Part shown: in pieces, positions 1 through 64,000 of the stretch
Layout: the number at the start of each line of letters is the position of its first letter
Numbering within the stretch: the first letter of the stretch is position 1
Source: Serinicoccus profundi
GTDB taxonomy: Bacteria; Actinomycetota; Actinomycetes; Actinomycetales; Dermatophilaceae
Direction of reading: 5' to 3'
Assembly: GCF_008001015.1 (NCBI RefSeq)
Contig: NZ_CP042862.1
Coordinates: 744,001-808,000 of the forward strand
Length of the DNA stretch: 64,000 nucleotides
Position numbers and translations under genes: made by a program
The notes under the pieces: generated by a model
What the model saw: the letters and a program-made list of their open reading frames with translations, nothing else
Told to the model about the DNA's origin: nothing
Database searches by the model: none

Positions 1-42
1 ACGCTGCGCGCCGAGCCCGCACCGGCCGGGCGCGGCGGCTAG
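1..42 (+). CDS. C-terminal end of an upstream gene (partial)
   Basis: Reading from base 1 in frame 1 gives 13 codons ending with TAG at 40-42 (peptide TLRAEPAPAGRGG). The stretch is GC-rich and codon-like, so it is plausibly the tail of a gene that lies mostly outside the window. In many actinobacteria a WecA-like glycosyltransferase gene precedes atpI, but 13 residues cannot identify it. The call rests only on frame and position. Confidence 0.35.
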   Translation, partial: TLRAEPAPAGRGG

Positions 43-73
43 CGCGATGACCTGCAGATTCGCCGCCCACACA

Positions 74-99
74 GCGCTTGTGATAGTTTTCACAAGCGC
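74..99. promoter_or_regulatory. Perfect inverted repeat upstream of the ATP synthase genes (Rex/CRP-like operator or terminator)
   Basis: GCGCTTGTGA at 74-83 and TCACAAGCGC at 90-99 are exact reverse complements around a 6-nt centre TAGTTT. The core reads TTGTGA-N6-TCACAA. This matches the CRP/GlxR consensus TGTGA-N6-TCACA exactly and the redox sensor Rex consensus TTGTGAA-N4-TTCACAA with one mismatch. A -10-like hexamer GATAGT (82-87) lies inside the palindrome, so a bound protein could block transcription towards atpI at 149. The same 10-bp stem could instead end transcription of the upstream gene; it is not followed by a long T-run. Confidence 0.55.
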
Positions 100-148
100 G
101 ACGCCCTGAGCTGCCGACCACCACACCCCGGGACGAGAACGAGCGAGT

Positions 149-583
149 ATGCCTGAGAGAGCCACGACCGAGGACGTCGTGACCCGCATGCTGCGCCGGG
201 CCCCCGTGGTCACCCTCGTCGCCCTCCTGGCCGCCGCCGTGACGGTCGCTCTCCTCTCCTCCTGGACCCGGGCCGGCTCCGTCGCGCTCGCCGGGGGAGT
301 CGTCGTGGGCGCGCTCTCGGCCGGCCTCGGCGCCGTCCGCTGGCTGCTCGGCCAGCACCTCGCCGCCGTGATGCCCGGGGCCTTCATGATCCTGCTGACC
401 GTCGTCGTGCTGCTCGCGGCGGTGGCGCTCGTGCTGCGCGACCAGCCCTGGCTGGACCGCCCCGCCTTCGCCCTCTCGGCGCTGGCGACGGCGGTGCTCT
501 ACCAGGTGGTCCTCGTGCAGGCCTACCTCACCGGTCGACACCTTGTCGTGGAGTCCACGCTGCCGGGAGGTGAGTCCCGATGA
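149..583 (+). CDS. atpI: ATP synthase accessory protein I (AtpI-like)
   Basis: A 144-residue protein with four hydrophobic segments (about residues 18-38, 41-67, 72-95 and 104-127) and a short charged N-terminus. Position as the first gene of the ATP synthase cluster and this topology fit the poorly conserved AtpI family, thought to help assemble the membrane c-ring. The ATG at 149 is the only reasonable start in frame. Its stop overlaps the next ATG by 4 nt (ATGA at 580-583), so translation is probably coupled. Sequence similarity alone would be weak; the identification leans on context. Confidence 0.75.
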   Translation: MPERATTEDVVTRMLRRAPVVTLVALLAAAVTVALLSSWTRAGSVALAGGVVVGALSAGLGAVRWLLGQHLAAVMPGAFMILLTVVVLLAAVALVLRDQPWLDRPAFALSALATAVLYQVVLVQAYLTGRHLVVESTLPGGESR

Positions 584-843
584 GGTACAGCCTGTTCGGC
601 AGCACCCCCCGGCGCGACGACGGGTTGCCCCCGCGCGACGACGTCGCGGAGGGCGGTCAGCCGCCGGAGACCTCGATGGGCACCAGCGTCATCTCCTACC
701 TCCTCGCCGGACCCATCCTCTTCGGTGGGATCGCCCTGCTCATCGGGCGCGCGGTCGGCCAGGAATGGCTCGCCGCCATCGGCATCCTGGGCGGCATGGC
801 ACTGTCCATCTACATCATCTGGGTCAGGTACGGTACGCAGTGA
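580..843 (+). CDS. AtpZ/AtpI-family small membrane protein
   Basis: An 87-residue protein with a hydrophilic N-terminal third rich in Asp and Arg, followed by two membrane segments (about 37-56 and 62-83). Two-helix proteins of the AtpZ/AtpI family sit at this place in many F1Fo operons and are linked to assembly of the Fo sector. It starts with the ATGA overlap with the preceding gene and ends 40 nt before atpB. It has no catalytic motif. Confidence 0.65.
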   Translation: MRYSLFGSTPRRDDGLPPRDDVAEGGQPPETSMGTSVISYLLAGPILFGGIALLIGRAVGQEWLAAIGILGGMALSIYIIWVRYGTQ

Positions 844-883
844 CCGCCGTGCCAGCCCCCGATCACGTTGCGAAGGAGTTCGC

Positions 884-1684
884 GTGACCAGTGTGACCCT
901 GGGACGACCACTCGTCCTCGAGGGTGAGTCGGAGTTCCACGCCCCCTCCCCGGCCGACTTCTGGCAGCCGTACTTCGGCCCGGAGGGGTGGGAGATCACC
1001 CGCCCGATGTTCGTGATGACCCTGGTCGCCATGGGTCTCATCGCGCTGCTGACGCTCGGCACCCGCAACCTCAAGCTGGTCCCCGGCAACGGTCAGTTCC
1101 TGCTCGAGTCGGTCTACGGCTTCGTGCGCAACGACATCGCGCGTGACCTCATCGGCTCCAAGCACTACGCCAAGTACGTCCCGTTCCTGCTGGCGATCTT
1201 CCTCTTCGTCCTCGGCAACAACATCATGGGCATCACGCCGGGCGTCATGCTCGCGCCCACCGCCGTCATCGGTGTGCCGATCGCCCTCACCGCGGTGGTC
1301 TACGTCGTCTACCACGTCGCCGGTTTCCGCCAGCAGGGCTTCATCGGCTACTTCCGCCACATGGTCCCCGACGGCGTGCCGAAGGTCATCATGCCGGTGG
1401 TGCTGCTGCTGGAGATCTTCAGCTACTTCGTCACCCGGCCGCTGACGCTGGCCCTGCGACTCTTCGGCAACATGTTCGCCGGACACATGATCCTCACCCT
1501 CTTCGTCCTGGGAGGCTGGTTCCTCGTCCAGCAGGGGCCGCTGCTGGCCCTGGCCGGCGCGGGATCCTTCCTCATGGCCTTCCTCATGACGTTCTTCGAG
1601 CTGCTGATCCAGGTCGTCCAGGCCTACGTCTTCACGCTGCTCGCGGCCTCCTACATCGGCGACGGACTCGCCGACGGCCACTGA
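884..1684 (+). CDS. atpB: ATP synthase Fo subunit a
   Basis: Subunit a forms the proton half-channels of the Fo motor and faces the c-ring. The 266-residue protein is polytopic and carries the signature LALRLFGNMFAGH, with the essential Arg that opposes the c-subunit carboxylate, and a C-terminal helix with FFELLIQVVQAYVF. The GTG at 884 is chosen because GGAG lies 5 nt upstream (875-878). An in-frame ATG at 725 would run through the preceding gene and adds an unrelated Ser/Arg-rich stretch. The gene continues the Fo order a-c-b. Confidence 0.96.
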   Translation: MTSVTLGRPLVLEGESEFHAPSPADFWQPYFGPEGWEITRPMFVMTLVAMGLIALLTLGTRNLKLVPGNGQFLLESVYGFVRNDIARDLIGSKHYAKYVPFLLAIFLFVLGNNIMGITPGVMLAPTAVIGVPIALTAVVYVVYHVAGFRQQGFIGYFRHMVPDGVPKVIMPVVLLLEIFSYFVTRPLTLALRLFGNMFAGHMILTLFVLGGWFLVQQGPLLALAGAGSFLMAFLMTFFELLIQVVQAYVFTLLAASYIGDGLADGH

Positions 1685-1751
1685 CCGATCTGACCGACCG
1701 ACCGTACGAACCACCGGCTCCGGCCGGGACACCACACAAGAAAGAGACACC

Positions 1752-1964
1752 ATGGAAGCCCTTGCTCCCGCCATCGCGCTCGTTGGCTACGGCCTGTCCA
1801 CCATCGGCCCCGCCATCGGCGTCGGCCTGATCTTCGCGGCCTACCTCAACGGTGTGGCCCGTCAGCCCGAGGCCCGCGGCGCCCTGACGCCGTTCACCAT
1901 CCTCGGCTTCGCCGTCGCCGAGGCCCTGGCCATCCTGGGCTTCGTGCTCTTCTTCCTCGTCTGA
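1752..1964 (+). CDS. atpE: ATP synthase Fo subunit c
   Basis: A 70-residue hairpin of two membrane helices that forms the rotating proton-carrying ring. The polar loop carries Arg37-Gln38-Pro39, the family signature. The second helix has the proton-binding carboxylate Glu57 in FAVAEALAILGF. The first helix is glycine/alanine-rich, as needed for tight ring packing. Glu with no sodium-coordinating Gln/Ser pair evident suggests proton coupling. It starts at ATG 1752, with AAGAAAGAGA just upstream. Confidence 0.97.
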   Translation: MEALAPAIALVGYGLSTIGPAIGVGLIFAAYLNGVARQPEARGALTPFTILGFAVAEALAILGFVLFFLV

Positions 1965-2022
1965 GGGATCCGAGCCGCCCCGTCGGGTCCTGAGCCCGCT
2001 CATTGTTGTTGAAGGAGACACC

Positions 2023-2607
2023 GTGTCGCTACAGACGCTGGTCGTGATGGCCGCGGAGGAGACCGAGGAGCGATCCCCGATCCTGCCGCACACGCCGGAG
2101 CTGGTCTGGGGCCTGCTCATGTTCGCCGTGATCTTCCTCGTCGTGTGGAAGGTCGCCTGGCCCCGACTCGAGGGCGTCGTCGCTGCGCGTCAGGACGCCA
2201 TCGAAGGCGGGATCGAGCGGGCCGAGAAGGCCGAGGCCGAGGCCGCCGCGGCCAAGAAGAAGTACGAGGACCAGCTCGGCGAGGCCCGGGCCGAAGCTGC
2301 CCAGGTCCGTGAGCGGGCCAAGGAGCAGGGCGCCCAGATCATCGCCGAGATGCGCGAGCAGGCGCAGGTCGAGGCCAACCGCATCACCGAGACCGCGCAC
2401 AAGCAGGTCGAGGCCGAGCGTCAGCAGGCCTACGTCCAGCTGCGCGGCGAGGTCGGCGCCATCTCCACCGCGCTCGCCAGCAAGATCGTCGGCGAGTCGC
2501 TGGAGGACGAGGCGCGTCAGCGGGGCATCGTCGACCGCTTCCTGACAGACCTGGAGTCCGGCGCCATCACCCCCGAGCGCCTCGGCTCCCGCGGCGAGGG
2601 TCGCTGA
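2023..2607 (+). CDS. atpF: ATP synthase Fo subunit b
   Basis: A 194-residue peripheral-stalk subunit. One membrane segment (about residues 26-47) is followed by a long Ala/Glu/Lys/Arg-rich helix (about 55-165) typical of the b-dimer coiled coil. The start is GTG 2023, preceded by GAAGGAGA. Its TGA shares one base with the ATG of atpH (TGATG at 2605-2609), implying coupled translation of the two stator subunits. Confidence 0.95.
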   Translation: MSLQTLVVMAAEETEERSPILPHTPELVWGLLMFAVIFLVVWKVAWPRLEGVVAARQDAIEGGIERAEKAEAEAAAAKKKYEDQLGEARAEAAQVRERAKEQGAQIIAEMREQAQVEANRITETAHKQVEAERQQAYVQLRGEVGAISTALASKIVGESLEDEARQRGIVDRFLTDLESGAITPERLGSRGEGR

Positions 2608-3428
2608 TGGACAGCGCCTACCGCCGGTCCTACCACGAGGCCCGTCAAGGACTGGAGCAGGTGCTCCAGCACGAGGGCGGGTCGGTCGACCCGGGTCGTG
2701 TCGGCGAGGAGCTGTGGGCCGTGGCCCGGCTCATCGATGGCAACAAGGTGCTCGCCCGCACCCTGGCCGACCCCTCGCGTGAGGGTGCCGACCGGGCGGC
2801 GCTGGCGCAGCGGCTGCTGGCCGGCAAGGTCGGCGACGGGGCGCTCCACGCCGTCAAGGCCGTGGTGGCCCAGCGGTGGGCCGGGACCGGCGGTGTCACC
2901 ACCGCCCTGGAGCGGCTCTCCGTCGAGGCCCACCTCGTCCACGCCCACCGGCACGACCGGCTGGCGCAGGTCGAGGACGAGCTGTTCCGCTTCGCCCGGA
3001 TCGTCGAGAGCACGCCTGACCTGCAGGCCGCCCTGGCGGACCGGCGGGCGCCGGCCACGGCCAAGCGCGCCCTCGTCGAGCGGCTGCTCTCGGTGAAGTC
3101 CGCCCCCGAGACGGTCAGCCTGGCCAGCCAGGCGGCGGTCGGGATCCGCGGCACCCGCGTCGAGCGCACGCTCGCGGCATACCTCGAGCAGGCTGCCGAC
3201 GTCCAGGACCAGGTGACCGCGGTCGTCACCACCGCGGTCGCCCTCTCCGCCCAGCAGGAGGACGCCCTGCGCGCCACCCTGAGCAGGCAGTACGGCCGCA
3301 CCGTGCACACCAATGTCGTCGTCGACCCGCAGGTCGTCGGTGGCATCAAGGTGGAGATCGGCGACGAGGTCATCGACGGCACCGTCAGCCACCGACTGGA
3401 CCAGGCTGCCCGCCTCATGGCCAGCTGA
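2607..3428 (+). CDS. atpH: ATP synthase F1 subunit delta
   Basis: A 273-residue protein, longer than the roughly 180-residue E. coli delta. Actinobacterial delta subunits are commonly long. The C-terminal part has the conserved pattern VVDPQVVGGIKVEIGDEVIDGT followed by a helix with SHRLDQAARLM, the region that joins F1 to the b stalk. The N-terminal helical half binds the tops of the alpha subunits. One base overlap with atpF; atpA follows after 69 nt. Confidence 0.94.
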   Translation: MDSAYRRSYHEARQGLEQVLQHEGGSVDPGRVGEELWAVARLIDGNKVLARTLADPSREGADRAALAQRLLAGKVGDGALHAVKAVVAQRWAGTGGVTTALERLSVEAHLVHAHRHDRLAQVEDELFRFARIVESTPDLQAALADRRAPATAKRALVERLLSVKSAPETVSLASQAAVGIRGTRVERTLAAYLEQAADVQDQVTAVVTTAVALSAQQEDALRATLSRQYGRTVHTNVVVDPQVVGGIKVEIGDEVIDGTVSHRLDQAARLMAS

Positions 3429-3497
3429 ACGAGAACCACCACCTACCCCACAGCACCGGCCCACCCACAAGCCCGGGCCACGACGAGGAGAAGACAC

Positions 3498-5144
<1,647 letters not shown>

Positions 5145-5199
5145 GCGCCGGGCATACCAGCGATCCGACCGACCACCAGCACAACGAGAGAGGCGAGAT

Positions 5200-7576
<2,377 letters not shown>

Positions 7577-7643
7577 CCTGAGCTGGAGACGACCAGCTGT
7601 CCCGTCCCGGACGGGATCAGCTGACCCGTCCCGGACGGGACCA

Positions 7644-7679
7644 CGACGGGCCGACACCTCACGGGGTGCCGGCCCGTCG
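7644..7679. terminator. Strong hairpin after atpD, probable terminator
   Basis: The arm at 7644-7658 and the arm at 7665-7679 pair over 15 positions with one A-C mismatch, around a 6-nt loop. The stem is almost pure G+C. There is no T-run behind it, as is usual in high-GC actinobacteria. It lies 67 nt after the atpD stop, where transcription of the main ATP synthase genes would end or be reduced before the permease. Confidence 0.7.
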
Positions 7680-7697
7680 GCATACCTGGGCCGTCCC

Positions 7698-7841
7698 ACC
7701 GAGCGTCGCAGATGGTTGCGTTTCCTCCCACCGAGCGTCGTAGATGGTTGCGCGGACAGCCATCTGCGGCGCTCGGTGGGTCCAGGGGCGACCATGTGCG
7801 GCGCTCGGTGGGTCCAGGAACGACCATGTGCGGCGCTCGGT
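7698..7841. repeat. Dispersed 32-bp-period repeat, cluster A (5 copies)
   Basis: The core is ACCGAGCGYCGCAGATGGTT or close variants. Forward copies start at 7698 and 7730 (32 bp apart). Reverse-complement copies end at 7777, 7809 and 7841 (32 bp apart). The second forward and first reverse copies face each other and form a 48-bp imperfect inverted repeat. The two outer reverse copies carry ATGTG in place of ATCTG. Related clusters lie at 18203, 19386 and 44253. Confidence 0.9.
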
Positions 7842-7932
7842 GGGGGTAGGCTCCTCGGCGGCCCGCCGGGCACGTCGAGCACCCGGCCACCAGCAGCTGT
7901 GGGGGCCGATCCGATGACAGAGGGAGACCCGC

Positions 7933-9273
7933 GTGGGTATGTGGAGCGTGCACGGTGACGGCACCCGGATCGCGCCGGGGGAGGTGGTCGGGCCCCGCGA
8001 GCGCCTCGCCTGGATCCCCACGATCGGGATCGGGATGCAGCACGTCGTCGCGATGTTCGGGGCGACCTTCCTCGTCCCGCTCATCACCGGCTTCCCGCCG
8101 AGCACGACCCTGCTCTTCAGCGGGCTGGGGACGGTGCTCTTCCTGCTCATCACGCGCGGTCAGGTCCCGTCCTACCTCGGCTCCAGCTTCGCTTTCCTCG
8201 CCCCCATCGCCGCCGCCCAGGCCCAGCACGGCCCGGCGGGTGCCCTCGGTGGCGTGGTCCTCGCCGGGGTCGGGCTCGCGCTGGTCGGTGCGATCGTCCA
8301 GGTCGTCGGGCACGGCTGGATCGGCCGCCTCATGCCGCCGACGGTGACCGGGGCGATCGTGGCCCTCATCGGGCTCAACCTCGCGCCCGCCGCCTGGTCC
8401 AACGTCGAGCAGGCACCGGTCACGGCCCTGGTGACGCTGGGCGCGATCCTGCTGTGCTCGGTCCTCTTCCGCGGGTTGCTCGGGCGCCTCTCGATCCTGC
8501 TCGGCGTGCTCGTGGGGTATGCCGTCGCGCTGCTGCGCGGCGAGGTCGACCTGGCGGTGGTCGCCGACGCCGGGTGGCTGGGTGCGCCGCCGCTCATGGC
8601 GCCGGAGTTCCACCTCGGCGTGGTCGGCCTCTTCCTGCCCGTCGTCCTCGTCCTGGTGGCGGAGAACATCGGGCACGTGAAGTCCGTGGCGCAGATGACG
8701 GGGGAGTCCGCGGACTCCCTGGACCACATGCTGGGGCGCACCCTCATGTCGGACGGCCTGGCGACCACCCTCGCCGGCGCGGGGGGCGGCTCCGGCACCA
8801 CGACCTACGCCGAGAACATCGGCGTGATGGCCGCGACCCGCGTCTACTCCACCGCGGCCTACTGGGTCGCGGCGCTGACCGCCGTGGCGTTGGCCTTCCT
8901 GCCGAAGTTCGGGGCCATCATCCAGACCGTCCCCGCGGGGGTGCTCGGGGGCGCGGCGACGGTGCTCTACGGCATGATCGGCGTGCTCGGCATCCGGATC
9001 TGGGTCGAGAACCGCGTGGACTTCGGCAACCCCATCAACCTCGCGACCGCGGCCGTGGCCCTCGTCGTCGGCATCGCCAACTACACGTGGAGCGCCGGGG
9101 CGCTGAGCTTCGAGGGCATCGCGCTCGGCACCGCCGCCGCGCTGCTCGTCTATCACGGCCTGCATGCCGTCAACCGGTTCACCGGGGCGGTCGACCTCGG
9201 CTCTCAGGAGCGCCCGGGGCCCGGCCCCGCCGACCCGACGGTCGGGTCCCGGCGGCCCCGGGCGGGCCGCTAG
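7933..9273 (+). CDS. Uracil/xanthine-type nucleobase permease (NCS2 family)
   Basis: A 446-residue polytopic transporter of the nucleobase:cation symporter-2 family. Visible family marks are SYLGSSFAFLAP in the early helices, the QH pair in IGMQHVVAMFGAT, GLNLAPAAW, VLVAENIGHVKSVAQMTG with the substrate-binding Glu, and GGGSGTTTYAENIGVMAATRVYS. It probably imports uracil or a purine with protons; substrate cannot be fixed by eye. The start is GTG 7933, with AGGGAG 6 nt upstream. Its position between atpD and atpC is unusual. Its TAG stop overlaps the likely -10 element of atpC. Confidence 0.9.
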   Translation: MGMWSVHGDGTRIAPGEVVGPRERLAWIPTIGIGMQHVVAMFGATFLVPLITGFPPSTTLLFSGLGTVLFLLITRGQVPSYLGSSFAFLAPIAAAQAQHGPAGALGGVVLAGVGLALVGAIVQVVGHGWIGRLMPPTVTGAIVALIGLNLAPAAWSNVEQAPVTALVTLGAILLCSVLFRGLLGRLSILLGVLVGYAVALLRGEVDLAVVADAGWLGAPPLMAPEFHLGVVGLFLPVVLVLVAENIGHVKSVAQMTGESADSLDHMLGRTLMSDGLATTLAGAGGGSGTTTYAENIGVMAATRVYSTAAYWVAALTAVALAFLPKFGAIIQTVPAGVLGGAATVLYGMIGVLGIRIWVENRVDFGNPINLATAAVALVVGIANYTWSAGALSFEGIALGTAAALLVYHGLHAVNRFTGAVDLGSQERPGPGPADPTVGSRRPRAGR

Positions 9274-9276
9274 ACT
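9271..9276 (+). promoter_or_regulatory. Probable -10 element of a separate atpC promoter
   Basis: TAGACT fits the actinobacterial -10 pattern TANNNT and includes the stop codon of the permease (9271-9273). Transcription from about 9283 would give a leader of about 26 nt containing the Shine-Dalgarno GAAGG (9296-9300) before atpC. The same hexamer precedes gatC (59273) and the cysteine desulfurase gene (49084). No clear -35 is visible. Confidence 0.5.
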
Positions 9277-9308
9277 CGGTCCTTGAACCGTCATCGAAGG
9301 GAAATCTC

Positions 9309-9590
9309 GTGAGTGCACTGCAGGTCGAGCTCGTCGCCGCGGACCGCAAGGTCTGGGAGGGTGAGGCGTCCATGGTGAGCGCGCGCAGCGTCGACGGCGA
9401 CCTGGGCATCATGCCGGGTCACACGCCGGTGCTGGCGGTGCTCGTCGAGGGGGCCGTCCGCATCCACGTGGGCGGGACGCCCCAGGAGGTCACCATCGAC
9501 GGCGGCTTCCTCTCCGTCGACGCCGACAAGGTGGTCATCGTGGCCGACCGTGTCGACGCCGGCTCGCTGACCGCCTCCGCCACGCGCTGA
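9309..9590 (+). CDS. atpC: ATP synthase F1 subunit epsilon
   Basis: A 93-residue protein made of the N-terminal beta-sandwich only (ALQVELVAADRKVWEGEASMV, GDLGIMPGHTPVLAVL, GGFLSVDADKVVIVAD). It lacks the C-terminal two-helix arm of the 130-140-residue E. coli type that inhibits ATP hydrolysis. Short epsilons are common in this phylum. GTG 9309 is chosen for GAAGG 8 nt upstream and because the protein then begins as in the family. It is separated from atpD by the permease, although its product must be made in step with the other F1 subunits. Confidence 0.93.
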   Translation: MSALQVELVAADRKVWEGEASMVSARSVDGDLGIMPGHTPVLAVLVEGAVRIHVGGTPQEVTIDGGFLSVDADKVVIVADRVDAGSLTASATR

Positions 9591-9607
9591 CCGGTGCGCC
9601 AGCGCTG

Positions 9608-10039
9608 ATGGTGGGCTACGGGTCGCTCCTCCTGGTGATCATGGCCGCGGTCGGCGGCCTGATCATCCTCGCCCTGGGGCTGCTCGCGTTCCGCATCGCC
9701 GGCGACCGGAGCAGCACGTGCCCGCCGATGCCCGCGGCATACCGTGACGAGGACGGTGCCTGGCGCCGGGGCACCCTGCGCTTCACCGAGGACCGCCTGT
9801 CCCTCAAGGGATCGGGCGGTCTTTCCGTCGGTCCGTGGATGCGGGGCAACCTCGACCTCGGGGTGGCCGGCCCCCTGGCCACCCAGGACGCCGACGCCCT
9901 CGGCGGCGCCGCCCTCATCCGCGTCCCCGTCACCTACGGCACCTCGCGCTTCGAGATCGCGCTCGGCGAGCAGCACTACACGGCGCTGCGCTCCTGGGTC
10001 GAGGCCGTCCCGCCGGGCTGGAACTCCCAGGTCGCCTGA
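9608..10039 (+). CDS. DUF2550 family membrane-anchored protein
   Basis: A 143-residue protein with one N-terminal membrane helix (about 5-29), then a soluble domain with RRGTLRFTEDRLSLKG and a C-terminal ALRSWVEAVPPGW. DUF2550 proteins sit directly after atpC in many actinobacteria; their function is unknown. It follows atpC by 17 nt and is probably co-transcribed with it. A hairpin at 10063-10126 closes the unit. Confidence 0.8.
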   Translation: MVGYGSLLLVIMAAVGGLIILALGLLAFRIAGDRSSTCPPMPAAYRDEDGAWRRGTLRFTEDRLSLKGSGGLSVGPWMRGNLDLGVAGPLATQDADALGGAALIRVPVTYGTSRFEIALGEQHYTALRSWVEAVPPGWNSQVA

Positions 10040-10062
10040 CACCGCGGCATACCCCCTGGACC

Positions 10063-10126
10063 GACCACGGCATAGCACGAGCGTCATCGGGAAGTATGCC
10101 GATGAAGGTCGGGCTATCCCGTGGTC
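10063..10126. terminator. Nested inverted repeats between convergent genes
   Basis: The outer arms GACCACGGCATAGC (10063-10076) and GCTATCCCGTGGTC (10113-10126) pair with one mismatch. The inner arms TCATCGG (10084-10090) and CCGATGA (10099-10105) pair exactly. The structure lies between the plus-strand DUF2550 gene and the minus-strand adenosyltransferase gene, so it can serve as a terminator from both sides. Confidence 0.65.
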
Positions 10127-10154
10127 ACTCCGGGCAGGCCCCGGGCCCTCGTCC

Positions 10155-10777
10155 TCAGGCCGACGGGTCCTCGCGGCCGCCGCCGGGCTTCCAGAGCACG
10201 TCGCCCTCACCGCTGCGCCCGGCGACCCGGGCGAGGATGAAGAGCAGGTCGGAGAGCCGGTTGAGGTAGGTCTGAGCGGGTTGACCCCGCCCTGCCCCTT
10301 GGCCGCACCCTCCTCGGCCGGCTGGTCGCCATACTCCGCCAGCGCGGCCCAGGTGGACCGCTCCGCCCGCCGGGCCACCGTCCGCGCCTGGTGCAGGAGC
10401 GCGGTGCCCGGGGTGCCACCGGGCAGGATGAAGGAGCGCAGCGCGGGCAGGTCGGCGTTGAAGCGGTCGCAGTCGGCCTCCAGTTCCTCCACCCAGGCGG
10501 CCTTGACCCGCAACGGTTCCCACTCATAGCTCGCGCGCAGCGGCATGCAGAGGTCCGCACCGACGTCGAAGAGGTCGTTCTGGATGCGGGCCAGCGTGTC
10601 CTGCACCTCGATCGGCAGGGCGCCGCAGGCCACGGCCACCCCGATGACGGAGTTGGTCTCGTCGGTGTCCGCGTAGGCGGCCAGGCGGGCGTCGGTCTTG
10701 GGGGTGCGTCCGTTGTCGCCGAGGGCGGTGGTGCCGTCGTCGCCGGTCCGGGTGTAGATCCGCGTCAGGTTGACCAT
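10155..10777 (-). pseudogene. PduO-type cob(I)alamin adenosyltransferase, frameshifted
   Basis: This family makes adenosylcobalamin from cob(I)alamin and ATP. The N-terminal part (MVNLTRIYTRTGDDGTT, YADTDETNSVIG) is read from ATG 10777 through NPL. The conserved C-terminal part (TYLNRLSDLLFILARV, GDVLWKPGG) continues in another frame and ends at 10155. The shift lies at about 10274-10279: the DNA reads AACCCGCTCAGACC where AAC-CCG-CTN-GCT-CAG-ACC is expected, consistent with loss of 4 nt. The frame read without correction loses the essential C-terminal helix. It could be a true mutation or a sequencing error. A CAGCAT hexamer 7 nt before the ATG suggests a leaderless start. Confidence 0.8.
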
Positions 10778-10811
10778 GCCCCGCATGCTGCCATGCGTGG
10801 CCGCCCGGCGC

Positions 10812-12338
10812 TCAGGTGACCAGGGTCGCCGCCACCCGCCGCGCGTCGCCCGCCGCCTCCAGGCCGCCGTCCGGCCCGCGCAGCGCCGCGCCGACGCCGC
10901 CGAAGTACATCGAGGACGGCGGGTGCTCGAAGCGCGTCAGGCCCGCGGCGTCCAGGCTCGCCGCGATCCCGGCATCCTCCTCGTGGTCGATCCGGGTCGA
11001 CCCGTCCTCGAGCCGGCGCGGGTGCATCCGCGGCTGGTCGACGGCGGTCTGCAGGTCCTCGCCGTGGCGGGCGAGGTGGGTGAGGACCTGCGCCAGCGCC
11101 GTGGTGATGCGGTCCGCCCCCGGCGTGCCGATCGCCAGCACCGCGCCGTCCTCGCGTCGCGCCGTCGTCGGCGCCATGTTGGAGGCGAGCCGGGTGCCGG
11201 GGGCCAGCGCGTGCAGGCCGTGCCGGTTGAGCTCCAGCTCGCCGAGGGAGTTGTTGGCGACGAGCCCGGTGCCTGCGATCGTCATCCCCGAGCCGTAGCC
11301 CGCCGACGCGGTGAGCGCGCACGCCATACCGTCCTCGTCGACCACCGACACGTGCGCGGTCGAGGGGGAGGTCGGCAGCCCGGTCGCCCCGATGTGGTGC
11401 AACGTCTGCAGCAGCTCGGCGCCTGCGGCCTCGAGGTCGTGGGCGGTGTCGATGCGGTCCAGGCGGATGTCGAGCACCTCCTTCATCACCAGCGCGGCCT
11501 GGGCCGGGTCGACCTGCCCGGTCGTGGCGCCCAGCAGCCGCAGCAGTGCGGTGAGGACCGGCCCGCCGATCGAGGGCGGGGGGTTGCAGGCGAGGTCCCA
11601 GGCCCCCAGCCGGCTGCGCAGCCCGGCGCGTACGACCGGCTGGTAGGCCTCGAGGTCGACCAGGGACAGCAGGCCGCCCCGGTCGCGCATGTCGGCGTCG
11701 ATCGCCCGCGCGACGTCACCGTGGTAGGCCGTGCCGGCGCCCTCGCGCCCGATGTGCTCCAGGGTGTCGGCGAGCACCGGGTCGACGACGTGGTGGCCGA
11801 CCTCGGGTGGGGCGCCGTCGCGGGTCAGCAGCGCCTGGGTGGCGGGGTCCCAGGCGAGGATCGTGTCGGTGACGAGCACGAGGTATGACTGCGCGGTCCG
11901 GCTGAGGGGGTAGCCCGCCCGGGCGACGTCGGCGGCCGGCTGGAGCAGCTCGGCCCAGGGCGCGCGACCGTAGCGCTGGTGCGCCCACCCCATCGCGGCC
12001 AGCATGCCGGGGGTCGCGACCGAGCCCGGCCCGACATACGTCACCATGCCGCCGCCGTAGTCCGAGGCGGCCTCGATGAGCCCGCCGCCCCGCCGGTCGG
12101 CGCTCATGCCGCGGCCGGGCATCTCGACGTTGCCGTCGATGACGATCGGGTCCTCACCCGGCACCCAGACGTTGATGAAGCACCCGCCGAGCGTGGAGAT
12201 GACCCCCGGCTCGGTCACCGTCGCCGTGAGCATCGCCGCGACGGCCGCGTCGAGGGCGGTGCCGCCCGCGTCGAGGGCGTGGGCAGCGGCCTGCGTGGCG
12301 TAGGTGTTGGGCGCGGCGATGGCAGCAGAGCGGGTCAC
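10812..12338 (-). CDS. Gamma-glutamyltransferase family protein
   Basis: A 508-residue member of the Ntn-hydrolase GGT family, whose precursors cleave themselves at a Thr that becomes the catalytic nucleophile. The likely site is the Thr in SPSTAHVSVVDEDG. The start of the large subunit has the family pattern HALDAGGTALDAAVAA and TVTEPGVISTLGGCFI. No signal peptide is evident, so a cytoplasmic role such as glutathione-like or gamma-glutamyl turnover is possible. Start GTG 12338 has CAGAAT 7 nt upstream (12351-12346), a leaderless arrangement. Substrate is unknown. Confidence 0.85.
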   Translation of the reverse strand: MTRSAAIAAPNTYATQAAAHALDAGGTALDAAVAAMLTATVTEPGVISTLGGCFINVWVPGEDPIVIDGNVEMPGRGMSADRRGGGLIEAASDYGGGMVTYVGPGSVATPGMLAAMGWAHQRYGRAPWAELLQPAADVARAGYPLSRTAQSYLVLVTDTILAWDPATQALLTRDGAPPEVGHHVVDPVLADTLEHIGREGAGTAYHGDVARAIDADMRDRGGLLSLVDLEAYQPVVRAGLRSRLGAWDLACNPPPSIGGPVLTALLRLLGATTGQVDPAQAALVMKEVLDIRLDRIDTAHDLEAAGAELLQTLHHIGATGLPTSPSTAHVSVVDEDGMACALTASAGYGSGMTIAGTGLVANNSLGELELNRHGLHALAPGTRLASNMAPTTARREDGAVLAIGTPGADRITTALAQVLTHLARHGEDLQTAVDQPRMHPRRLEDGSTRIDHEEDAGIAASLDAAGLTRFEHPPSSMYFGGVGAALRGPDGGLEAAGDARRVAATLVT

Positions 12339-12406
12339 GGGGTCGATTCTGCCGCAGCGGCCCGGCCGCGGGCCCGACCCGCGCCGCCCTCTGGCATCGT
12401 GTCCTG

Positions 12407-14062
12407 GTGATGAATGCCGACCCGCGGGCCCGCGCGGCCGTGACCTCCCGGCCCACCGTGGTGGCGCTGGCGCTCGCGGTGGGGTTGGCCGCGCTTGGCT
12501 GGGCCCTCGTGCTGCGGCACGGATTCCCGCACGGCGACGACCTGCTGCACGCCATGGCGGGTGAGGAGCCGGGTGATGCCCGCACGCTGCGCGGGTGGCT
12601 GGAGACGTGGCGCTTCGACTACGCCTACCGCAACGGGCGGGCCGCGGATGCGGTCGCCCGGCTCATCCTCCTCGGCGGCCGACCGGGCGCCCTCGTGGTC
12701 GGCGTCCTCGTCATGGTCCTCGCCGGGATCGCGACCTGGCCCTGGCTGCGGATGGCCGGACCCGGGCGGGGGCGGCGCGCGCTGTGGGGTGCACTCGGGC
12801 TCGGCGTGCCCTTCCTCGCGGTGCAGGCGCACTCGTGGCTCACGGGGGAGGGCCTGCTGTGGGTCTCCGGCCTGGCCAACTACCCGCTGGCCACCCTCGC
12901 CTTCCTCGTCGCCGGTGCGGCGGTGAGCGGTGCGTTGCCGCCGCGCCTGACCTGGGCGGTCCTGCCGGTCGTGCTGTATGCCCACATCGGCCACGAGATG
13001 TCCGCGGTGGCGACCCTCGTGGTCACCGCGCTGGCGCTCGGGCTGCGCCGACCCGGCGACGGTCGCCCCCGTGCCGCGCAGTGGGCGGCGATCCTCACCT
13101 CGGTCGTGGGCTTCGCGGTGCTCGCCACCGCACCCGGCCTGTGGCGGCGCACCGCGGAGGAGGACCTCGCGCTCCCGCTGCTCCAGGCGCTCTCCCGCAC
13201 CACCCTGCTCTTCGCCTCGCTCAGCCTCGGGTGGTGGTTGGCGCTCGGCGGGCTGGCGCTGCTCGGTGCCCGGCTGGCCGGTCGCGCGCCGCGGTGGGGG
13301 ACCGCGTCGCTCGGTGCGGCGGCCTGGCTGCTCCTGCTCCTCGCCCGCCGTCGGTGGCCGCGGATCGCCGACCTGTGCGCGGAGGCCGACACCGCCGTCC
13401 CGGCGACCCTGCTCGCGCTCGCGGTCATCGCGGCCGCCGCGGTGCTCGTGGTGAGCGTCCTCGTCCTCGTCGTCCACGCCTGGGGCGCGCTCGCGGCATA
13501 CCCCGTGCTGGCGCTGAGCCTCGCCGACGTCCTGTCGGCCGGGGTGCCGATCGTCGCCTCGGTCTGTGGGCAGCGCGCGTTCTTCCTCCCGGTGACGGCG
13601 CTCGTCCTCGCCGTGGCGTGCGCCCTGAGGCTGGTGCTCGACGCGCTCGGACGCACCGGTGACCGCGGGCAGCGGCTCGCCCGCACCCTCACCGTCCTCG
13701 CGGTGGTGGCGACCCTCGTCTCCGCTGCCGCCTACGTCACCCTCACCTCGGAGCGGGCCGCCCGCAACGCCGCCGCCTACGACACCTTCGTCACCTCGGT
13801 CGAGGAGGCCCGAGCCACGGGGGAGGGGGTGGTGGTCGCGCCCGACCTGCCCGAGGAGGGGTATGCCTACCGCCGCGCCTACTTCCTGGGCCGCTACGGC
13901 TGCGACCTCAGATACTTCTACGACCTGCCCGACGGGGTGGTCCTCACCGACGTCGAGCGTCGGGAGTCCGAGACCACCGACCGGACCACCGGGTGCGAGA
14001 CCACCTGGCAGCGGACCCTCACGCGGGCGGAGGAGGAGGGGCGGGCTCCCGGCCGGCGGTGA
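12407..14062 (+). CDS. Polytopic membrane protein of unknown function
   Basis: A 551-residue protein with about 11-12 membrane segments, a periplasmic-type loop after the first helix (HGFPHGDDLLHAMAG) and a soluble C-terminal tail of about 90 residues (from SERAARNAAAYD). This architecture resembles DUF6056-like or glycosyltransferase-C-like membrane proteins, and the neighbouring gtrA and polyprenyl glycosyltransferase genes support a cell-surface glycan role; this is inference. GTG 12407 has CATCGT 6 nt upstream, so the mRNA may be leaderless. Its last 44 nt overlap the 3' end of the convergent gtrA gene. Confidence 0.7.
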   Translation: MMNADPRARAAVTSRPTVVALALAVGLAALGWALVLRHGFPHGDDLLHAMAGEEPGDARTLRGWLETWRFDYAYRNGRAADAVARLILLGGRPGALVVGVLVMVLAGIATWPWLRMAGPGRGRRALWGALGLGVPFLAVQAHSWLTGEGLLWVSGLANYPLATLAFLVAGAAVSGALPPRLTWAVLPVVLYAHIGHEMSAVATLVVTALALGLRRPGDGRPRAAQWAAILTSVVGFAVLATAPGLWRRTAEEDLALPLLQALSRTTLLFASLSLGWWLALGGLALLGARLAGRAPRWGTASLGAAAWLLLLLARRRWPRIADLCAEADTAVPATLLALAVIAAAAVLVVSVLVLVVHAWGALAAYPVLALSLADVLSAGVPIVASVCGQRAFFLPVTALVLAVACALRLVLDALGRTGDRGQRLARTLTVLAVVATLVSAAAYVTLTSERAARNAAAYDTFVTSVEEARATGEGVVVAPDLPEEGYAYRRAYFLGRYGCDLRYFYDLPDGVVLTDVERRESETTDRTTGCETTWQRTLTRAEEEGRAPGRR

Positions 14063-14408
14063 GCACGTAGCGGGTGAGCAGGAAGGTCACCGGCACGGCG
14101 GCGATGCCCATGATGAGCGTGGCGTAGCGCTCGTCCACCCCGACCCACTCCACGAGCAGCACCGACCCGATCGTGGTGAAGGTGAGGTTGACCAGGGTGG
14201 TCAGCGGGTAGGCGAGGAAGCGCCGCCAGGTGGGGCGCACGCCGAAGGTGAACAGGCTGTTGGCGAAGAAGGAGAAGACCACCGCACCCGACCAGGCGAG
14301 CAGGTGGGCCGGGACGTACGGCATACCGAGCAGCAGCAGGCGGTAGAAGAGGTAGTAGACGGCCGTGTTGGCGACGCCGACGACGACGAAGCGCAGCAGT
14401 GCGCTCAT
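14019..14408 (-). CDS. GtrA-family membrane protein
   Basis: A 129-residue protein with four membrane helices (LLRFVVVGVANTAVYYLFYR, AHLLAWSGAVVFSFFANSLFTF, LAYPLTTLVNLTFTT, YATLIMGIAAVPVTFLLTRY), the GtrA layout. GtrA proteins are thought to flip or help transfer polyprenyl-linked sugars made by a partner glycosyltransferase. That partner is the preceding gene, whose stop overlaps this ATG by 4 nt (ATGA). The 3' end overlaps the convergent membrane-protein gene by 44 nt. Confidence 0.88.
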   Translation of the reverse strand: MSALLRFVVVGVANTAVYYLFYRLLLLGMPYVPAHLLAWSGAVVFSFFANSLFTFGVRPTWRRFLAYPLTTLVNLTFTTIGSVLLVEWVGVDERYATLIMGIAAVPVTFLLTRYVLTAGREPAPPPPPA

Positions 14409-15397
14409 CGGGCGCCGGTGGCGGTGTCGTCGTCGAGGCGCCCCGGGGCCCCGCTCCCGCGCTCGGCCCGGATCACCTCGTGGACGAGGTAGCTCGGCCG
14501 GGCCTTGACCTCCTGGTAGATCCGCCCGACGTACTCGCCCATGACGCCGACGGCGAGCAGCTGCACCCCCGACAGCCCGGTGATGACGGCGATCGTCGTG
14601 ATGTAGCCGGGCTGGGTGACGCCGTGCAGGAGGTAGCCCACGAGGAGCCAGACGAGGTAGGCGAGCGCCGCGACCGCGGCCCAGCCGCCCAGGTGCATGA
14701 GCAGGCGCAGCGGGCGGGTGTTGAAGGCCAGCGCCCCGTCGATGCCGTAGTTGAGCAGCGAGCGCAGGGTCCAGCCCGAGCGTCCGCTGCCCCGCTGGAT
14801 GTTGCGGTAGCTCACCGTGCCGGTCGGGAAGCCGACCCAGGAGAAGAGACCCTTGGAGAAGCGGTTGCGCTCGGGCAGGGCGAGCAGCGCGTCGAGCACC
14901 TGCCGGCTCATGATCCGGAAGTCGCCGACGCCGTCCTGGATGCGGACCGTCTCGATGAGCCCGTTGACGAGGCGGTAGTAGAGCCGGGAGAGCTGGGCGC
15001 GCACGAACGGGTCGTCGGCGCGGTCGCGCCGGGCGACGACCTGCTCGACGTCGGTGGTGCGCAGCAGGGTGTACATCGAGGCGAGCAGCTCGGGCGGGTG
15101 CTGCAGGTCGCCGTCGATGAGCGCGACCGCCGCGCCCCGCGCCTGCCGCAGCCCGGCGAGCATCGCCGCCTCCTTGCCGAAGTTGCGCGAGAGGCGGAGC
15201 ACCACGACGCGCGGGTCGGTGGCGGCCAGCTCGCGGGCCACCTGCAGGGTGTCGTCGGTGGAGCCGTCGTCGACGAGGACCACCTCGAGGTCGTCGCCGA
15301 TCCCGAGGTCGGCCGCGACCTCGCCCAGCCGCGCGTGCAGCTCGACGAGGGTGCCCTGCTCGTTGAAGCACGGGACCACGACGGACAGGGCTGGCAT
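14405..15397 (-). CDS. Polyprenyl-phosphate-type glycosyltransferase, family 2 (GtrB/DPM-like)
   Basis: A 330-residue GT2 enzyme. The GT-A domain has LSVVVPCFNEQGTL, VVLVDDGSTDDT, NFGKEAAMLAGL and the DGDLQHPPE metal/sugar site. The C-terminus has two membrane helices (about residues 235-257 and 268-291), as in bactoprenol glucosyl- and dolichol-phosphate mannosyltransferases. It probably loads a sugar onto undecaprenyl phosphate for the GtrA partner. ATG 15397 is preferred over GTG 15406 because TAGCGT (15410-15405) lies 7 nt upstream, the local leaderless pattern. Confidence 0.88.
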   Translation of the reverse strand: MPALSVVVPCFNEQGTLVELHARLGEVAADLGIGDDLEVVLVDDGSTDDTLQVARELAATDPRVVVLRLSRNFGKEAAMLAGLRQARGAAVALIDGDLQHPPELLASMYTLLRTTDVEQVVARRDRADDPFVRAQLSRLYYRLVNGLIETVRIQDGVGDFRIMSRQVLDALLALPERNRFSKGLFSWVGFPTGTVSYRNIQRGSGRSGWTLRSLLNYGIDGALAFNTRPLRLLMHLGGWAAVAALAYLVWLLVGYLLHGVTQPGYITTIAVITGLSGVQLLAVGVMGEYVGRIYQEVKARPSYLVHEVIRAERGSGAPGRLDDDTATGAR

Positions 15398-15412
15398 GGC
15401 GCTCACGCTAGC

Positions 15413-16108
15413 TCAGAAGAGCCGTGCCTCCGCGTCGTCGATCCCGCGCAGCGCCTCGTAGTCGAGGGTCACGCAGCGGATGCCGCGGTCGGTCGCGAGC
15501 ACCCGGGCCTGCGGCTTGATGAGCTGGGCGGCGAAGATGCCCTGCACCGGGGCCAGGTGGGGGTCGCGGTTGAGCAGCTCGAGGTAACGGGTGAGCTGCT
15601 CGACCCCGTCGATGTCGCCGCGCCGCTTGATCTCCACGGCGACCGTGGCGCCGTCGGCGTCGCGGCACAGGATGTCGACCGGGCCGATGGCCGTGGGGTA
15701 CTCCCGGCGCAGCAGCGTCCACTGCTCCCCGAGGGTGGTGATGTGCTCGGCGAGCAGCGCCTGGAGCTGGGCCTCGACGCCGTCCTTGACCAGGCCCGGG
15801 TCGATGCCGAGGTCGTGGCTCGTGTCGGAGAGCACCTCGTGGATCTTGACCCGCAGGGTGTCCTCGCGCTTGCCGTGCGAGACCTGCCAGACCTGGGTGA
15901 CGCCCTGCTCGGCCTCCACCTCATCGGGCTCGGTCTGCGCCATCGAGCACGGCGGGGCCATCCAGTTCAGCGGCTTGTAGGACCCGCCGTCGGAGTGGAC
16001 GAGCACCGACCCGTCGGCCTTGACCATGAGCAGCCGGGTGGCGAGGGGCAGGTGGGCTTCGAGGGCTCCGTGGTAGTCCACCGAGCACCGGGCGATCACG
16101 ACACGCAC
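15413..16108 (-). CDS. nucS: Mismatch-specific endonuclease NucS/EndoMS
   Basis: A 231-residue protein with N-terminal [14 protein letters not shown] and a C-terminal nuclease domain with [12 protein letters not shown] and [17 protein letters not shown], the E-x-K type nuclease core. NucS cuts both strands at mismatches and replaces MutS/MutL in actinobacteria and some archaea; it is guided by the replication clamp. GTG 16108 is chosen because the protein then begins like known NucS and TAGGGT (16121-16116) lies 7 nt upstream. nucS often lies close to the ATP synthase genes in this phylum, as here. Confidence 0.95.
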
Positions 16109-16185
16109 GGGCCTCACCCTAACCGCCGCCGGATGCGGGGCGCGCGTGCGCGGGTGGGTCAGGGGGTGATGAGAGGATGCGCGGT

Positions 16186-17853
16186 ATGCGTCAGATCACC
16201 ACCGTCGGGGTCATCGGGCTCGGCACCATGGGTGCCGGCATCGTCGAGGTCTTCGCGAGGGGAGGGATCGCCGTCATCGGCGTGGAGACGACCGGGGAGC
16301 TCGCCGACCGCGGCCGGGGCATCCTGCAGGCCTCCACCGACCGGGCGGTGGCCAAGGGCAAGCTCGACGAGGCGGGCCAGCAGGAGATCCTCGGCCGGGT
16401 CACCATCACCACCGACCTCGCCGACCTCGCGCCGGCCGACCTCGTCGTCGAGGCGGTCCCCGAGGTCATGGACCTCAAGCACCAGGTCTTCAGCGCCCTG
16501 GACGACATCGTCGCCCCCGACGCCGTGCTCGCCTCCAACACCTCCAGCCTGTCGATCACCGCGATCGCCGCGGGCACGGCATACCCGCAGCGGGTGGTGG
16601 GTCTGCACTTCTTCAACCCCGCGCCGATCCTCAAGCTCGTCGAGGTCATCACGACGCTGCGCACCGACGACGCCGTGCGCGACGCCGTCGTCGAGCTCTC
16701 CGAACGGATCGGCAAGCGGCCGGTCGTCGTGGGTGACCGCGCCGGCTTCGTGGCCAACTACCTGCTCTTCGGCTACTTCGTCTCCGCGCTGCGGATGCTC
16801 GAGCACGGCCACGTGTCCCGCGCCGACCTCGACACCGCGATGCGGGTGGGCGCCGGGCTGCCGATGGGCCCGTGCACCCTCATGGACCTCGTCGGGCTCG
16901 ATGTCTGCCACCACATCGGCGACGTCATCTACGCCCACAGCCGCAGCCCGATGCATGCCCCGAGCCCGCTCCTGGAGCGCATGGTGACCGCGGGGCTCCT
17001 GGGCCGCAAGAGCGGTGAGGGGTTCTACACCTACGCCAAGCCCGGCAGCGGCCAGGTCGTCGAGGAGCAGGGGTCCTCCGCGGAGGCGCCCGCCGTCACC
17101 GGCGTGGGCGTGGTCGGCGCCGGGGAGATCGCCGACGAGCTCATCTCCCGCCTGCGCGACGGTGGGTATGCCGTCACCCACGTCCCCGACGCCGCGGACC
17201 GTGAGGAGCTCGCGGGGCTGGCGGGGGTCGACGTGGTCGTCGAGGCCGGCACCGCCACCCCGGAGAGCGAGCTGGCCGAGGGGGAGGACGCGCTGTCGGC
17301 GCCCCCGGCCTCCGAGGACGAGCTGTGGGAGGTGCTCGCCGACACCGTCGGGCCGCAGACCGTGCTCACGACGGTCAACGAGGAGGTCGCCGTGGCGATC
17401 GGCGCGCTGTCCGGCCGGCCGGGCCGCGCGGCGGTGCTGCGCCTGCACGCGCCCACCGGCAACGGCCAGGTGGTGGAGATCGGCCGATCGAGCGCGACCG
17501 AGGAGGAGACGGTGCAGATCCTGCGCGGGCTGGTCCGCGCGATCGGGGCCGAGCCGGTCGTCTGCCGCGACCGCCCCGGCCTCGTCGTCGACGCCCTGCT
17601 CATGCCGCACCTCATGGATGCCGTGCGGATGCTCGACGAGGGTTACGCGAGCGTGTCCGACATCGACACCGCCCTGCAGCACGGCCTGGGCTACCCGGTG
17701 GGGCCGTTCGCCATGATCGACCAGATCGGCGCCGAGGAGGTCCTCACCGTGTGCGAGGAGCTCACCGAGGCCGGTGGCCTGCCCCGTGAGTCCGTCGAGC
17801 CCTCGCCGCTGCTCATCGAGCACGTGCTGCTCGACCGGCCCTTCACCGGCTGA
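16186..17853 (+). CDS. 3-hydroxyacyl-CoA dehydrogenase, tandem two-copy form
   Basis: A 555-residue protein built of two dehydrogenase copies. The first (about 1-285) has [12 protein letters not shown] for [12 protein letters not shown], the catalytic-His region GLHFFNPAP and [15 protein letters not shown]. The second (about 304-555) repeats the fold but is worn: [23 protein letters not shown] in place of SNTSS, and [10 protein letters not shown] with His kept. It oxidises 3-hydroxybutyryl- or 3-hydroxyacyl-CoA in beta-oxidation. ATG 16186 has GAGAGG 9 nt upstream; ATG 16177 would touch that site. Confidence 0.88.
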
Positions 17854-17858
17854 GGGCG

Positions 17859-18188
17859 GTGCCCAGGTCCAACCGGCAGCGTCGGGGCGGCCGGCCACGG
17901 GCGTCCTCGCGAGGGTCCTCGGGGTCCGCGGGTGTCGGGGATCCGCTGCGACGGGGCGTCGGCGAGGTCCGCTACGCCGGGCAGGTCTGGGCGGTCCGGC
18001 AGGTGCGGCCCAACGACAGCGGACGTTCCTACCGCTGCCCCGGGTGCCAGCAGGAGGTCGGTGCGGACGTGGCCCACACCGTCGCCTGGCCGACCGAGGG
18101 CATGCAGCAGGCCGAGAACCGCCGCCACTGGCATACCGTCTGCTGGTCCGCGCGGGAGCGCCGCCGCCCCGGCGGCTCCTTCGCCTGA
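17859..18188 (+). CDS. Small zinc-ribbon-like actinobacterial protein
   Basis: A 109-residue protein with a basic N-terminus (PRSNRQRRGGRPR) and a conserved centre RYAGQVWAVRQVRPNDSGRSY followed by CPGC, then HTVAW, HWHTVCW and a basic tail. The Cys pair plus His and Cys could bind zinc. Similar short proteins are widespread in actinobacteria and are often labelled ATP/GTP-binding without evidence. It starts 5 nt after the dehydrogenase stop, so it is co-transcribed. The function is not known. Confidence 0.6.
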   Translation: MPRSNRQRRGGRPRASSRGSSGSAGVGDPLRRGVGEVRYAGQVWAVRQVRPNDSGRSYRCPGCQQEVGADVAHTVAWPTEGMQQAENRRHWHTVCWSARERRRPGGSFA

Positions 18189-18202
18189 CCCCACATCTCC
18201 CC

Positions 18203-18352
18203 ACCGAGCGTCGCAGATGGTTGCTCCTGCCTCCACCGAGCGTCGCAGATGGTTGCTCCTGCCTTTGACCGAGCGTCGTAGATGGTTGCTCCTGCCTCGA
18301 CCGAGCGTCGCAGATGGTTGCTCCTGCCTCGACCGAGCGTCGGAAATGGTTG
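18203..18352 (+). repeat. Dispersed 32-bp-period repeat, cluster B (5 tandem forward copies)
   Basis: Copies start at 18203, 18235, 18268, 18300 and 18332, giving steps of 32, 33, 32 and 32 bp. Each has the ACCGAGCGTCGCAGATGGTT core, with changes such as TAGATGG in the third and GGAAATGG in the fifth, plus a shared CTCCTGCCTC filler. All point the same way. The array fills the gap between the zinc-ribbon gene and the acetyltransferase gene and ends 23 nt before the latter's -10 element. Confidence 0.92.
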
Positions 18353-18386
18353 GCCCACCTCCCTCGGGCGTCGCTAGCCTGACCAC

Positions 18387-19280
18387 ATGACCATCGTCAC
18401 GGCCGACGCGGACCAGCAGGACGCCGCCCTGGCGCTCATCGTCGCCGCGCAGCGCTCGCCGGAGTCGGCGTGCGCCTACCTCGGCACCGAGGCCGACGGG
18501 GTGCGGGCAGAGCTCGACGACCTCGACACGCCCTGGCAGGAGACCCTGCGAGTCGCAGTCGACCCCTCCGGCCGAGTCGTCGGCGCCGTGCTGCACGACG
18601 TCGACCCCGAGGAGACGATGCGCAGCTGGATCCACGGCCCGTGGACTCTCGACGAGCAGATCTGGTCGGAGTATGCCGTGGCGCTCGTCCGCGCGGCCCT
18701 CGAGCAACTGCCGCCGGAGGTGGAGCAGCATGAGCTCAGCGCGGCCCCGGCGCATACCGGTATGGCGCAGCTGGCCTCCGACCTGGGCTGGCACGCCACC
18801 GGCCTGAGCATCGCCTACCAGGCCACCACCGCGACGGCACAGCGCTGGCCGGCCGATGCGCCGGACGCCCGCGTCGCGACGTCCGCCGACCTACCGGCGA
18901 TCACCGGGCTGCACGACGGCGCCTTCCCCGGCACCTACGCCACCGCCCGTCAGCTGCTCGCCGACGAGGCGCGCGCCACCCTGGTGCTGGAGCACGACGG
19001 GGAGGTGGCCGGATACGCCTCCGGCGAGATCCAGGCCGATGGTGCCGGCTATCTGGACTTCCTGGCGATCGCGCCTGGCCACCGGGGTCAGGGGCTCGCG
19101 CCGGGGCTGCTGGCCGCGATCTCACGTGCGCTGCTCGCCCGCTCCTCGCAGGGCACCGTCAACCTCGTCGTCGACGAGGTCAATGCGCCCGCGGTGGCCC
19201 TCTACGAGGGGTTCGGCTACGTCCGTGACGCCGAGCTGCTCGGCTACCGCTCGTGGCCCCAGCCGCCGGGTACGGCCTAG
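18387..19280 (+). CDS. GNAT-family N-acetyltransferase with two GNAT halves
   Basis: A 297-residue protein. The C-terminal half is a clear GNAT domain: ATSADLPAITGLHDGAFPGTY, LDFLAIAPGHRGQGLAPGLL with the acetyl-CoA binding R/Q-x-x-G-x-G/A signature, and VNAPAVALYEGFGYV. The N-terminal half (1-150) has a weaker GNAT-like layout without the binding loop. The acceptor substrate is unknown. TAGCCT (18375-18380) stands 6 nt before the ATG, so the mRNA is probably leaderless. The gene is bracketed by oppositely oriented repeat clusters. Confidence 0.85.
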   Translation: MTIVTADADQQDAALALIVAAQRSPESACAYLGTEADGVRAELDDLDTPWQETLRVAVDPSGRVVGAVLHDVDPEETMRSWIHGPWTLDEQIWSEYAVALVRAALEQLPPEVEQHELSAAPAHTGMAQLASDLGWHATGLSIAYQATTATAQRWPADAPDARVATSADLPAITGLHDGAFPGTYATARQLLADEARATLVLEHDGEVAGYASGEIQADGAGYLDFLAIAPGHRGQGLAPGLLAAISRALLARSSQGTVNLVVDEVNAPAVALYEGFGYVRDAELLGYRSWPQPPGTA

Positions 19281-19385
19281 AGCTGCCCTTCGCCTGACCA
19301 CTCCGGACGCCTTGCACCGTCCGCAGGGCTGCTCGCCGACCGGACCCTCCCTCACCGGATGGCCGCGAACGGTCGGCTGAAGCAA

Positions 19386-19563
19386 GCATCTGCGGCGCTC
19401 GGTGGGGGTGAGAGCGACCATCTGCGGCGCTCGGTGGGGGTGAGAGCGACCATCTGCGGCGCTCGGTGGGTCGCTGAGCGACCATGTGCGGCGCTCGGTG
19501 GGTGTGGGGGCGACCATCTGCGGCGCTCGGTGGGGGTGAGAGCGACCATCTGCGGCGCTCGGT
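19386..19563 (-). repeat. Dispersed 32-bp-period repeat, cluster C (6 tandem reverse copies)
   Basis: Copies of the reverse-complement core (CCATCTGCGGCGCTCGGT) end at 19403, 19435, 19467, 19499, 19531 and 19563, an exact 32-bp step each time. The first copy is shortened at its left end, and the fourth has ATGTG in place of ATCTG. The last copy runs into the stop codon of the AI-2E-family gene. The array lies between convergent genes and points opposite to cluster B. The remaining gap 19281-19385 shows nothing else recognised. Confidence 0.92.
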
Positions 19564-21011
19564 CAGAGGCGCTCCTGCCGCGGCACGAGCACCTCTTCGT
19601 AGATGAGGAGCAGGCCGGCCGCGACAGGGATGGCGATGAGGGCGCCGAGCACGCCGAGCAGAGTGCCCCCGGCGAGCACGGCGATGACCGTGACCGCGCC
19701 CGGCACGGAGACGGTGCGTTTCATGATCCGCGGGACGATCCAGTAGTTCTCGAGCTGCTGGTAGATGACGTAGTAGACGAGCACGACGAGGGCGAGCGTC
19801 GGTGACACGGTGAGCGCCGAGACGGCCACGATGACCGCGCCCAGCGTGGCGCCGATGAGCGGGATGAGCCCGAGCAGCCCGACCGAGACGGCCAGGATGG
19901 CGGCGTAGGGGATGCCGAGCACCTGCATCATCAGCCACGAGCACACCGCGTTGATCGTCGCGACGGTCGCCTGCCCGAGGGCGTAGCCACCGACGCGGCG
20001 CATGATCTCCTCGGCCAGCCGCACCACGCCCGCGCGCCGGGTGCTTGGCACGAGACGGTATGCCGCGTCCTTGACCGCGGGCAGCGTCGCCAGGAGGTAG
20101 AGCGTGAGGATGGCGGAGGTCACGACCCCGACGAGGCTGCCGGCGACCCACCCGGCGGCACCGAGGACGCCGCCGAAGAGCGCGCTCCAGGTGCCCCGCT
20201 CGGTGAGCAGCCGGTCGACCTCGGTCATGGCCCGCTCGCTCACGGCATACCTCTGGTCGAGCTCGACCATCCAGGGCGCGGCGGACAGCTCTTCCAGCAC
20301 CACCGGGGCCCGCTCGACCAGCGCGACCGCCTGCCCGACGACCCCGGGCAGCAGCGTCACGGCGCTGATCGTCACGACCGAGACGAAGCCCATGAAGACG
20401 ACGAAGACGCTGCTCGGCCGGCTCACCCCGCGTCGGGTCAGCCACTCGACGAGGGGGTTGAGGGCCAGGGTGAGGAAGACCGCGACGAGGAGGTAGGTGA
20501 GGACCGAGGAGAGGCGGGTGAGGTTCTGCACCAGCAGCCAGGCCAGGAAGACCCCCAGCGCGCCGGTGAAGCCGATCGTGAAGGGGGAGGCCGACAGCAG
20601 CGGCTGGCGGCGGGGGCTCCCGGCGCCCGCGCCACTCTGGGCGACAGGTAGGGGTCGACCGCCCGACTCCTGGCCAGCATCGTGCGGGTCGACCGCCCGG
20701 TCGGCCGCAGGAGCGCCCGCGTGGATCTGGGCCCAGAGCTCGGACTGCAGCCGGTTGCTCTCGTCGAGCAGCTCGCGCTGGCGCACCCGGAAGTCCTGCC
20801 AGCGCTGGACCGCACGCACGCCCGCCCGCGGGACCGCGGTGGGGTCGACCACCCGCGCCGCCCGGCGCAGGCGTGCCGTGCGTCCCGCTGCCGTGCGTCC
20901 CGCTGCCGCCCGGCCCGCCGTCGTCTCGTCCGCCGTCGTCTCCTGCGACGTCGTCGGAGCGGGTGTCACGTGACCCGGCGACACCCGGTTGGGCGCGTGG
21001 CGCGTGCTCAC
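19563..21011 (-). CDS. AI-2E-family (PerM-like) transporter
   Basis: A 482-residue protein. The first about 160 residues are hydrophilic and rich in Ala, Thr and Arg (two copies of GRTA). The rest is the AI-2E/PerM fold: about eight membrane helices, FLTLALNPLVEWLTRRGVSRP, a central periplasmic segment, the GLLGLIPLIGATLGA loop, and IYQQLENYWIVPRIMKRTV near the end. Substrates vary in this family; despite the name, few export AI-2. GTG 21011 overlaps the epimerase stop (GTGA), so the two genes are coupled. Confidence 0.88.
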   Translation of the reverse strand: MSTRHAPNRVSPGHVTPAPTTSQETTADETTAGRAAAGRTAAGRTARLRRAARVVDPTAVPRAGVRAVQRWQDFRVRQRELLDESNRLQSELWAQIHAGAPAADRAVDPHDAGQESGGRPLPVAQSGAGAGSPRRQPLLSASPFTIGFTGALGVFLAWLLVQNLTRLSSVLTYLLVAVFLTLALNPLVEWLTRRGVSRPSSVFVVFMGFVSVVTISAVTLLPGVVGQAVALVERAPVVLEELSAAPWMVELDQRYAVSERAMTEVDRLLTERGTWSALFGGVLGAAGWVAGSLVGVVTSAILTLYLLATLPAVKDAAYRLVPSTRRAGVVRLAEEIMRRVGGYALGQATVATINAVCSWLMMQVLGIPYAAILAVSVGLLGLIPLIGATLGAVIVAVSALTVSPTLALVVLVYYVIYQQLENYWIVPRIMKRTVSVPGAVTVIAVLAGGTLLGVLGALIAIPVAAGLLLIYEEVLVPRQERL

Positions 21012-21487
21012 CCGGCGGGTTCCACGAGCTCGATGAGCACCCCGCCGGCGTCCTTGGGGTGGATGAAGTTGATGCGCGAGCCCGCGGTGCCCCGCCGTGG
21101 GGTGTCGTAGAGCAGCCGCAGCCCGCGGGCCCGCAGTGCGGCGCTCGCGGCCTCGACATCGCTGACGCGGTAGGCCAGCTGCTGCAGGCCGGGGCCGTTG
21201 CGGTCGAGGAACCTCGCGATCGTCGACTCCGGGCCGGTCGGGGCCAGCAGCTGCAGCAGCGTCGGCTGGTCGCCACCGTGCGGGTCGGCCGGGCCGACCG
21301 CCATCATCGCCTCGCGGACCCCCTGCTCGGCGTTGGTCTCCTCGTGGACGAGCCGGTGTCCGAGGACGTCGCGGTGGAAGGCGATGGCGGCGTCGAGGTC
21401 CGGGACCGCCAGCCCGACGTGGTCGACGGAGAGCAGGAAGGGCGCGAGCGCGCTCTCGCCCGTCGCACCGTGGCTGGGGTCGGTCAT
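21008..21487 (-). CDS. mce: Methylmalonyl-CoA epimerase (VOC family)
   Basis: A 159-residue enzyme of the vicinal-oxygen-chelate fold that interconverts the R and S forms of methylmalonyl-CoA. Two beta-alpha-beta-beta-beta modules carry the metal ligands: His in SVDHVGLAVPDL, Gln in TLLQLLAP, His in the second half near GLQQLAYRVSDVEAA, and Glu in LIELVEPAG. The pathway needs adenosylcobalamin, for which the adenosyltransferase gene at 10155 would be relevant. TACGGT (21499-21494) lies 6 nt before ATG 21487, a leaderless start. Confidence 0.88.
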   Translation of the reverse strand: MTDPSHGATGESALAPFLLSVDHVGLAVPDLDAAIAFHRDVLGHRLVHEETNAEQGVREAMMAVGPADPHGGDQPTLLQLLAPTGPESTIARFLDRNGPGLQQLAYRVSDVEAASAALRARGLRLLYDTPRRGTAGSRINFIHPKDAGGVLIELVEPAG

Positions 21488-21557
21488 GGCACCACCGTAG
21501 GGCTGGCGCCGACCCACCGTGCGCAGCCCGGGCGGTATGTCGCCTAGCATCCCCGGC

Positions 21558-23090
21558 ATGAGCGATCTGCTGCTGCGCGACGTGCGCGTCGTCGCGATCG
21601 ACCCCGACGCCCCGACCGACCCCGACGCCCCGATCGACCCCGTGGACGTCCTCATGAGGGACGGCGTCATCACGCAGGTCGGGCCACGCCTGCGCCCCGA
21701 CGGGCCAGCCGTCCCCGAGCTGGACGGCGGGGGACGCCACGTCATCCCCGGGCTCTGGGACACCCACGTCCACATGGTGCAGTGGGGGCTGGGCCAGACC
21801 CGGCTCGACACCTCCGGGACCGCGAGCCCGGTCGAGGTCCTCGCGCGCGTCACCGACCGGCTCACCTGGGGCTTCGACAGCCCGACCGGGGTGCTCGTCG
21901 GGTGGGGGCACCGCACCGGGAGGTGGCTGGAGCAGCCGACGGTCGCGGCGCTCGACGCGGTCACCGGCGAGGTCCCCGTCGCGCTCATCAGCGGTGACGG
22001 GCACCACGGCTGGCTCAACACCAGCGCCCTGCGGCTGCTCGGCGGACCCCCGGTCGAGGGCGTCGTCGCCGAGGCCGACTGGTTCCCGCTCTACGACCGG
22101 CTGCAGCGTCTGCACGGCGCCCAGGAGGAGTCGGAGTATGCCGTGACCCGCGCGATCCAGGGCGCGCACGCGCTCGGGGTGGTGGGCATCGTGGACCTGG
22201 AGTTCGGTCGCCCGTGGGAGCAGTGGCGCGAGCGCACCGCGGAGGGCACGCCGCCGCTGCGGGCCCGCACCGGCGTCTACCCGGAGGGGCTGGAGGACGC
22301 GATCGCGGCCGGGATGCGCACCGGCGACCCGATCCGGGCGACCGACGGGCTGGTGACGATGGGCCCGCTCAAGGTCATCACCGACGGCTCGCTCAACACC
22401 CGCACCGCCTGGTGCTGCGACCCGTATGCCGACGGTCACCTGCTCGAGCAGCCGGCGGGCGCGGCGAACTACCCGGTGGACGAGCTCATCTCGCTGCTGC
22501 GCCGCGCGAAGGGCGCCGGCCTCGACGCCGCCCTCCACGCCATCGGGGACGCCGCCGTCGGGGCCGTGCTCGAGGCCTTCGCCACGACCGGCGCCCGGGG
22601 CTCCATCGAGCACGCGCAGCTCATCGCCCCCGAGGACGTCCGACGCTGGGCCGCTCTGCCGCAGCGCGTCGTGGCCAGCGTGCAGCCCGCCCACCTGCTG
22701 GACGACCGCCCGGTGACCGAGCGTTGCTGGCCCGACCGCACCGACCGCACTTTCACCCTGCGCAGCTTCCTCGACGCGGGCATCGAGCTGAGCCTGGGCT
22801 CGGACGCCCCGGTCTCGCCGCTGGACCCGTGGTTGGCGATGGCGGCCGCGGTGCACCGGGGCCCCGAGGACGGCGAGAGCTGGCACCCCGAGCAGGAGAT
22901 CACGCCGCGCGAGGCGCTCGCCGCCTCGGTGGACGGTCAGCGCGTCCGCGTCGGTGACCGCGCCGACCTCGCGCTGCTCGAGCAGGCCCCGCTGGCCGAG
23001 GCGGGGACCAGCGCCGAGCGGGCCCGCCGGTTCCGCTACACCGTCGTCAGCGGCACCGTCCTGGACGGCCAGGTGGTGCACGGCGGCTGA
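21558..23090 (+). CDS. YtcJ-like metal-dependent amidohydrolase
   Basis: A 510-residue amidohydrolase-3 family protein. It has IPGLWDTHVHM (metal-binding H-x-H), GDGHHGWLNT, ITDGSLNTRTAW, LHAIGDAAV, SIEHAQLI and the metal Asp in SLGSDAPVSPLDP. These enzymes hydrolyse N-formyl or cyclic amide substrates; the real one is unknown. The N-terminus has a small tandem repeat (DPDAPTDPDAPIDP). ATG 21558 is preferred because TAGCAT (21545-21550) is 7 nt upstream. It is divergent from the epimerase gene, 70 bp apart. Confidence 0.86.
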   Translation: MSDLLLRDVRVVAIDPDAPTDPDAPIDPVDVLMRDGVITQVGPRLRPDGPAVPELDGGGRHVIPGLWDTHVHMVQWGLGQTRLDTSGTASPVEVLARVTDRLTWGFDSPTGVLVGWGHRTGRWLEQPTVAALDAVTGEVPVALISGDGHHGWLNTSALRLLGGPPVEGVVAEADWFPLYDRLQRLHGAQEESEYAVTRAIQGAHALGVVGIVDLEFGRPWEQWRERTAEGTPPLRARTGVYPEGLEDAIAAGMRTGDPIRATDGLVTMGPLKVITDGSLNTRTAWCCDPYADGHLLEQPAGAANYPVDELISLLRRAKGAGLDAALHAIGDAAVGAVLEAFATTGARGSIEHAQLIAPEDVRRWAALPQRVVASVQPAHLLDDRPVTERCWPDRTDRTFTLRSFLDAGIELSLGSDAPVSPLDPWLAMAAAVHRGPEDGESWHPEQEITPREALAASVDGQRVRVGDRADLALLEQAPLAEAGTSAERARRFRYTVVSGTVLDGQVVHGG

Positions 23091-23168
23091 CCCGGGGGAA
23101 GGCGCATCACGCCGCTACAGTGGCGGGAGTTGGCCTACCCATCACCGTCGCTGGAGGAGTTTCCACAG

Positions 23169-24374
23169 ATGTCTGAGCCCACCACCTCCGTCCTCGTCGC
23201 CGGCGCCCGCACCCCCATGGGGCGCCTGCTCGGGTCGCTGTCCTCGATGTCCGGTGCCCAGCTCGGCGGCGTCGCCATCGCCGGGGCGCTCGGCAAGGCC
23301 GGCGTGAGCGGCGACCAGGTCGACTACGTCATCATGGGCCAGGTCCTCACGGCCGGCGCCGGGCAGATCCCGGCCCGCCAGGCCGCGGTCGCCGGCGGGA
23401 TCCCGATGGACGTCCCCGCCCTGACGATCAACAAGGTCTGCCTCTCCGGCATCGACGCCATCGCGCTGGCCGACCAGCTCATCCGCGCCGGTGAGGTCGA
23501 CATCGTCGTCGCCGGTGGCCAGGAGTCCATGAGCCAGGCGCCGCACCTGCTGGAGAAGTCGCGTTCGGGCTTCAAGTACGGCGACGTCACCATGCGCGAC
23601 CACATGGCCTACGACGGCCTCTGGGACGCCTTCACCGACCAGGCGATGGGCCACCTCACCGAGGCGGCCAACTGCGCCGACGCGGCCGAGCAGTTCACCC
23701 GTGAGCAGCAGGACACCTTCTCCGCGCGCAGCCACCAGCGGGCCGCCGCCGCCTGGGAGAAGGGACTGTTCGCCGAGGAGGTCGTGCCCGTCCAGATCCC
23801 GCAGCGCAAGGGCGACCCGGTCACCGTGAGCACCGACGAGGGCATCCGGGCCGACACCACGGTCGAGTCGCTGAGCCTGCTGCGACCGGCCTTCGGCAAG
23901 GACGGCACGATCACGGCCGGTTCCGCCTCCCAGATCTCCGACGGGGCCTGCGCCGTCGTGGTCATGAGCAAGGCCAAGGCCACCGAGCTGGGCCTGGACT
24001 GGATCGCCGAGATCGGCGCCCACGGCATGGTCGCGGGCCCGGACTCCACGCTCCAGAGCCAGCCCGCGCGCGCCATCGCTGCGGCCTGCGCCAAGCAGGG
24101 CATCGAGCCCGCGGACCTCGACCTCGTGGAGATCAACGAGGCCTTCGCCGCCGTCGGCCTGGCCTCGACCCAGGAGCTCGGCCTCGACGAGGACAGGGTC
24201 AACGTCAACGGCGGGGCGATCGCGATGGGCCACCCGATCGGGATGTCCGGCGCGCGGATCCTGCTGCACCTCGCCCTGGAGCTGGGGCGCCGTGGCGGCG
24301 GCACCGGTGTGGCCGCCCTCTGCGGTGGCGGCGGGCAGGGCGACGCGCTCATCGTCACCGTCCCGGCCCGGTGA
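23169..24374 (+). CDS. Acetyl-CoA C-acetyltransferase (thiolase)
   Basis: A 401-residue thiolase that makes or splits acetoacetyl-CoA or 3-ketoacyl-CoA. The active residues are visible: nucleophile Cys in [12 protein letters not shown], His in [11 protein letters not shown], and the second Cys in [11 protein letters not shown], plus NEAFAAV. Start ATG 23169 has GGAGGAG 9 nt upstream (23153-23159). TACAGT at 23116-23121 is a likely -10, giving a leader of about 40 nt. The next gene overlaps its stop by 4 nt. Confidence 0.94.
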
Positions 24375-24904
24375 GCGACCCGGCGTTGACGCCGTGGCAG
24401 GTGCGGGAGCCCGCGCCCGGTGACGCCGCACCCTTCGCGCAGCTGCACGCGCGGGTCTGGCGCGAGACCTACCGCGGCATCATGACCGACGAGGTCGTCG
24501 ACGCCCTGGCCCCCGAGCAGTTCCTGCCGATGTGGGAGCAGGTCGTGGCGGCGTATGCCCAGGGCCGGGTCGCCGACGACGGCCGCGGCTTCCTCGTGGC
24601 CGTGATCGGCGAGGAGCCCGTGGGCTTCTGCAGGCACGGCCCGGCCCGCGACGAGGACCCGCCGGCCCCGCACCAGGTGTGGTCGCTCAACGTCGCCTCC
24701 GAGCACCAGGGCAGCGGGGTGGCGCAGGAGCTGCTCGCGCGCGGCCTCGGCGAGCGGGCGGCATACCTCTGGGTGGCGCAGGGCAACACCCGCGCCATCC
24801 GCTTCTACGAGCGGCAGGGCTTTGCCCTGGACGGCACGGAGAACCTCGACGGCCACGACGGGGTCGTCGAGCTGCGCATGGTGCGCCCGGCACCGCCCGG
24901 CTGA
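24371..24904 (+). CDS. GNAT-family N-acetyltransferase
   Basis: A 177-residue single GNAT domain: [16 protein letters not shown] at the start, [20 protein letters not shown] with the acetyl-CoA loop, and [22 protein letters not shown] 24371 overlaps the thiolase TGA (GTGA), so the two are translated together, but nothing links the substrate to acyl-CoA metabolism. Confidence 0.85.
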
Positions 24905-24946
24905 CCCTGCCCCAGTCGCACCGGGCCGGGCCGCTACGGTCGAGGG

Positions 24947-25931
24947 GTGAGCGAGCTGCGGACCTTCTACCCCGAGATCGAGCCCTACCGCACCGAGATG
25001 CTGGACGTCGGTGACGGCCACCAGATCTACGTCGAGCAGTCCGGCAACCCGGACGGCAGACCGGTGGTCTTCGTCCACGGTGGCCCGGGCAGCGGCACCA
25101 GCCCCCAAGCAGCGGCGGGTCTTCGACCCCGAGCGCTACCGCATCGTCCTCCTCGACCAGCGGATGGCGGGCCGGTCGACCCCGCACGCGGCGACGACGG
25201 TCGACCCCGCGGTCTGGGCGACCAACACGACCGGCCACCTCGTCGCCGACATGGAGCGGATCCGGGAGCACCTGGGCATCGAGACCTGGCAGGTCTTCGG
25301 CGGGTCGTGGGGGTCCTGCCTGGCGCTCGCCTACGCCCAGGCGCACCCCGACCGGGTGCGCGAGCTGGTGCTGCGCGGGATCTTCACGCTCCGACCGGCC
25401 GAGCTGTCCTGGATGTATGAGCGGGGTCACCTCGAGCACGTCTACCCCGACCACTGGGCGTACTTCGTCGCGCCGGTGCGCCCGGAGCGGCGGCACGAGA
25501 TGCAGCTGGCCTACCACGAGCTGCTCTTCGACCCCGACCCTGCGGTGCACGTGCCTGCCGGTCAGGCGTGGAGCGGCTGGGAGTCCCGGGTGATCTCCGT
25601 GCAGCCGGACGAGGAGGGCTACCGCAAGGCGACCGAGCCGGCCCAGGCCGTGGCCTTCGCCCGGATCGAGAACCACTACTTCGTCCACGGCGGCTTCCTG
25701 CGCGAGGGCGCTCTGCTCGACCAGGCGCCGACCCTCGCCCACATCCCGACCGTCATCGTGCAGGGGCGGCTGGACATGTGCACGCCGGCGCGCACCGCCT
25801 TCGACCTGGCCGCGCGGCTCCCGGAGGCCGAGCTCACGGTGGTCCCCGACGCGGGGCACGCCTTCTTCGAGCCCGGCAACCTCGACGCCCTCATCCGCGC
25901 CACCGACCGCTTCGCGACCAGCGGGAGCTAG
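24947..25931 (+). pseudogene. pip: Proline iminopeptidase, single-base frameshift
   Basis: An alpha/beta-hydrolase that removes N-terminal proline. The N-terminal part (MSELRTFYPEIEPYRTEMLD, GGPGSGTSP) is read from GTG 24947. After a run of five C at 25102-25106 the true frame continues as KQRRVFDPERYRIVLLDQR. The rest holds GGSWGS (nucleophile Ser) and PDAGHAFF (catalytic His), ending at 25931. Removing one C restores a 327-residue enzyme of normal length. A homopolymer error in sequencing is the simplest reading; a real mutation or slippage is possible. TACGGT lies 6 nt before the GTG. Confidence 0.85.
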
Positions 25932-25938
25932 CCGGCCG

Positions 25939-26709
25939 ATGGGCGAGTTCTTCGACGTGGAGAGCGGGGGCCCGCTGCGGCTGGAGGTCCGCAGCGTGGA
26001 CGGCCGCGACTTCGTCCTGTTGCGCCCGGTCGGCTACGCCGCCGAGGGGTATGCCGAGCCCTTCGTCGTCCCGACCGGCTTCGTCACCGACTTCGCCTCG
26101 GTCCCGCACCTGTTCACCTGGCTCGTGCCCAAGAGCGGGGACTTCCTCCCGGCCGCGGTGCTGCACGACGCCCTCGTCGCGCCGGGCAGCTTCACCGGGC
26201 CCGACATCGACCGGCACGAGGCTGACCGCGTCTTCCGCACCGCGATGATCGGCCTGGGGACCGGCCGGGTGCGGGCCTGGCTGATGTGGGCGGCCGTCAC
26301 CATCGGCACCCTCTGGGCGAGCCGGAGGCTCGGCGCGCGGACGCGGCTCGTCGGTCTGCTCGGGCTGGTCGCCGTGCTCGGCACGGTGGCCACCCTCGAC
26401 TTCTTCGACGTGGTCTCGGCCCTGCCCTGGATGGGGGACCGGCCCTGGCCCACCGAGCTGGCGCTCGGCGCGCTCTTCGCCGTCGTCGTGCCGAGCCTGC
26501 TCGCGCTGACGTGGGGACGCTACTGGCTCGCAGGGGTCGTCGTCGGTGTGGCGCTCGCCCTGCTGCTGCACGTCACGGCGGCGCTGCTGCTCATCTACGC
26601 GCTCTATCTCGCGCTGGAACGCGTGGTGAGCGGCCCGGCGGACGACGACGGCGTCCGCGTGCGGGACCGGCGTGCCGCGGACGCAAAGACCAGCCTGGGA
26701 AATCCCTGA
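25939..26709 (+). CDS. DUF1353-domain protein with membrane C-terminus
   Basis: A 256-residue protein. The N-terminal third is a DUF1353 domain (FVVPTGFVTDFASVPHLF, AAVLHDALV, ADRVFRTAMIGLG), a family also seen in phage-related proteins. The C-terminal part has four hydrophobic helices (about 112-128, 133-152, 170-190 and 195-220). It starts 7 nt after the iminopeptidase stop. Its function is unknown; there is no other phage gene here, so the phage link is not pressed. Confidence 0.7.
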   Translation: MGEFFDVESGGPLRLEVRSVDGRDFVLLRPVGYAAEGYAEPFVVPTGFVTDFASVPHLFTWLVPKSGDFLPAAVLHDALVAPGSFTGPDIDRHEADRVFRTAMIGLGTGRVRAWLMWAAVTIGTLWASRRLGARTRLVGLLGLVAVLGTVATLDFFDVVSALPWMGDRPWPTELALGALFAVVVPSLLALTWGRYWLAGVVVGVALALLLHVTAALLLIYALYLALERVVSGPADDDGVRVRDRRAADAKTSLGNP

Positions 26710-26715
26710 TTTCCC
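26697..26715. terminator. Perfect short hairpin over the stop codon
   Basis: GGGAAATC (26697-26704) and GATTTCCC (26708-26715) pair exactly around CCT. The TGA of the DUF1353 gene (26707-26709) lies within it. It is an AT-containing stem in a GC-rich setting, which stands out, and it sits just before the promoter of the next gene. A terminator or an operator for the lipoprotein promoter are both possible. Confidence 0.5.
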
Positions 26716-26746
26716 CCGGCGTGGCCCCGATGTTTACCATATCGTT

Positions 26747-27874
26747 ATGAAGTTCTCCAGGATCACCGCCGCCGCCACCCTGAGCTCGGCCCTTGTTCTC
26801 GCGGCCTGCTCCGGTGGCGACACCGGTGGCGACGCCGCGACCGAGGCCGGCGAGAGCAGCAGCCCCGCTGCCACCGCCGCCGACGAGGTCGAGACGACCG
26901 ACGACGAGAGCGTCGCGACCACCGCCGACGACGGCACCGCTGACGCCGCCGCCGACACGGTGGAGATGACCACCGACACCGAGTCGGGGGCGCTCCCGCT
27001 CGAGGACGCCGAGGAGGCCGCCGCCGCGGTGCTCACCGAGCGCATCAAGGCCGACCAGGGCGATGGCAAGGACGTCAAGGAGGCCCAGGAGGCCTCGATG
27101 GCCGGCACCGTCCTGCGCGCCCACCGGGCCGCCGACAAGCTCGAGGGGGTCGCCGGCGAGCCGCCGAAGGTCGACCTCGAGGACAACCCGGTCGAGCCCC
27201 TCGTCCTGGCCATCAGCCGCGACGACGAGAAGACGCCTGCCTACCTCCTCGTGCAGACCGTCCCCGAGGACGGCGTGCCGTACCTCCACCTCCTCTCCAG
27301 CAAGAGCGGTGACGCCGAGGACTTCCGGATCACCTGGGAGGCCCGCATGCTCCCCGACACCGTGGTCCCCACCTTCGATGCGCGCTCCGAGGGCAGCCCG
27401 GTGCTGCGCTCCGAGCAGGGCGAGCTGACGATGCAGCCGCGCGAGATGCTCAAGTCGGTCGGGTCCTACACCGAGTGGCCGCAGCCGGAGGAGGTCCCGG
27501 ACTACCGGACCCACGGCTACGCCCCGTCCGTGCGCCAGGCCGCCGAGGAGCAGTCCGAGGCCCTCTCGGGCCAGGCCACCCTGCGCGAGAAGAACTGGCT
27601 GGTCTCCGACGACGTCGTCACCCTGCTCTTCGAGGACGGCAGCGGCTTCGTCATGGGCTCCCTGCTGCGCGACACGCAGTTCGTCGTCAACGAGGGCAGC
27701 GAGCTGACCACCCCCGACGCCTTCCGGGTGTTCCAGGACAGCGAGGTGCTCTTCAACCAGGCCACGCTGCGCACCTCGGTCTTCGTCGGGATGCGGGTCC
27801 CCACCGAGGACGTCGAGTTCAAGCCGGAGATGCTGGCGGCCACCGAGCAGCTGGTCGACGCCTCCGGCGAGTGA
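26747..27874 (+). CDS. Secreted lipoprotein of unknown function
   Basis: A 375-residue protein with a type II signal: KFSRITAAATLSSALVLAAC with the lipobox LAAC. An acidic, Thr/Ala/Glu-rich linker (about 22-85) follows, then a soluble domain with VPYLHLLSSKSGDAEDFRITWEA and VVTLLFEDGSGFVMGSL. No enzyme motif is seen. It is expected on the outer face of the membrane. TACCAT (26735-26740) stands 6 nt before ATG 26747, so it is leaderless; upstream in-frame ATGs fall inside the preceding gene. Confidence 0.75.
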   Translation: MKFSRITAAATLSSALVLAACSGGDTGGDAATEAGESSSPAATAADEVETTDDESVATTADDGTADAAADTVEMTTDTESGALPLEDAEEAAAAVLTERIKADQGDGKDVKEAQEASMAGTVLRAHRAADKLEGVAGEPPKVDLEDNPVEPLVLAISRDDEKTPAYLLVQTVPEDGVPYLHLLSSKSGDAEDFRITWEARMLPDTVVPTFDARSEGSPVLRSEQGELTMQPREMLKSVGSYTEWPQPEEVPDYRTHGYAPSVRQAAEEQSEALSGQATLREKNWLVSDDVVTLLFEDGSGFVMGSLLRDTQFVVNEGSELTTPDAFRVFQDSEVLFNQATLRTSVFVGMRVPTEDVEFKPEMLAATEQLVDASGE

Positions 27875-27932
27875 ACACCCGGCCCTCCCCGGCGCGTTCG
27901 GCGCAGGGGAGGGCACGGCATACCCTGGAGAC

Positions 27933-28964
27933 ATGAGCCAGCAGCCCTTCTCCTCCGCCGCCCTGCGCGGCGCTGTCGATCTCTCCGCACTCTCCCAGCG
28001 CCCCGGTGCGCCCGCCGGTGCCGCTGGTGCGGGCGCCCGCCCCGGTGCGCCCTCCGGTGCCCCCACCGGCGGGGTGCCGGGCCGGAGCGGCGCGCTGGTC
28101 CAGGTGAGCGACGAGACCTTCGAGTCCGTCATCAACGCGAGCCTGACCACCCCGGTCGTGCTCGTCCTGTGGACCCCCCAGCTGCCCGAGTCGCTGACCC
28201 ACCTGAGTGACCTCGCCGAGCGCGCGCGCACCATGCAGGGCCGCTTCCAGGTCGCGGGGGTCGACATCGCCGACAGCCCGGGCATCCTGCAGGCGCTCAC
28301 GCCGATCCTGCAGCAGGTCTTCGAGCAGGTGTCCTCGTTGCCCGTCGTCATGGGTCTGCTCGGCGGCCAGCCGATGCCCTTCTACCTCGGCGTGCAGCCG
28401 ATGGAGCAGGTCGACCAGCTCCTCGAGAAGTTCCTCGAGGCCGCCGTGACGAACGCCGTGACGGGCCGGGTGGAGATCGGTGACGACGACGGCTCCGGTA
28501 TGCCGGGGGAGACCGGTGACGCCGCGGGCGAGGGCGAGGAGACGCCCGAGCTCCCGCCTCTGCACCAGGAGGCCTACGACGCGATCGACCGCGGGGACTG
28601 GGCCGCGGCGATCGCCGCCTACGAGCAGGCGCTGACGCAGGACCCCGCCGACGAGCTGGCCCGCCTCGGGCTGGGCCAGGTGCGCCTGCTCGAGCGGACC
28701 TCGGGGATGGACCTCGCGGCCGTCCGGCAGGCGGCTGCCGAGCGGCCGACCGACGTGCAGGCCCAGATCGACGCCGCCGACGTGGACCTCGTGGGGGGGC
28801 ACGTCGAGGACGGCTTCGGGCGGCTCGTCGAGACGGTCCGGCGCACCGGGGGCGAGGAGCGCGACCAGGTGCGCAACCACCTGCTCGGCCTCTTCGAGGT
28901 CGTCGGAGCCCAGGACCCGCGGGTCACCAAGGCGCGCCAGGCGCTCATGATCGCCCTCTACTGA
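27933..28964 (+). CDS. YbbN-like thioredoxin-fold/TPR protein
   Basis: A 343-residue protein. A Gly/Ala/Pro-rich N-terminus (25-50) precedes a thioredoxin fold (about 55-165, VVLVLWTPQLPESLTHL) in which the usual Cys-x-x-Cys is absent. A TPR-like helical region follows (about 205-343, YDAIDRGDWAAAIAAYEQALTQDPADELARLGLGQ). E. coli YbbN is a redox-inactive co-chaperone of similar build. TACCCT (27921-27926) is 6 nt upstream of the ATG. It converges on the glycogen operon across a strong hairpin. Confidence 0.82.
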   Translation: MSQQPFSSAALRGAVDLSALSQRPGAPAGAAGAGARPGAPSGAPTGGVPGRSGALVQVSDETFESVINASLTTPVVLVLWTPQLPESLTHLSDLAERARTMQGRFQVAGVDIADSPGILQALTPILQQVFEQVSSLPVVMGLLGGQPMPFYLGVQPMEQVDQLLEKFLEAAVTNAVTGRVEIGDDDGSGMPGETGDAAGEGEETPELPPLHQEAYDAIDRGDWAAAIAAYEQALTQDPADELARLGLGQVRLLERTSGMDLAAVRQAAAERPTDVQAQIDAADVDLVGGHVEDGFGRLVETVRRTGGEERDQVRNHLLGLFEVVGAQDPRVTKARQALMIALY

Positions 28965-28984
28965 CGCCGCGCCGAGACGCAGCG

Positions 28985-29016
28985 CACCCGGTCACGCCGC
29001 ACGGCGTGACCGGGTG
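28985..29016. terminator. Bidirectional hairpin between ybbN-like gene and glycogen operon
   Basis: The arms at 28985-28998 and 29003-29016 are exact reverse complements over 14 bp with a 4-nt loop. The stem sits midway between two convergent stop codons (28964 and 29025). This is one of the cleanest terminator-like stems in the window, though again with no T-run. Confidence 0.82.
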
Positions 29017-29024
29017 TCGTCGTC

Positions 29025-32000
29025 TCAGGAGCCGCCGAGGGCGGCGTCCACGACCTGCTGCGCCTCCGCCTGGACCTGTGCCAGGTGCTCGGGCCCGCGG
29101 AAGCTCTCGGCATAGATCTTGTAGACGTCCTCGGTGCCCGAGGGACGGGCCGCGAACCACGCGCTGTCGGTGCAGACCTTGACCCCGCCGACGGCCGCGC
29201 CGTTGCCGGGGGCCTCGGTGAGGATCGCGGTGATCGGCTCACCGGCGATCTCGGTGGCGCTGATGTCCTGCGCGGACAGCTTCTTGAGCCGCGCCTTCTG
29301 CTCCCGACCGGCCGGGGCGTCGATCCGGGCGTAGGCGGGGGCGTGACCGCCGCCGACCTGCTCCACGAGCTCGGCATAACGCTGCGAGGGTGAGCGTCCG
29401 GTGCGGGCGATGATCTCGGCCGCGAGCAGCGCGAGGATGATGCCGTCCTTGTCGGTGGACCAGACGGAGCCGTCGCGGCAGAGGAAGGACGCGCCGGCCG
29501 ACTCCTCGCCGCCGAAGGCGATCGAGCCGTCCATGAGCCCGGGCACGAACCACTTGAACCCGACCGGCACCTCGGTGAGCTCCCGGCCCAGCCCCTGGGC
29601 GACCTTGTCGATCATCGAGGAGCTGACGAGGGTCTTGCCGATCGCGGTGCCCTGCGGCCAGTCGGGTCGCGCCCCGCCGTAGAGGTAGTCGATGGCGACG
29701 GCGAGGTAGTGGTTGGGGTTGAGCAGGCCGCCGTCCGGGGTGACGACGCCGTGCCGGTCGGCGTCCGCGTCGTTGCCGGTGGCCACGTCGTAGTCGGCAC
29801 CGCCGCGCATCACCTCGATGAGCGAGGCCATGGCGTCGGCCGAGGAGCAGTCCATGCGGATCTTGCCGTCCCAGTCCAGCGTCATGAACGACCACGCCGG
29901 GTCCACCCGGGGGTTGACCACCGTGAGGTCGAGGCCGTGCGCGTCGGCGATGGCCTGCCAGTAGTCGACGGCGGCGCCGCCGAGCGGGTCCGCGCCGATG
30001 CGCACCCCCGCCTCGCGGATGGCATCGACGTCGATGACGCGCGGCAGCGCCCGGACGTACTCGCCCATGAAGTCGTAGCGCCCGGCCGACGCGATCGCGT
30101 GCTCGACGGGCACCCGCTGCACACCCTCCAGCCCGGCCCGCAGGAGCTCGTTGGCCCGGTCGGCGATCCACCCGGTGGCGTCGGTGTCGGCCGGTCCGCC
30201 GTGCGGCGGGTTGTACTTGAACCCACCGTCGCGCGGGGGGTTGTGCGAAGGGGTGACGACGATGCCGTCGGCCTCGCCCTGGGCGCCCGGGGTCTCCCGG
30301 TTGTGCGCGAGGATCGCCCGCGACACCGCCGGGGTCGGGGTGTAGCCGTCGCCGTCGTCGACCCGGACCGCCACGCCGTTGGCGACGAGCACCTCCAGCG
30401 CGCTGCGCCAGGCCGGCTCGGACAGCGCATGCGTGTCCCGGCCGAGGAAGAGCGGACCGTCGGTGCCCTGCTGCGCGCGGTAGTCGCAGATGGCCTGCGT
30501 GGTCGCCAGGATGTGGTGCTCGTTGAAGGCGCCGTCCAGCGAGCTGCCACGGTGCCCCGAGGTCCCGAAGGCGACCTGCTGGTCGAGGTCGTCGGGGTCC
30601 GGGACGATCTGCGTGTAGGCCGCCAGCAGCGCGTCCACGTCGATGAGGTCCTCGGCCTGCGCCGGCTGCCCCGCGCGCGGGTGGCGCCCGCCGGAGGTCT
30701 CCTGCGTGGCCGCGGCGCCCTCGGCGTCGGACCCGGTGGCCGTGTCGGTCCCGCCGTCGCCCTCGGTGAGCGCCGCCACCTCGGTGTCGCTGTCGGTCCC
30801 ACCCTCGACCGGGTCGGGGACGAGCCAGACGGCACCCATCGGGGGCACCGTGACCAGCGCCGAGAACGGCTGGCCCTGGTGCGGGTGCTCGACCGCCTCG
30901 ACCGCGCCGAGGTTGCCCTGACCCGAGCCGCCGTAGACCTCGGCGTCGGTGTTGAGCACCTCGCGCCAGCGGCCGGCATACGGCAGCCCGACGTGGACCT
31001 GGTGGTGCGGGATCCCGCTGAAGTTGACGATGCACGCGACGACCGGGCGCAGCCCGTCGGCGCCCTCGTTGCCCCACCGCAGGTAGGAGTACTGGTTGCG
31101 GCCGGCGTCGTTGGCGTCCAGCCAGCTGAAGCCGTGCTCGTGGTGGTCGATCTCCCACAGCGCGGGCAGGTCGGCGTAGAGCCGGTTGAGATCGGCGACG
31201 AGCGCCTGCACCCCGGCGTGCTCGGGGCGCTCGGTGAGCTCCCAGTCCAGCGACCCGCCGTCGGCCCACTCCCGGGCCTGGGCGAACTCCGAGCCCATGA
31301 AGAGCAGCTGCTTGCCGGGGTGGCTCCACTGGTAGGCGAGGAAGGCCCGCGTGGTCGCGAACTTCTGCCACGCGTCACCGGACATCTTGCGCACGAGCGA
31401 GCCCTTGCCGTGCACGACCTCGTCGTGGCTGATCGGCAGGATGTACTTCTCGCTGAAGGCGTAGACGAGGGAGAAGGTCAGGGCGTGGTGGGTGTGCGCC
31501 CGGGTGAACGGCGAGGCCCCGAGGTAGCCGAGCGTGTCGTGCATCCAGCCCATGTTCCACTTGAAGCCGAAGCCCAGGCCGCCCTCGTCGGTCGGCGCGG
31601 TCACGCCCGGCCAGGAGGTGCTCTCCTCGGCGATCATGACGACGCCCGGGGAGCGACGGTATGCCGTGGCGTTGGTCTCCTGCAGCAGCGCGACGGCCTC
31701 GAGGTTCTCCCGGCCCCCGTGCTGGTTGGGGATCCACTGGCCCTCGTCGCGGGAGTAGTCGAGGTAGAGCATCGAGGCGACGCCGTCGACGCGCAGCCCG
31801 TCGGCGTGGAACTCCTCCAGCCAGTAGGTCGCGTTGGCCACGAGGAAGTTGCGGACCTCGGCCCGCCCGAAGTCGAAGATGTAGGAGCCCCACTCCGGGT
31901 GCCAGCCCTTGCGCGGGTCCGGGTGCTCGTAGATCGGGGTGCCGTCGAAGCGGGCCAGCGCCCACGGGTCGGTCGCGAAGTGGCCCGGCACCCAGTCGAG

Positions 32001-35000
32001 GATGACGCCCACCCCGGCCTGGTGGAGCCGGTCGATGAGGTAGCGCAGGCCGTCCTCGTGCCCGAAGCGGCTGTCCGCGGCGTAGTAGCCGGTGACGTGG
32101 TAGCCCCACGACCCGCCGTAGGGGTGGTGCATCACGGGCATGAGCTCGACGTGGGTGAAGCCCATCTGCGCGACGTAGGGCACGAGCTGGTCGGCGATCT
32201 CGGTGTAGCCCAGGCCCTTGCGCCAGCTGGCGAGGTGGACCTCGTAGATGCTCATCGGACCGTGGTGGATGTCACCGGCGGCGCGGGCGGCCATCCACTC
32301 GGCGTCCCCCCAGCGGTGCGTGCTCGCGGTGACGACGGAGTTGGTGAAGGGCGGGACCTCGCTGGCCCGGGCCATCGGGTCGGCCTTGGCCCGGCGGACG
32401 CCGTCCGGGCCGGTGATGTCGTACTTGTAGTGGGCGCCCTCGCGGACGCCGGGGACGAAGAGCTCCCACACGCCGACGTCGTCGTGGGCGCGCAGGGCGT
32501 GCGTCGCGCCGTTCCACCCGTTGAAGTCGCCGACGACGTGCACCGCGACCGCGTGCGGCGCCCACACGGCGAAGCGGGTGCCGGTGACCTCACCGAGCTC
32601 GTCGCGGACCGTCATGACGTGCGAGCCGAGCGCGCGCCAGAGCTCTTCGTGGCGCCCCTCGCCGATGAGGTGCAGGTCCGTCTGGCCCAGGCTCGGCCCG
32701 TGGCGGTAGGCCTCGTCCACGAGGTGCGTCCCGCGCCCGGTGTCGACCTTGAGCCGGTAGGCCGGGATCGTCTCGGTGGGCAGCACCGCGACCCAGATCC
32801 CCCCGGTCTCGTGGGTCATGGGCAGGCTCTGGCCGTCGGCGAGCACCACCTCGACCGCCTGCGCCTCGGGCTGGAGCGTCCGGACGGTCACGTGGCCGTC
32901 GAAGACGTGCGCCCCGAGCAGGGCGTGCGGGTTGCGGTGCAGCCCGTCGACGACGTCGGTCGCCTCGTCGAGGTCCAGGGGGCGGGTATGCGGTGCGGCC
33001 GGCTCGGCCGGCTCGTCGAGGGGACGGCGGACACCCGTCGGGCGGGCGGTGACGACGTCGTCGGAGTCGGTCGCCTCCTCCCACGCCCCCGCGCGCAGGA
33101 CCTCGGGGTCGCCCTGCGGCTCACCGGACCAGCCGCTGGCCGGCTGCGAGGCCCGCGGGCCCAGGTCGAGCTCCTCGCCGCTGCGGCGGCGCGGCAGCGG
33201 CGGGACGGTGTCGATCTGCATGTCCTCGGGCGGGGGGACGGGCGCGTGCGGGTAGCCGCCACTAGCGCTGCCGGGGGACCCGGAGGCGCTCGCGGCGCTG
33301 CCGCTCGCGGCCCGCCGGTCACCGGTCGGCGGATGGGACAGGGGGCCGTCGTGCCGGTCCACCTCGATGAGGGAGGAACCGTAGTCGTCCTCGGTCGGCC
33401 GGCCCTGCTCGTCCTGCGCGGGATCCTCGATCATAAGGGCCTCCTTCGTCGGGCTCTCGCCCTCGGTCCGTGCGGTGCCGGCGGAGGGCTGCCGCCCATC
33501 CGACCCCCCGGTGGTCGACGGTGTGTCGCTCGCCCCGCCGATAGTCTCTGCTGCACCGACCGGGGACGTGGCCGGGTCGGCCGTCGTCGCCGTCTCGGCG
33601 CCGTCGGCGGGCTCGGGGCCCTGCGTCCCGGGCTGCTCCGGCGTCCGGTGCCGACCCGCGGAGGAGTCGGGCTCCTGGCCCCACTGCTCGCCCGCGGCGG
33701 GGCGCGCCCCCACCAGCCGCTCGACGGCGGAGACCGGGATCGGCAGCCACTCGGGGCGGTTGCGCGCCTCGTAGCTCACCTCGTAGAGCGCCTTGTCGAG
33801 CTCCAGGGCGGCCAGCAGCTGTGCCGCGCCACCCACCTGACGCGGGTCCGACCCGGACTCGTCGGCATACCCCTCGAGGAAGGCCTCGCGGGCCGCCCCG
33901 GCCCAGGCGTCGCGGTCGCCGGAGCCGGCCCGGGCCGCCGAGGCGGCGGCGTAGTCGAAGGAGCGCAGCATCCCGGCGACGTCGCGCAGGGCGAGGTCGG
34001 GCTCGGTGCGCTCGGTGAGGGGCCGCAGCGGCTCGCCCTCGAAGTCGAGCAGGACCCAGCCTCGACCGGGGGCGTCCAGCACCTGGCCCAGGTGGTAGTC
34101 CCCGTGCACGCGCTGCAGGTCGGGCAGGTCGGAGGCCTCGACGGCGGCGAAGGCCTGCAGCACCGCCTCGCGGTGCGCGGCCAGCTCGGGGGCGTCCTGG
34201 AAGGCCTGCTCGGCCCGCTGGACCATCTGACCGACGAGGTCTCCGCGACGCTCCACACCGGGGCGTCCGTCGAAGGCGTCGCGCAGCGCGGCGTGGACGG
34301 CCGCCGTGGCCGCGCCGAGGGTGCGGGCACGCTCGGTGAAGTCCTCGTCCTGAACGGCCGCCACCAGGGCCTGCCGCCAGGCGTCCTCGGTGCCGGGGAG
34401 GAACTCCTGGGCGAAGGCCAGGTGCCCGTGGACCTCGGCTCCCGTGGGTGAGGCCCACCGGCCCTCGACGTAGCCGAAGGGGTCGGGCACCTGTCGCGAG
34501 CCGCTGCGGTGGACCGCCGCCTGCACGGAGACGTCGGGGTTCTCCCCCTCGTGCAGCACCCGGAAGACCTTGATGATGAGCGGGGTGCCCTCGCGGTGCG
34601 TCTCCACGATGATCGAGGTGTTGGACTGCTCTCCGGAGAGGACCCGTGCGCTGGCCAGGGCTGGTGCCAGGCCCTGCGGGGCCAGCCTGCGGGCCTGCGC
34701 GGCCGGGACGTCGTGCTCGGCGGCCATCTCGGTGAGCAGGACGTGGGCGAAGACCGGGTCGTGCGTCGCGTCGTAGATGTAGCGCGTGCCGAGCTCGCTG
34801 TGCTCCACCGTGGCGACCAGCGCGTGCTCGAGGAAGGGCACCGCCTCGGCCCGGTAGGTGAGCGGGATCTGATAGATCGTGGGCTCCGCGCCCTCGGTCT
34901 CGTCGACGACGATGTGGTCCTCGATCCCGACCTCGCCGAAGGGGTCCTGCCACCGGATGCCGGAGACCCTCCGCAGCTGCGGAAGGGCGTCGGCCCCGGA

Positions 35001-35077
35001 CTGCTTGCCGCGGAACCACCGCTGCCGGGCCACCCACGCGGGCAGGAAGTCCTCGAAAATCGGCGTGAGCGTGCCCA

Positions 35078-35078
<1 letters not shown>
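29025..35078 (-). CDS. Trifunctional fusion: maltokinase - glycogen branching enzyme - phosphoglucomutase
   Basis: One uninterrupted 2017-codon frame. Residues 1-455 are maltokinase ([20 protein letters not shown]), which makes maltose-1-phosphate. About 456-697 is Gly/Ser/Pro/Glu-rich linker. About 698-1423 is GlgB, a GH13 branching enzyme with [18 protein letters not shown] (nucleophile Asp), IAEEST (acid Glu) and ISHDEVVHG. After a second linker, about 1466-2017 is alpha-glucose phosphomutase with [11 protein letters not shown] (phosphoserine), NDADADRHG and GGEESAGAS. The mutase part keeps the normal family N-terminus ([13 protein letters not shown]) but has no start codon of its own. ATG 35078 overlaps the treS stop by 1 nt. 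An internal Shine-Dalgarno and ATG at 33434 may give a second, shorter product. Confidence 0.88.
33432..33446 (-). promoter_or_regulatory. Internal Shine-Dalgarno and start codon ahead of the GlgB part
   Basis: On the minus strand AAGGAGG (33446-33440) is followed by 5 nt and ATG (33434-33432), in frame with the large fusion at residue 549. This is close to an ideal ribosome site. The codon just before is CTT for Leu, rare here, suggesting that the stretch began as a leader and not as optimised coding sequence. Internal initiation would yield a 1469-residue GlgB-phosphoglucomutase protein. Confidence 0.65.
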
Positions 35079-36874
<1,796 letters not shown>

Positions 36875-36885
36875 CGTGCTCCTTC

Positions 36886-38982
36886 TCAGGCCGTGGTGAC
36901 GTGGATGATGTGGACCGGCTCGTGGCCGTAGCCGGGCCCGAGCTCGACGTAAGGGGCGTCGTCCCAGTGCCAGGTGGCGCCGGTGACGAGGTCGTGCGCG
37001 GTGAAGCGGTCGCCCCAGGACAGCCCGAGCGCGGGCAGGTCGAGGTGCAGGCGGCTGCCGCGGACGGAGTAGGGGTCGAGGTTGGCGACGACGAGCACGG
37101 TGTCCTGCTCCGAGCCGTCACCCGCGCCGCCGCCGTGCTTGGAGAAGACGAGGACGTTCTCGTCCTCGGCCTGGTGGAAGGTGACGTTGCGCAGCCAGTG
37201 CAGGCTCGGGTGCTCGGCCCGGACCCGGTTGAGCATCGTCAGCCAGCCGGTGAGGTCGGGGCGGCCGTCCGCGGGCTCCTGCCAGCGACGGTTCTTGAAC
37301 TCGTACTTCTCGTTGTCGACGTGCTCCTCGGCGCCCGGGCGGGGGACGTCCTCGACGTGCTCGTAGCCGGCGTAGATGCCGTAGGTCGGCACCAGGGTGG
37401 CGGCGAGGGCCGATCGCACGAGGTGGGCGGTCACCCCGCCGTTGCTCATGTAGGGCGTGAGGATGTCGTGCGTCGTGGGCCAGAACGAGGGGCGCATGTA
37501 GGCGGCGGTCTCGGTCGCGAGCTCGGTGACGTAGTCGCGCAGCTCGGCGGCGGTACTGCGCCAGGCGTAGTAGGTGTAGGACTGCTGGAAGCCGACCTTG
37601 GCCAGCGTGCGCATCATCATCGGCTTGGTGAAGGCCTCGGCGAGCCAGATGACGTCCGGGTGGTCCTGCGCGACGTCGGCGATGAGCCACTGCCAGAAGT
37701 TCACCGGCTTGGTATGCGGGTTGTCGACCCGGAAGATCCGGACGCCGTGGTCGATCCACACCTGCACCACCCGGCGGATCTCGGCATACACCGCGTCGGG
37801 GGTGTTGTCGAAGAAGACGGGGTAGATGTCCTGGTACTTCTTCGGGGGGTTCTCGGCGTAGGCGATCGAGCCGTCGGCGCGGATCTGGAAGAACTCCGGG
37901 TGCTCGCGGGCCCAGGGGTGGTCGGGCGAGGCCTGGAGGGCGATGTCCATCGCGACCTCCATGCCGAGGTCGCCCGCGCGGGAGACGAAGGCGTCGAAGT
38001 CGTCGAAGTCGCCCAGGTCGGGGTGCAGGGCGTCGTGGCCACCCTCGGCGGCGCCGATGGCGTAGGGGGAGCCCGGGTCGTGCTCGCCGGCGTCGAGGCT
38101 GTTGTTGCGACCCTTGCGGTTGGTGCGACCGATGGGGTGGACGGGGGTGAGGTAGACGACGTCGAAGCCCATCTGCGCGATCGCGGGCAGCCGCTCCTGC
38201 GCCGACGCGAAGGTGCCGCTCGTCCAGAGCCCGGTGTCGGGGTCCTGGGTCGCGCCCTCGGACCGGGGGAAGATCTCGTACCACGCGCCGGTGAGGGCCA
38301 GGCGTCGCTCGACCAGCCAGGTGCAGGCCGGGGAGGAGCTGACCAGCTCGCGCAGCGGGGTGCGGGTCAGGACGTCCTCGACCCGCGGCGAGGTGCCGGC
38401 GTGCAGCCGCTCCGGGACCGGCAGCGCGCTGCGCCGCAGGGTGGCCGCGGCCTCCTCGAGGATCTCGCGGTCGGCGCCGTCGTGGTCACCGGTGTCCACC
38501 GCCCGCTCCAGAACGCGGGCGCCCTCCTCGAGCATGAGCTCGACGTCCACCCCGGCCTCGACCTTGATCGTGCCGTCGTGCTCCCAGGTGGCGTAGGGGT
38601 CCGACCAGCCCTCGACGCGGAAGCTCCAGACGCCCTCGCGGTCGGCGTGGACCTGGGCCTCCCAGTGCGACAGACCGGGGTTGGTGCACGTCATCGGGAC
38701 GTGGCGCTCCGCCCCGTCGGGGTCGACGAGCACGACCGTGGCGTTGACCGCGTCGTGCCCCTCCCGGAAGACCGTGGCGCTCACGGTGAAGACCTCACCG
38801 ACGACGGACTTGGTGGGACGCCGGCCTCCGTCGACGACCGGCTCGACGTCGAGGACGGGGATGCGCCCGAGCGGCTCCTGGCCGAACGCGGCCAGGGCCG
38901 AGCGGTCGATGGAGGACGGCATGGCGCGGCTGGACGTCGAGGCGGACGAGTCGGGCGTGGTCGAGTGCTCGGTCACCCGCAC
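36886..38982 (-). CDS. glgE: Alpha-1,4-glucan:maltose-1-phosphate maltosyltransferase
   Basis: A 698-residue GH13 enzyme that extends linear glucan by two glucoses from maltose-1-phosphate. It has an N-terminal beta domain ([36 protein letters not shown]), [29 protein letters not shown], nucleophile Asp in [15 protein letters not shown], acid Glu in [10 protein letters not shown] and the phosphate-site region [12 protein letters not shown]. The start is taken as GTG 38982, 4 nt after the glgX stop; ATG at residue 21 is an alternative. Confidence 0.95.
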
Positions 38983-38986
38983 AAAC

Positions 38987-41173
38987 CTACCGGGCTTCCG
39001 CGTCGGAAACCACGTGCGTCGACGGGCGCTCGTCCGCCGTCCCGGAGAGGACCGCGGTGAGCACCGTCAGGCTCGTCGCACCGGCATCGAGCGACCCGCC
39101 GTCCGCCACGTGCTGGCCGACCTCGCGGCCGGCCTCGCTGCTGAAGCGCACCCGCCAGCCCTCGACCCCCTCCGTCGGGGGAAGGCGCAGCGTGGACCGG
39201 TCGGTGCCGGCGTGCAGGAGCAGCGCCACGGCGCGGCGGTCCTCGTGGTGGAGGGTGTCGAGGACCGCGACGAGGGTGCTGCGGTGCGGGTCGTCCCACT
39301 GGTGCTCGGCGAGGAGGTGCCCGTCCTCGGCATACCACCGCAGGCGGGTGCGTCCGGGGACGGCGTCGAAGGAGGGGAACTCCGGCCCGCGCAGCAGCGC
39401 CAGCTCACGGCGCAGGGCCAGCAGCGCCCGGGTGTCCTCGAGCAGCGCGGACTGCCACGGCGCCAGCTCCCAGTCCACCCAGGTCAGCTCGGAGTCCTGG
39501 CAGTAGGCGTTGTTGTTGCCCTGCTGGGTGCGGCCCAGCTCGTCGCCGGCGACGAGCATCGGGACGCCCGGGAGCAGCAGCAGCGTGCCGAGCAGGTTGC
39601 GCATCGAGCGGCGGCGGTGGCGCAGGACGTCGGGGTCATCGGTCGGGCCCTCGTGGCCGTGGTTCCACGAGCGGTTGTCAGCGTGGCCGTCCCGGTTGTC
39701 CTCGCCGTTGGCGTGGTTGTGCCGCTCCTCGTAGGCCGTGAGGTCGGCCAGGGTGAAGCCGTCGTGGGCGGTGACGAGGGTGACCGAGGCGTTGGGGCCA
39801 CGCCCGTCGTGGGCGAAGAGGTCGGCGGAGCCGGCGATCCGGGTGGCGAGCTCGCGGACCCCGTGGCCGGCGTGCCCGTGCAGACGGCGGCCGACGTCGG
39901 CGAGCCAGAAGGTGCGGGCGGTGTCGCGAAAACGGTCGTTCCACTCCGAGAAGACGGCCGGGAACTGGCCGGTGCGCCACCCGTGGACGCCGACGTCCCA
40001 GGGCTCGGCGAGGAGCTTGACCCGGGACAGGACCGGGTCGCTCTCCAGGGCCACGTGGAAGGCGTGCTCCCGGTCGTAGGCGTCGTCGCGGCCCCGGGCC
40101 AGGGCGGGGGCGAGGTCGAAGCGGAAGCCGTCGACGTGGAACTCCTCCACCCAGTAGCGCAGGGAGTCCAGGACCATCCGTGCCACCTGCGGGTCGCGCA
40201 GGTCCAGGGTGTTGCCGCAGCCGGTGACGTCGATGTCGCGCCCGCGGTCGTCGAGCCGGTAGTAGGTCTGGTTGTCCAGCCCGCGGAAGGACAGCGTCGG
40301 GCCGTCCCAGGACGACTGCTCGGCGGTGTGGTTGTAGACCACGTCGAGGATCACCTCGATGCCTGCGCCGTGCAGCGCCCGGATCGCGCCCTTGAGCTCG
40401 TCCACGACGGCCTGCGGGTCGCTCGCTGCGGCATACCCGGCGTGCGGCGCGAAGAAGCCGAGGGAGTTGTAGCCCCAGTAGTTGCCCAGGCCGCGGCGCA
40501 CGAGCGCGGGCTCGGAGGTGAAGGCGTGCAGCGGCAGCAGCTCCAGGGAGGTGACGCCGAGCCCGGTGAGGTGGTCGAGCACCGCGGGATGCCCGAGTGC
40601 GGCATAGGTGCCGCGCAGCTCGGGCGGGACCTCCGGGTGGCGCATGGTCAGGCCGCGGACGTGCGCCTCGTAGATCACCGTGTCGCTCCACGGCACGTCG
40701 GGCAGGGTGTCCTCTCCCCAGTCGAAGACCCCGTGGTCGACCACGACGGAGCGCGAAACGTGCGGCGCTGAGTCGCGACCGTCACGGGTCTCCGGGTCGG
40801 TCCAGCCGTCCTCGCCGACCTCGTGGCCGTAGACCTCCGGGCGCCAGGTGACCTCGCCCTCGACGGCGGCGGCATACGGGTCGAGCAGCAGCTTGTCGGG
40901 GTTGTGCCGGTGGCCCTGGCCCGGGTCCCACGGCCCGTGCACCCGCAGCCCGTAGCGCGTGCCGGGCACCAGCTCGGGCACGAGATCCCACCAGATGCCG
41001 TGCGCGGTGCGGGTCAGGGGTATGCGGCGCTCGCCGAGGGGGGTCGTGAGGCAGACCTCCACCGCTGTGGCGTGCCGGGCGAGCACCGCGATCTCGGGGC
41101 CGGCGTCGGTGCTGGTCACGCCCAGGCGCGGCGGACGCTCGGTGCTGCGGCGAGGGCGGAGGTGGGCTGGCAT
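38987..41173 (-). CDS. glgX: Glycogen debranching enzyme
   Basis: A 728-residue isoamylase-type GH13 enzyme that removes alpha-1,6 branches. It has an N-terminal carbohydrate-binding domain, NYWGYNSLGFFAPHAGYA, VILDVVYNHTAE, FHVDGFRFDLAPAL (nucleophile Asp), LLAEPWDVG (acid Glu), VTAHDGFTL and NNNAYCQDSELTWVDW, typical of GlgX/TreX. ATG 41173 is chosen because TACGCT (41187-41182) lies 8 nt upstream; an upstream GTG would pass through the promoter. It is the first gene of the operon. Confidence 0.94.
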   Translation of the reverse strand: MPAHLRPRRSTERPPRLGVTSTDAGPEIAVLARHATAVEVCLTTPLGERRIPLTRTAHGIWWDLVPELVPGTRYGLRVHGPWDPGQGHRHNPDKLLLDPYAAAVEGEVTWRPEVYGHEVGEDGWTDPETRDGRDSAPHVSRSVVVDHGVFDWGEDTLPDVPWSDTVIYEAHVRGLTMRHPEVPPELRGTYAALGHPAVLDHLTGLGVTSLELLPLHAFTSEPALVRRGLGNYWGYNSLGFFAPHAGYAAASDPQAVVDELKGAIRALHGAGIEVILDVVYNHTAEQSSWDGPTLSFRGLDNQTYYRLDDRGRDIDVTGCGNTLDLRDPQVARMVLDSLRYWVEEFHVDGFRFDLAPALARGRDDAYDREHAFHVALESDPVLSRVKLLAEPWDVGVHGWRTGQFPAVFSEWNDRFRDTARTFWLADVGRRLHGHAGHGVRELATRIAGSADLFAHDGRGPNASVTLVTAHDGFTLADLTAYEERHNHANGEDNRDGHADNRSWNHGHEGPTDDPDVLRHRRRSMRNLLGTLLLLPGVPMLVAGDELGRTQQGNNNAYCQDSELTWVDWELAPWQSALLEDTRALLALRRELALLRGPEFPSFDAVPGRTRLRWYAEDGHLLAEHQWDDPHRSTLVAVLDTLHHEDRRAVALLLHAGTDRSTLRLPPTEGVEGWRVRFSSEAGREVGQHVADGGSLDAGATSLTVLTAVLSGTADERPSTHVVSDAEAR

Positions 41174-41307
41174 GAGCGCACAGCGTAGGCCCAGGACGAC
41201 CCGGTGGCCGTCGGCGACCCGCGGCAGGAGGGCAACGGGCATACTCTGCGGAGGGACGCGGGCGCGAGACGTCGCCTGCGCGCACGGCAGGAGGGGGTCC
41301 GGCGCCC

Positions 41308-42762
41308 ATGGGTGGAGTCACGAGTGGAGCTGTGGGCGAGGTCGACGACGCCTCGCCGACGTCCGAGGTCCGGGCGCAGGGGGAGGAGCTGCGCGTCAGC
41401 GTGGTCGTCCCGGTCTACAACGCGATGCCCTACCTGCAGACCCAGCTCGTCTCCCTGCTCAGCCAGGACATCGGTGCCGGGAGACACGAGGTCATCGTGG
41501 TCGACGACGGCTCGACCGACGACGGTCCGCGCGTGCTCGACGAGCTCGCTGCGGTGCACCCGCCGCTGCGGGTGGTCCACCAGGGCAACAGCGGCTGGCC
41601 GGGGATCCCGCGCAACCGTGGTCTGGAGATGGCTCGGGGTCGTTACGTCTTCTTCGCCGACGCGGACGACGAGATGGGTCCCGAGGCGCTGCGGCGCCTC
41701 GCCGACTTCGCCGACGAGCACGGCAGCGACGTCGTCGTGCCGCGGTCGGTGGGGGTCGGGCGGTTCGCCGCCACGCCCTTCAGAGACACGCGGGTCGATG
41801 CCGACCTCGAGGCGGTCTTCCGCACCCTCACGCCGCAGAAGCTCTTCCGACGCTCCTTCCTGGAGCGTGAGGGGCTGACCTTCCCGGAGGAGAAGGTGCG
41901 CCTGGAGGACGGCATGTTCCTCGCGCGGGCCTATCTCCTGGCCGGTCGGGTGTCCTACCTCGGCGGCTACGACTTCTACCGCCTCATCTCCCGCGAGGAC
42001 GGCCAGAACATCAGCTCGCAGACCCTCGACCCGGACGGCTACACGTGGTCGGTGGGGGAGGTCAGCCGGCTGGTGCGCGCCCACGACCCCGATCCCGATC
42101 GTGCCGACCGGATCGTGCTGGACCTCTACCGGCGCAAGTGTCTGAAGTTCTACCAACCTGCCCGGTGGAGCGTGATGCCCCGGGCGCGGCGCGCGAGGTT
42201 CCTGGCGGCCCACGGCAGGTTCATCGAGGAGCACATCCGGCCCGAGCTCGAGGCTCAGCTCGCCGAGCCGTTCCGGACGCGCTCCCGGCTCGTGCGCGCC
42301 GGCGACGCCGCCGCCCTGTCGCGGGTGGCCCGCGCCGGGGTGGACCACCCCCTCCTCGCCGCCCGGGTGGTGCAGGCGGCCTGGCGGCCACGGGGAGGTC
42401 TGCGGCTCGTGGTCGAGATCCACGGTGCCCTGGCCGACGGGACCGCGCGCGCGGTCGTCGTGGAGCTCGCCGTGCGGGGCGGCGGGTCCACGACGACGAC
42501 GGTCGAGCTCGGCCGGGCGCGCCAGGTCGAGCAGCCCGAGGGGCGCCCCGGTGTGTCCGTCGTGGAGGCGGTCGTGCCGCGTCGCCTCCTCGACCTCACC
42601 GCCGGGTCGACCCTCGACCTCTCCGTCCGCACCGCCGAGGGCACGACGGAGAAGGTGCGCCTGGCCGCGCCACTCGTGTCGGTCCTTCCCCCGCCCCGCC
42701 ACGGGCTGCGCGTCTACAGCACGGTCAAGGGCAACCTCAGCGTGGACCGGCCCGTGGGCTGA
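41308..42762 (+). CDS. Family 2 glycosyltransferase with C-terminal extension
   Basis: A 484-residue protein with a GT-A domain at about 28-250 (VSVVVPVYNAMPYLQTQL, VIVVDDGSTDD, NSGWPGIPRNRGLEMARG, FFADADDEM with the DxD metal site, KLFRRSFL, LEDGMF). The later part is helical and then beta-rich, resembling wall-teichoic or capsule sugar transferases. No membrane helix is present. It is divergent from glgX. TACTCT (41242-41247) is the likely -10, and AGGAGGGGG (41289-41297) the ribosome site. Confidence 0.85.
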   Translation: MGGVTSGAVGEVDDASPTSEVRAQGEELRVSVVVPVYNAMPYLQTQLVSLLSQDIGAGRHEVIVVDDGSTDDGPRVLDELAAVHPPLRVVHQGNSGWPGIPRNRGLEMARGRYVFFADADDEMGPEALRRLADFADEHGSDVVVPRSVGVGRFAATPFRDTRVDADLEAVFRTLTPQKLFRRSFLEREGLTFPEEKVRLEDGMFLARAYLLAGRVSYLGGYDFYRLISREDGQNISSQTLDPDGYTWSVGEVSRLVRAHDPDPDRADRIVLDLYRRKCLKFYQPARWSVMPRARRARFLAAHGRFIEEHIRPELEAQLAEPFRTRSRLVRAGDAAALSRVARAGVDHPLLAARVVQAAWRPRGGLRLVVEIHGALADGTARAVVVELAVRGGGSTTTTVELGRARQVEQPEGRPGVSVVEAVVPRRLLDLTAGSTLDLSVRTAEGTTEKVRLAAPLVSVLPPPRHGLRVYSTVKGNLSVDRPVG

Positions 42763-42865
42763 GCGTGGGCCGGCCCGAGGCCTGACGCGAGGGCTGACCC
42801 GTGGGCCGGCCGGTGGGGCGAGAGCCGACGGCGCGCACCGGGAGCCGAGCCGTTACGTTGGGGGT

Positions 42866-43441
42866 ATGAGTGATCCGACCTCGCTGCCCAACTTCCCCCC
42901 GCCCCCGCAGGAGCACCCGCTCACTGGTCGCGTCCTGGACGCGCTGCAGGACCTGCAGATGCAGCCCAACCTGGACAAGGCCGGCGACGTCGCCTTCGAG
43001 GTGCAGGGCCAGAAGCTCTTCGTCAAGGTGATCGAGGGCGAGCAGTTCGACATCATGCGCGTCTTCGGCCAGTGGCAGATCGCGAGCAGCGTGCCGGAGG
43101 AGCTGGCGACCCGGCTCAACGGCTGCAACGACGTGACGCTCGGGGTCAACCTCGTCAAGGCCGGGATCGCCAGCGGCAACCTCGTGCTGGCCGTCGAGCA
43201 GATCATCGCCCGCAGCGAGCCGCCGAAGGCGAAGGTCCAGATCGCGACCGGACTCCTGCTGCAGGCGCTGCAGCTGTGGCACCGCAACGTCATCGCCAAG
43301 GCGCAGGTCGAGCGCGGCGAGCAGCCCGACCTGCCCGAGGGTGCGCCCGAGGGGACCGAGGTCGGCCCGTGGCTGAGCATCGGCACCCAGGCGCAGCAGC
43401 GGGGCGCCGACGGGGGCGGTGCGCCGGAGGGACAGGCGTGA
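42866..43441 (+). CDS. YbjN-domain protein
   Basis: A 191-residue protein. Residues 20-145 form a YbjN-like/secretion-chaperone-like fold (KAGDVAFEVQGQKLFVKVIEG, LNGCNDVTLGVNLVKAGIASGNLVLAVEQI). The tail is Gly/Glu-rich. The molecular role is not known. TACGTT (42854-42859) is 6 nt before ATG 42866, so it is probably leaderless. Its stop overlaps the next start by 4 nt. Confidence 0.7.
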   Translation: MSDPTSLPNFPPPPQEHPLTGRVLDALQDLQMQPNLDKAGDVAFEVQGQKLFVKVIEGEQFDIMRVFGQWQIASSVPEELATRLNGCNDVTLGVNLVKAGIASGNLVLAVEQIIARSEPPKAKVQIATGLLLQALQLWHRNVIAKAQVERGEQPDLPEGAPEGTEVGPWLSIGTQAQQRGADGGGAPEGQA

Positions 43442-44238
43442 GCCGCACGGTCGCCACCGCGAGCGACCTCGTCCGCATCGAGGTCGAGGACGGCATCGCG
43501 ACCATCCGCATCGACCGACCCAAGATGAACCCGCTCTCCATCGAGGTGCAGGACGCCCTCGGCGAGGCCGCCGGGATCGTCGGCGCGGACGACGAGGTCG
43601 CTGCGGTCGTGCTCTACGGCGGGGAGAAGGTCTTCGCCGCCGGCGCGGACATCAAGGAGATGCAGGACATGTCCTACACCGACATGGTCCGCCGCGCACC
43701 GGTCATCCAGGAGTGCTTCAGCGCCGTCGCGCGCATCCCCAAGCCGGTCGTCGCCGCGATCGAGGGGTATGCCCTCGGCGCCGGCAACGAGCTCGCGCTC
43801 TGCGCCGACTTCCGGGTCGCCGCGTCCGACGCCAAGCTCGGGCAGCCGGAGATCCTGCTCGGGGTCATCCCCGGTGCCGGTGGGAGCCAGCGGCTGGCCC
43901 GGCTGGTCGGGGTGTCCAAGGCCAAGGACCTCGTCTTCACCGGTCGGATGGTCGAAGCCGCAGAGGCGTTGGAGATGGGCCTGGTCGACCAGGTCTGCGA
44001 GCCCGGTGAGGCGCACGCGACCGCGCTGGAGATGGTGCGGCGCTACGTCGGCGGCCCGGCGTTCGCGCTGCGCGCGGCCAAGGAGGCCATCGACCGCGGG
44101 CTGGACGGCGACCTCGAGACCGGCCTGGCCATCGAGGCCATGCAGTTCGCCGGCGTCTTCGCCACGACGGACCGCGAGATCGGCATGCGCTCCTTCGTGG
44201 AGCAGGGTCCCGGGAAGGCGGACTTCACCGGCCGCTGA
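43438..44238 (+). CDS. Enoyl-CoA hydratase
   Basis: A 266-residue crotonase. Oxyanion-hole and active-site regions are visible: FAAGADIKEMQDM, PVVAAIEGYALGAGNELALCADFRVA, and LGQPEILLGVIPGAGGSQRLARLVG with the catalytic Glu. It hydrates trans-2-enoyl-CoA in beta-oxidation. GTG 43438 overlaps the YbjN gene stop (GTGA). A repeat-based 21-bp hairpin follows 14 nt after the stop and probably terminates the unit. Confidence 0.93.
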   Translation: MSRTVATASDLVRIEVEDGIATIRIDRPKMNPLSIEVQDALGEAAGIVGADDEVAAVVLYGGEKVFAAGADIKEMQDMSYTDMVRRAPVIQECFSAVARIPKPVVAAIEGYALGAGNELALCADFRVAASDAKLGQPEILLGVIPGAGGSQRLARLVGVSKAKDLVFTGRMVEAAEALEMGLVDQVCEPGEAHATALEMVRRYVGGPAFALRAAKEAIDRGLDGDLETGLAIEAMQFAGVFATTDREIGMRSFVEQGPGKADFTGR

Positions 44239-44252
44239 GCCGACGGCATACC

Positions 44253-44331
44253 ACCGAGCGCCGCAGATGGTTGTCCTGCAACCATCTGCGGCGCTCGGTC
44301 GTGCGTGGGGCGACCATCTGCGGCGCTCGGT
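44253..44331. repeat. Dispersed 32-bp-period repeat, cluster D (3 copies, one perfect hairpin)
   Basis: A forward copy at 44253-44273 and a reverse copy at 44279-44299 are exact 21-bp reverse complements with a 5-nt loop TCCTG. A further reverse copy ends at 44331, exactly 32 bp after the previous one. The hairpin lies just after the enoyl-CoA hydratase stop and has the shape of a strong terminator. Confidence 0.92.
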
Positions 44332-44352
44332 CGGGAGGCGGGCAGCGCCCGC

Positions 44353-44438
44353 GGGGAGGATGGGGGCGGGTGCACGGATCCTCCCCGGAGGAGGCCGGTT
44401 TCGTGGGGAGGATGGATGCGCGTGCACGGATCCTCCCC
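44353..44438. repeat. Two tandem 52-bp-spaced hairpin repeats with GTGCACGGATCCTCCCC
   Basis: GGGGAGGAT at 44353-44361 pairs with ATCCTCCCC at 44378-44386. The same pair recurs at 44405-44413 and 44430-44438. Both copies share GTGCACGGATCCTCCCCG and lie 52 bp apart. They fill the space between repeat cluster D and the PadR promoter. The sequence differs from the 32-bp-period family and was not noticed elsewhere in the window. Confidence 0.8.
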
Positions 44439-44470
44439 GCAGGCCGAGCATTCGCCCGACGTGCGTTTCC

Positions 44471-44508
44471 CTGACTAGTTGACACGCCTGACTAGTCAGA
44501 TGCACAAT
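44471..44508 (+). promoter_or_regulatory. padR promoter with embedded palindromic operator
   Basis: TTGACA at 44479-44484 (a perfect -35) and CACAAT at 44503-44508 (-10) are 18 nt apart. Between them lies the perfect 12-bp palindrome CTGACTAGTCAG (44488-44499). A second partial copy CTGACTAGT starts at 44471, 17 bp upstream. GTG 44515 begins 6 nt after the -10, so the message is leaderless. PadR proteins commonly repress their own genes; this palindrome is the obvious binding site. Confidence 0.75.
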
Positions 44509-44514
44509 CTAGTG

Positions 44515-44871
44515 GTGGATTCAGAACAGTGGCCCAGCGAGTGGCTGCGCGGCGTGCTCGGGGTATGCGTGCTGCGCATCCTGCTCGACGGCCCCAGCTA
44601 CGGCTACGCGATCACCCGGCGCCTCGAGGAGGCCGGGCTGGGCACGGTCAAGGGGGGCACCCTCTACCCGCTGCTCACCCGTCTCGAGGAGGCCGGCTAC
44701 GTCGTGGTCGAGTGGCGTCCGGGCGAGGGCGGGCCGGGGCGCAAGTTCTTCGCCCTGACCGGACAGGGGCGGATCCAGGCCCAGGAGCAGGCTGCTCGCT
44801 GGGTCGACTTCACCATCACCACGCGGGGGCTCGTCGACGACGCGCTCGCCGTACGAGGAAGCGAGCGATGA
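44515..44871 (+). CDS. PadR-family transcriptional regulator
   Basis: A 118-residue PadR winged-helix protein: LRGVLGVCVLRILLDGPSYGYAITRRLEEAGL (recognition region), GTLYPLLTRLEEAGYVVVEW and the wing GPGRKFFALTGQGR. GTG 44515 is chosen from the promoter layout; reading further upstream would run through the operator. It ends with an ATGA overlap with the membrane partner gene, the usual PadR plus HAAS-domain pair. Confidence 0.9.
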   Translation: MDSEQWPSEWLRGVLGVCVLRILLDGPSYGYAITRRLEEAGLGTVKGGTLYPLLTRLEEAGYVVVEWRPGEGGPGRKFFALTGQGRIQAQEQAARWVDFTITTRGLVDDALAVRGSER

Positions 44872-45605
44872 CCATGGGCGCGAAGAACGACCATCTCGGC
44901 GGGCCGGAGCGGCTCGCCCCGCACGTCGACCGCGCGTGGGTGCGGTCCTTCGTCACCGAGCAGAACCTCCGGGGCGTGGCCCCGGACCGGATCGGCGACC
45001 ACCTCGCGACCGTCGAGAGCCACGTGCGCGAGTCCGGCGAGGGAGCGGCCGAAGCCTTCGGCGACCCGGTCGACTACGCCCGGGCGCTGCCCGCCGGCGC
45101 CGCAGGACGAGTGGGCACCCGCACGGTGCTCTACCTCGTGCTGGGCCTCGCCGGGATGCTCCTGGTGCACCGCGCCGCTATGGCGTGGCTGGCCGAGGAC
45201 ACCGTGACCTGGGTGACCGCGGGTGATCTGGTCAGCCTCGGACTCCTCGGCCTCGGCGTCGTGGTCCTCCTCGTGCGACCGGCGGCCGTGCTGCGGGTCG
45301 TCGTCGAGCGCCCGCTCGTGGCGTGGGCGGGGTCGGTGCTCATCCTCGTCGCCCTCGTGGTCGCCCAGCTCGCGCTGGCTGCCGAGCTGGCGCCGCTGCC
45401 GGTGCTCCCCGTCGCCGCGCTGGGTGTCGTGGCCCTCGCGACCTCCAGCCTGCTCGCCCTCCGGGACGAGGAGCCCGACGAGATCACCGGCCCGGGGGAG
45501 GCGCCCCGCCGCAGCTCGGTCACACGGCGGGTCACCGTCTGGCTCTACCCGCTGCTCACCGTGGGCCTCGTGCTCCTCGCCTGGGTGCCGACGCTCTTCG
45601 GCTGA
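44868..45605 (+). CDS. HAAS-type membrane protein, PadR partner
   Basis: A 245-residue protein. The N-terminal about 80 residues (PHVDRAWVRSFVTEQNLRGVAPDRIGDHLATVESHVRE read in parts; FGDPVDYARAL) resemble the HAAS/DUF1700 signalling domain that sits beside PadR regulators. The rest has six hydrophobic helices. It probably senses a membrane condition; the signal is unknown. It is translationally coupled to padR through the ATGA overlap at 44868. Confidence 0.75.
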   Translation: MTMGAKNDHLGGPERLAPHVDRAWVRSFVTEQNLRGVAPDRIGDHLATVESHVRESGEGAAEAFGDPVDYARALPAGAAGRVGTRTVLYLVLGLAGMLLVHRAAMAWLAEDTVTWVTAGDLVSLGLLGLGVVVLLVRPAAVLRVVVERPLVAWAGSVLILVALVVAQLALAAELAPLPVLPVAALGVVALATSSLLALRDEEPDEITGPGEAPRRSSVTRRVTVWLYPLLTVGLVLLAWVPTLFG

Positions 45606-45617
45606 CCTCCCGGTTGG

Positions 45618-45642
45618 CTTGACGCACTCGTCAAGTGTCAAG
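45618..45642 (+). promoter_or_regulatory. Inverted repeat with TTGACG -35 upstream of etfBA
   Basis: CTTGACG (45618-45624) and CGTCAAG (45629-45635) are exact reverse complements around CACT, and a third near-copy TGTCAAG follows at 45636-45642. TTGACG can act as a -35 for etfBA, whose GTG is at 45683. The arrangement suggests an operator for a dimeric repressor, perhaps of the TetR type that controls beta-oxidation genes; the regulator is not identified here. Confidence 0.5.
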
Positions 45643-45682
45643 ATGGCACCAACGACCACCCACAACCACGAGGACGTGAGCA

Positions 45683-46462
45683 GTGAACATCGTCGTCTGT
45701 GTGAAGTACGTGCCGGACGCCCAGGGCGACCGCGGCTTCGAGTCCGACCACACCACCGACCGTGAGGGCGTGGACGGCCTGCTCTCCGAGCTGGACGAGT
45801 ATGCCGTCGAGGAGGCGCTGAAGATCGTCGAGGCGGGCGAGGGTGAGGTCACGGTCCTCACCATGGGCCCGGACGACGCCGCCACCGCGATCAAGAAGAG
45901 CCTGCAGATGGGGGCCCACAAGGGTGTCCACGTCCTCGACGACGCGATCGCCGGCTCCGACTCGGCCGCGACCTCGCTCGTGCTGGCCGAGGCCATCAAG
46001 AAGTGCGGCGAGGTCGACCTGGTGATCACCGGTCTGGCCTCCACCGACGGCGTCATGTCCGTCGTGCCGGCCATGCTGGCCGAGCGCCTCGGGCTGCCGC
46101 AGGTGACCTTCGCCTCCGAGCTCACCGTCGAGGGCGGCACGGTGACCATCCGCCGCGACAACGAGTCCTTCTCCGAGACCGTCGAGGCCAGCCTGCCGGC
46201 CGTCGTCTCGGTGACCGACCAGATCAACGAGCCGCGCTACCCCTCATTCAAGGGGATCATGGCGGCCAAGAAGAAGCCGGTCGAGACCTGGAGCCTGGCC
46301 GACCTCGGCGTCGATGCCTCCCAGGTCGGCCTCGGTGCCGCGTGGACCACGGTCACCGACACCCAGGCCCGCCCGCCGCGCGAGGCCGGCGAGGTCGTCA
46401 CCGACGAGGGTGAGGGCGGTGCCGCGCTTGCGCAGTTCCTCGCCGACCGTCGGCTCGCCTGA
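45683..46462 (+). CDS. etfB: Electron transfer flavoprotein subunit beta
   Basis: A 259-residue protein: MNIVVCVKYVPD, LDEYAVEEALKI, VTVLTMGP, LVITGLASTDGVMSVVPAMLAERLG and RYPSFKGIMAAKKKPVETWSL. EtfB carries AMP and, with EtfA, passes electrons from acyl-CoA dehydrogenases to the respiratory chain. GTG 45683 is supported by the family N-terminus. etfA follows after 36 nt with AAGGAG before its ATG. Confidence 0.96.
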   Translation: MNIVVCVKYVPDAQGDRGFESDHTTDREGVDGLLSELDEYAVEEALKIVEAGEGEVTVLTMGPDDAATAIKKSLQMGAHKGVHVLDDAIAGSDSAATSLVLAEAIKKCGEVDLVITGLASTDGVMSVVPAMLAERLGLPQVTFASELTVEGGTVTIRRDNESFSETVEASLPAVVSVTDQINEPRYPSFKGIMAAKKKPVETWSLADLGVDASQVGLGAAWTTVTDTQARPPREAGEVVTDEGEGGAALAQFLADRRLA

Positions 46463-46498
46463 CCCGACCAGACACGACATACCAAGGAGTCATCGCAC

Positions 46499-47455
46499 AT
46501 GAGTGAAGTCCTCGTCCTGGTCGACCACGTCGACGGCGACGTCCGCAAGACCACCGCCGAGATGCTGACCGCCGCCCGTCGGCTCGGTGAGCCCTCGGCC
46601 GTCTTCGTCGGGCAGGGGTATGCGGCCGCCAAGGAGGAGCTCGGGCGTCACGGCGCGGCGAAGGTCTACCTCGCCGAGGACGCCGTCTACACCGACCACC
46701 TCGTCGCGCCGGTCGCCGAGCTGCTCGCCGACCTCGTCGGTCGGGTCTCGCCCGCGGCCGTGCTCATCGCCTCCACCAACGACGGCAAGGAGATCGCCGG
46801 GCGACTGGCCATCAAGACCTCCTCCGGGCTGGTCACCGACGCCGTCGACGTGCAGGCGGGTGAGGGTGGTGTCACCACCACGCAGTCCGTGTTCGCCGGC
46901 AACTACACCGTCACCTCCCAGGTCGGCACCGGGACCCCCATCGTCACCGTCAAGCCCAACAGCATCGGCGTCGAGGAGTCGGCCGCGACCCCGGTCGAGG
47001 AGGCCGTCTCGGTGGAGATCTCCGAGGCCGCCCGGGCCGCCCGGGTGACCGCCCGCACGGCGAAGGAGAAGTCGGGTCGACCCTCCCTGGCCGAGGCCGC
47101 GATCGTTGTCTCCGGCGGGCGGGGCACCGGCGGTGACTTCGGCCCGGTCGAGGCCTTCGCCGACGCCCTCGGCGCGGCCGTCGGCGCCTCGCGTGCCGCG
47201 GTGGACGCCGGGTGGTACCCCCATTCCCACCAGGTCGGCCAGACCGGGGTCTCGGTGAGCCCGCAGCTGTATGTCGCGGCCGGCATCTCCGGCGCCATCC
47301 AGCATCGCGCCGGCATGCAGACGTCCAAGACGATCGTCGCGGTCAACAAGGACGCCGAGGCGCCGATCTTCGAGCTCGTCGACTACGGCGTCGTCGGTGA
47401 CCTGTTCACCGTCCTCCCGCAGGCGACCGAGAAGGTGCAGGAGCACCAGGGCTGA
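46499..47455 (+). CDS. etfA: Electron transfer flavoprotein subunit alpha
   Basis: A 318-residue protein. The N-terminal domain has VLVLVDHVDGDVRKTTAEML. The C-terminal FAD domain has VSGGRGTGG, GASRAAVDAGW, QVGQTGVSVSPQLYVAAGISGAIQH and IVAVNKDAEAPIFELVDYGVVGD, all family marks. It works with EtfB in fatty-acid oxidation alongside the hydratase, thiolase and dehydrogenase genes in this window. Confidence 0.97.
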   Translation: MSEVLVLVDHVDGDVRKTTAEMLTAARRLGEPSAVFVGQGYAAAKEELGRHGAAKVYLAEDAVYTDHLVAPVAELLADLVGRVSPAAVLIASTNDGKEIAGRLAIKTSSGLVTDAVDVQAGEGGVTTTQSVFAGNYTVTSQVGTGTPIVTVKPNSIGVEESAATPVEEAVSVEISEAARAARVTARTAKEKSGRPSLAEAAIVVSGGRGTGGDFGPVEAFADALGAAVGASRAAVDAGWYPHSHQVGQTGVSVSPQLYVAAGISGAIQHRAGMQTSKTIVAVNKDAEAPIFELVDYGVVGDLFTVLPQATEKVQEHQG

Positions 47456-47467
47456 GCCGGACGCACC

Positions 47468-47523
47468 GGGTGGCCCTGGATGGTCCGCCGATCCCTGAGA
47501 TCGCGGACCGACCAGGGCCACCC
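47468..47523. terminator. Long hairpin between etfA and the sigma-factor operon
   Basis: The outer arms at 47468-47479 and 47512-47523 match exactly over 12 bp. The inner part (about 47481-47493 with 47499-47510) continues the pairing with a small bulge, and the loop is about 5 nt. It lies 13 nt after the etfA stop and 15 nt before the end of the minus-strand gene, so it can stop transcription from both directions. Confidence 0.85.
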
Positions 47524-47538
47524 GGCGTTGTCAGGGGG

Positions 47539-48378
47539 CTAGTCGCGGCTCTCCTCCGGACGTGCGTCCACCTCGGCCAGGGGTATGCCGGTGCGCACCG
47601 TGCCGTCGTCCAGTTCGATGTCGAAGGTCAGGTCCGGGTAGGCAGGCTCTGGTGGCGTCAGTTCCCACGGCCACCAGGCGGCGACGTGTCCGTCCACCAC
47701 GCTGGCCTGCACCGGGCCGTGCTGAGGAGTGTTGACGACGACGGCTTCGACGTCGGCCCCGACGAGCCCCGCGACGATCGAGTGTGCGTCCTCAGACTCG
47801 CCGGGTCGCGGATCCCCGGGCACGTAGGAGGACGTTGAGTAGATCTCGACTGTCAGGGCGTCGGCGTCGGGGTCGCCCTCCGTCGCCGTGTGCGATGAGC
47901 TGCCTGCGCCCTGTCCGCGGCCCGACGTCTGGACGAGACACTCGGCGAGGCGGCCACCCTCGCTGCGACCGATCGCCAACGTGTAGACCCCGCGCTCCTC
48001 CACGAGGACCGTCTGGAACGGGTCGCCGCTGGCGCCTGGGCCTCCAGGGGTGGTGGCGTTCATCATGCGGGAGCAGTCCGCAGCCCCTGGACCGTCCTGG
48101 GCAGCTGACACGCCGGTGGGGTAGGCCGTCCATCCGGCATATGCGTCGTTCCCCGGCATGACGAGGTTCAGCGCCACGAGCGCTCCCGCCGCGACGGCGG
48201 CCGGCACGAGCCAGCGCGTGGCGCGCGGGCGCGACGTCGAGTCCGAGGGAGAGGGCGTCGCGTCCGTGTCTGCGGCGTGCAACTGCTGCCAGGCGGCGCG
48301 CGCCCGGTCCCCGTCGACGATGTCGTCGGGGATCCTGTGGCCGGGGTCGAGCAGTCTCAGCTCGTGGTCGATGCGCAT
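47539..48378 (-). CDS. Single-pass membrane protein paired with a sigma factor
   Basis: A 279-residue protein. A short cytoplasmic N-terminus ([19 protein letters not shown]) and a linker lead to one membrane helix (about residues 55-75, [21 protein letters not shown]), then an outer soluble domain of about 200 residues. Position directly after the sigma gene (1-nt gap, TGACATG) suggests a role as anti-sigma or sensor, although no ZAS zinc motif is seen. AAGGAG is 6 nt before ATG 48378. Confidence 0.65.
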
Positions 48379-48379
48379 G

Positions 48380-48925
48380 TCAGGCTCCTTCGCTCGTGCA
48401 GATCTCGCCGGCGGGCGCCGGAGCACCGGCTGGCTGGCTGGACAGATGGGCGGCCAGGCAGCGCCGCGCCCGCATGAGCCGGAGGCGGTAAGCGACGGGG
48501 GAGATGTCGAGCACCCGGGCAGCCTGGGTGCTCGTCATGCCGTCGAGCACGGTCAGGGCGAGCGTCTCCTGGTGGATCGCGGTGAGCCGCTCCCACGCCC
48601 GGGCGAGCTCGGACCGGGCGAGGACCCCGTCCTCGGGACCGGGTGCGTGCTCAGCAGGTTCGGACGCCAAGCGGATCCGCAGGGCCGCGGTGTCGGCAGT
48701 GGTCCGGCGCTGGGCGAGCAGGAGCCGCCGAGCGATCCCGAAGATCCAGGCCCGGGCGTCGCCCGGCCGCGTCGGGAGGTCCTCGCGCCTGCGCCAGGCC
48801 ACGGTGAAGGCCTCGGCCGCGACGTCCTCGGCGCGTCCCAGATCGCCGCGCCGCGCGGCGAACCGCACCAGCTCGGCATAGCTGCTGCGAAACAACCGCT
48901 CGAAGTCGTCGTCGCTTCCGTTCAT
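48380..48925 (-). CDS. ECF-type RNA polymerase sigma factor
   Basis: A 181-residue protein with region 2 ([50 protein letters not shown]) and region 4 ([46 protein letters not shown]). ATG 48925 gives a normal ECF length; earlier in-frame starts add a basic unstructured leader. AGGTAGGG precedes the ATG. Target promoters are unknown; it probably acts with the downstream membrane protein. Confidence 0.9.
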
Positions 48926-49100
48926 GTCCCTACCTGTCTCCCGAGCGGCGGACCGTTTCGTCGGAGCGTCCCGACTCCTCAGGTTCTCCCCACACCGCCA
49001 CGGTGCTCGCCCGCCGGACGTGTAGCTCGGACGGCCAGGGTAGGCCGACCCGCGCCTGGGTCTGGTCCGCGCTGCCGCGCTCGTAGACTGGGGAACCGTC

Positions 49101-50354
49101 ATGACTTCTCCCTCACCACGCGTCTACCTCGACCACGCCGCGACCACGCCGGTGCGGGACGAGGTGATCGGGGCCGTGACGCGCGAGATGCGGCACACCG
49201 GCAACGCCAGCTCCCTGCACGACCCCGGCCGACGCGCACGACGCGTCGTCGAGGAGTCGCGCGAGCAGGTCGCTCAGGCGCTGGGGGTGCGGCCCTCGGA
49301 GGTCATCTTCACCTCCGGCGGCACCGAGGGCGACAACCTCGCGATCAAGGGGACGTATGCCGCGCGCCGGGCGGGCGACCCCGCGCGCGACCGCCTCGTC
49401 GTCGCCGGCACCGAGCACCATGCCGTCCTCGACCCCGTCGAGCACCTCGTCGCCCACGAGGGGGCACGCGTCACCTGGGTCGAGCCGGACGCCGACGGCC
49501 TGATCGGCGAGGACGCGCTCGCGGAGGCCCTGGCCGCAAACGGCGGCCCGCAGACCGCCGCCGTGGTCAGCGTGATGTGGGCCAACAACGAGGTCGGCAC
49601 CATCGCCCCGATCCCCGCGCTGGCCGCCCTCGCCCGCGAGCACGGCGTGCCCTTCCACTCCGACGCGGTCCAGGCGCTCGGCCAGGCGCCGCTGGACCTC
49701 TCCACGGTCGACCTCGGCGTCGTCACCGGGCACAAGATCGGTGGCCCGATCGGCGTCGGCGTGCTGACGGCCGGCCGCGACCAGACCCCCGTGCCGCTCA
49801 CCCACGGCGGCGGGCAGGAGCGGGGCCTGCGCTCAGGCACGCTCGACACCCCCGCCATCGCCGGGCTGGCGGTCGCGATCTCCCACGCGGCGCAGCACCA
49901 GGCCAGCCACGCGGCATACCTCGGCGAGCTGCGGGACGCGCTCATCACCGGCGCGCTCGCCCTCGACGCGGGGATCACCGTCTCGGGCCCGTGGACCCCC
50001 GGCGACACCACGAGCCGGCTCGCGGGAAACGCCCACCTGAGGGTGGCCGACTGCGAGGGCGACTCGCTGCTCTACCTCCTCGACGCGGCCGGGGTCGCCT
50101 GCTCCACCGGCTCCGCGTGCCAGGCCGGCGTGCCGCGGCCGAGTCACGTCCTGCTCGCCATGGGGGTGCCCGAGGAGCAGGCGAGGGGCGCCCTGCGGCT
50201 CACCCTCGGCCACGGCTCCTCGCGTGCCGACGTCGACGCCTTCCTCACCGCCCTGCCGCCCGCCCTGGAGCGCGCCCGCCGCGCGCACGCCGCCGCCGCG
50301 AGACCGCGCGCGACCGCCCCGCGCGCCACCGCCGATCACACCAGGAGCGCCTGA
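49101..50354 (+). CDS. Cysteine desulfurase (IscS/NifS family)
   Basis: A 417-residue PLP enzyme that takes sulfur from cysteine. It has [36 protein letters not shown], the PLP Lys in [25 protein letters not shown] and the sulfur-carrying Cys in [11 protein letters not shown]. It overlaps mnmA by 1 nt (TGATG), so it very likely feeds sulfur to tRNA 2-thiouridylation. The C-terminus has an Ala/Arg-rich tail. TAGACT (49084-49089) is the probable -10, 11 nt before the ATG. Confidence 0.94.
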
Positions 50355-51472
50355 TGCGCGTCGTCGCCGCGATGAGCGGCGGGGTCGACTCCGCCGTCGC
50401 CGCCTCCCGCATGCTCGAGGCCGGCCACGAGGTCGTCGGCGTCCACCTCGCTCTGGCACAGTCCGCCGCCACCCTGCGCGAGTCGGCCCGCGGCTGCTGC
50501 ACGATCGAGGACGCCGGAGATGCGCGGCGGGTCGCCGACCGGCTCGGCATCCCGTTCTACGTCTGGGACATGGCCGAGCGCTTCCGCGAGGACGTCGTCG
50601 AGGACTTCGCCGCGGAGTATGCCGCCGGCCGCACCCCCAACCCGTGCCTGCGCTGCAACGAGAAGATCAAGTTCGCCGCGCTGCTCGACAAGGCGCTCGC
50701 CCTCGGCTTCGACGCGGTCGCCACCGGCCACTACGCGCAGATCGAGGAGGTCCCTGATCCTGCTGCGCCGCAAGGGGTTCGACGCGAGCTGCACCGAGCG
50801 GTCGACATGGCCAAGGACCAGTCCTACGTCCTCGGCGTGCTCGACGCCGACCAGCTCGCCCGCAGCTTCTTCCCGCTCGGTGACACGACCAAGCCGCAGA
50901 TCCGGGAGGAGGCGCGGCAGCGAGGGTTCTCGGTGGCCAAGAAGCCGGACTCCCACGACATCTGCTTCATCGCCGACGGCGACACCCGCGGTTACCTCGC
51001 CCGGCAGCTCGGCTCCGAGGCGGGCCCGATCGTCGACGCCGACGGGGAGGTCGTCGGGCAGCACGACGGCGCGCACGGCTACACCGTCGGCCAGCGTCGC
51101 GGGCTCGGGCTCAAGGTCCCTGCGGCCGACGGCAGACCGAGGTATGTCGTCTCCACCGACACGCGCTCCAACATCGTCGTCGTCGGGCCCGAGGAGCTGC
51201 TGGGCGTGGACGTCATCACCGGTGACCACCTGCGGTGGTGCGGCCCGGCGCCGACGGGTGAGCTGCACCTCGGCGCCCAGATCCGCGCGCACGGGGCGGA
51301 GTACCCGGCGCAGGTGAGTGTCGAGGCCGACGGGGGCGACGGCATACCGGAGCGCGTCACGGTGCGGCTCGCCGAGCGGATCAGGGGGGTGGCGTCCGGG
51401 CAGTCCGTCGTGCTCTACGACGGCACGCGGGTCGTCGGGTCGGCTACCATCGCCAGCACCGGGAGGGCCTGA
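50354..51472 (+). CDS. mnmA: tRNA-specific 2-thiouridylase
   Basis: A 372-residue enzyme that places sulfur on U34 of tRNAs for Lys, Glu and Gln. The ATP-binding loop is [11 protein letters not shown]. The catalytic cysteines are Cys98 in [12 protein letters not shown] and Cys204 in [19 protein letters not shown] and [11 protein letters not shown] are further family marks. It starts in the TGATG overlap with the desulfurase and ends in another TGATG overlap with the DUF1345 gene. Confidence 0.96.
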
Positions 51473-52179
51473 TGCGCCAGCTGACGAAGGCCACCTGGTG
51501 GCTCCCTGAGGTCCGCCGCAGCCTGGCGGTCGCCGTCGTCGCGGTCGTCCTCGCCGTCGTGCTGGCCCGCGCGCTCGGGACGGCCGGACCGGGCACCGAG
51601 GCCGCGACCTTCGACGTGGTCGTCGTCGTCCTCATCTGCTACTTCGCCCTCTACACCGCCCTCACGGTGGCCGTCTTCCTCCTCGCGAGCCAGCAGGAGG
51701 TCGTGCGCTGGGCCCGGGCCCAGGACCGCGGGACCTGGGTGCAGCGCTACGTCTCGGGGACGGCCCCCGGGCCGGGGCTGTCGATCTTCGTGGGGCTGAC
51801 GGCGCTGGCCGTGACCGTCCTGTGGCTGCCCGGGTCGTTGCCCGGGGTGTCGGCCTTCTCCGGCTCGACGCGGGCGGCGCTGGCCGTGCTCCTCGTCGTG
51901 GTCGCCTGGCTGACGGTGCTCATCTCCTTCACCACCGCCTACCTCGCCGAGGACCTGCAGAGCGGTGGGGAGGCGCTGGGCTTCCCCGACGAGGTCCGCG
52001 ACGTCACCCGCCCGCTGTCCGACTACCTCTACCTCGCCGTCGCGGTCTCCTCGACCTTCGGCACCACCGACGTCGACCTGCACACCTCGCAGGTCCGGCG
52101 CACCGCGATCGTGCACGGCCTGGTCGCCTTCGTCTTCAACACCGTCGTCCTCGCCGTCGTGGTCAGCGTCATCGCCTGA
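51472..52179 (+). CDS. DUF1345 membrane protein
   Basis: A 235-residue protein with five membrane helices (about 18-36, 45-70, 101-120, 132-153 and 205-233) and the DUF1345 pattern YLAVAVSSTFGTTDVDLHTSQVRR before the last helix. Function is unknown. Translation is coupled to mnmA through TGATG at 51470-51474, though no functional link to thiolation is evident. Confidence 0.75.
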   Translation: MRQLTKATWWLPEVRRSLAVAVVAVVLAVVLARALGTAGPGTEAATFDVVVVVLICYFALYTALTVAVFLLASQQEVVRWARAQDRGTWVQRYVSGTAPGPGLSIFVGLTALAVTVLWLPGSLPGVSAFSGSTRAALAVLLVVVAWLTVLISFTTAYLAEDLQSGGEALGFPDEVRDVTRPLSDYLYLAVAVSSTFGTTDVDLHTSQVRRTAIVHGLVAFVFNTVVLAVVVSVIA

Positions 52180-52197
52180 GTCGCCTAGGGTGGCGCC

Positions 52198-53181
52198 GTG
52201 GTAGACGTCACCGGCATCGGCTCCTGGCCCGGCACCGACGTGCGGGAGGCGCTGCGAGCGGTCCGCGACGAGCTGACCGACGCGCCCGAGGGCGTGCGCG
52301 CCATTCCCTACCTCCCCGAGCTGCCGGCCCGCGGCCCCGGCGCCGACATCGTGGGCCGCGCGGCGCGCCTCCTCGTCGACCTCCCGGTCGACCTCCAGCC
52401 GCAGGGGTGGCGGCTCGTCGACCGGCCCGGCCGGGACGCCGAGCGGGCGGCCTCGCTGCTCAGCCAGGACCTCGACGAGCTGGCCGAGGCCTTCGACGGG
52501 TATGCCGGTCCGCTCAAGGTGCAGGTCGCCGGCCCCTGGACCGTGGCGGCCTCGCTCTGGCGTCCCCTGGGCGACCGGGTGCTCGACGACCCCGGCGCGA
52601 CACGGGACGTGGCGGACTCGCTCGCGGAGGGGGTGACGGCATACCTCGCGAAGGTGCAGTCCCTCGTGCCCGGGGCCGAGCTGCTGCTCCAGGTCGACGA
52701 GCCGTCGGTCACCGCCGTGCTCCTGGGCAGGATCCGGTCCGAGTCGGGCTACCGCGTGCTGCGGACACCCGCGAGCGGTGAGGTCGTCGCGACGCTGCGG
52801 CAGGTGCTCGCACAGACCACCGCCCGGGTATGCGGTGTCCACACCTGTGCGGGGGAGCCGCCGGTCGCCCTGCTGCGCGAGGCGGGCGCGGGCTTCCTCG
52901 CCCTCGACATGACCTGGCTGGACCGGGGGCGGTTCGAGGAGGTCGCGGCAGCCGTCGAGGCCGGGGTGGCGCTGTGGGCGGGGCTCGACCTCAGCGCCGG
53001 CGACCCCCTCGAGCCGCTGCTGCGCAGGTGGCGGGAGGTCGGGCTGCCTGCCGCCGCGCTCGCGGACGTGGGCCTCACCCCACCGTGCGGTCTGGCGTCG
53101 TCGACCCCCGCAGAGGCGCTCCGGGTGACCCGCGCAGCCGCTCAGGGTGCTCTCAGGCTCGCCGAGCAGGCTGTCGCATGA
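52198..53181 (+). CDS. MetE-like cobalamin-independent methionine synthase family protein
   Basis: A 327-residue protein covering only the catalytic-barrel half of MetE. Likely zinc ligands are His and Cys in CGVHTCAGEPP and Cys in LTPPCGLAS, with Glu/Asp in LLQVDEPSV. The N-terminal MetE domain is missing, so it may use a different methyl donor or act as a core MetE. TAGGGT (52186-52191) is 6 nt before GTG 52198; leaderless. Confidence 0.82.
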   Translation: MVDVTGIGSWPGTDVREALRAVRDELTDAPEGVRAIPYLPELPARGPGADIVGRAARLLVDLPVDLQPQGWRLVDRPGRDAERAASLLSQDLDELAEAFDGYAGPLKVQVAGPWTVAASLWRPLGDRVLDDPGATRDVADSLAEGVTAYLAKVQSLVPGAELLLQVDEPSVTAVLLGRIRSESGYRVLRTPASGEVVATLRQVLAQTTARVCGVHTCAGEPPVALLREAGAGFLALDMTWLDRGRFEEVAAAVEAGVALWAGLDLSAGDPLEPLLRRWREVGLPAAALADVGLTPPCGLASSTPAEALRVTRAAAQGALRLAEQAVA

Positions 53182-53247
53182 ACCCCACCCGTCCCGGTAG
53201 GTTAGTCGCGTCACGCGTGCGCACGGCACGCTCACGGAAGGGGAGTC

Positions 53248-53847
53248 ATGTCGCAGAACCCGGGCCACCAGGACCCGTACAACCAGGACCCTAACGCTCC
53301 GCAGCAGGACGGCGGCTACCAGTCGGCGCCCAGCTATGACGCCGCGGGTCACGCCCCGGCGGGCACCGTCGCGAAGCCGCAGCCGGTCAGCCTCGCCGAG
53401 AAGCTGATGTATGCCGGTGGTGCGCTGTCGATCCTCTCGGCCATCCTGGCCTTCGCCGTGGGCGGGACCGACGCGGTCCGCACCCAGATCGAGGAGCAGC
53501 TCGAGGCTGCAGGCATGAGCGCCAGCTCGGCCGAGGTCGACGCCGCGATGCAGGCCGGCCTCATCACCGGGCTGGTCAGCAGCGTCATCATTGCCGGCAT
53601 CTGGTTCTTGCTCGGCTACTTCAACGGCAAGGGCAAGGGCTGGGCGCGCATCATCGCCACCATCCTGGGCGTCATCAACGTCCTCACGACGGTGCTCGCT
53701 CTGGTCGGTACCAGCATGCTTCCGGGGGCCGCCACGGGCGGTGCCCTGAATCTCATCCTCTCGGTCGTGGGCGCGCTGCTCGCCGCCGCGATCGTCTTCC
53801 TCCTGTGGAAGAAGGAGTCGACCGCCTACTTCAAGGCCACCCGCTGA
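53248..53847 (+). CDS. Small membrane protein with Gln/Pro-rich N-terminus
   Basis: A 199-residue protein. The first about 45 residues are Gln, Asn, Pro and Tyr rich (QDPYNQDPNAPQQDGGYQ), a cytoplasmic tail typical of actinobacterial membrane proteins. Four helices follow (about 50-70, 108-128, 135-155 and 160-187). Function is not known. GGAAGGGGAG precedes ATG 53248; TAGGTT near 53196 is a likely -10. Confidence 0.7.
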   Translation: MSQNPGHQDPYNQDPNAPQQDGGYQSAPSYDAAGHAPAGTVAKPQPVSLAEKLMYAGGALSILSAILAFAVGGTDAVRTQIEEQLEAAGMSASSAEVDAAMQAGLITGLVSSVIIAGIWFLLGYFNGKGKGWARIIATILGVINVLTTVLALVGTSMLPGAATGGALNLILSVVGALLAAAIVFLLWKKESTAYFKATR

Positions 53848-56064
<2,217 letters not shown>

Positions 56065-56185
56065 CCGGGCCCCGACCTGGACCTGATGACGCGCGTCACC
56101 GGGTCAGGGCGCGGACTCCGCGAGCCAACGAACGCGATGCGGGGGGTAGTCCCCGTGGACTCGAGCCCGCGCATAGGTTGTCGGC

Positions 56186-56758
56186 ATGACGCGCGAGCTG
56201 TGGGACGACGAGGCCGACCGCTTCGACGACGAGCCGGACCACGGGCTCGCCGACCCGGCGGTGCGGGAGGCCTGGCGCGTGCTCCTGCTCGGAGTTCTCC
56301 CCTCGGCCCCGGCTCGCATCGCCGACCTCGGGTGCGGCACCGGCACCCTGACCCGACTCCTCACCGACGAGGGCTACCGGGTCGACGGGCTCGACTTCTC
56401 GCCCGAGATGATCCGGCGCGCCCGGAGCAAGGTCCCCGAGGCCGAGTTCGTCGTCGGCGACGCGGCCGAGCCGGCGCTCGAGCCCCACGCCTACGACGTC
56501 GTCCTCAGTCGGCACGTCCTGTGGGCGATGCCCGACCCCGCCCAGACCTTCGCCCGGTGGCTGGAGCTGCTGCGTCCGGCAGGGAGCGTCGTCCTCGTCG
56601 AGGGCCACTGGTCCACGGGTGCCGGGCTGAGCGCTGCCGAGTGCGAACGCCTCGTGCGCACCCGGCGCGCGGAGGTCAGCGTCCGTCACCTACCGGAGAC
56701 GGCCTACTGGGGCAAGGAGATCGAGGACGAGCGCTACCTCATCGTGAGTCCGCGCTGA
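56186..56758 (+). CDS. Class I SAM-dependent methyltransferase
   Basis: A 190-residue protein with the SAM-binding order ARIADLGCGTGTLTRLL (motif I), VDGLDFSPEMIRRAR (acidic end of strand 2), VVGDAAEPAL and YDVVLSRHVLWAMPDP. The substrate is unknown. TAGGTT (56174-56179) lies 6 nt before the ATG. Its last 20 nt overlap the convergent MFS gene. The gap 56065-56185 contains only this promoter. Confidence 0.85.
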   Translation: MTRELWDDEADRFDDEPDHGLADPAVREAWRVLLLGVLPSAPARIADLGCGTGTLTRLLTDEGYRVDGLDFSPEMIRRARSKVPEAEFVVGDAAEPALEPHAYDVVLSRHVLWAMPDPAQTFARWLELLRPAGSVVLVEGHWSTGAGLSAAECERLVRTRRAEVSVRHLPETAYWGKEIEDERYLIVSPR

Positions 56759-58154
56759 CGCGGCCGCGCCCCAGTCCGAACCAGCTGATCACGCCACCGG
56801 CCACCAGCAGCGCGGTGCAGATGAGCATGGCCGCGCGGTAGCCGTCCGTGAAGGCGACCGGGTCGGCGTAGTCGTCCCCGGACAGTCCGACCACGGCCGG
56901 CAGCGCGGCCACCGCCAGCAGCGAGCCCGTGCGGGCGACGGCGTTGTTGATCCCGCTGGCCAGACCGGCATACCGGTCGGCGACCGCGGCGAGCACCGCG
57001 GCGGTGAGCGGGGAGACGAGCAGCGCCAGGCCCAGGGAGAAGATCACCATGCCCGGCAGCACCCCGACCCAACCGGTGCCCCGCCCGATCCCGACCATGA
57101 GCACCGTCCCCAGGCCGCACACGATCGGTCCGAGGGTCATCGGGACCCGCGGGCCGATGCGGTCGGCCAGTGCGGCGGCGCGCGTCGAGAGCAGCAGGAG
57201 CGCGATGGTGACCGGCAGCCCCGCCAGCCCCGAGGCGGTCGCCGACCACCCGGAGGTGACCTGGAGCTGGATGACGACGAAGAGCATGACGACGCCGAGC
57301 GCGCCATACACCAGCAGGGTCATGGCGTTGGCCGCGGAGAAGACGCGAGAGCCGAAGAGGTGCAACGGCACCAGGGGGTATGCCGCGCGCCGGCTCCACG
57401 CGACGAAGGCCACGGCCGCGACACCCGCGACCACCCAGGCGAGCACGACGGCCCAGGTCTGCGCGTCGGCCGCGGTGGTCAGCGCCCACGTCGAGGCACC
57501 CAGCGTCACGACGATCAGTGCCGAGCCGGCGAGGTCGAAGCGGCCGGTCGTCTCGGTGTCCCGGCTCTCCGGCGCCGACCAGAGGGTCAGCGCGATGACG
57601 ACCAGGCACAGCGGCACGTTGATGGCGAAGATCCACCGCCAGCTCGTGGTGTCGACGATCGCCCCGCCCAGGAGCGGGCCGATGGCGGCGGCGATCCCGG
57701 ACACCCCGGCCCACGTGCCGATCGCGGGCGCCCGGTCGCCCGGGGCGTAGCTCGCCTGGATGAGCGCCAATGCACCCGGTGTGAGCAGTGCCGCGCCGAC
57801 GCCCTGCACGAGGCGCGCGGCGATGAGCTGACCCGGGTCCTGAGCCAGCGCGCAGAGACCGGAGGCGACCAGGAACCACGCCATGCCGACGAGGTAGACC
57901 CGCCGCCGGCCGATCCGGTCACCCAGCGCGCCCGCCACGAGCACGAGCGAGGCGAGCGAGAGCAGGTAGCCGCCGATCACCCACTGCAGCTGCGGCAGGC
58001 TCGCCTGCAGGTCCTCACCGATCGCGCGGAGGGCGACGTTGACGACCGAGCCGTCGAGGATCGCCACCCCCGATCCCAGGGTCACCGCAACCAGCATCAC
58101 CCGCCCGCGTGGGGAGCGCCGGTCGAGATATCCCCCGTGCGGCTGGTCGATCAC
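56739..58154 (-). CDS. MFS drug exporter, DHA2 (14-helix) type
   Basis: A 471-residue transporter. It has VAILDGSVVNVALRAIGEDL (motif D1 of the DHA family), LGDRIGRRRVYLVGM (motif A), RLVQGVGAALLTPGALALI (motif C-like region with the antiporter PxxxG context), and about 13-14 helices. It probably exports drugs or metabolites with protons. GTG 58154 is preferred because TACGCT (58166-58161) is 6 nt upstream. It overlaps the methyltransferase 3' end by 20 nt. Confidence 0.88.
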   Translation of the reverse strand: MIDQPHGGYLDRRSPRGRVMLVAVTLGSGVAILDGSVVNVALRAIGEDLQASLPQLQWVIGGYLLSLASLVLVAGALGDRIGRRRVYLVGMAWFLVASGLCALAQDPGQLIAARLVQGVGAALLTPGALALIQASYAPGDRAPAIGTWAGVSGIAAAIGPLLGGAIVDTTSWRWIFAINVPLCLVVIALTLWSAPESRDTETTGRFDLAGSALIVVTLGASTWALTTAADAQTWAVVLAWVVAGVAAVAFVAWSRRAAYPLVPLHLFGSRVFSAANAMTLLVYGALGVVMLFVVIQLQVTSGWSATASGLAGLPVTIALLLLSTRAAALADRIGPRVPMTLGPIVCGLGTVLMVGIGRGTGWVGVLPGMVIFSLGLALLVSPLTAAVLAAVADRYAGLASGINNAVARTGSLLAVAALPAVVGLSGDDYADPVAFTDGYRAAMLICTALLVAGGVISWFGLGRGRVSADSR

Positions 58155-58288
58155 GTCCACAGCGTAGGGCCTCCCCGCGGGCGGGGAAGTCGGCCGTCGG
58201 CTACGGTGGGCTGGCGCTCGGTATCGCCTGGTGGACCTCACCCTGGCGTGGCCGCCGGCGCGGAGCGACGCAGCAGGAGGTCGAGGCG

Positions 58289-58546
58289 ATGGAGCAGGAC
58301 GACCCGCGCGGCGACGTGGTGATCTACTGGCGACCGGGATGCGGCTTCTGCGCCATGCTCAAGGCCCGGCTGGGCCGGCTCCGTGACCGGGCGACCTGGG
58401 TGAACATCTGGGACGACGAGGAGGCTGCGGCCTTCGTGCGCAGCGTCAACGACGGCAACGAGACCGTGCCCACCGTGGTGATGGACGGCATACCCGTGAC
58501 CAACCCGAACCCGTCCGTGGTCAAGGAGCGCCTGGCCCGCGGATAG
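58289..58546 (+). CDS. Mycoredoxin-like glutaredoxin-fold protein
   Basis: An 85-residue protein: VVIYWRPGCGFCAMLKARL with the redox pair Cys-Gly-Phe-Cys, WVNIWDDEEAAAFVRSVN, and NETVPTVVMDG with the cis-Pro. Mycoredoxins reduce mycothiol-mixed disulfides in actinobacteria; most have Cys-Gly-Tyr-Cys, so Phe is a small change. ATG 58289 has AGGAGG 8 nt upstream (58275-58280). It supports the phylum call. Confidence 0.88.
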   Translation: MEQDDPRGDVVIYWRPGCGFCAMLKARLGRLRDRATWVNIWDDEEAAAFVRSVNDGNETVPTVVMDGIPVTNPNPSVVKERLARG

Positions 58547-58667
58547 CGTCCCGTGAGAGGTGGTGCCGGGCGCGACTTCCACGGGACGCAACCACGGTCC
58601 GGAGGAAGTGGCACGTCCGGTGTCTCGTCGGGGAATAGGCGGGCAGCGCAGATGCTTGACGCATCAC

Positions 58668-59228
58668 GTGACTACTGGAACCGACCGCCCCACCGTGCTC
58701 GTGCTCGTCGGCAGCCTGCGCGCCGACTCCTCGAACCGCCGCCTCGCCGAGGCCGCGACGGCGCTGCTGCCCGAGGAGGTCCAGGCCCGCGTCAGCGAGC
58801 TGCCGCCCCAGTTGCCGCACTACGACCAGGACCTCGACACCAGCACGCCGCTGGAGGTCGTGAGCGCCTTCCGCGACGAGGTGGCGGGGGCGGACGCCGT
58901 CATCGTGGTGACGCCGGAGTTCAACGGCAGCCTGCCCAGCGTGCTCAAGAACGCCGTCGACTGGGCGTCCCGCCCCCGCGGCGAGGCCGCGCTCGCGGGC
59001 AAGCCCGCCGCGGTGCTCGGTGCCTCCGCGTCGCCGCGTGGCGCGCAGTGGGCCCGGGAGGACGCCGTCCGGGTGCTGAAGGTCGCCGGGGCCGAGCCGA
59101 TCGAGGTGACCCTCGGCGTGGCCTCCTCGCTGTCGGCCTTCGAGGGGCAGCGGCTGGTCGACGAGCAGGCCCAGGGACAGCTCGCCGAGCTCATGGGCCG
59201 CCTCGTCGGCGCTCGGGTCGCCGCCTGA
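58668..59228 (+). CDS. NADPH-dependent FMN reductase
   Basis: A 186-residue flavodoxin-fold protein with LVGSLRADSSNRRLAEAA (FMN phosphate loop) and VVTPEFNGSLPSVLKNAVDWASRP, the family signature. It reduces FMN or quinones with NADPH. GTG 58668 sits within the 8-bp palindrome TCACGTGA (58664-58671), with TTGACG just before; no clear -10 is seen, so the start is less certain. An upstream in-frame start at 58560 would add a non-conserved leader. Confidence 0.85.
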   Translation: MTTGTDRPTVLVLVGSLRADSSNRRLAEAATALLPEEVQARVSELPPQLPHYDQDLDTSTPLEVVSAFRDEVAGADAVIVVTPEFNGSLPSVLKNAVDWASRPRGEAALAGKPAAVLGASASPRGAQWAREDAVRVLKVAGAEPIEVTLGVASSLSAFEGQRLVDEQAQGQLAELMGRLVGARVAA

Positions 59229-59284
59229 CCGAGGACTGAGGGAGAGGCAACAGAGTGGCAACACGCGCGACCTAGACTGGGCCC

Positions 59285-59581
59285 ATGTCCACTCTCTCGC
59301 GCGAAGACGTCGCGCACGTCGCCATGCTGGCGCGGATCCAGCTCGAGGACGCCGAGCTCGACCGGCTCGCCACCCAGCTCGACCAGATCGTCGACTGGGT
59401 CAGCCAGGTCGGTGAGGTCGCCTCGGCCGACGTGCCCCCGATGTCGCACCCGCTGCCCCTGGCCAACGTCACCCGCCCCGACGAGGTGCGGGAGAGCCTG
59501 AGCGTCGAGCAGGCGCTCGCCAACGCTCCGCAGGCACAGGACGACCGGTTCGCCGTGCCGCGCATCCTGGACGAGGAGTGA
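59285..59581 (+). CDS. gatC: Asp/Glu-tRNA amidotransferase subunit C
   Basis: A 98-residue protein: [36 protein letters not shown], and [16 protein letters not shown] with [10 protein letters not shown], as in GatC. It holds GatA and GatB together. TAGACT (59273-59278) is 6 nt before the ATG, so the gatCAB message is probably leaderless. gatA starts 1 nt after its stop. Confidence 0.96.
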
Positions 59582-59582
59582 G

Positions 59583-61103
59583 ATGAGCGATCTCGACCTC
59601 ACCCGCCTCACCGCCGTCGAGATGGCCGACCGGCTCGCCGCCGGCACGCTCACCTCGGTGGAGCTCACCCAGGCCCACCTCGACCGGATCGAGCGGCTCA
59701 ACCCGACCCTCCACGCCTATCTGCTCGTCGACGGCGAGGGCGCCCTCGCCACGGCCCGTGAGGTCGACGCCGCGCGCACGGCGGGGGAGCAGCTGCCCCG
59801 GCTGGCGGGGGTGCCCGTCGCGGTCAAGGACATCGCCTGCACGCAGGGCATGACCACGACCGCCGGCAGCCGGATGCTCGAGGACTTCGTCCCGCCCTAC
59901 GACGCGACGATCGTCACCAGGCTGCGCGAGGCCCGGATGCCGATCCTCGGCAAGACCAACATGGACGAGTTCGCCATGGGCTCCTCCACCGAGCACTCCG
60001 CCTTCGGGCCGACCCGCAACCCGTGGGACCTCGACCGGATCCCCGGCGGGTCCGGCGGCGGCAGCAGCGCCGCGGTCGCGGCATACCTCGCGCCGCTCGC
60101 GATCGGCTCCGACACCGGCGGGTCGATCCGTCAGCCCGCCGCGGTCACCGGCACCGTCGGCACCAAGCCGACCTACGGCGCGGTGAGCCGCTACGGCATC
60201 ATCGCGCTGGCCTCGAGCCTGGACCAGATCGGCCCGTGCGCACGCACTGTCGCCGACGCGGCCCTGCTCCACGAGGTGCTCGCGGGGCACGACCCGATGG
60301 ACTCCACGTCCATCGACACACCCGTCCCGGACGTCGTCACCGCGAGCGGCACCACGGATCTCTCCGGCCTGCGCATCGGCGTCGTCCGCGAGATCGCGGG
60401 CACCGACGGCGAGGGCTTCCAGCCCGGGGTGCTCGCCCGCTTCGAGGAGTCGCTGGACGCGCTGCGCGGTCTCGGGGCGGAGATCACCGAGATCTCCTGC
60501 CCGCACTTCGCCTACGCCATGGCCGCCTACTACCTCATCCTCCCCTCCGAGGCGAGCAGCAACCTGGCCCGCTACGACGCGATGCGCTACGGCCGACGCT
60601 CCACCCCCGAGGGCAGCCCCAGCGCCGAGCAGGTCATGGGCGCCAGCCGCGACGAGGGCTTCGGCGAGGAGGTCAAGCGCCGCATCATCCTGGGCACCTA
60701 TGCCCTGTCCAGCGGCTACTACGACGCCTACTACGGCCAGGCGCAGAAGGTCCGCACCCTCATCGCGCGCGACTTCGAGGCCGCCTTCGAGCAGGTCGAC
60801 GTGCTCGTCAGCCCGACCGCGCCGACGACCGCCTTCAGGATCGGCGACAAGACCGAGGACCCCATGGCGATGTACCTCAACGACATCGCGACCATCCCCG
60901 CCAACCTCGCGGGCGTGCCGGGCATGTCGATCCCGTCCGGGCTCGCCGACGAGGACGGCCTCCCCGTGGGTCTGCAGATCCTCGCCCCCGCGATGCAGGA
61001 CCAGCGCCTGTATGCCGTCGGCGCGGCCCTGGAGCAGCGGCTGCGGCAGGCGCAGGGCGGCTACGTCATCGAGCAGGCTCCCGAGATCGAGGTGAGGGCA
61101 TGA
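59583..61103 (+). CDS. gatA: Asp/Glu-tRNA amidotransferase subunit A
   Basis: A 506-residue amidase that frees ammonia from glutamine. The Ser-cisSer-Lys triad is visible: Lys in [13 protein letters not shown], Ser in [14 protein letters not shown], and Ser in [37 protein letters not shown] is conserved. It ends in an ATGA overlap with gatB. With GatB and GatC it makes Gln-tRNA and/or Asn-tRNA from mischarged precursors. Confidence 0.97.
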
Positions 61104-62662
61104 GCGCCCAGACGACCACCGCCCCCGAGCGCACCGTGCCCTACGCGGAGCTGTTGACCCGTTACGAGCCGGTCATCGGCCTGGAGGTGCACGTCGAGCT
61201 CGGCACCGCCACCAAGATGTTCTGCGGCTGCGCGACCGGCTTCGGCGCCGAGCCCAACACCCAGACCTGCCCGGTGTGCCTGGGCCTGCCCGGCGCGCTG
61301 CCGGTGGTCAACGCCACCGCGGTCGAGTCGGCGGTCCGGATCGGCCTGGCGCTGAACTGCGAGATCGCGCAGTGGTGCAGGTTCGCCCGGAAGAACTACT
61401 TCTACCCGGACATGCCGAAGAACTTCCAGACCAGCCAGTACGACGAGCCGATCGCCTTCGAGGGCTACCTCGACGTCGAGGTCCCGCCGCGAGACGGGGT
61501 GGAGGAGCAGCCCTTCACCTTCCGCGTGGAGATCGAGCGGGCCCACATGGAGGAGGACACCGGCAAGTCGACCCACGTCGGCGGCGCCACCGGGCGGATC
61601 CACGGGGCCAGCCACAGCCTCGTCGACTACAACCGCGCCGGCATACCCCTCATCGAGATCGTCACCAAGCCGCTCACCGGCGCCGGTGAGCGGGCGCCCG
61701 ACGTGGCTCGCGCGTATGTCGGTGCGCTGCGCGACCTGCTGCGTGCGCTGGACGTCTCGGACGTCAAGATGGAGCAGGGGTCGCTGCGCTGCGACGCCAA
61801 CGTCTCGCTCATGCCGATCGGTGCGGACGCCTTCGGCACCCGCACCGAGACCAAGAACGTCAACAGCCTGCGGTCGGTGGAGCGGGCGGTGCGCTACGAG
61901 ATGACCCGGCACGCCGCGGTGCTCGACAGCGGTGCGGCGATCACCCAGGAGACCCGGCACTGGCACGAGGACACCGGGGTCACGACGTCCGGCCGCCCCA
62001 AGTCGGACGCGGACGACTACCGCTACTTCCCCGAGCCCGACCTCGTCCCGGTCGCGCCCTCCCGTGAGGACGTCGAGCGGCTGCGCGCCACCCTGCCGGA
62101 GAACCCGGCGGAGCGGCGTCGCCGGCTCCAGACCGAGTGGGGCTACTCCGACCTCGAGATGCGCGACGTCGTCAACGCCGGCGCCGCCGAGGTCATCGAG
62201 GAGACCGTCGCTGCCGGGGCGTCGCCCGCCGCCGCCCGCAAGTGGTGGATGGGTGAGCTCGCCCGCCGGGCCAAGACCGCGGGCGAGGAGGGGGAGCCGG
62301 CGGCCCTGACGGACCTCGGCGTCACCCCGGCGCACGTCGCCGAGCTGGACCAGCTGGTCACCAGCGGCCGGCTCAACGACTCGATGGCCCGCCAGACGCT
62401 GGAGGGCGTGCTGGCCGGCGAGGGCTCGCCCACCGAGGTCGCCGACGCCCGCGGCCTCGAGCTGGTGCAGGACGACGGTGCGCTGCAGACCGCCGTCGAC
62501 GAGGTCATCGCGGAGAACGCCGACGTCGCCGAGAAGATCCGCGGCGGCAAGGTGCAGGCGGTCGGTGCGCTCATCGGTCAGGTGATGAAGAAGATGCGTG
62601 GCCAGGCCGACGCCGGCAAGGCGCGCCAGCTCATCCTCGACACCCTCGGCGTCGAGGGTTGA
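61100..62662 (+). CDS. gatB: Asp/Glu-tRNA amidotransferase subunit B
   Basis: A 520-residue kinase/transamidase subunit: [87 protein letters not shown], and a C-terminal YqeY-like helical tail ([20 protein letters not shown]). ATG 61100 overlaps the gatA stop by 4 nt. Confidence 0.97.
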
Positions 62663-62670
62663 TCGAGCGT

Positions 62671-63642
62671 ATGCCGTCCCCCGAGCGAGAGACTCCGGTC
62701 GCCGCCGTCCCCGAGGAGCTGCTCGCGCACCTCGGGGACGTCGACGGTGTCGAGGTGCTGCCCTACGACCACCACGACGCCGAGGCCCTGCCCGGGGGCG
62801 GGCGTGACGTCGACGTCCTCGCGCTGTCGATGATCGCCGGGCCGTGGCTGAAGCGGATGGGTGAGGTGCCCGGGCTGCGCGCGGTCGTCCTGGCCTCCGC
62901 GGGTTACGAGCACGCTCTGCCCTACCTGCCCGACGGGGTCGAGCTGGCCAACGCGGTCGGCGTGCACGACACCGCGACCAGCGAGCTGGCCCTCGCCCTG
63001 CTCCTCGCGGCCCAGCGGCAGCTGCCGCACCACGTGCTGCGCCAGGCGGACGGGGTCTGGGACCGCTCGGTCCCCGGCCCGTGGCGCTCGCTGGCCGACT
63101 CCACCGTGCTCGTCGTCGGCTACGGCGGCATCGGGACGGCCCTGACCCGTCGGCTCCTCGCCTGCGAGTGCGACGTGCTCGCGGTCGCCAGCGCCGACCG
63201 TGCGGGGGACGACCTGGTCGACCGCGTGCACGGCATCGACCGTCTGCCCGAGCTGCTGCCGCGCGCCGACGCGGTCGTGCTCATGCTGCCCCTCACCGAC
63301 CGCACCCGTGGCCTGCTGGGCGCCGCCGAGCTCGCTGCCCTGCCCGACGACGCCCTCGTCGTCAATGTCGCCCGCGGTCCGGTCGTCGACACCGACGCCC
63401 TGCTCGCCGAGTGCGCGAGCGGTCGGCTGCGGGCCGCCCTCGACGTCACCGACCCCGAGCCGCTCCCCGACGGACACCCCGCCTTCTCCACCCCGGGGGT
63501 CCTCGTCGTGCCGCACGTCGGGGGAGCCTCGCCGGCCTCGCTGCCGCGGATGGGAAGTTACTTGAATTCTCAACTCACGGCATACCGCGACAATGGTGTG
63601 CTGCTGCACCAGGTGGCCGGAACGGCGTCGTCCCCCCTCTGA
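62671..63642 (+). CDS. D-isomer-specific 2-hydroxyacid dehydrogenase
   Basis: A 323-residue NAD(P)-dependent enzyme. NAD loop VLVVGYGGIGTAL; catalytic Arg in VVNVARGPVVDTDAL, Glu in LDVTDPEPLP, and His in VLVVPHVGGASPASLPRM. The substrate may be a phosphoglycerate- or glyoxylate-like acid. ATG 62671 is used; a TTG at 62659 overlaps the gatB stop but touches GAGGG directly. The last about 60 nt are unusually AT-rich compared with the rest. Confidence 0.85.
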   Translation: MPSPERETPVAAVPEELLAHLGDVDGVEVLPYDHHDAEALPGGGRDVDVLALSMIAGPWLKRMGEVPGLRAVVLASAGYEHALPYLPDGVELANAVGVHDTATSELALALLLAAQRQLPHHVLRQADGVWDRSVPGPWRSLADSTVLVVGYGGIGTALTRRLLACECDVLAVASADRAGDDLVDRVHGIDRLPELLPRADAVVLMLPLTDRTRGLLGAAELAALPDDALVVNVARGPVVDTDALLAECASGRLRAALDVTDPEPLPDGHPAFSTPGVLVVPHVGGASPASLPRMGSYLNSQLTAYRDNGVLLHQVAGTASSPL

Positions 63643-63693
63643 TCTGCGATGACGTCGTTCTGGTGAACTTACGGCAACGATGTCGCTCAACCC

Positions 63694-63722
63694 TTGCGCA
63701 AACCTACCGGTTTCGTTATAGG
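63694..63722 (+). promoter_or_regulatory. Promoter of the secreted protein at the window end
   Basis: TTGCGC (63694-63699) and TATAGG (63717-63722) are 17 nt apart, a good -35/-10 pair. Transcription would begin near 63729, leaving a leader of about 80 nt before GTG 63810. The region 63643-63720 is more AT-rich than the genes around it. Confidence 0.6.
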
Positions 63723-63809
63723 GTGCCACTGACCGAGCCCGTGGGAGGCGAGGTCTCATCTGCCGGCACCCGTTCTGGGGAACCGGCTCGACATATCAGG
63801 GGTTTCACA

Positions 63810-64000
63810 GTGACGTATCGCTCAACGTCGGGGGCACGCCGCGCCCTGGCCGTGGTGGCTGGTTTCAGCCTCATGGCTGGGATGGCGCCGGTGGCCGCTT
63901 CCGCGCTCGATGGACCGGCTGCCGCCGGCCCGGTCAGCATGACCGGGAACTTCCAGGACGGCACCTACATCGTGGTGCTCGACAAGCTGCCGCTGGCCAC
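63810..64000 (+). CDS. Secreted protein, probably a subtilisin-like protease (partial)
   Basis: Only the first 63 residues are inside the window. A signal peptide (YRSTSGARRALAVVAGFSLM then AGMAPVAASA) is followed by NFQDGTYIVVLDKLPLA. The YIVVL...PLA pattern is that of an I9-type inhibitor propeptide, which precedes S8 family serine proteases. AGGGG lies 7 nt before GTG 63810. The protease identity is inference because no catalytic region is visible. Confidence 0.6.
   Translation, partial: MTYRSTSGARRALAVVAGFSLMAGMAPVAASALDGPAAAGPVSMTGNFQDGTYIVVLDKLPLA

What the first reader, a model, noticed from the sequence alone, without database searches (positions are those of the whole stretch)
7698..44331. 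Dispersed intergenic repeat with an almost invariant 32-bp period, 19 copies in four clusters
A core of about 21 bp (ACCGAGCGYCGCAGATGGTT) occurs at 7698-7841, 18203-18352, 19386-19563 and 44253-44331. Within every cluster same-direction neighbours are 32 bp apart; one step of 33 is the only exception. All copies are in gaps between genes, mostly just after stop codons. 32 bp is about three turns of DNA, so copies lie on the same face, as expected for a protein-bound array. Spread without any transposase suggests a REP- or MITE-like element. I do not recognise it as a named family.
Basis: seen in the sequence. Interest (0 to 1): 0.85.

Follow-up and report, generated by a model that had tools for sequence, protein, structure and literature searches.

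The report
Phased repeat arrays with species dialects
A bacterial genome and several of its relatives carry many short DNA repeats set about three helix turns apart, mostly between genes and spelled differently from species to species, which looks like a landing strip for a DNA-binding protein not yet identified.

Summary
In detail: 19 copies, 0.01 expected. The genome has 368. The 20-bp core is ACCGRGCGYCGYNNRTGGTY plus a 12-bp spacer. Tandem pairs occur at least 5 times in 13 of 31 genus genomes, and in 1 of 53 genera searched in the family.

New findings:
(1) Steps are 32 bp between genes, but 33 bp in 14 of 18 steps of arrays lying inside genes in the gene's direction.
(2) Neighbouring arrays face each other in 17 of 21 pairs in this genome.
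(3) Short head-to-head junctions have gaps of 7-10 or 18-20 bp, one helix turn apart (24 junctions).
(4) Core centres follow species dialects; here they are nearly uniform while spacers are not.
(5) Occupied and empty sites exist in orthologous genes.

No Y1 transposase (Pfam PF01797, the RAYT class) was found in 31 genomes, and three cores tested do not fold. I reject REP/RAYT and favour phased binding sites for an unidentified DNA-binding protein that evolves with its sites. No protein was identified; the function, perhaps a border or roadblock, is inferred.

The parts
7698..7749 (+). two direct copies, 32-bp step
7758..7841 (-). three copies, 32-bp steps; 8-bp head-to-head junction with the + copies
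18203..18351 (+). five copies, steps 32,33,32,32; the last unit (centre AAA; CCA in L029) has a counterpart in L029, L030, L031 and L034 and ends 35 bp before the GNAT start codon in all five
18387..19280 (+). GNAT-family acetyltransferase gene bracketed by the two facing arrays; absent, with both arrays, from this place in L032, L033 and L035
19384..19563 (-). six copies, five steps of 32; touches the stop codon of the minus gene
44253..44272 (+). one copy; with the next copy it forms a 22-bp perfect hairpin
44280..44331 (-). two copies, 32-bp step; 7-bp head-to-head junction

Best explanation
These are tandem arrays of binding sites for an unidentified sequence-specific DNA-binding protein of this genus (Serinicoccus and close kin). 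Each 20-bp core has outer blocks ACCGR.CG and TGGT and a variable centre, and would bind one protein unit. The 32-bp step (three turns) sets neighbours on one face of the helix, and short head-to-head junctions keep a one-turn rule. Arrays sit mostly in gaps between genes, often right after stop codons, and neighbouring arrays usually face each other across 0 to 2.3 kb. The centre differs between species and is nearly uniform in this genome, as expected if sites follow the changing specificity of their protein. Likely role: a boundary, roadblock or architecture element at gene borders. Shown: sequence, period, junction gaps, orientation rule, dialects, occupied and empty sites. Inferred: that a protein binds, and what it does. 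Not shown: how copies reach new places.
For: In this genome 13 of 20 core positions carry 1.8-2.0 bits, mid-spacer positions mostly 0.2-0.6. Spacer length is 12 bp in 408 of 426 (eight genomes, five gene-internal loci left out). Adjacent spacers show 481 substitutions and 23 length differences; array-free orthologous gaps show 378 substitutions and 77 indels, so about 98 would be expected. All 24 junctions of up to 25 bp have gaps of 7-10 or 18-20 bp; in this genome alone n=10, p=0.001. Gene-direction arrays inside genes have 33-bp steps in 14 of 18 cases, against 2 of 143 between genes. Facing orientation in 17 of 21 neighbour pairs within 3 kb, p about 1e-7, and in 44 of 50 over ten genomes, orthologous loci counted more than once. 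Between arrays of this genome the two-base centre is 0.84 identical while spacers are 0.54, no higher than spacers between arrays of other genomes (0.46-0.58). No clear direction bias to transcription in tandem gaps, 14 against 10 strand segments, which argues for a DNA-level role.
Against: No binding protein was found or tested. Junction data include orthologous loci, and six longer junctions (35-98 bp) were not part of the test; a looser scan adds one at 17 bp to a poor copy. The 33-bp rule inside genes is not strict: one MFS-like gene has 33,32 here and 32,32 in G021, and the matching array in G043 has 32,33. Within-array spacer similarity (0.81-0.95) shows that arrays also grow by local duplication, which by itself copies the period; the period could come from one founder. 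Spacers between arrays (0.54) are above the composition-only level (0.37), so some common descent or preference is present. Spacers at orthologous arrays are hardly more alike than random ones (best 0.66 against 0.62), so content turns over fast. The facing rule has exceptions: 3 of 50 divergent and 3 of 50 same direction, and 4 of 21 in this genome.
Confidence: 0.52

Rival explanations
1. A non-autonomous mobile repeat whose enzyme is not of the Y1 class or has been lost. The phased sites would be transposase or recombinase binding sites, as at the multi-site ends of Tn7- or Mu-type elements (recalled), and facing arrays would be element ends.
For: Occupied and empty sites in orthologous CobQ- and NadE-like genes; facing arrays bracket segments; the GNAT gene and both arrays are missing together in three relatives; patchy presence in G004 and G016 beside array-free relatives.
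Against: The bracketed genes differ from place to place and most read as ordinary host genes (names by reading); arrays vary by local duplication; no Y1 transposase (other transposase classes were not searched); no target duplication established; no exact tandem match in this dialect among viral contigs.
Confidence: 0.26
2. Uptake-sequence-like drive: the cores are recognised by a DNA-uptake receptor and homogenised by transformation, giving species dialects as in Neisseriaceae.
For: Species-specific centres with a shared outer motif, and homogenisation without the spacers; DUS dialects are conserved within species (PMC3630211, abstract read); ComEC-family gene in 29 of 31 genomes.
Against: ComEC is as common in array-free genomes; DUS occur in thousands of copies (abstract) and, as recalled, singly or in pairs, not in 32-bp arrays; 0 of 62 copies in genes in the sample.
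Confidence: 0.08
3. RNA-level element: transcription terminator or RNA structure at gene ends.
For: 34 of 55 array ends facing a stop codon lie within 15 bp of it; convergent gaps over-represented, 18 of 44 against 36 of 233 gaps, p=0.0003; the 44253-44299 pair is a perfect hairpin, z -10.6; outside this genome head-to-head arms share the centre in 10 of 21 cases against 18 of 96 for arms of different clusters.
Against: Three single cores and two single-direction arrays fold no better than shuffles (cores z 0.20 to 1.00; arrays z 1.52 and -0.63); whole-arm identity of head-to-head pairs equals the control, 15.8 against 15.6 of 20; no clear direction bias in tandem gaps; arrays also in divergent gaps, 7 of 44.
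Confidence: 0.08
4. Neutral satellite: one founder unit spread by chance events and multiplied by slippage; no function, no bound protein.
For: Arrays fill the space next to stop codons and rarely touch start codons; high within-array similarity; some in-gene arrays keep 32 bp.
Against: Core conserved while spacers diverge; shortage of spacer length changes; one-turn junction rule; facing rule.
Confidence: 0.06

Closest known systems
REP / BIME elements with RAYT (GTAG and CGTC superfamilies, PMC3733652, abstract and passages read)
   Same: 20-40 bp, extragenic, downstream of genes, tandem and convergent gaps, some copies in genes, neighbouring units in opposite orientation
   Different: tested cores are not hairpins, no GTAG or CGTC end tag, direct 32-bp arrays, no Y1 transposase found in the genus
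DNA uptake sequence dialects of Neisseriaceae (PMC3630211, abstract read)
   Same: species dialects of a short motif with a shared part, conserved within a species
   Different: phased arrays, hundreds rather than thousands of copies, rarely inside genes; no link to uptake known
Rickettsia palindromic elements (PMC10969869, passage read)
   Same: in-frame insertion in protein genes
   Different: RPEs are about 150 bp and each encodes a conserved peptide; here 20-bp units
Eukaryotic satellites and convergent CTCF sites (recalled)
   Same: concerted change with fixed monomer length; facing orientation of bracketing sites
   Different: bacterial, dispersed in many small arrays, no looping shown

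Membership tests
REP/RAYT | palindromic core able to form a hairpin | tested here: not met
   three cores of different spelling: z 0.46, 1.00, 0.20
REP/RAYT | GTAG or CGTC tag at one end of the unit | tested here: not met
   core begins ACCG and ends TGGTY
REP/RAYT | Y1 tyrosine transposase in the genome | tested here: not met
   PF01797: 0 of 31 genomes; controls ring in 5 of 14. CGTC REPs lack a dedicated transposase (PMC3733652), so this alone does not exclude
REP/RAYT | extragenic, near gene ends | tested here: met
MITE | terminal inverted repeats and target-site duplication | tested here: inconclusive
   facing arrays could be inverted ends; a 13-bp direct repeat flanks the + array and the GNAT gene but not the - array
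DNA uptake sequence | species dialect of a short motif | tested here: met
DNA uptake sequence | promotes DNA uptake | not testable with these tools
   needs a transformation assay
Rickettsia palindromic element | palindromic element of about 150 bp encoding a conserved peptide | tested here: not met
   20-bp cores that do not fold
Known RNA family | match to an Rfam model | tested here: not met
   0 matches at gathering score in the window

The most novel reading that the evidence does not exclude
A bacterial 'phased satellite': a chromosome-wide set of facing arrays on one face of the helix, read by a fast-evolving DNA-binding protein whose specificity and sites change together, so that each species speaks its own dialect; facing pairs close off short segments, often single genes, as polar barriers, the bacterial counterpart of convergent insulator sites.
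Probability: 0.2. Interest if true: 0.92.

Novelty: new variant of a known kind. Interest (0 to 1): 0.72.

Why it matters
It is a natural experiment on helical phasing (32 bp between genes, mostly 33 bp in gene-direction arrays inside genes, one-turn junctions) and on concerted change of hundreds of dispersed bacterial sites without a transposase found so far. If a protein reads them, it would be a bacterial case of a binding protein and its genome-wide sites evolving together, and the facing-pair rule would point to a barrier or insulator role.

Tried and rejected
REP/RAYT: no Y1 gene in 31 genomes, no hairpin in three cores. Terminator: no clear direction bias in tandem gaps, no folding of two single-direction arrays. 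Hairpin co-variation of head-to-head arms: whole-arm identity equals the control; about 8 of its 31 rows are a core scored against its own reverse complement, an artefact of allowing 4 mismatches, and they stay in the quoted means. Promoter role: of 33 array ends within 70 bp of a start codon (several orthologous), 10 of 21 same-direction ones have a TANNNT motif 6-15 nt before the start and these end 33-50 bp from it; 8 of 12 opposite-direction ones have it 6-9 nt before the start and come as close as 22 bp. The motif lies outside the core, so arrays seem to stop short of promoters. Mobile gene cassette: fits the GNAT locus; other bracketed genes read as host genes. Viral origin: no exact tandem match in this dialect in viral contigs. 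Competence: ComEC does not separate array-bearing from array-free genomes. Replication-strand bias: not tested; GC skew of the sampled stretches was too flat to place the terminus. Literature: the titles and abstract starts listed (capped lists; one search found no paper) describe no such arrays in this genus; one search searched pieces of the core as text and the 20 titles listed of 29 are unrelated.
Full report
OBSERVATION. The core ACCGAGCGYCGCAGATGGTT occurs 19 times in the window against 0.01 expected. Of 13 same-direction steps 12 are 32 bp and one is 33. In the whole genome (one contig of 3.48 Mb) a slightly looser pattern has 368 matches against 2 for the reversed control. I read 52 clusters with 229 copies in the window and in stretches of this genome, 40 of the clusters from stretches chosen at arrays. 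Same-direction steps in clusters that do not overlap a called gene are 32 bp in 140 of 146, 33 in five and 40 in one. Three of the five 33s belong to an in-frame array at the start of a HisI/HisE-like gene that my gene caller started too late, which leaves 2 of 143.

ORGANISM AND RANGE. A window protein finds Serinicoccus and Ornithinimicrobium records at 75-87% identity. Contig lengths tie G039 to S. chungangensis, G017 to S. sediminis and G043 to an uncultured Serinicoccus. Two units at 32 bp in this dialect are found in 10 of 31 genus genomes. In the order, 21 of 396 genomes match: G000 with 246 and G040 of the same genus with 154; the other 19 have one 2-mismatch match each, and reversed controls show similar single matches. 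With mostly the outer blocks fixed, 11 of 186 family genomes match, all in one of 53 genera. With a still looser form 13 of 31 genus genomes have 5 or more matches and 3 have one; reversed controls are 0-2. In a CobQ tree of 22 genomes (25 of 31 had a match), nine array-bearing genomes form one clade with 100/100 support. G004 and G016 bear arrays in another group (84/90) beside array-free G041 and G002; G010, drawn as negative in that tree, has 5 matches by the looser pattern. I cannot separate transfer from loss.

ANATOMY. The consensus in this clade is ACCGRGCGYCGYNNRTGGTY followed by a 12-bp, C-rich spacer; in this genome 13 of 20 core positions carry 1.8-2.0 bits and mid-spacer positions mostly 0.2-0.6. 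G004 has another dialect, mostly ACCGRCCGC, a variable part and TGGTT, with 65 of 66 steps at 32 bp. Three cores and two single-direction arrays fold no better than shuffles; the head-to-head pair at 44253-44299 is a perfect hairpin. The window has no Rfam match.

PERIOD AND PHASE. Spacers are 12 bp in 408 of 426 over eight genomes; five loci with arrays inside genes (L046, L054, L060, L065, L067) were left out of that count. Adjacent spacers (280 pairs) differ by 481 substitutions and 23 lengths; array-free orthologous gaps gave 378 substitutions for 77 indels, so about 98 would be expected. Where + and - copies meet within 25 bp, the gap is 7-10 or 18-20 bp in all 24 junctions; in this genome alone (10 junctions) p=0.001 against a uniform spread. 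Some junctions in the other genomes are orthologous, and six longer ones (35-98 bp) were not tested. A looser scan shows one further junction of 17 bp to a poor copy. Arrays inside genes in the gene's direction: the CobQ-like gene has steps 33,33,33 here and four of four 33 in relatives, the HisI/HisE-like start 33,33,33, a lipoyl-domain gene 33,33, an MFS-like gene 33,32 here and 32,32 in G021, and the matching array in G043 32,33; in all 14 of 18 steps are 33. Arrays against the gene's direction are mostly 32; in the NadE-like gene three units make 96 bp, which also keeps the frame. Gene names in this paragraph are my reading of the sequences.

PLACE. In 400 kb of stretches placed at round positions, 0 of 43 copies lie in genes, 0 of 62 with the window, although 86% is coding. 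Of the 52 clusters 19 are in tandem gaps, 18 in convergent gaps, 7 in divergent gaps and 8 overlap a gene. Convergent gaps are over-represented (18 of 44 against 36 of 233 gaps, p=0.0003; divergent gaps show no difference, p=0.54). Of 55 array ends facing a stop codon 34 are within 15 bp; of 33 facing a start codon 3 are. In tandem gaps direction does not clearly follow transcription (14 strand segments with, 10 against).

FACING PAIRS. Neighbouring arrays within 3 kb are + then - in 17 of 21 cases in this genome (p about 1e-7 if direction were random). Over ten genomes it is 44 of 50, but orthologous loci count more than once and some stretches in the other genomes were widened because two arrays were listed close together. 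The segments between are 7 bp to 2.3 kb and hold no gene, one gene or a few. In the window the 18203 and 19384 arrays bracket a GNAT gene; four related loci have the same gene with both arrays, three others lack the gene and both arrays at that place. Other bracketed genes include an SDR dehydrogenase (family search) and, by my reading, HemE- and YbaK-like genes (the YbaK-like one lies between arrays of the rare outward order).

EVOLUTION. Inside orthologous genes both occupied and empty sites exist. In CobQ three of 22 genomes have three or four units, two have one degenerate unit, one has a possible remnant and 16 have none that I recognise. In NadE two of ten have the array. Of 82 arrays read in other genomes 51 could be placed by their flanks on stretches of this genome, and 46 of these meet an array there; this is inflated because most stretches of this genome that hold arrays were chosen at arrays. 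At those sites the other genomes have centres GAA, GGA, GTG, CTG and others, this genome mainly AGA; over all, AGA is 184 of 229 here. Between arrays of this genome the two-base centre is 0.84 identical and the spacer 0.54; in five other genomes the centre is 0.00-0.54 and the spacer 0.46-0.58; composition alone gives 0.34-0.43 for spacers. So the centre became uniform here without the spacers. Copying of whole arrays would have made both uniform; core-only copying, or selection by a recogniser of changed specificity, would not. Spacers at orthologous arrays are only slightly more alike than random ones (best 0.66 against 0.62): places last, contents turn over.

READING. The fixed step, the one-turn junction rule, the shortage of spacer length changes, the facing rule and the dialects are best explained by phased binding sites of a protein that changes its specificity between species. 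That a protein binds is inferred; I found none. The Y1 transposase that goes with RAYT systems was not found in 31 genomes (other transposase classes were not searched), and REP hairpins and tags are absent from the cores tested, so this is not filed under REP, although its places resemble those given for REPs in PMC3733652 (abstract and passages read). CGTC REPs are said there to lack a dedicated transposase, so lack of the enzyme alone would not exclude REPs. The dialects resemble those of uptake sequences (PMC3630211, abstract read) and the in-frame insertions resemble Rickettsia palindromic elements (PMC10969869, passage read); in what I read of them, neither has phased arrays.

LIMITS. 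About 22% of the genome was read; place lists of genome searches were capped. Gene calls come from my own codon-usage script, not a standard caller. How new places are seeded is unexplained.

Noticed in passing
L034:1694-1915, L029:1693-1885, L030:1756-1926: After atpD, where the window has its first array, three relatives carry a different repeat of about 22 bp (CGTGCTGACCGCGCGTCCGGTG and variants), about two helix turns (seen in the sequence).
   Followed up: no
window 44350-44443: Two copies of a 42-nt repeat, 52 bp apart, with GGGGAGGATG ... ATCCTCCCC arms.
   Followed up: no
window 7601-7679: Two 19-nt repeats holding the palindrome CCCGTCCCGGACGGG and a 15-bp inverted repeat, terminator-like, between atpD and the first array.
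   Followed up: no
window 18178-18190 and 19287-19299: A 13-bp direct repeat of the end of the upstream gene flanks the + array and GNAT gene; it looks longer in L030. It suggests that the segment was inserted.
   Followed up: partly
L060:4458-5130: A lipoyl-domain (E2-like, name by reading) gene holds an in-frame array and stops just after it; the following domain is open in another frame, so the gene looks split at the array in this genome, or the assembly has an error.
   Followed up: partly
L081:5377-5688, L130:2023-2328, L077:2649-2954: The same small YkoF-like gene (name by reading) lies 40-42 bp from an array in three genomes of two different dialects.
   Followed up: no
L207:1908-1991, L046:4906-4990, L153:576-660: The same MFS-like gene carries an array in two genomes (L046, L207), and L153 has an array at the matching place in a third; steps differ (33,32; 32,32; 32,33).
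   Followed up: partly
window 7933-9273: A uracil-permease-like gene follows atpD; in L033 a gene without a match in the window lies there and L035 has an extra one, so the place after atpD seems to accept insertions.
   Followed up: no
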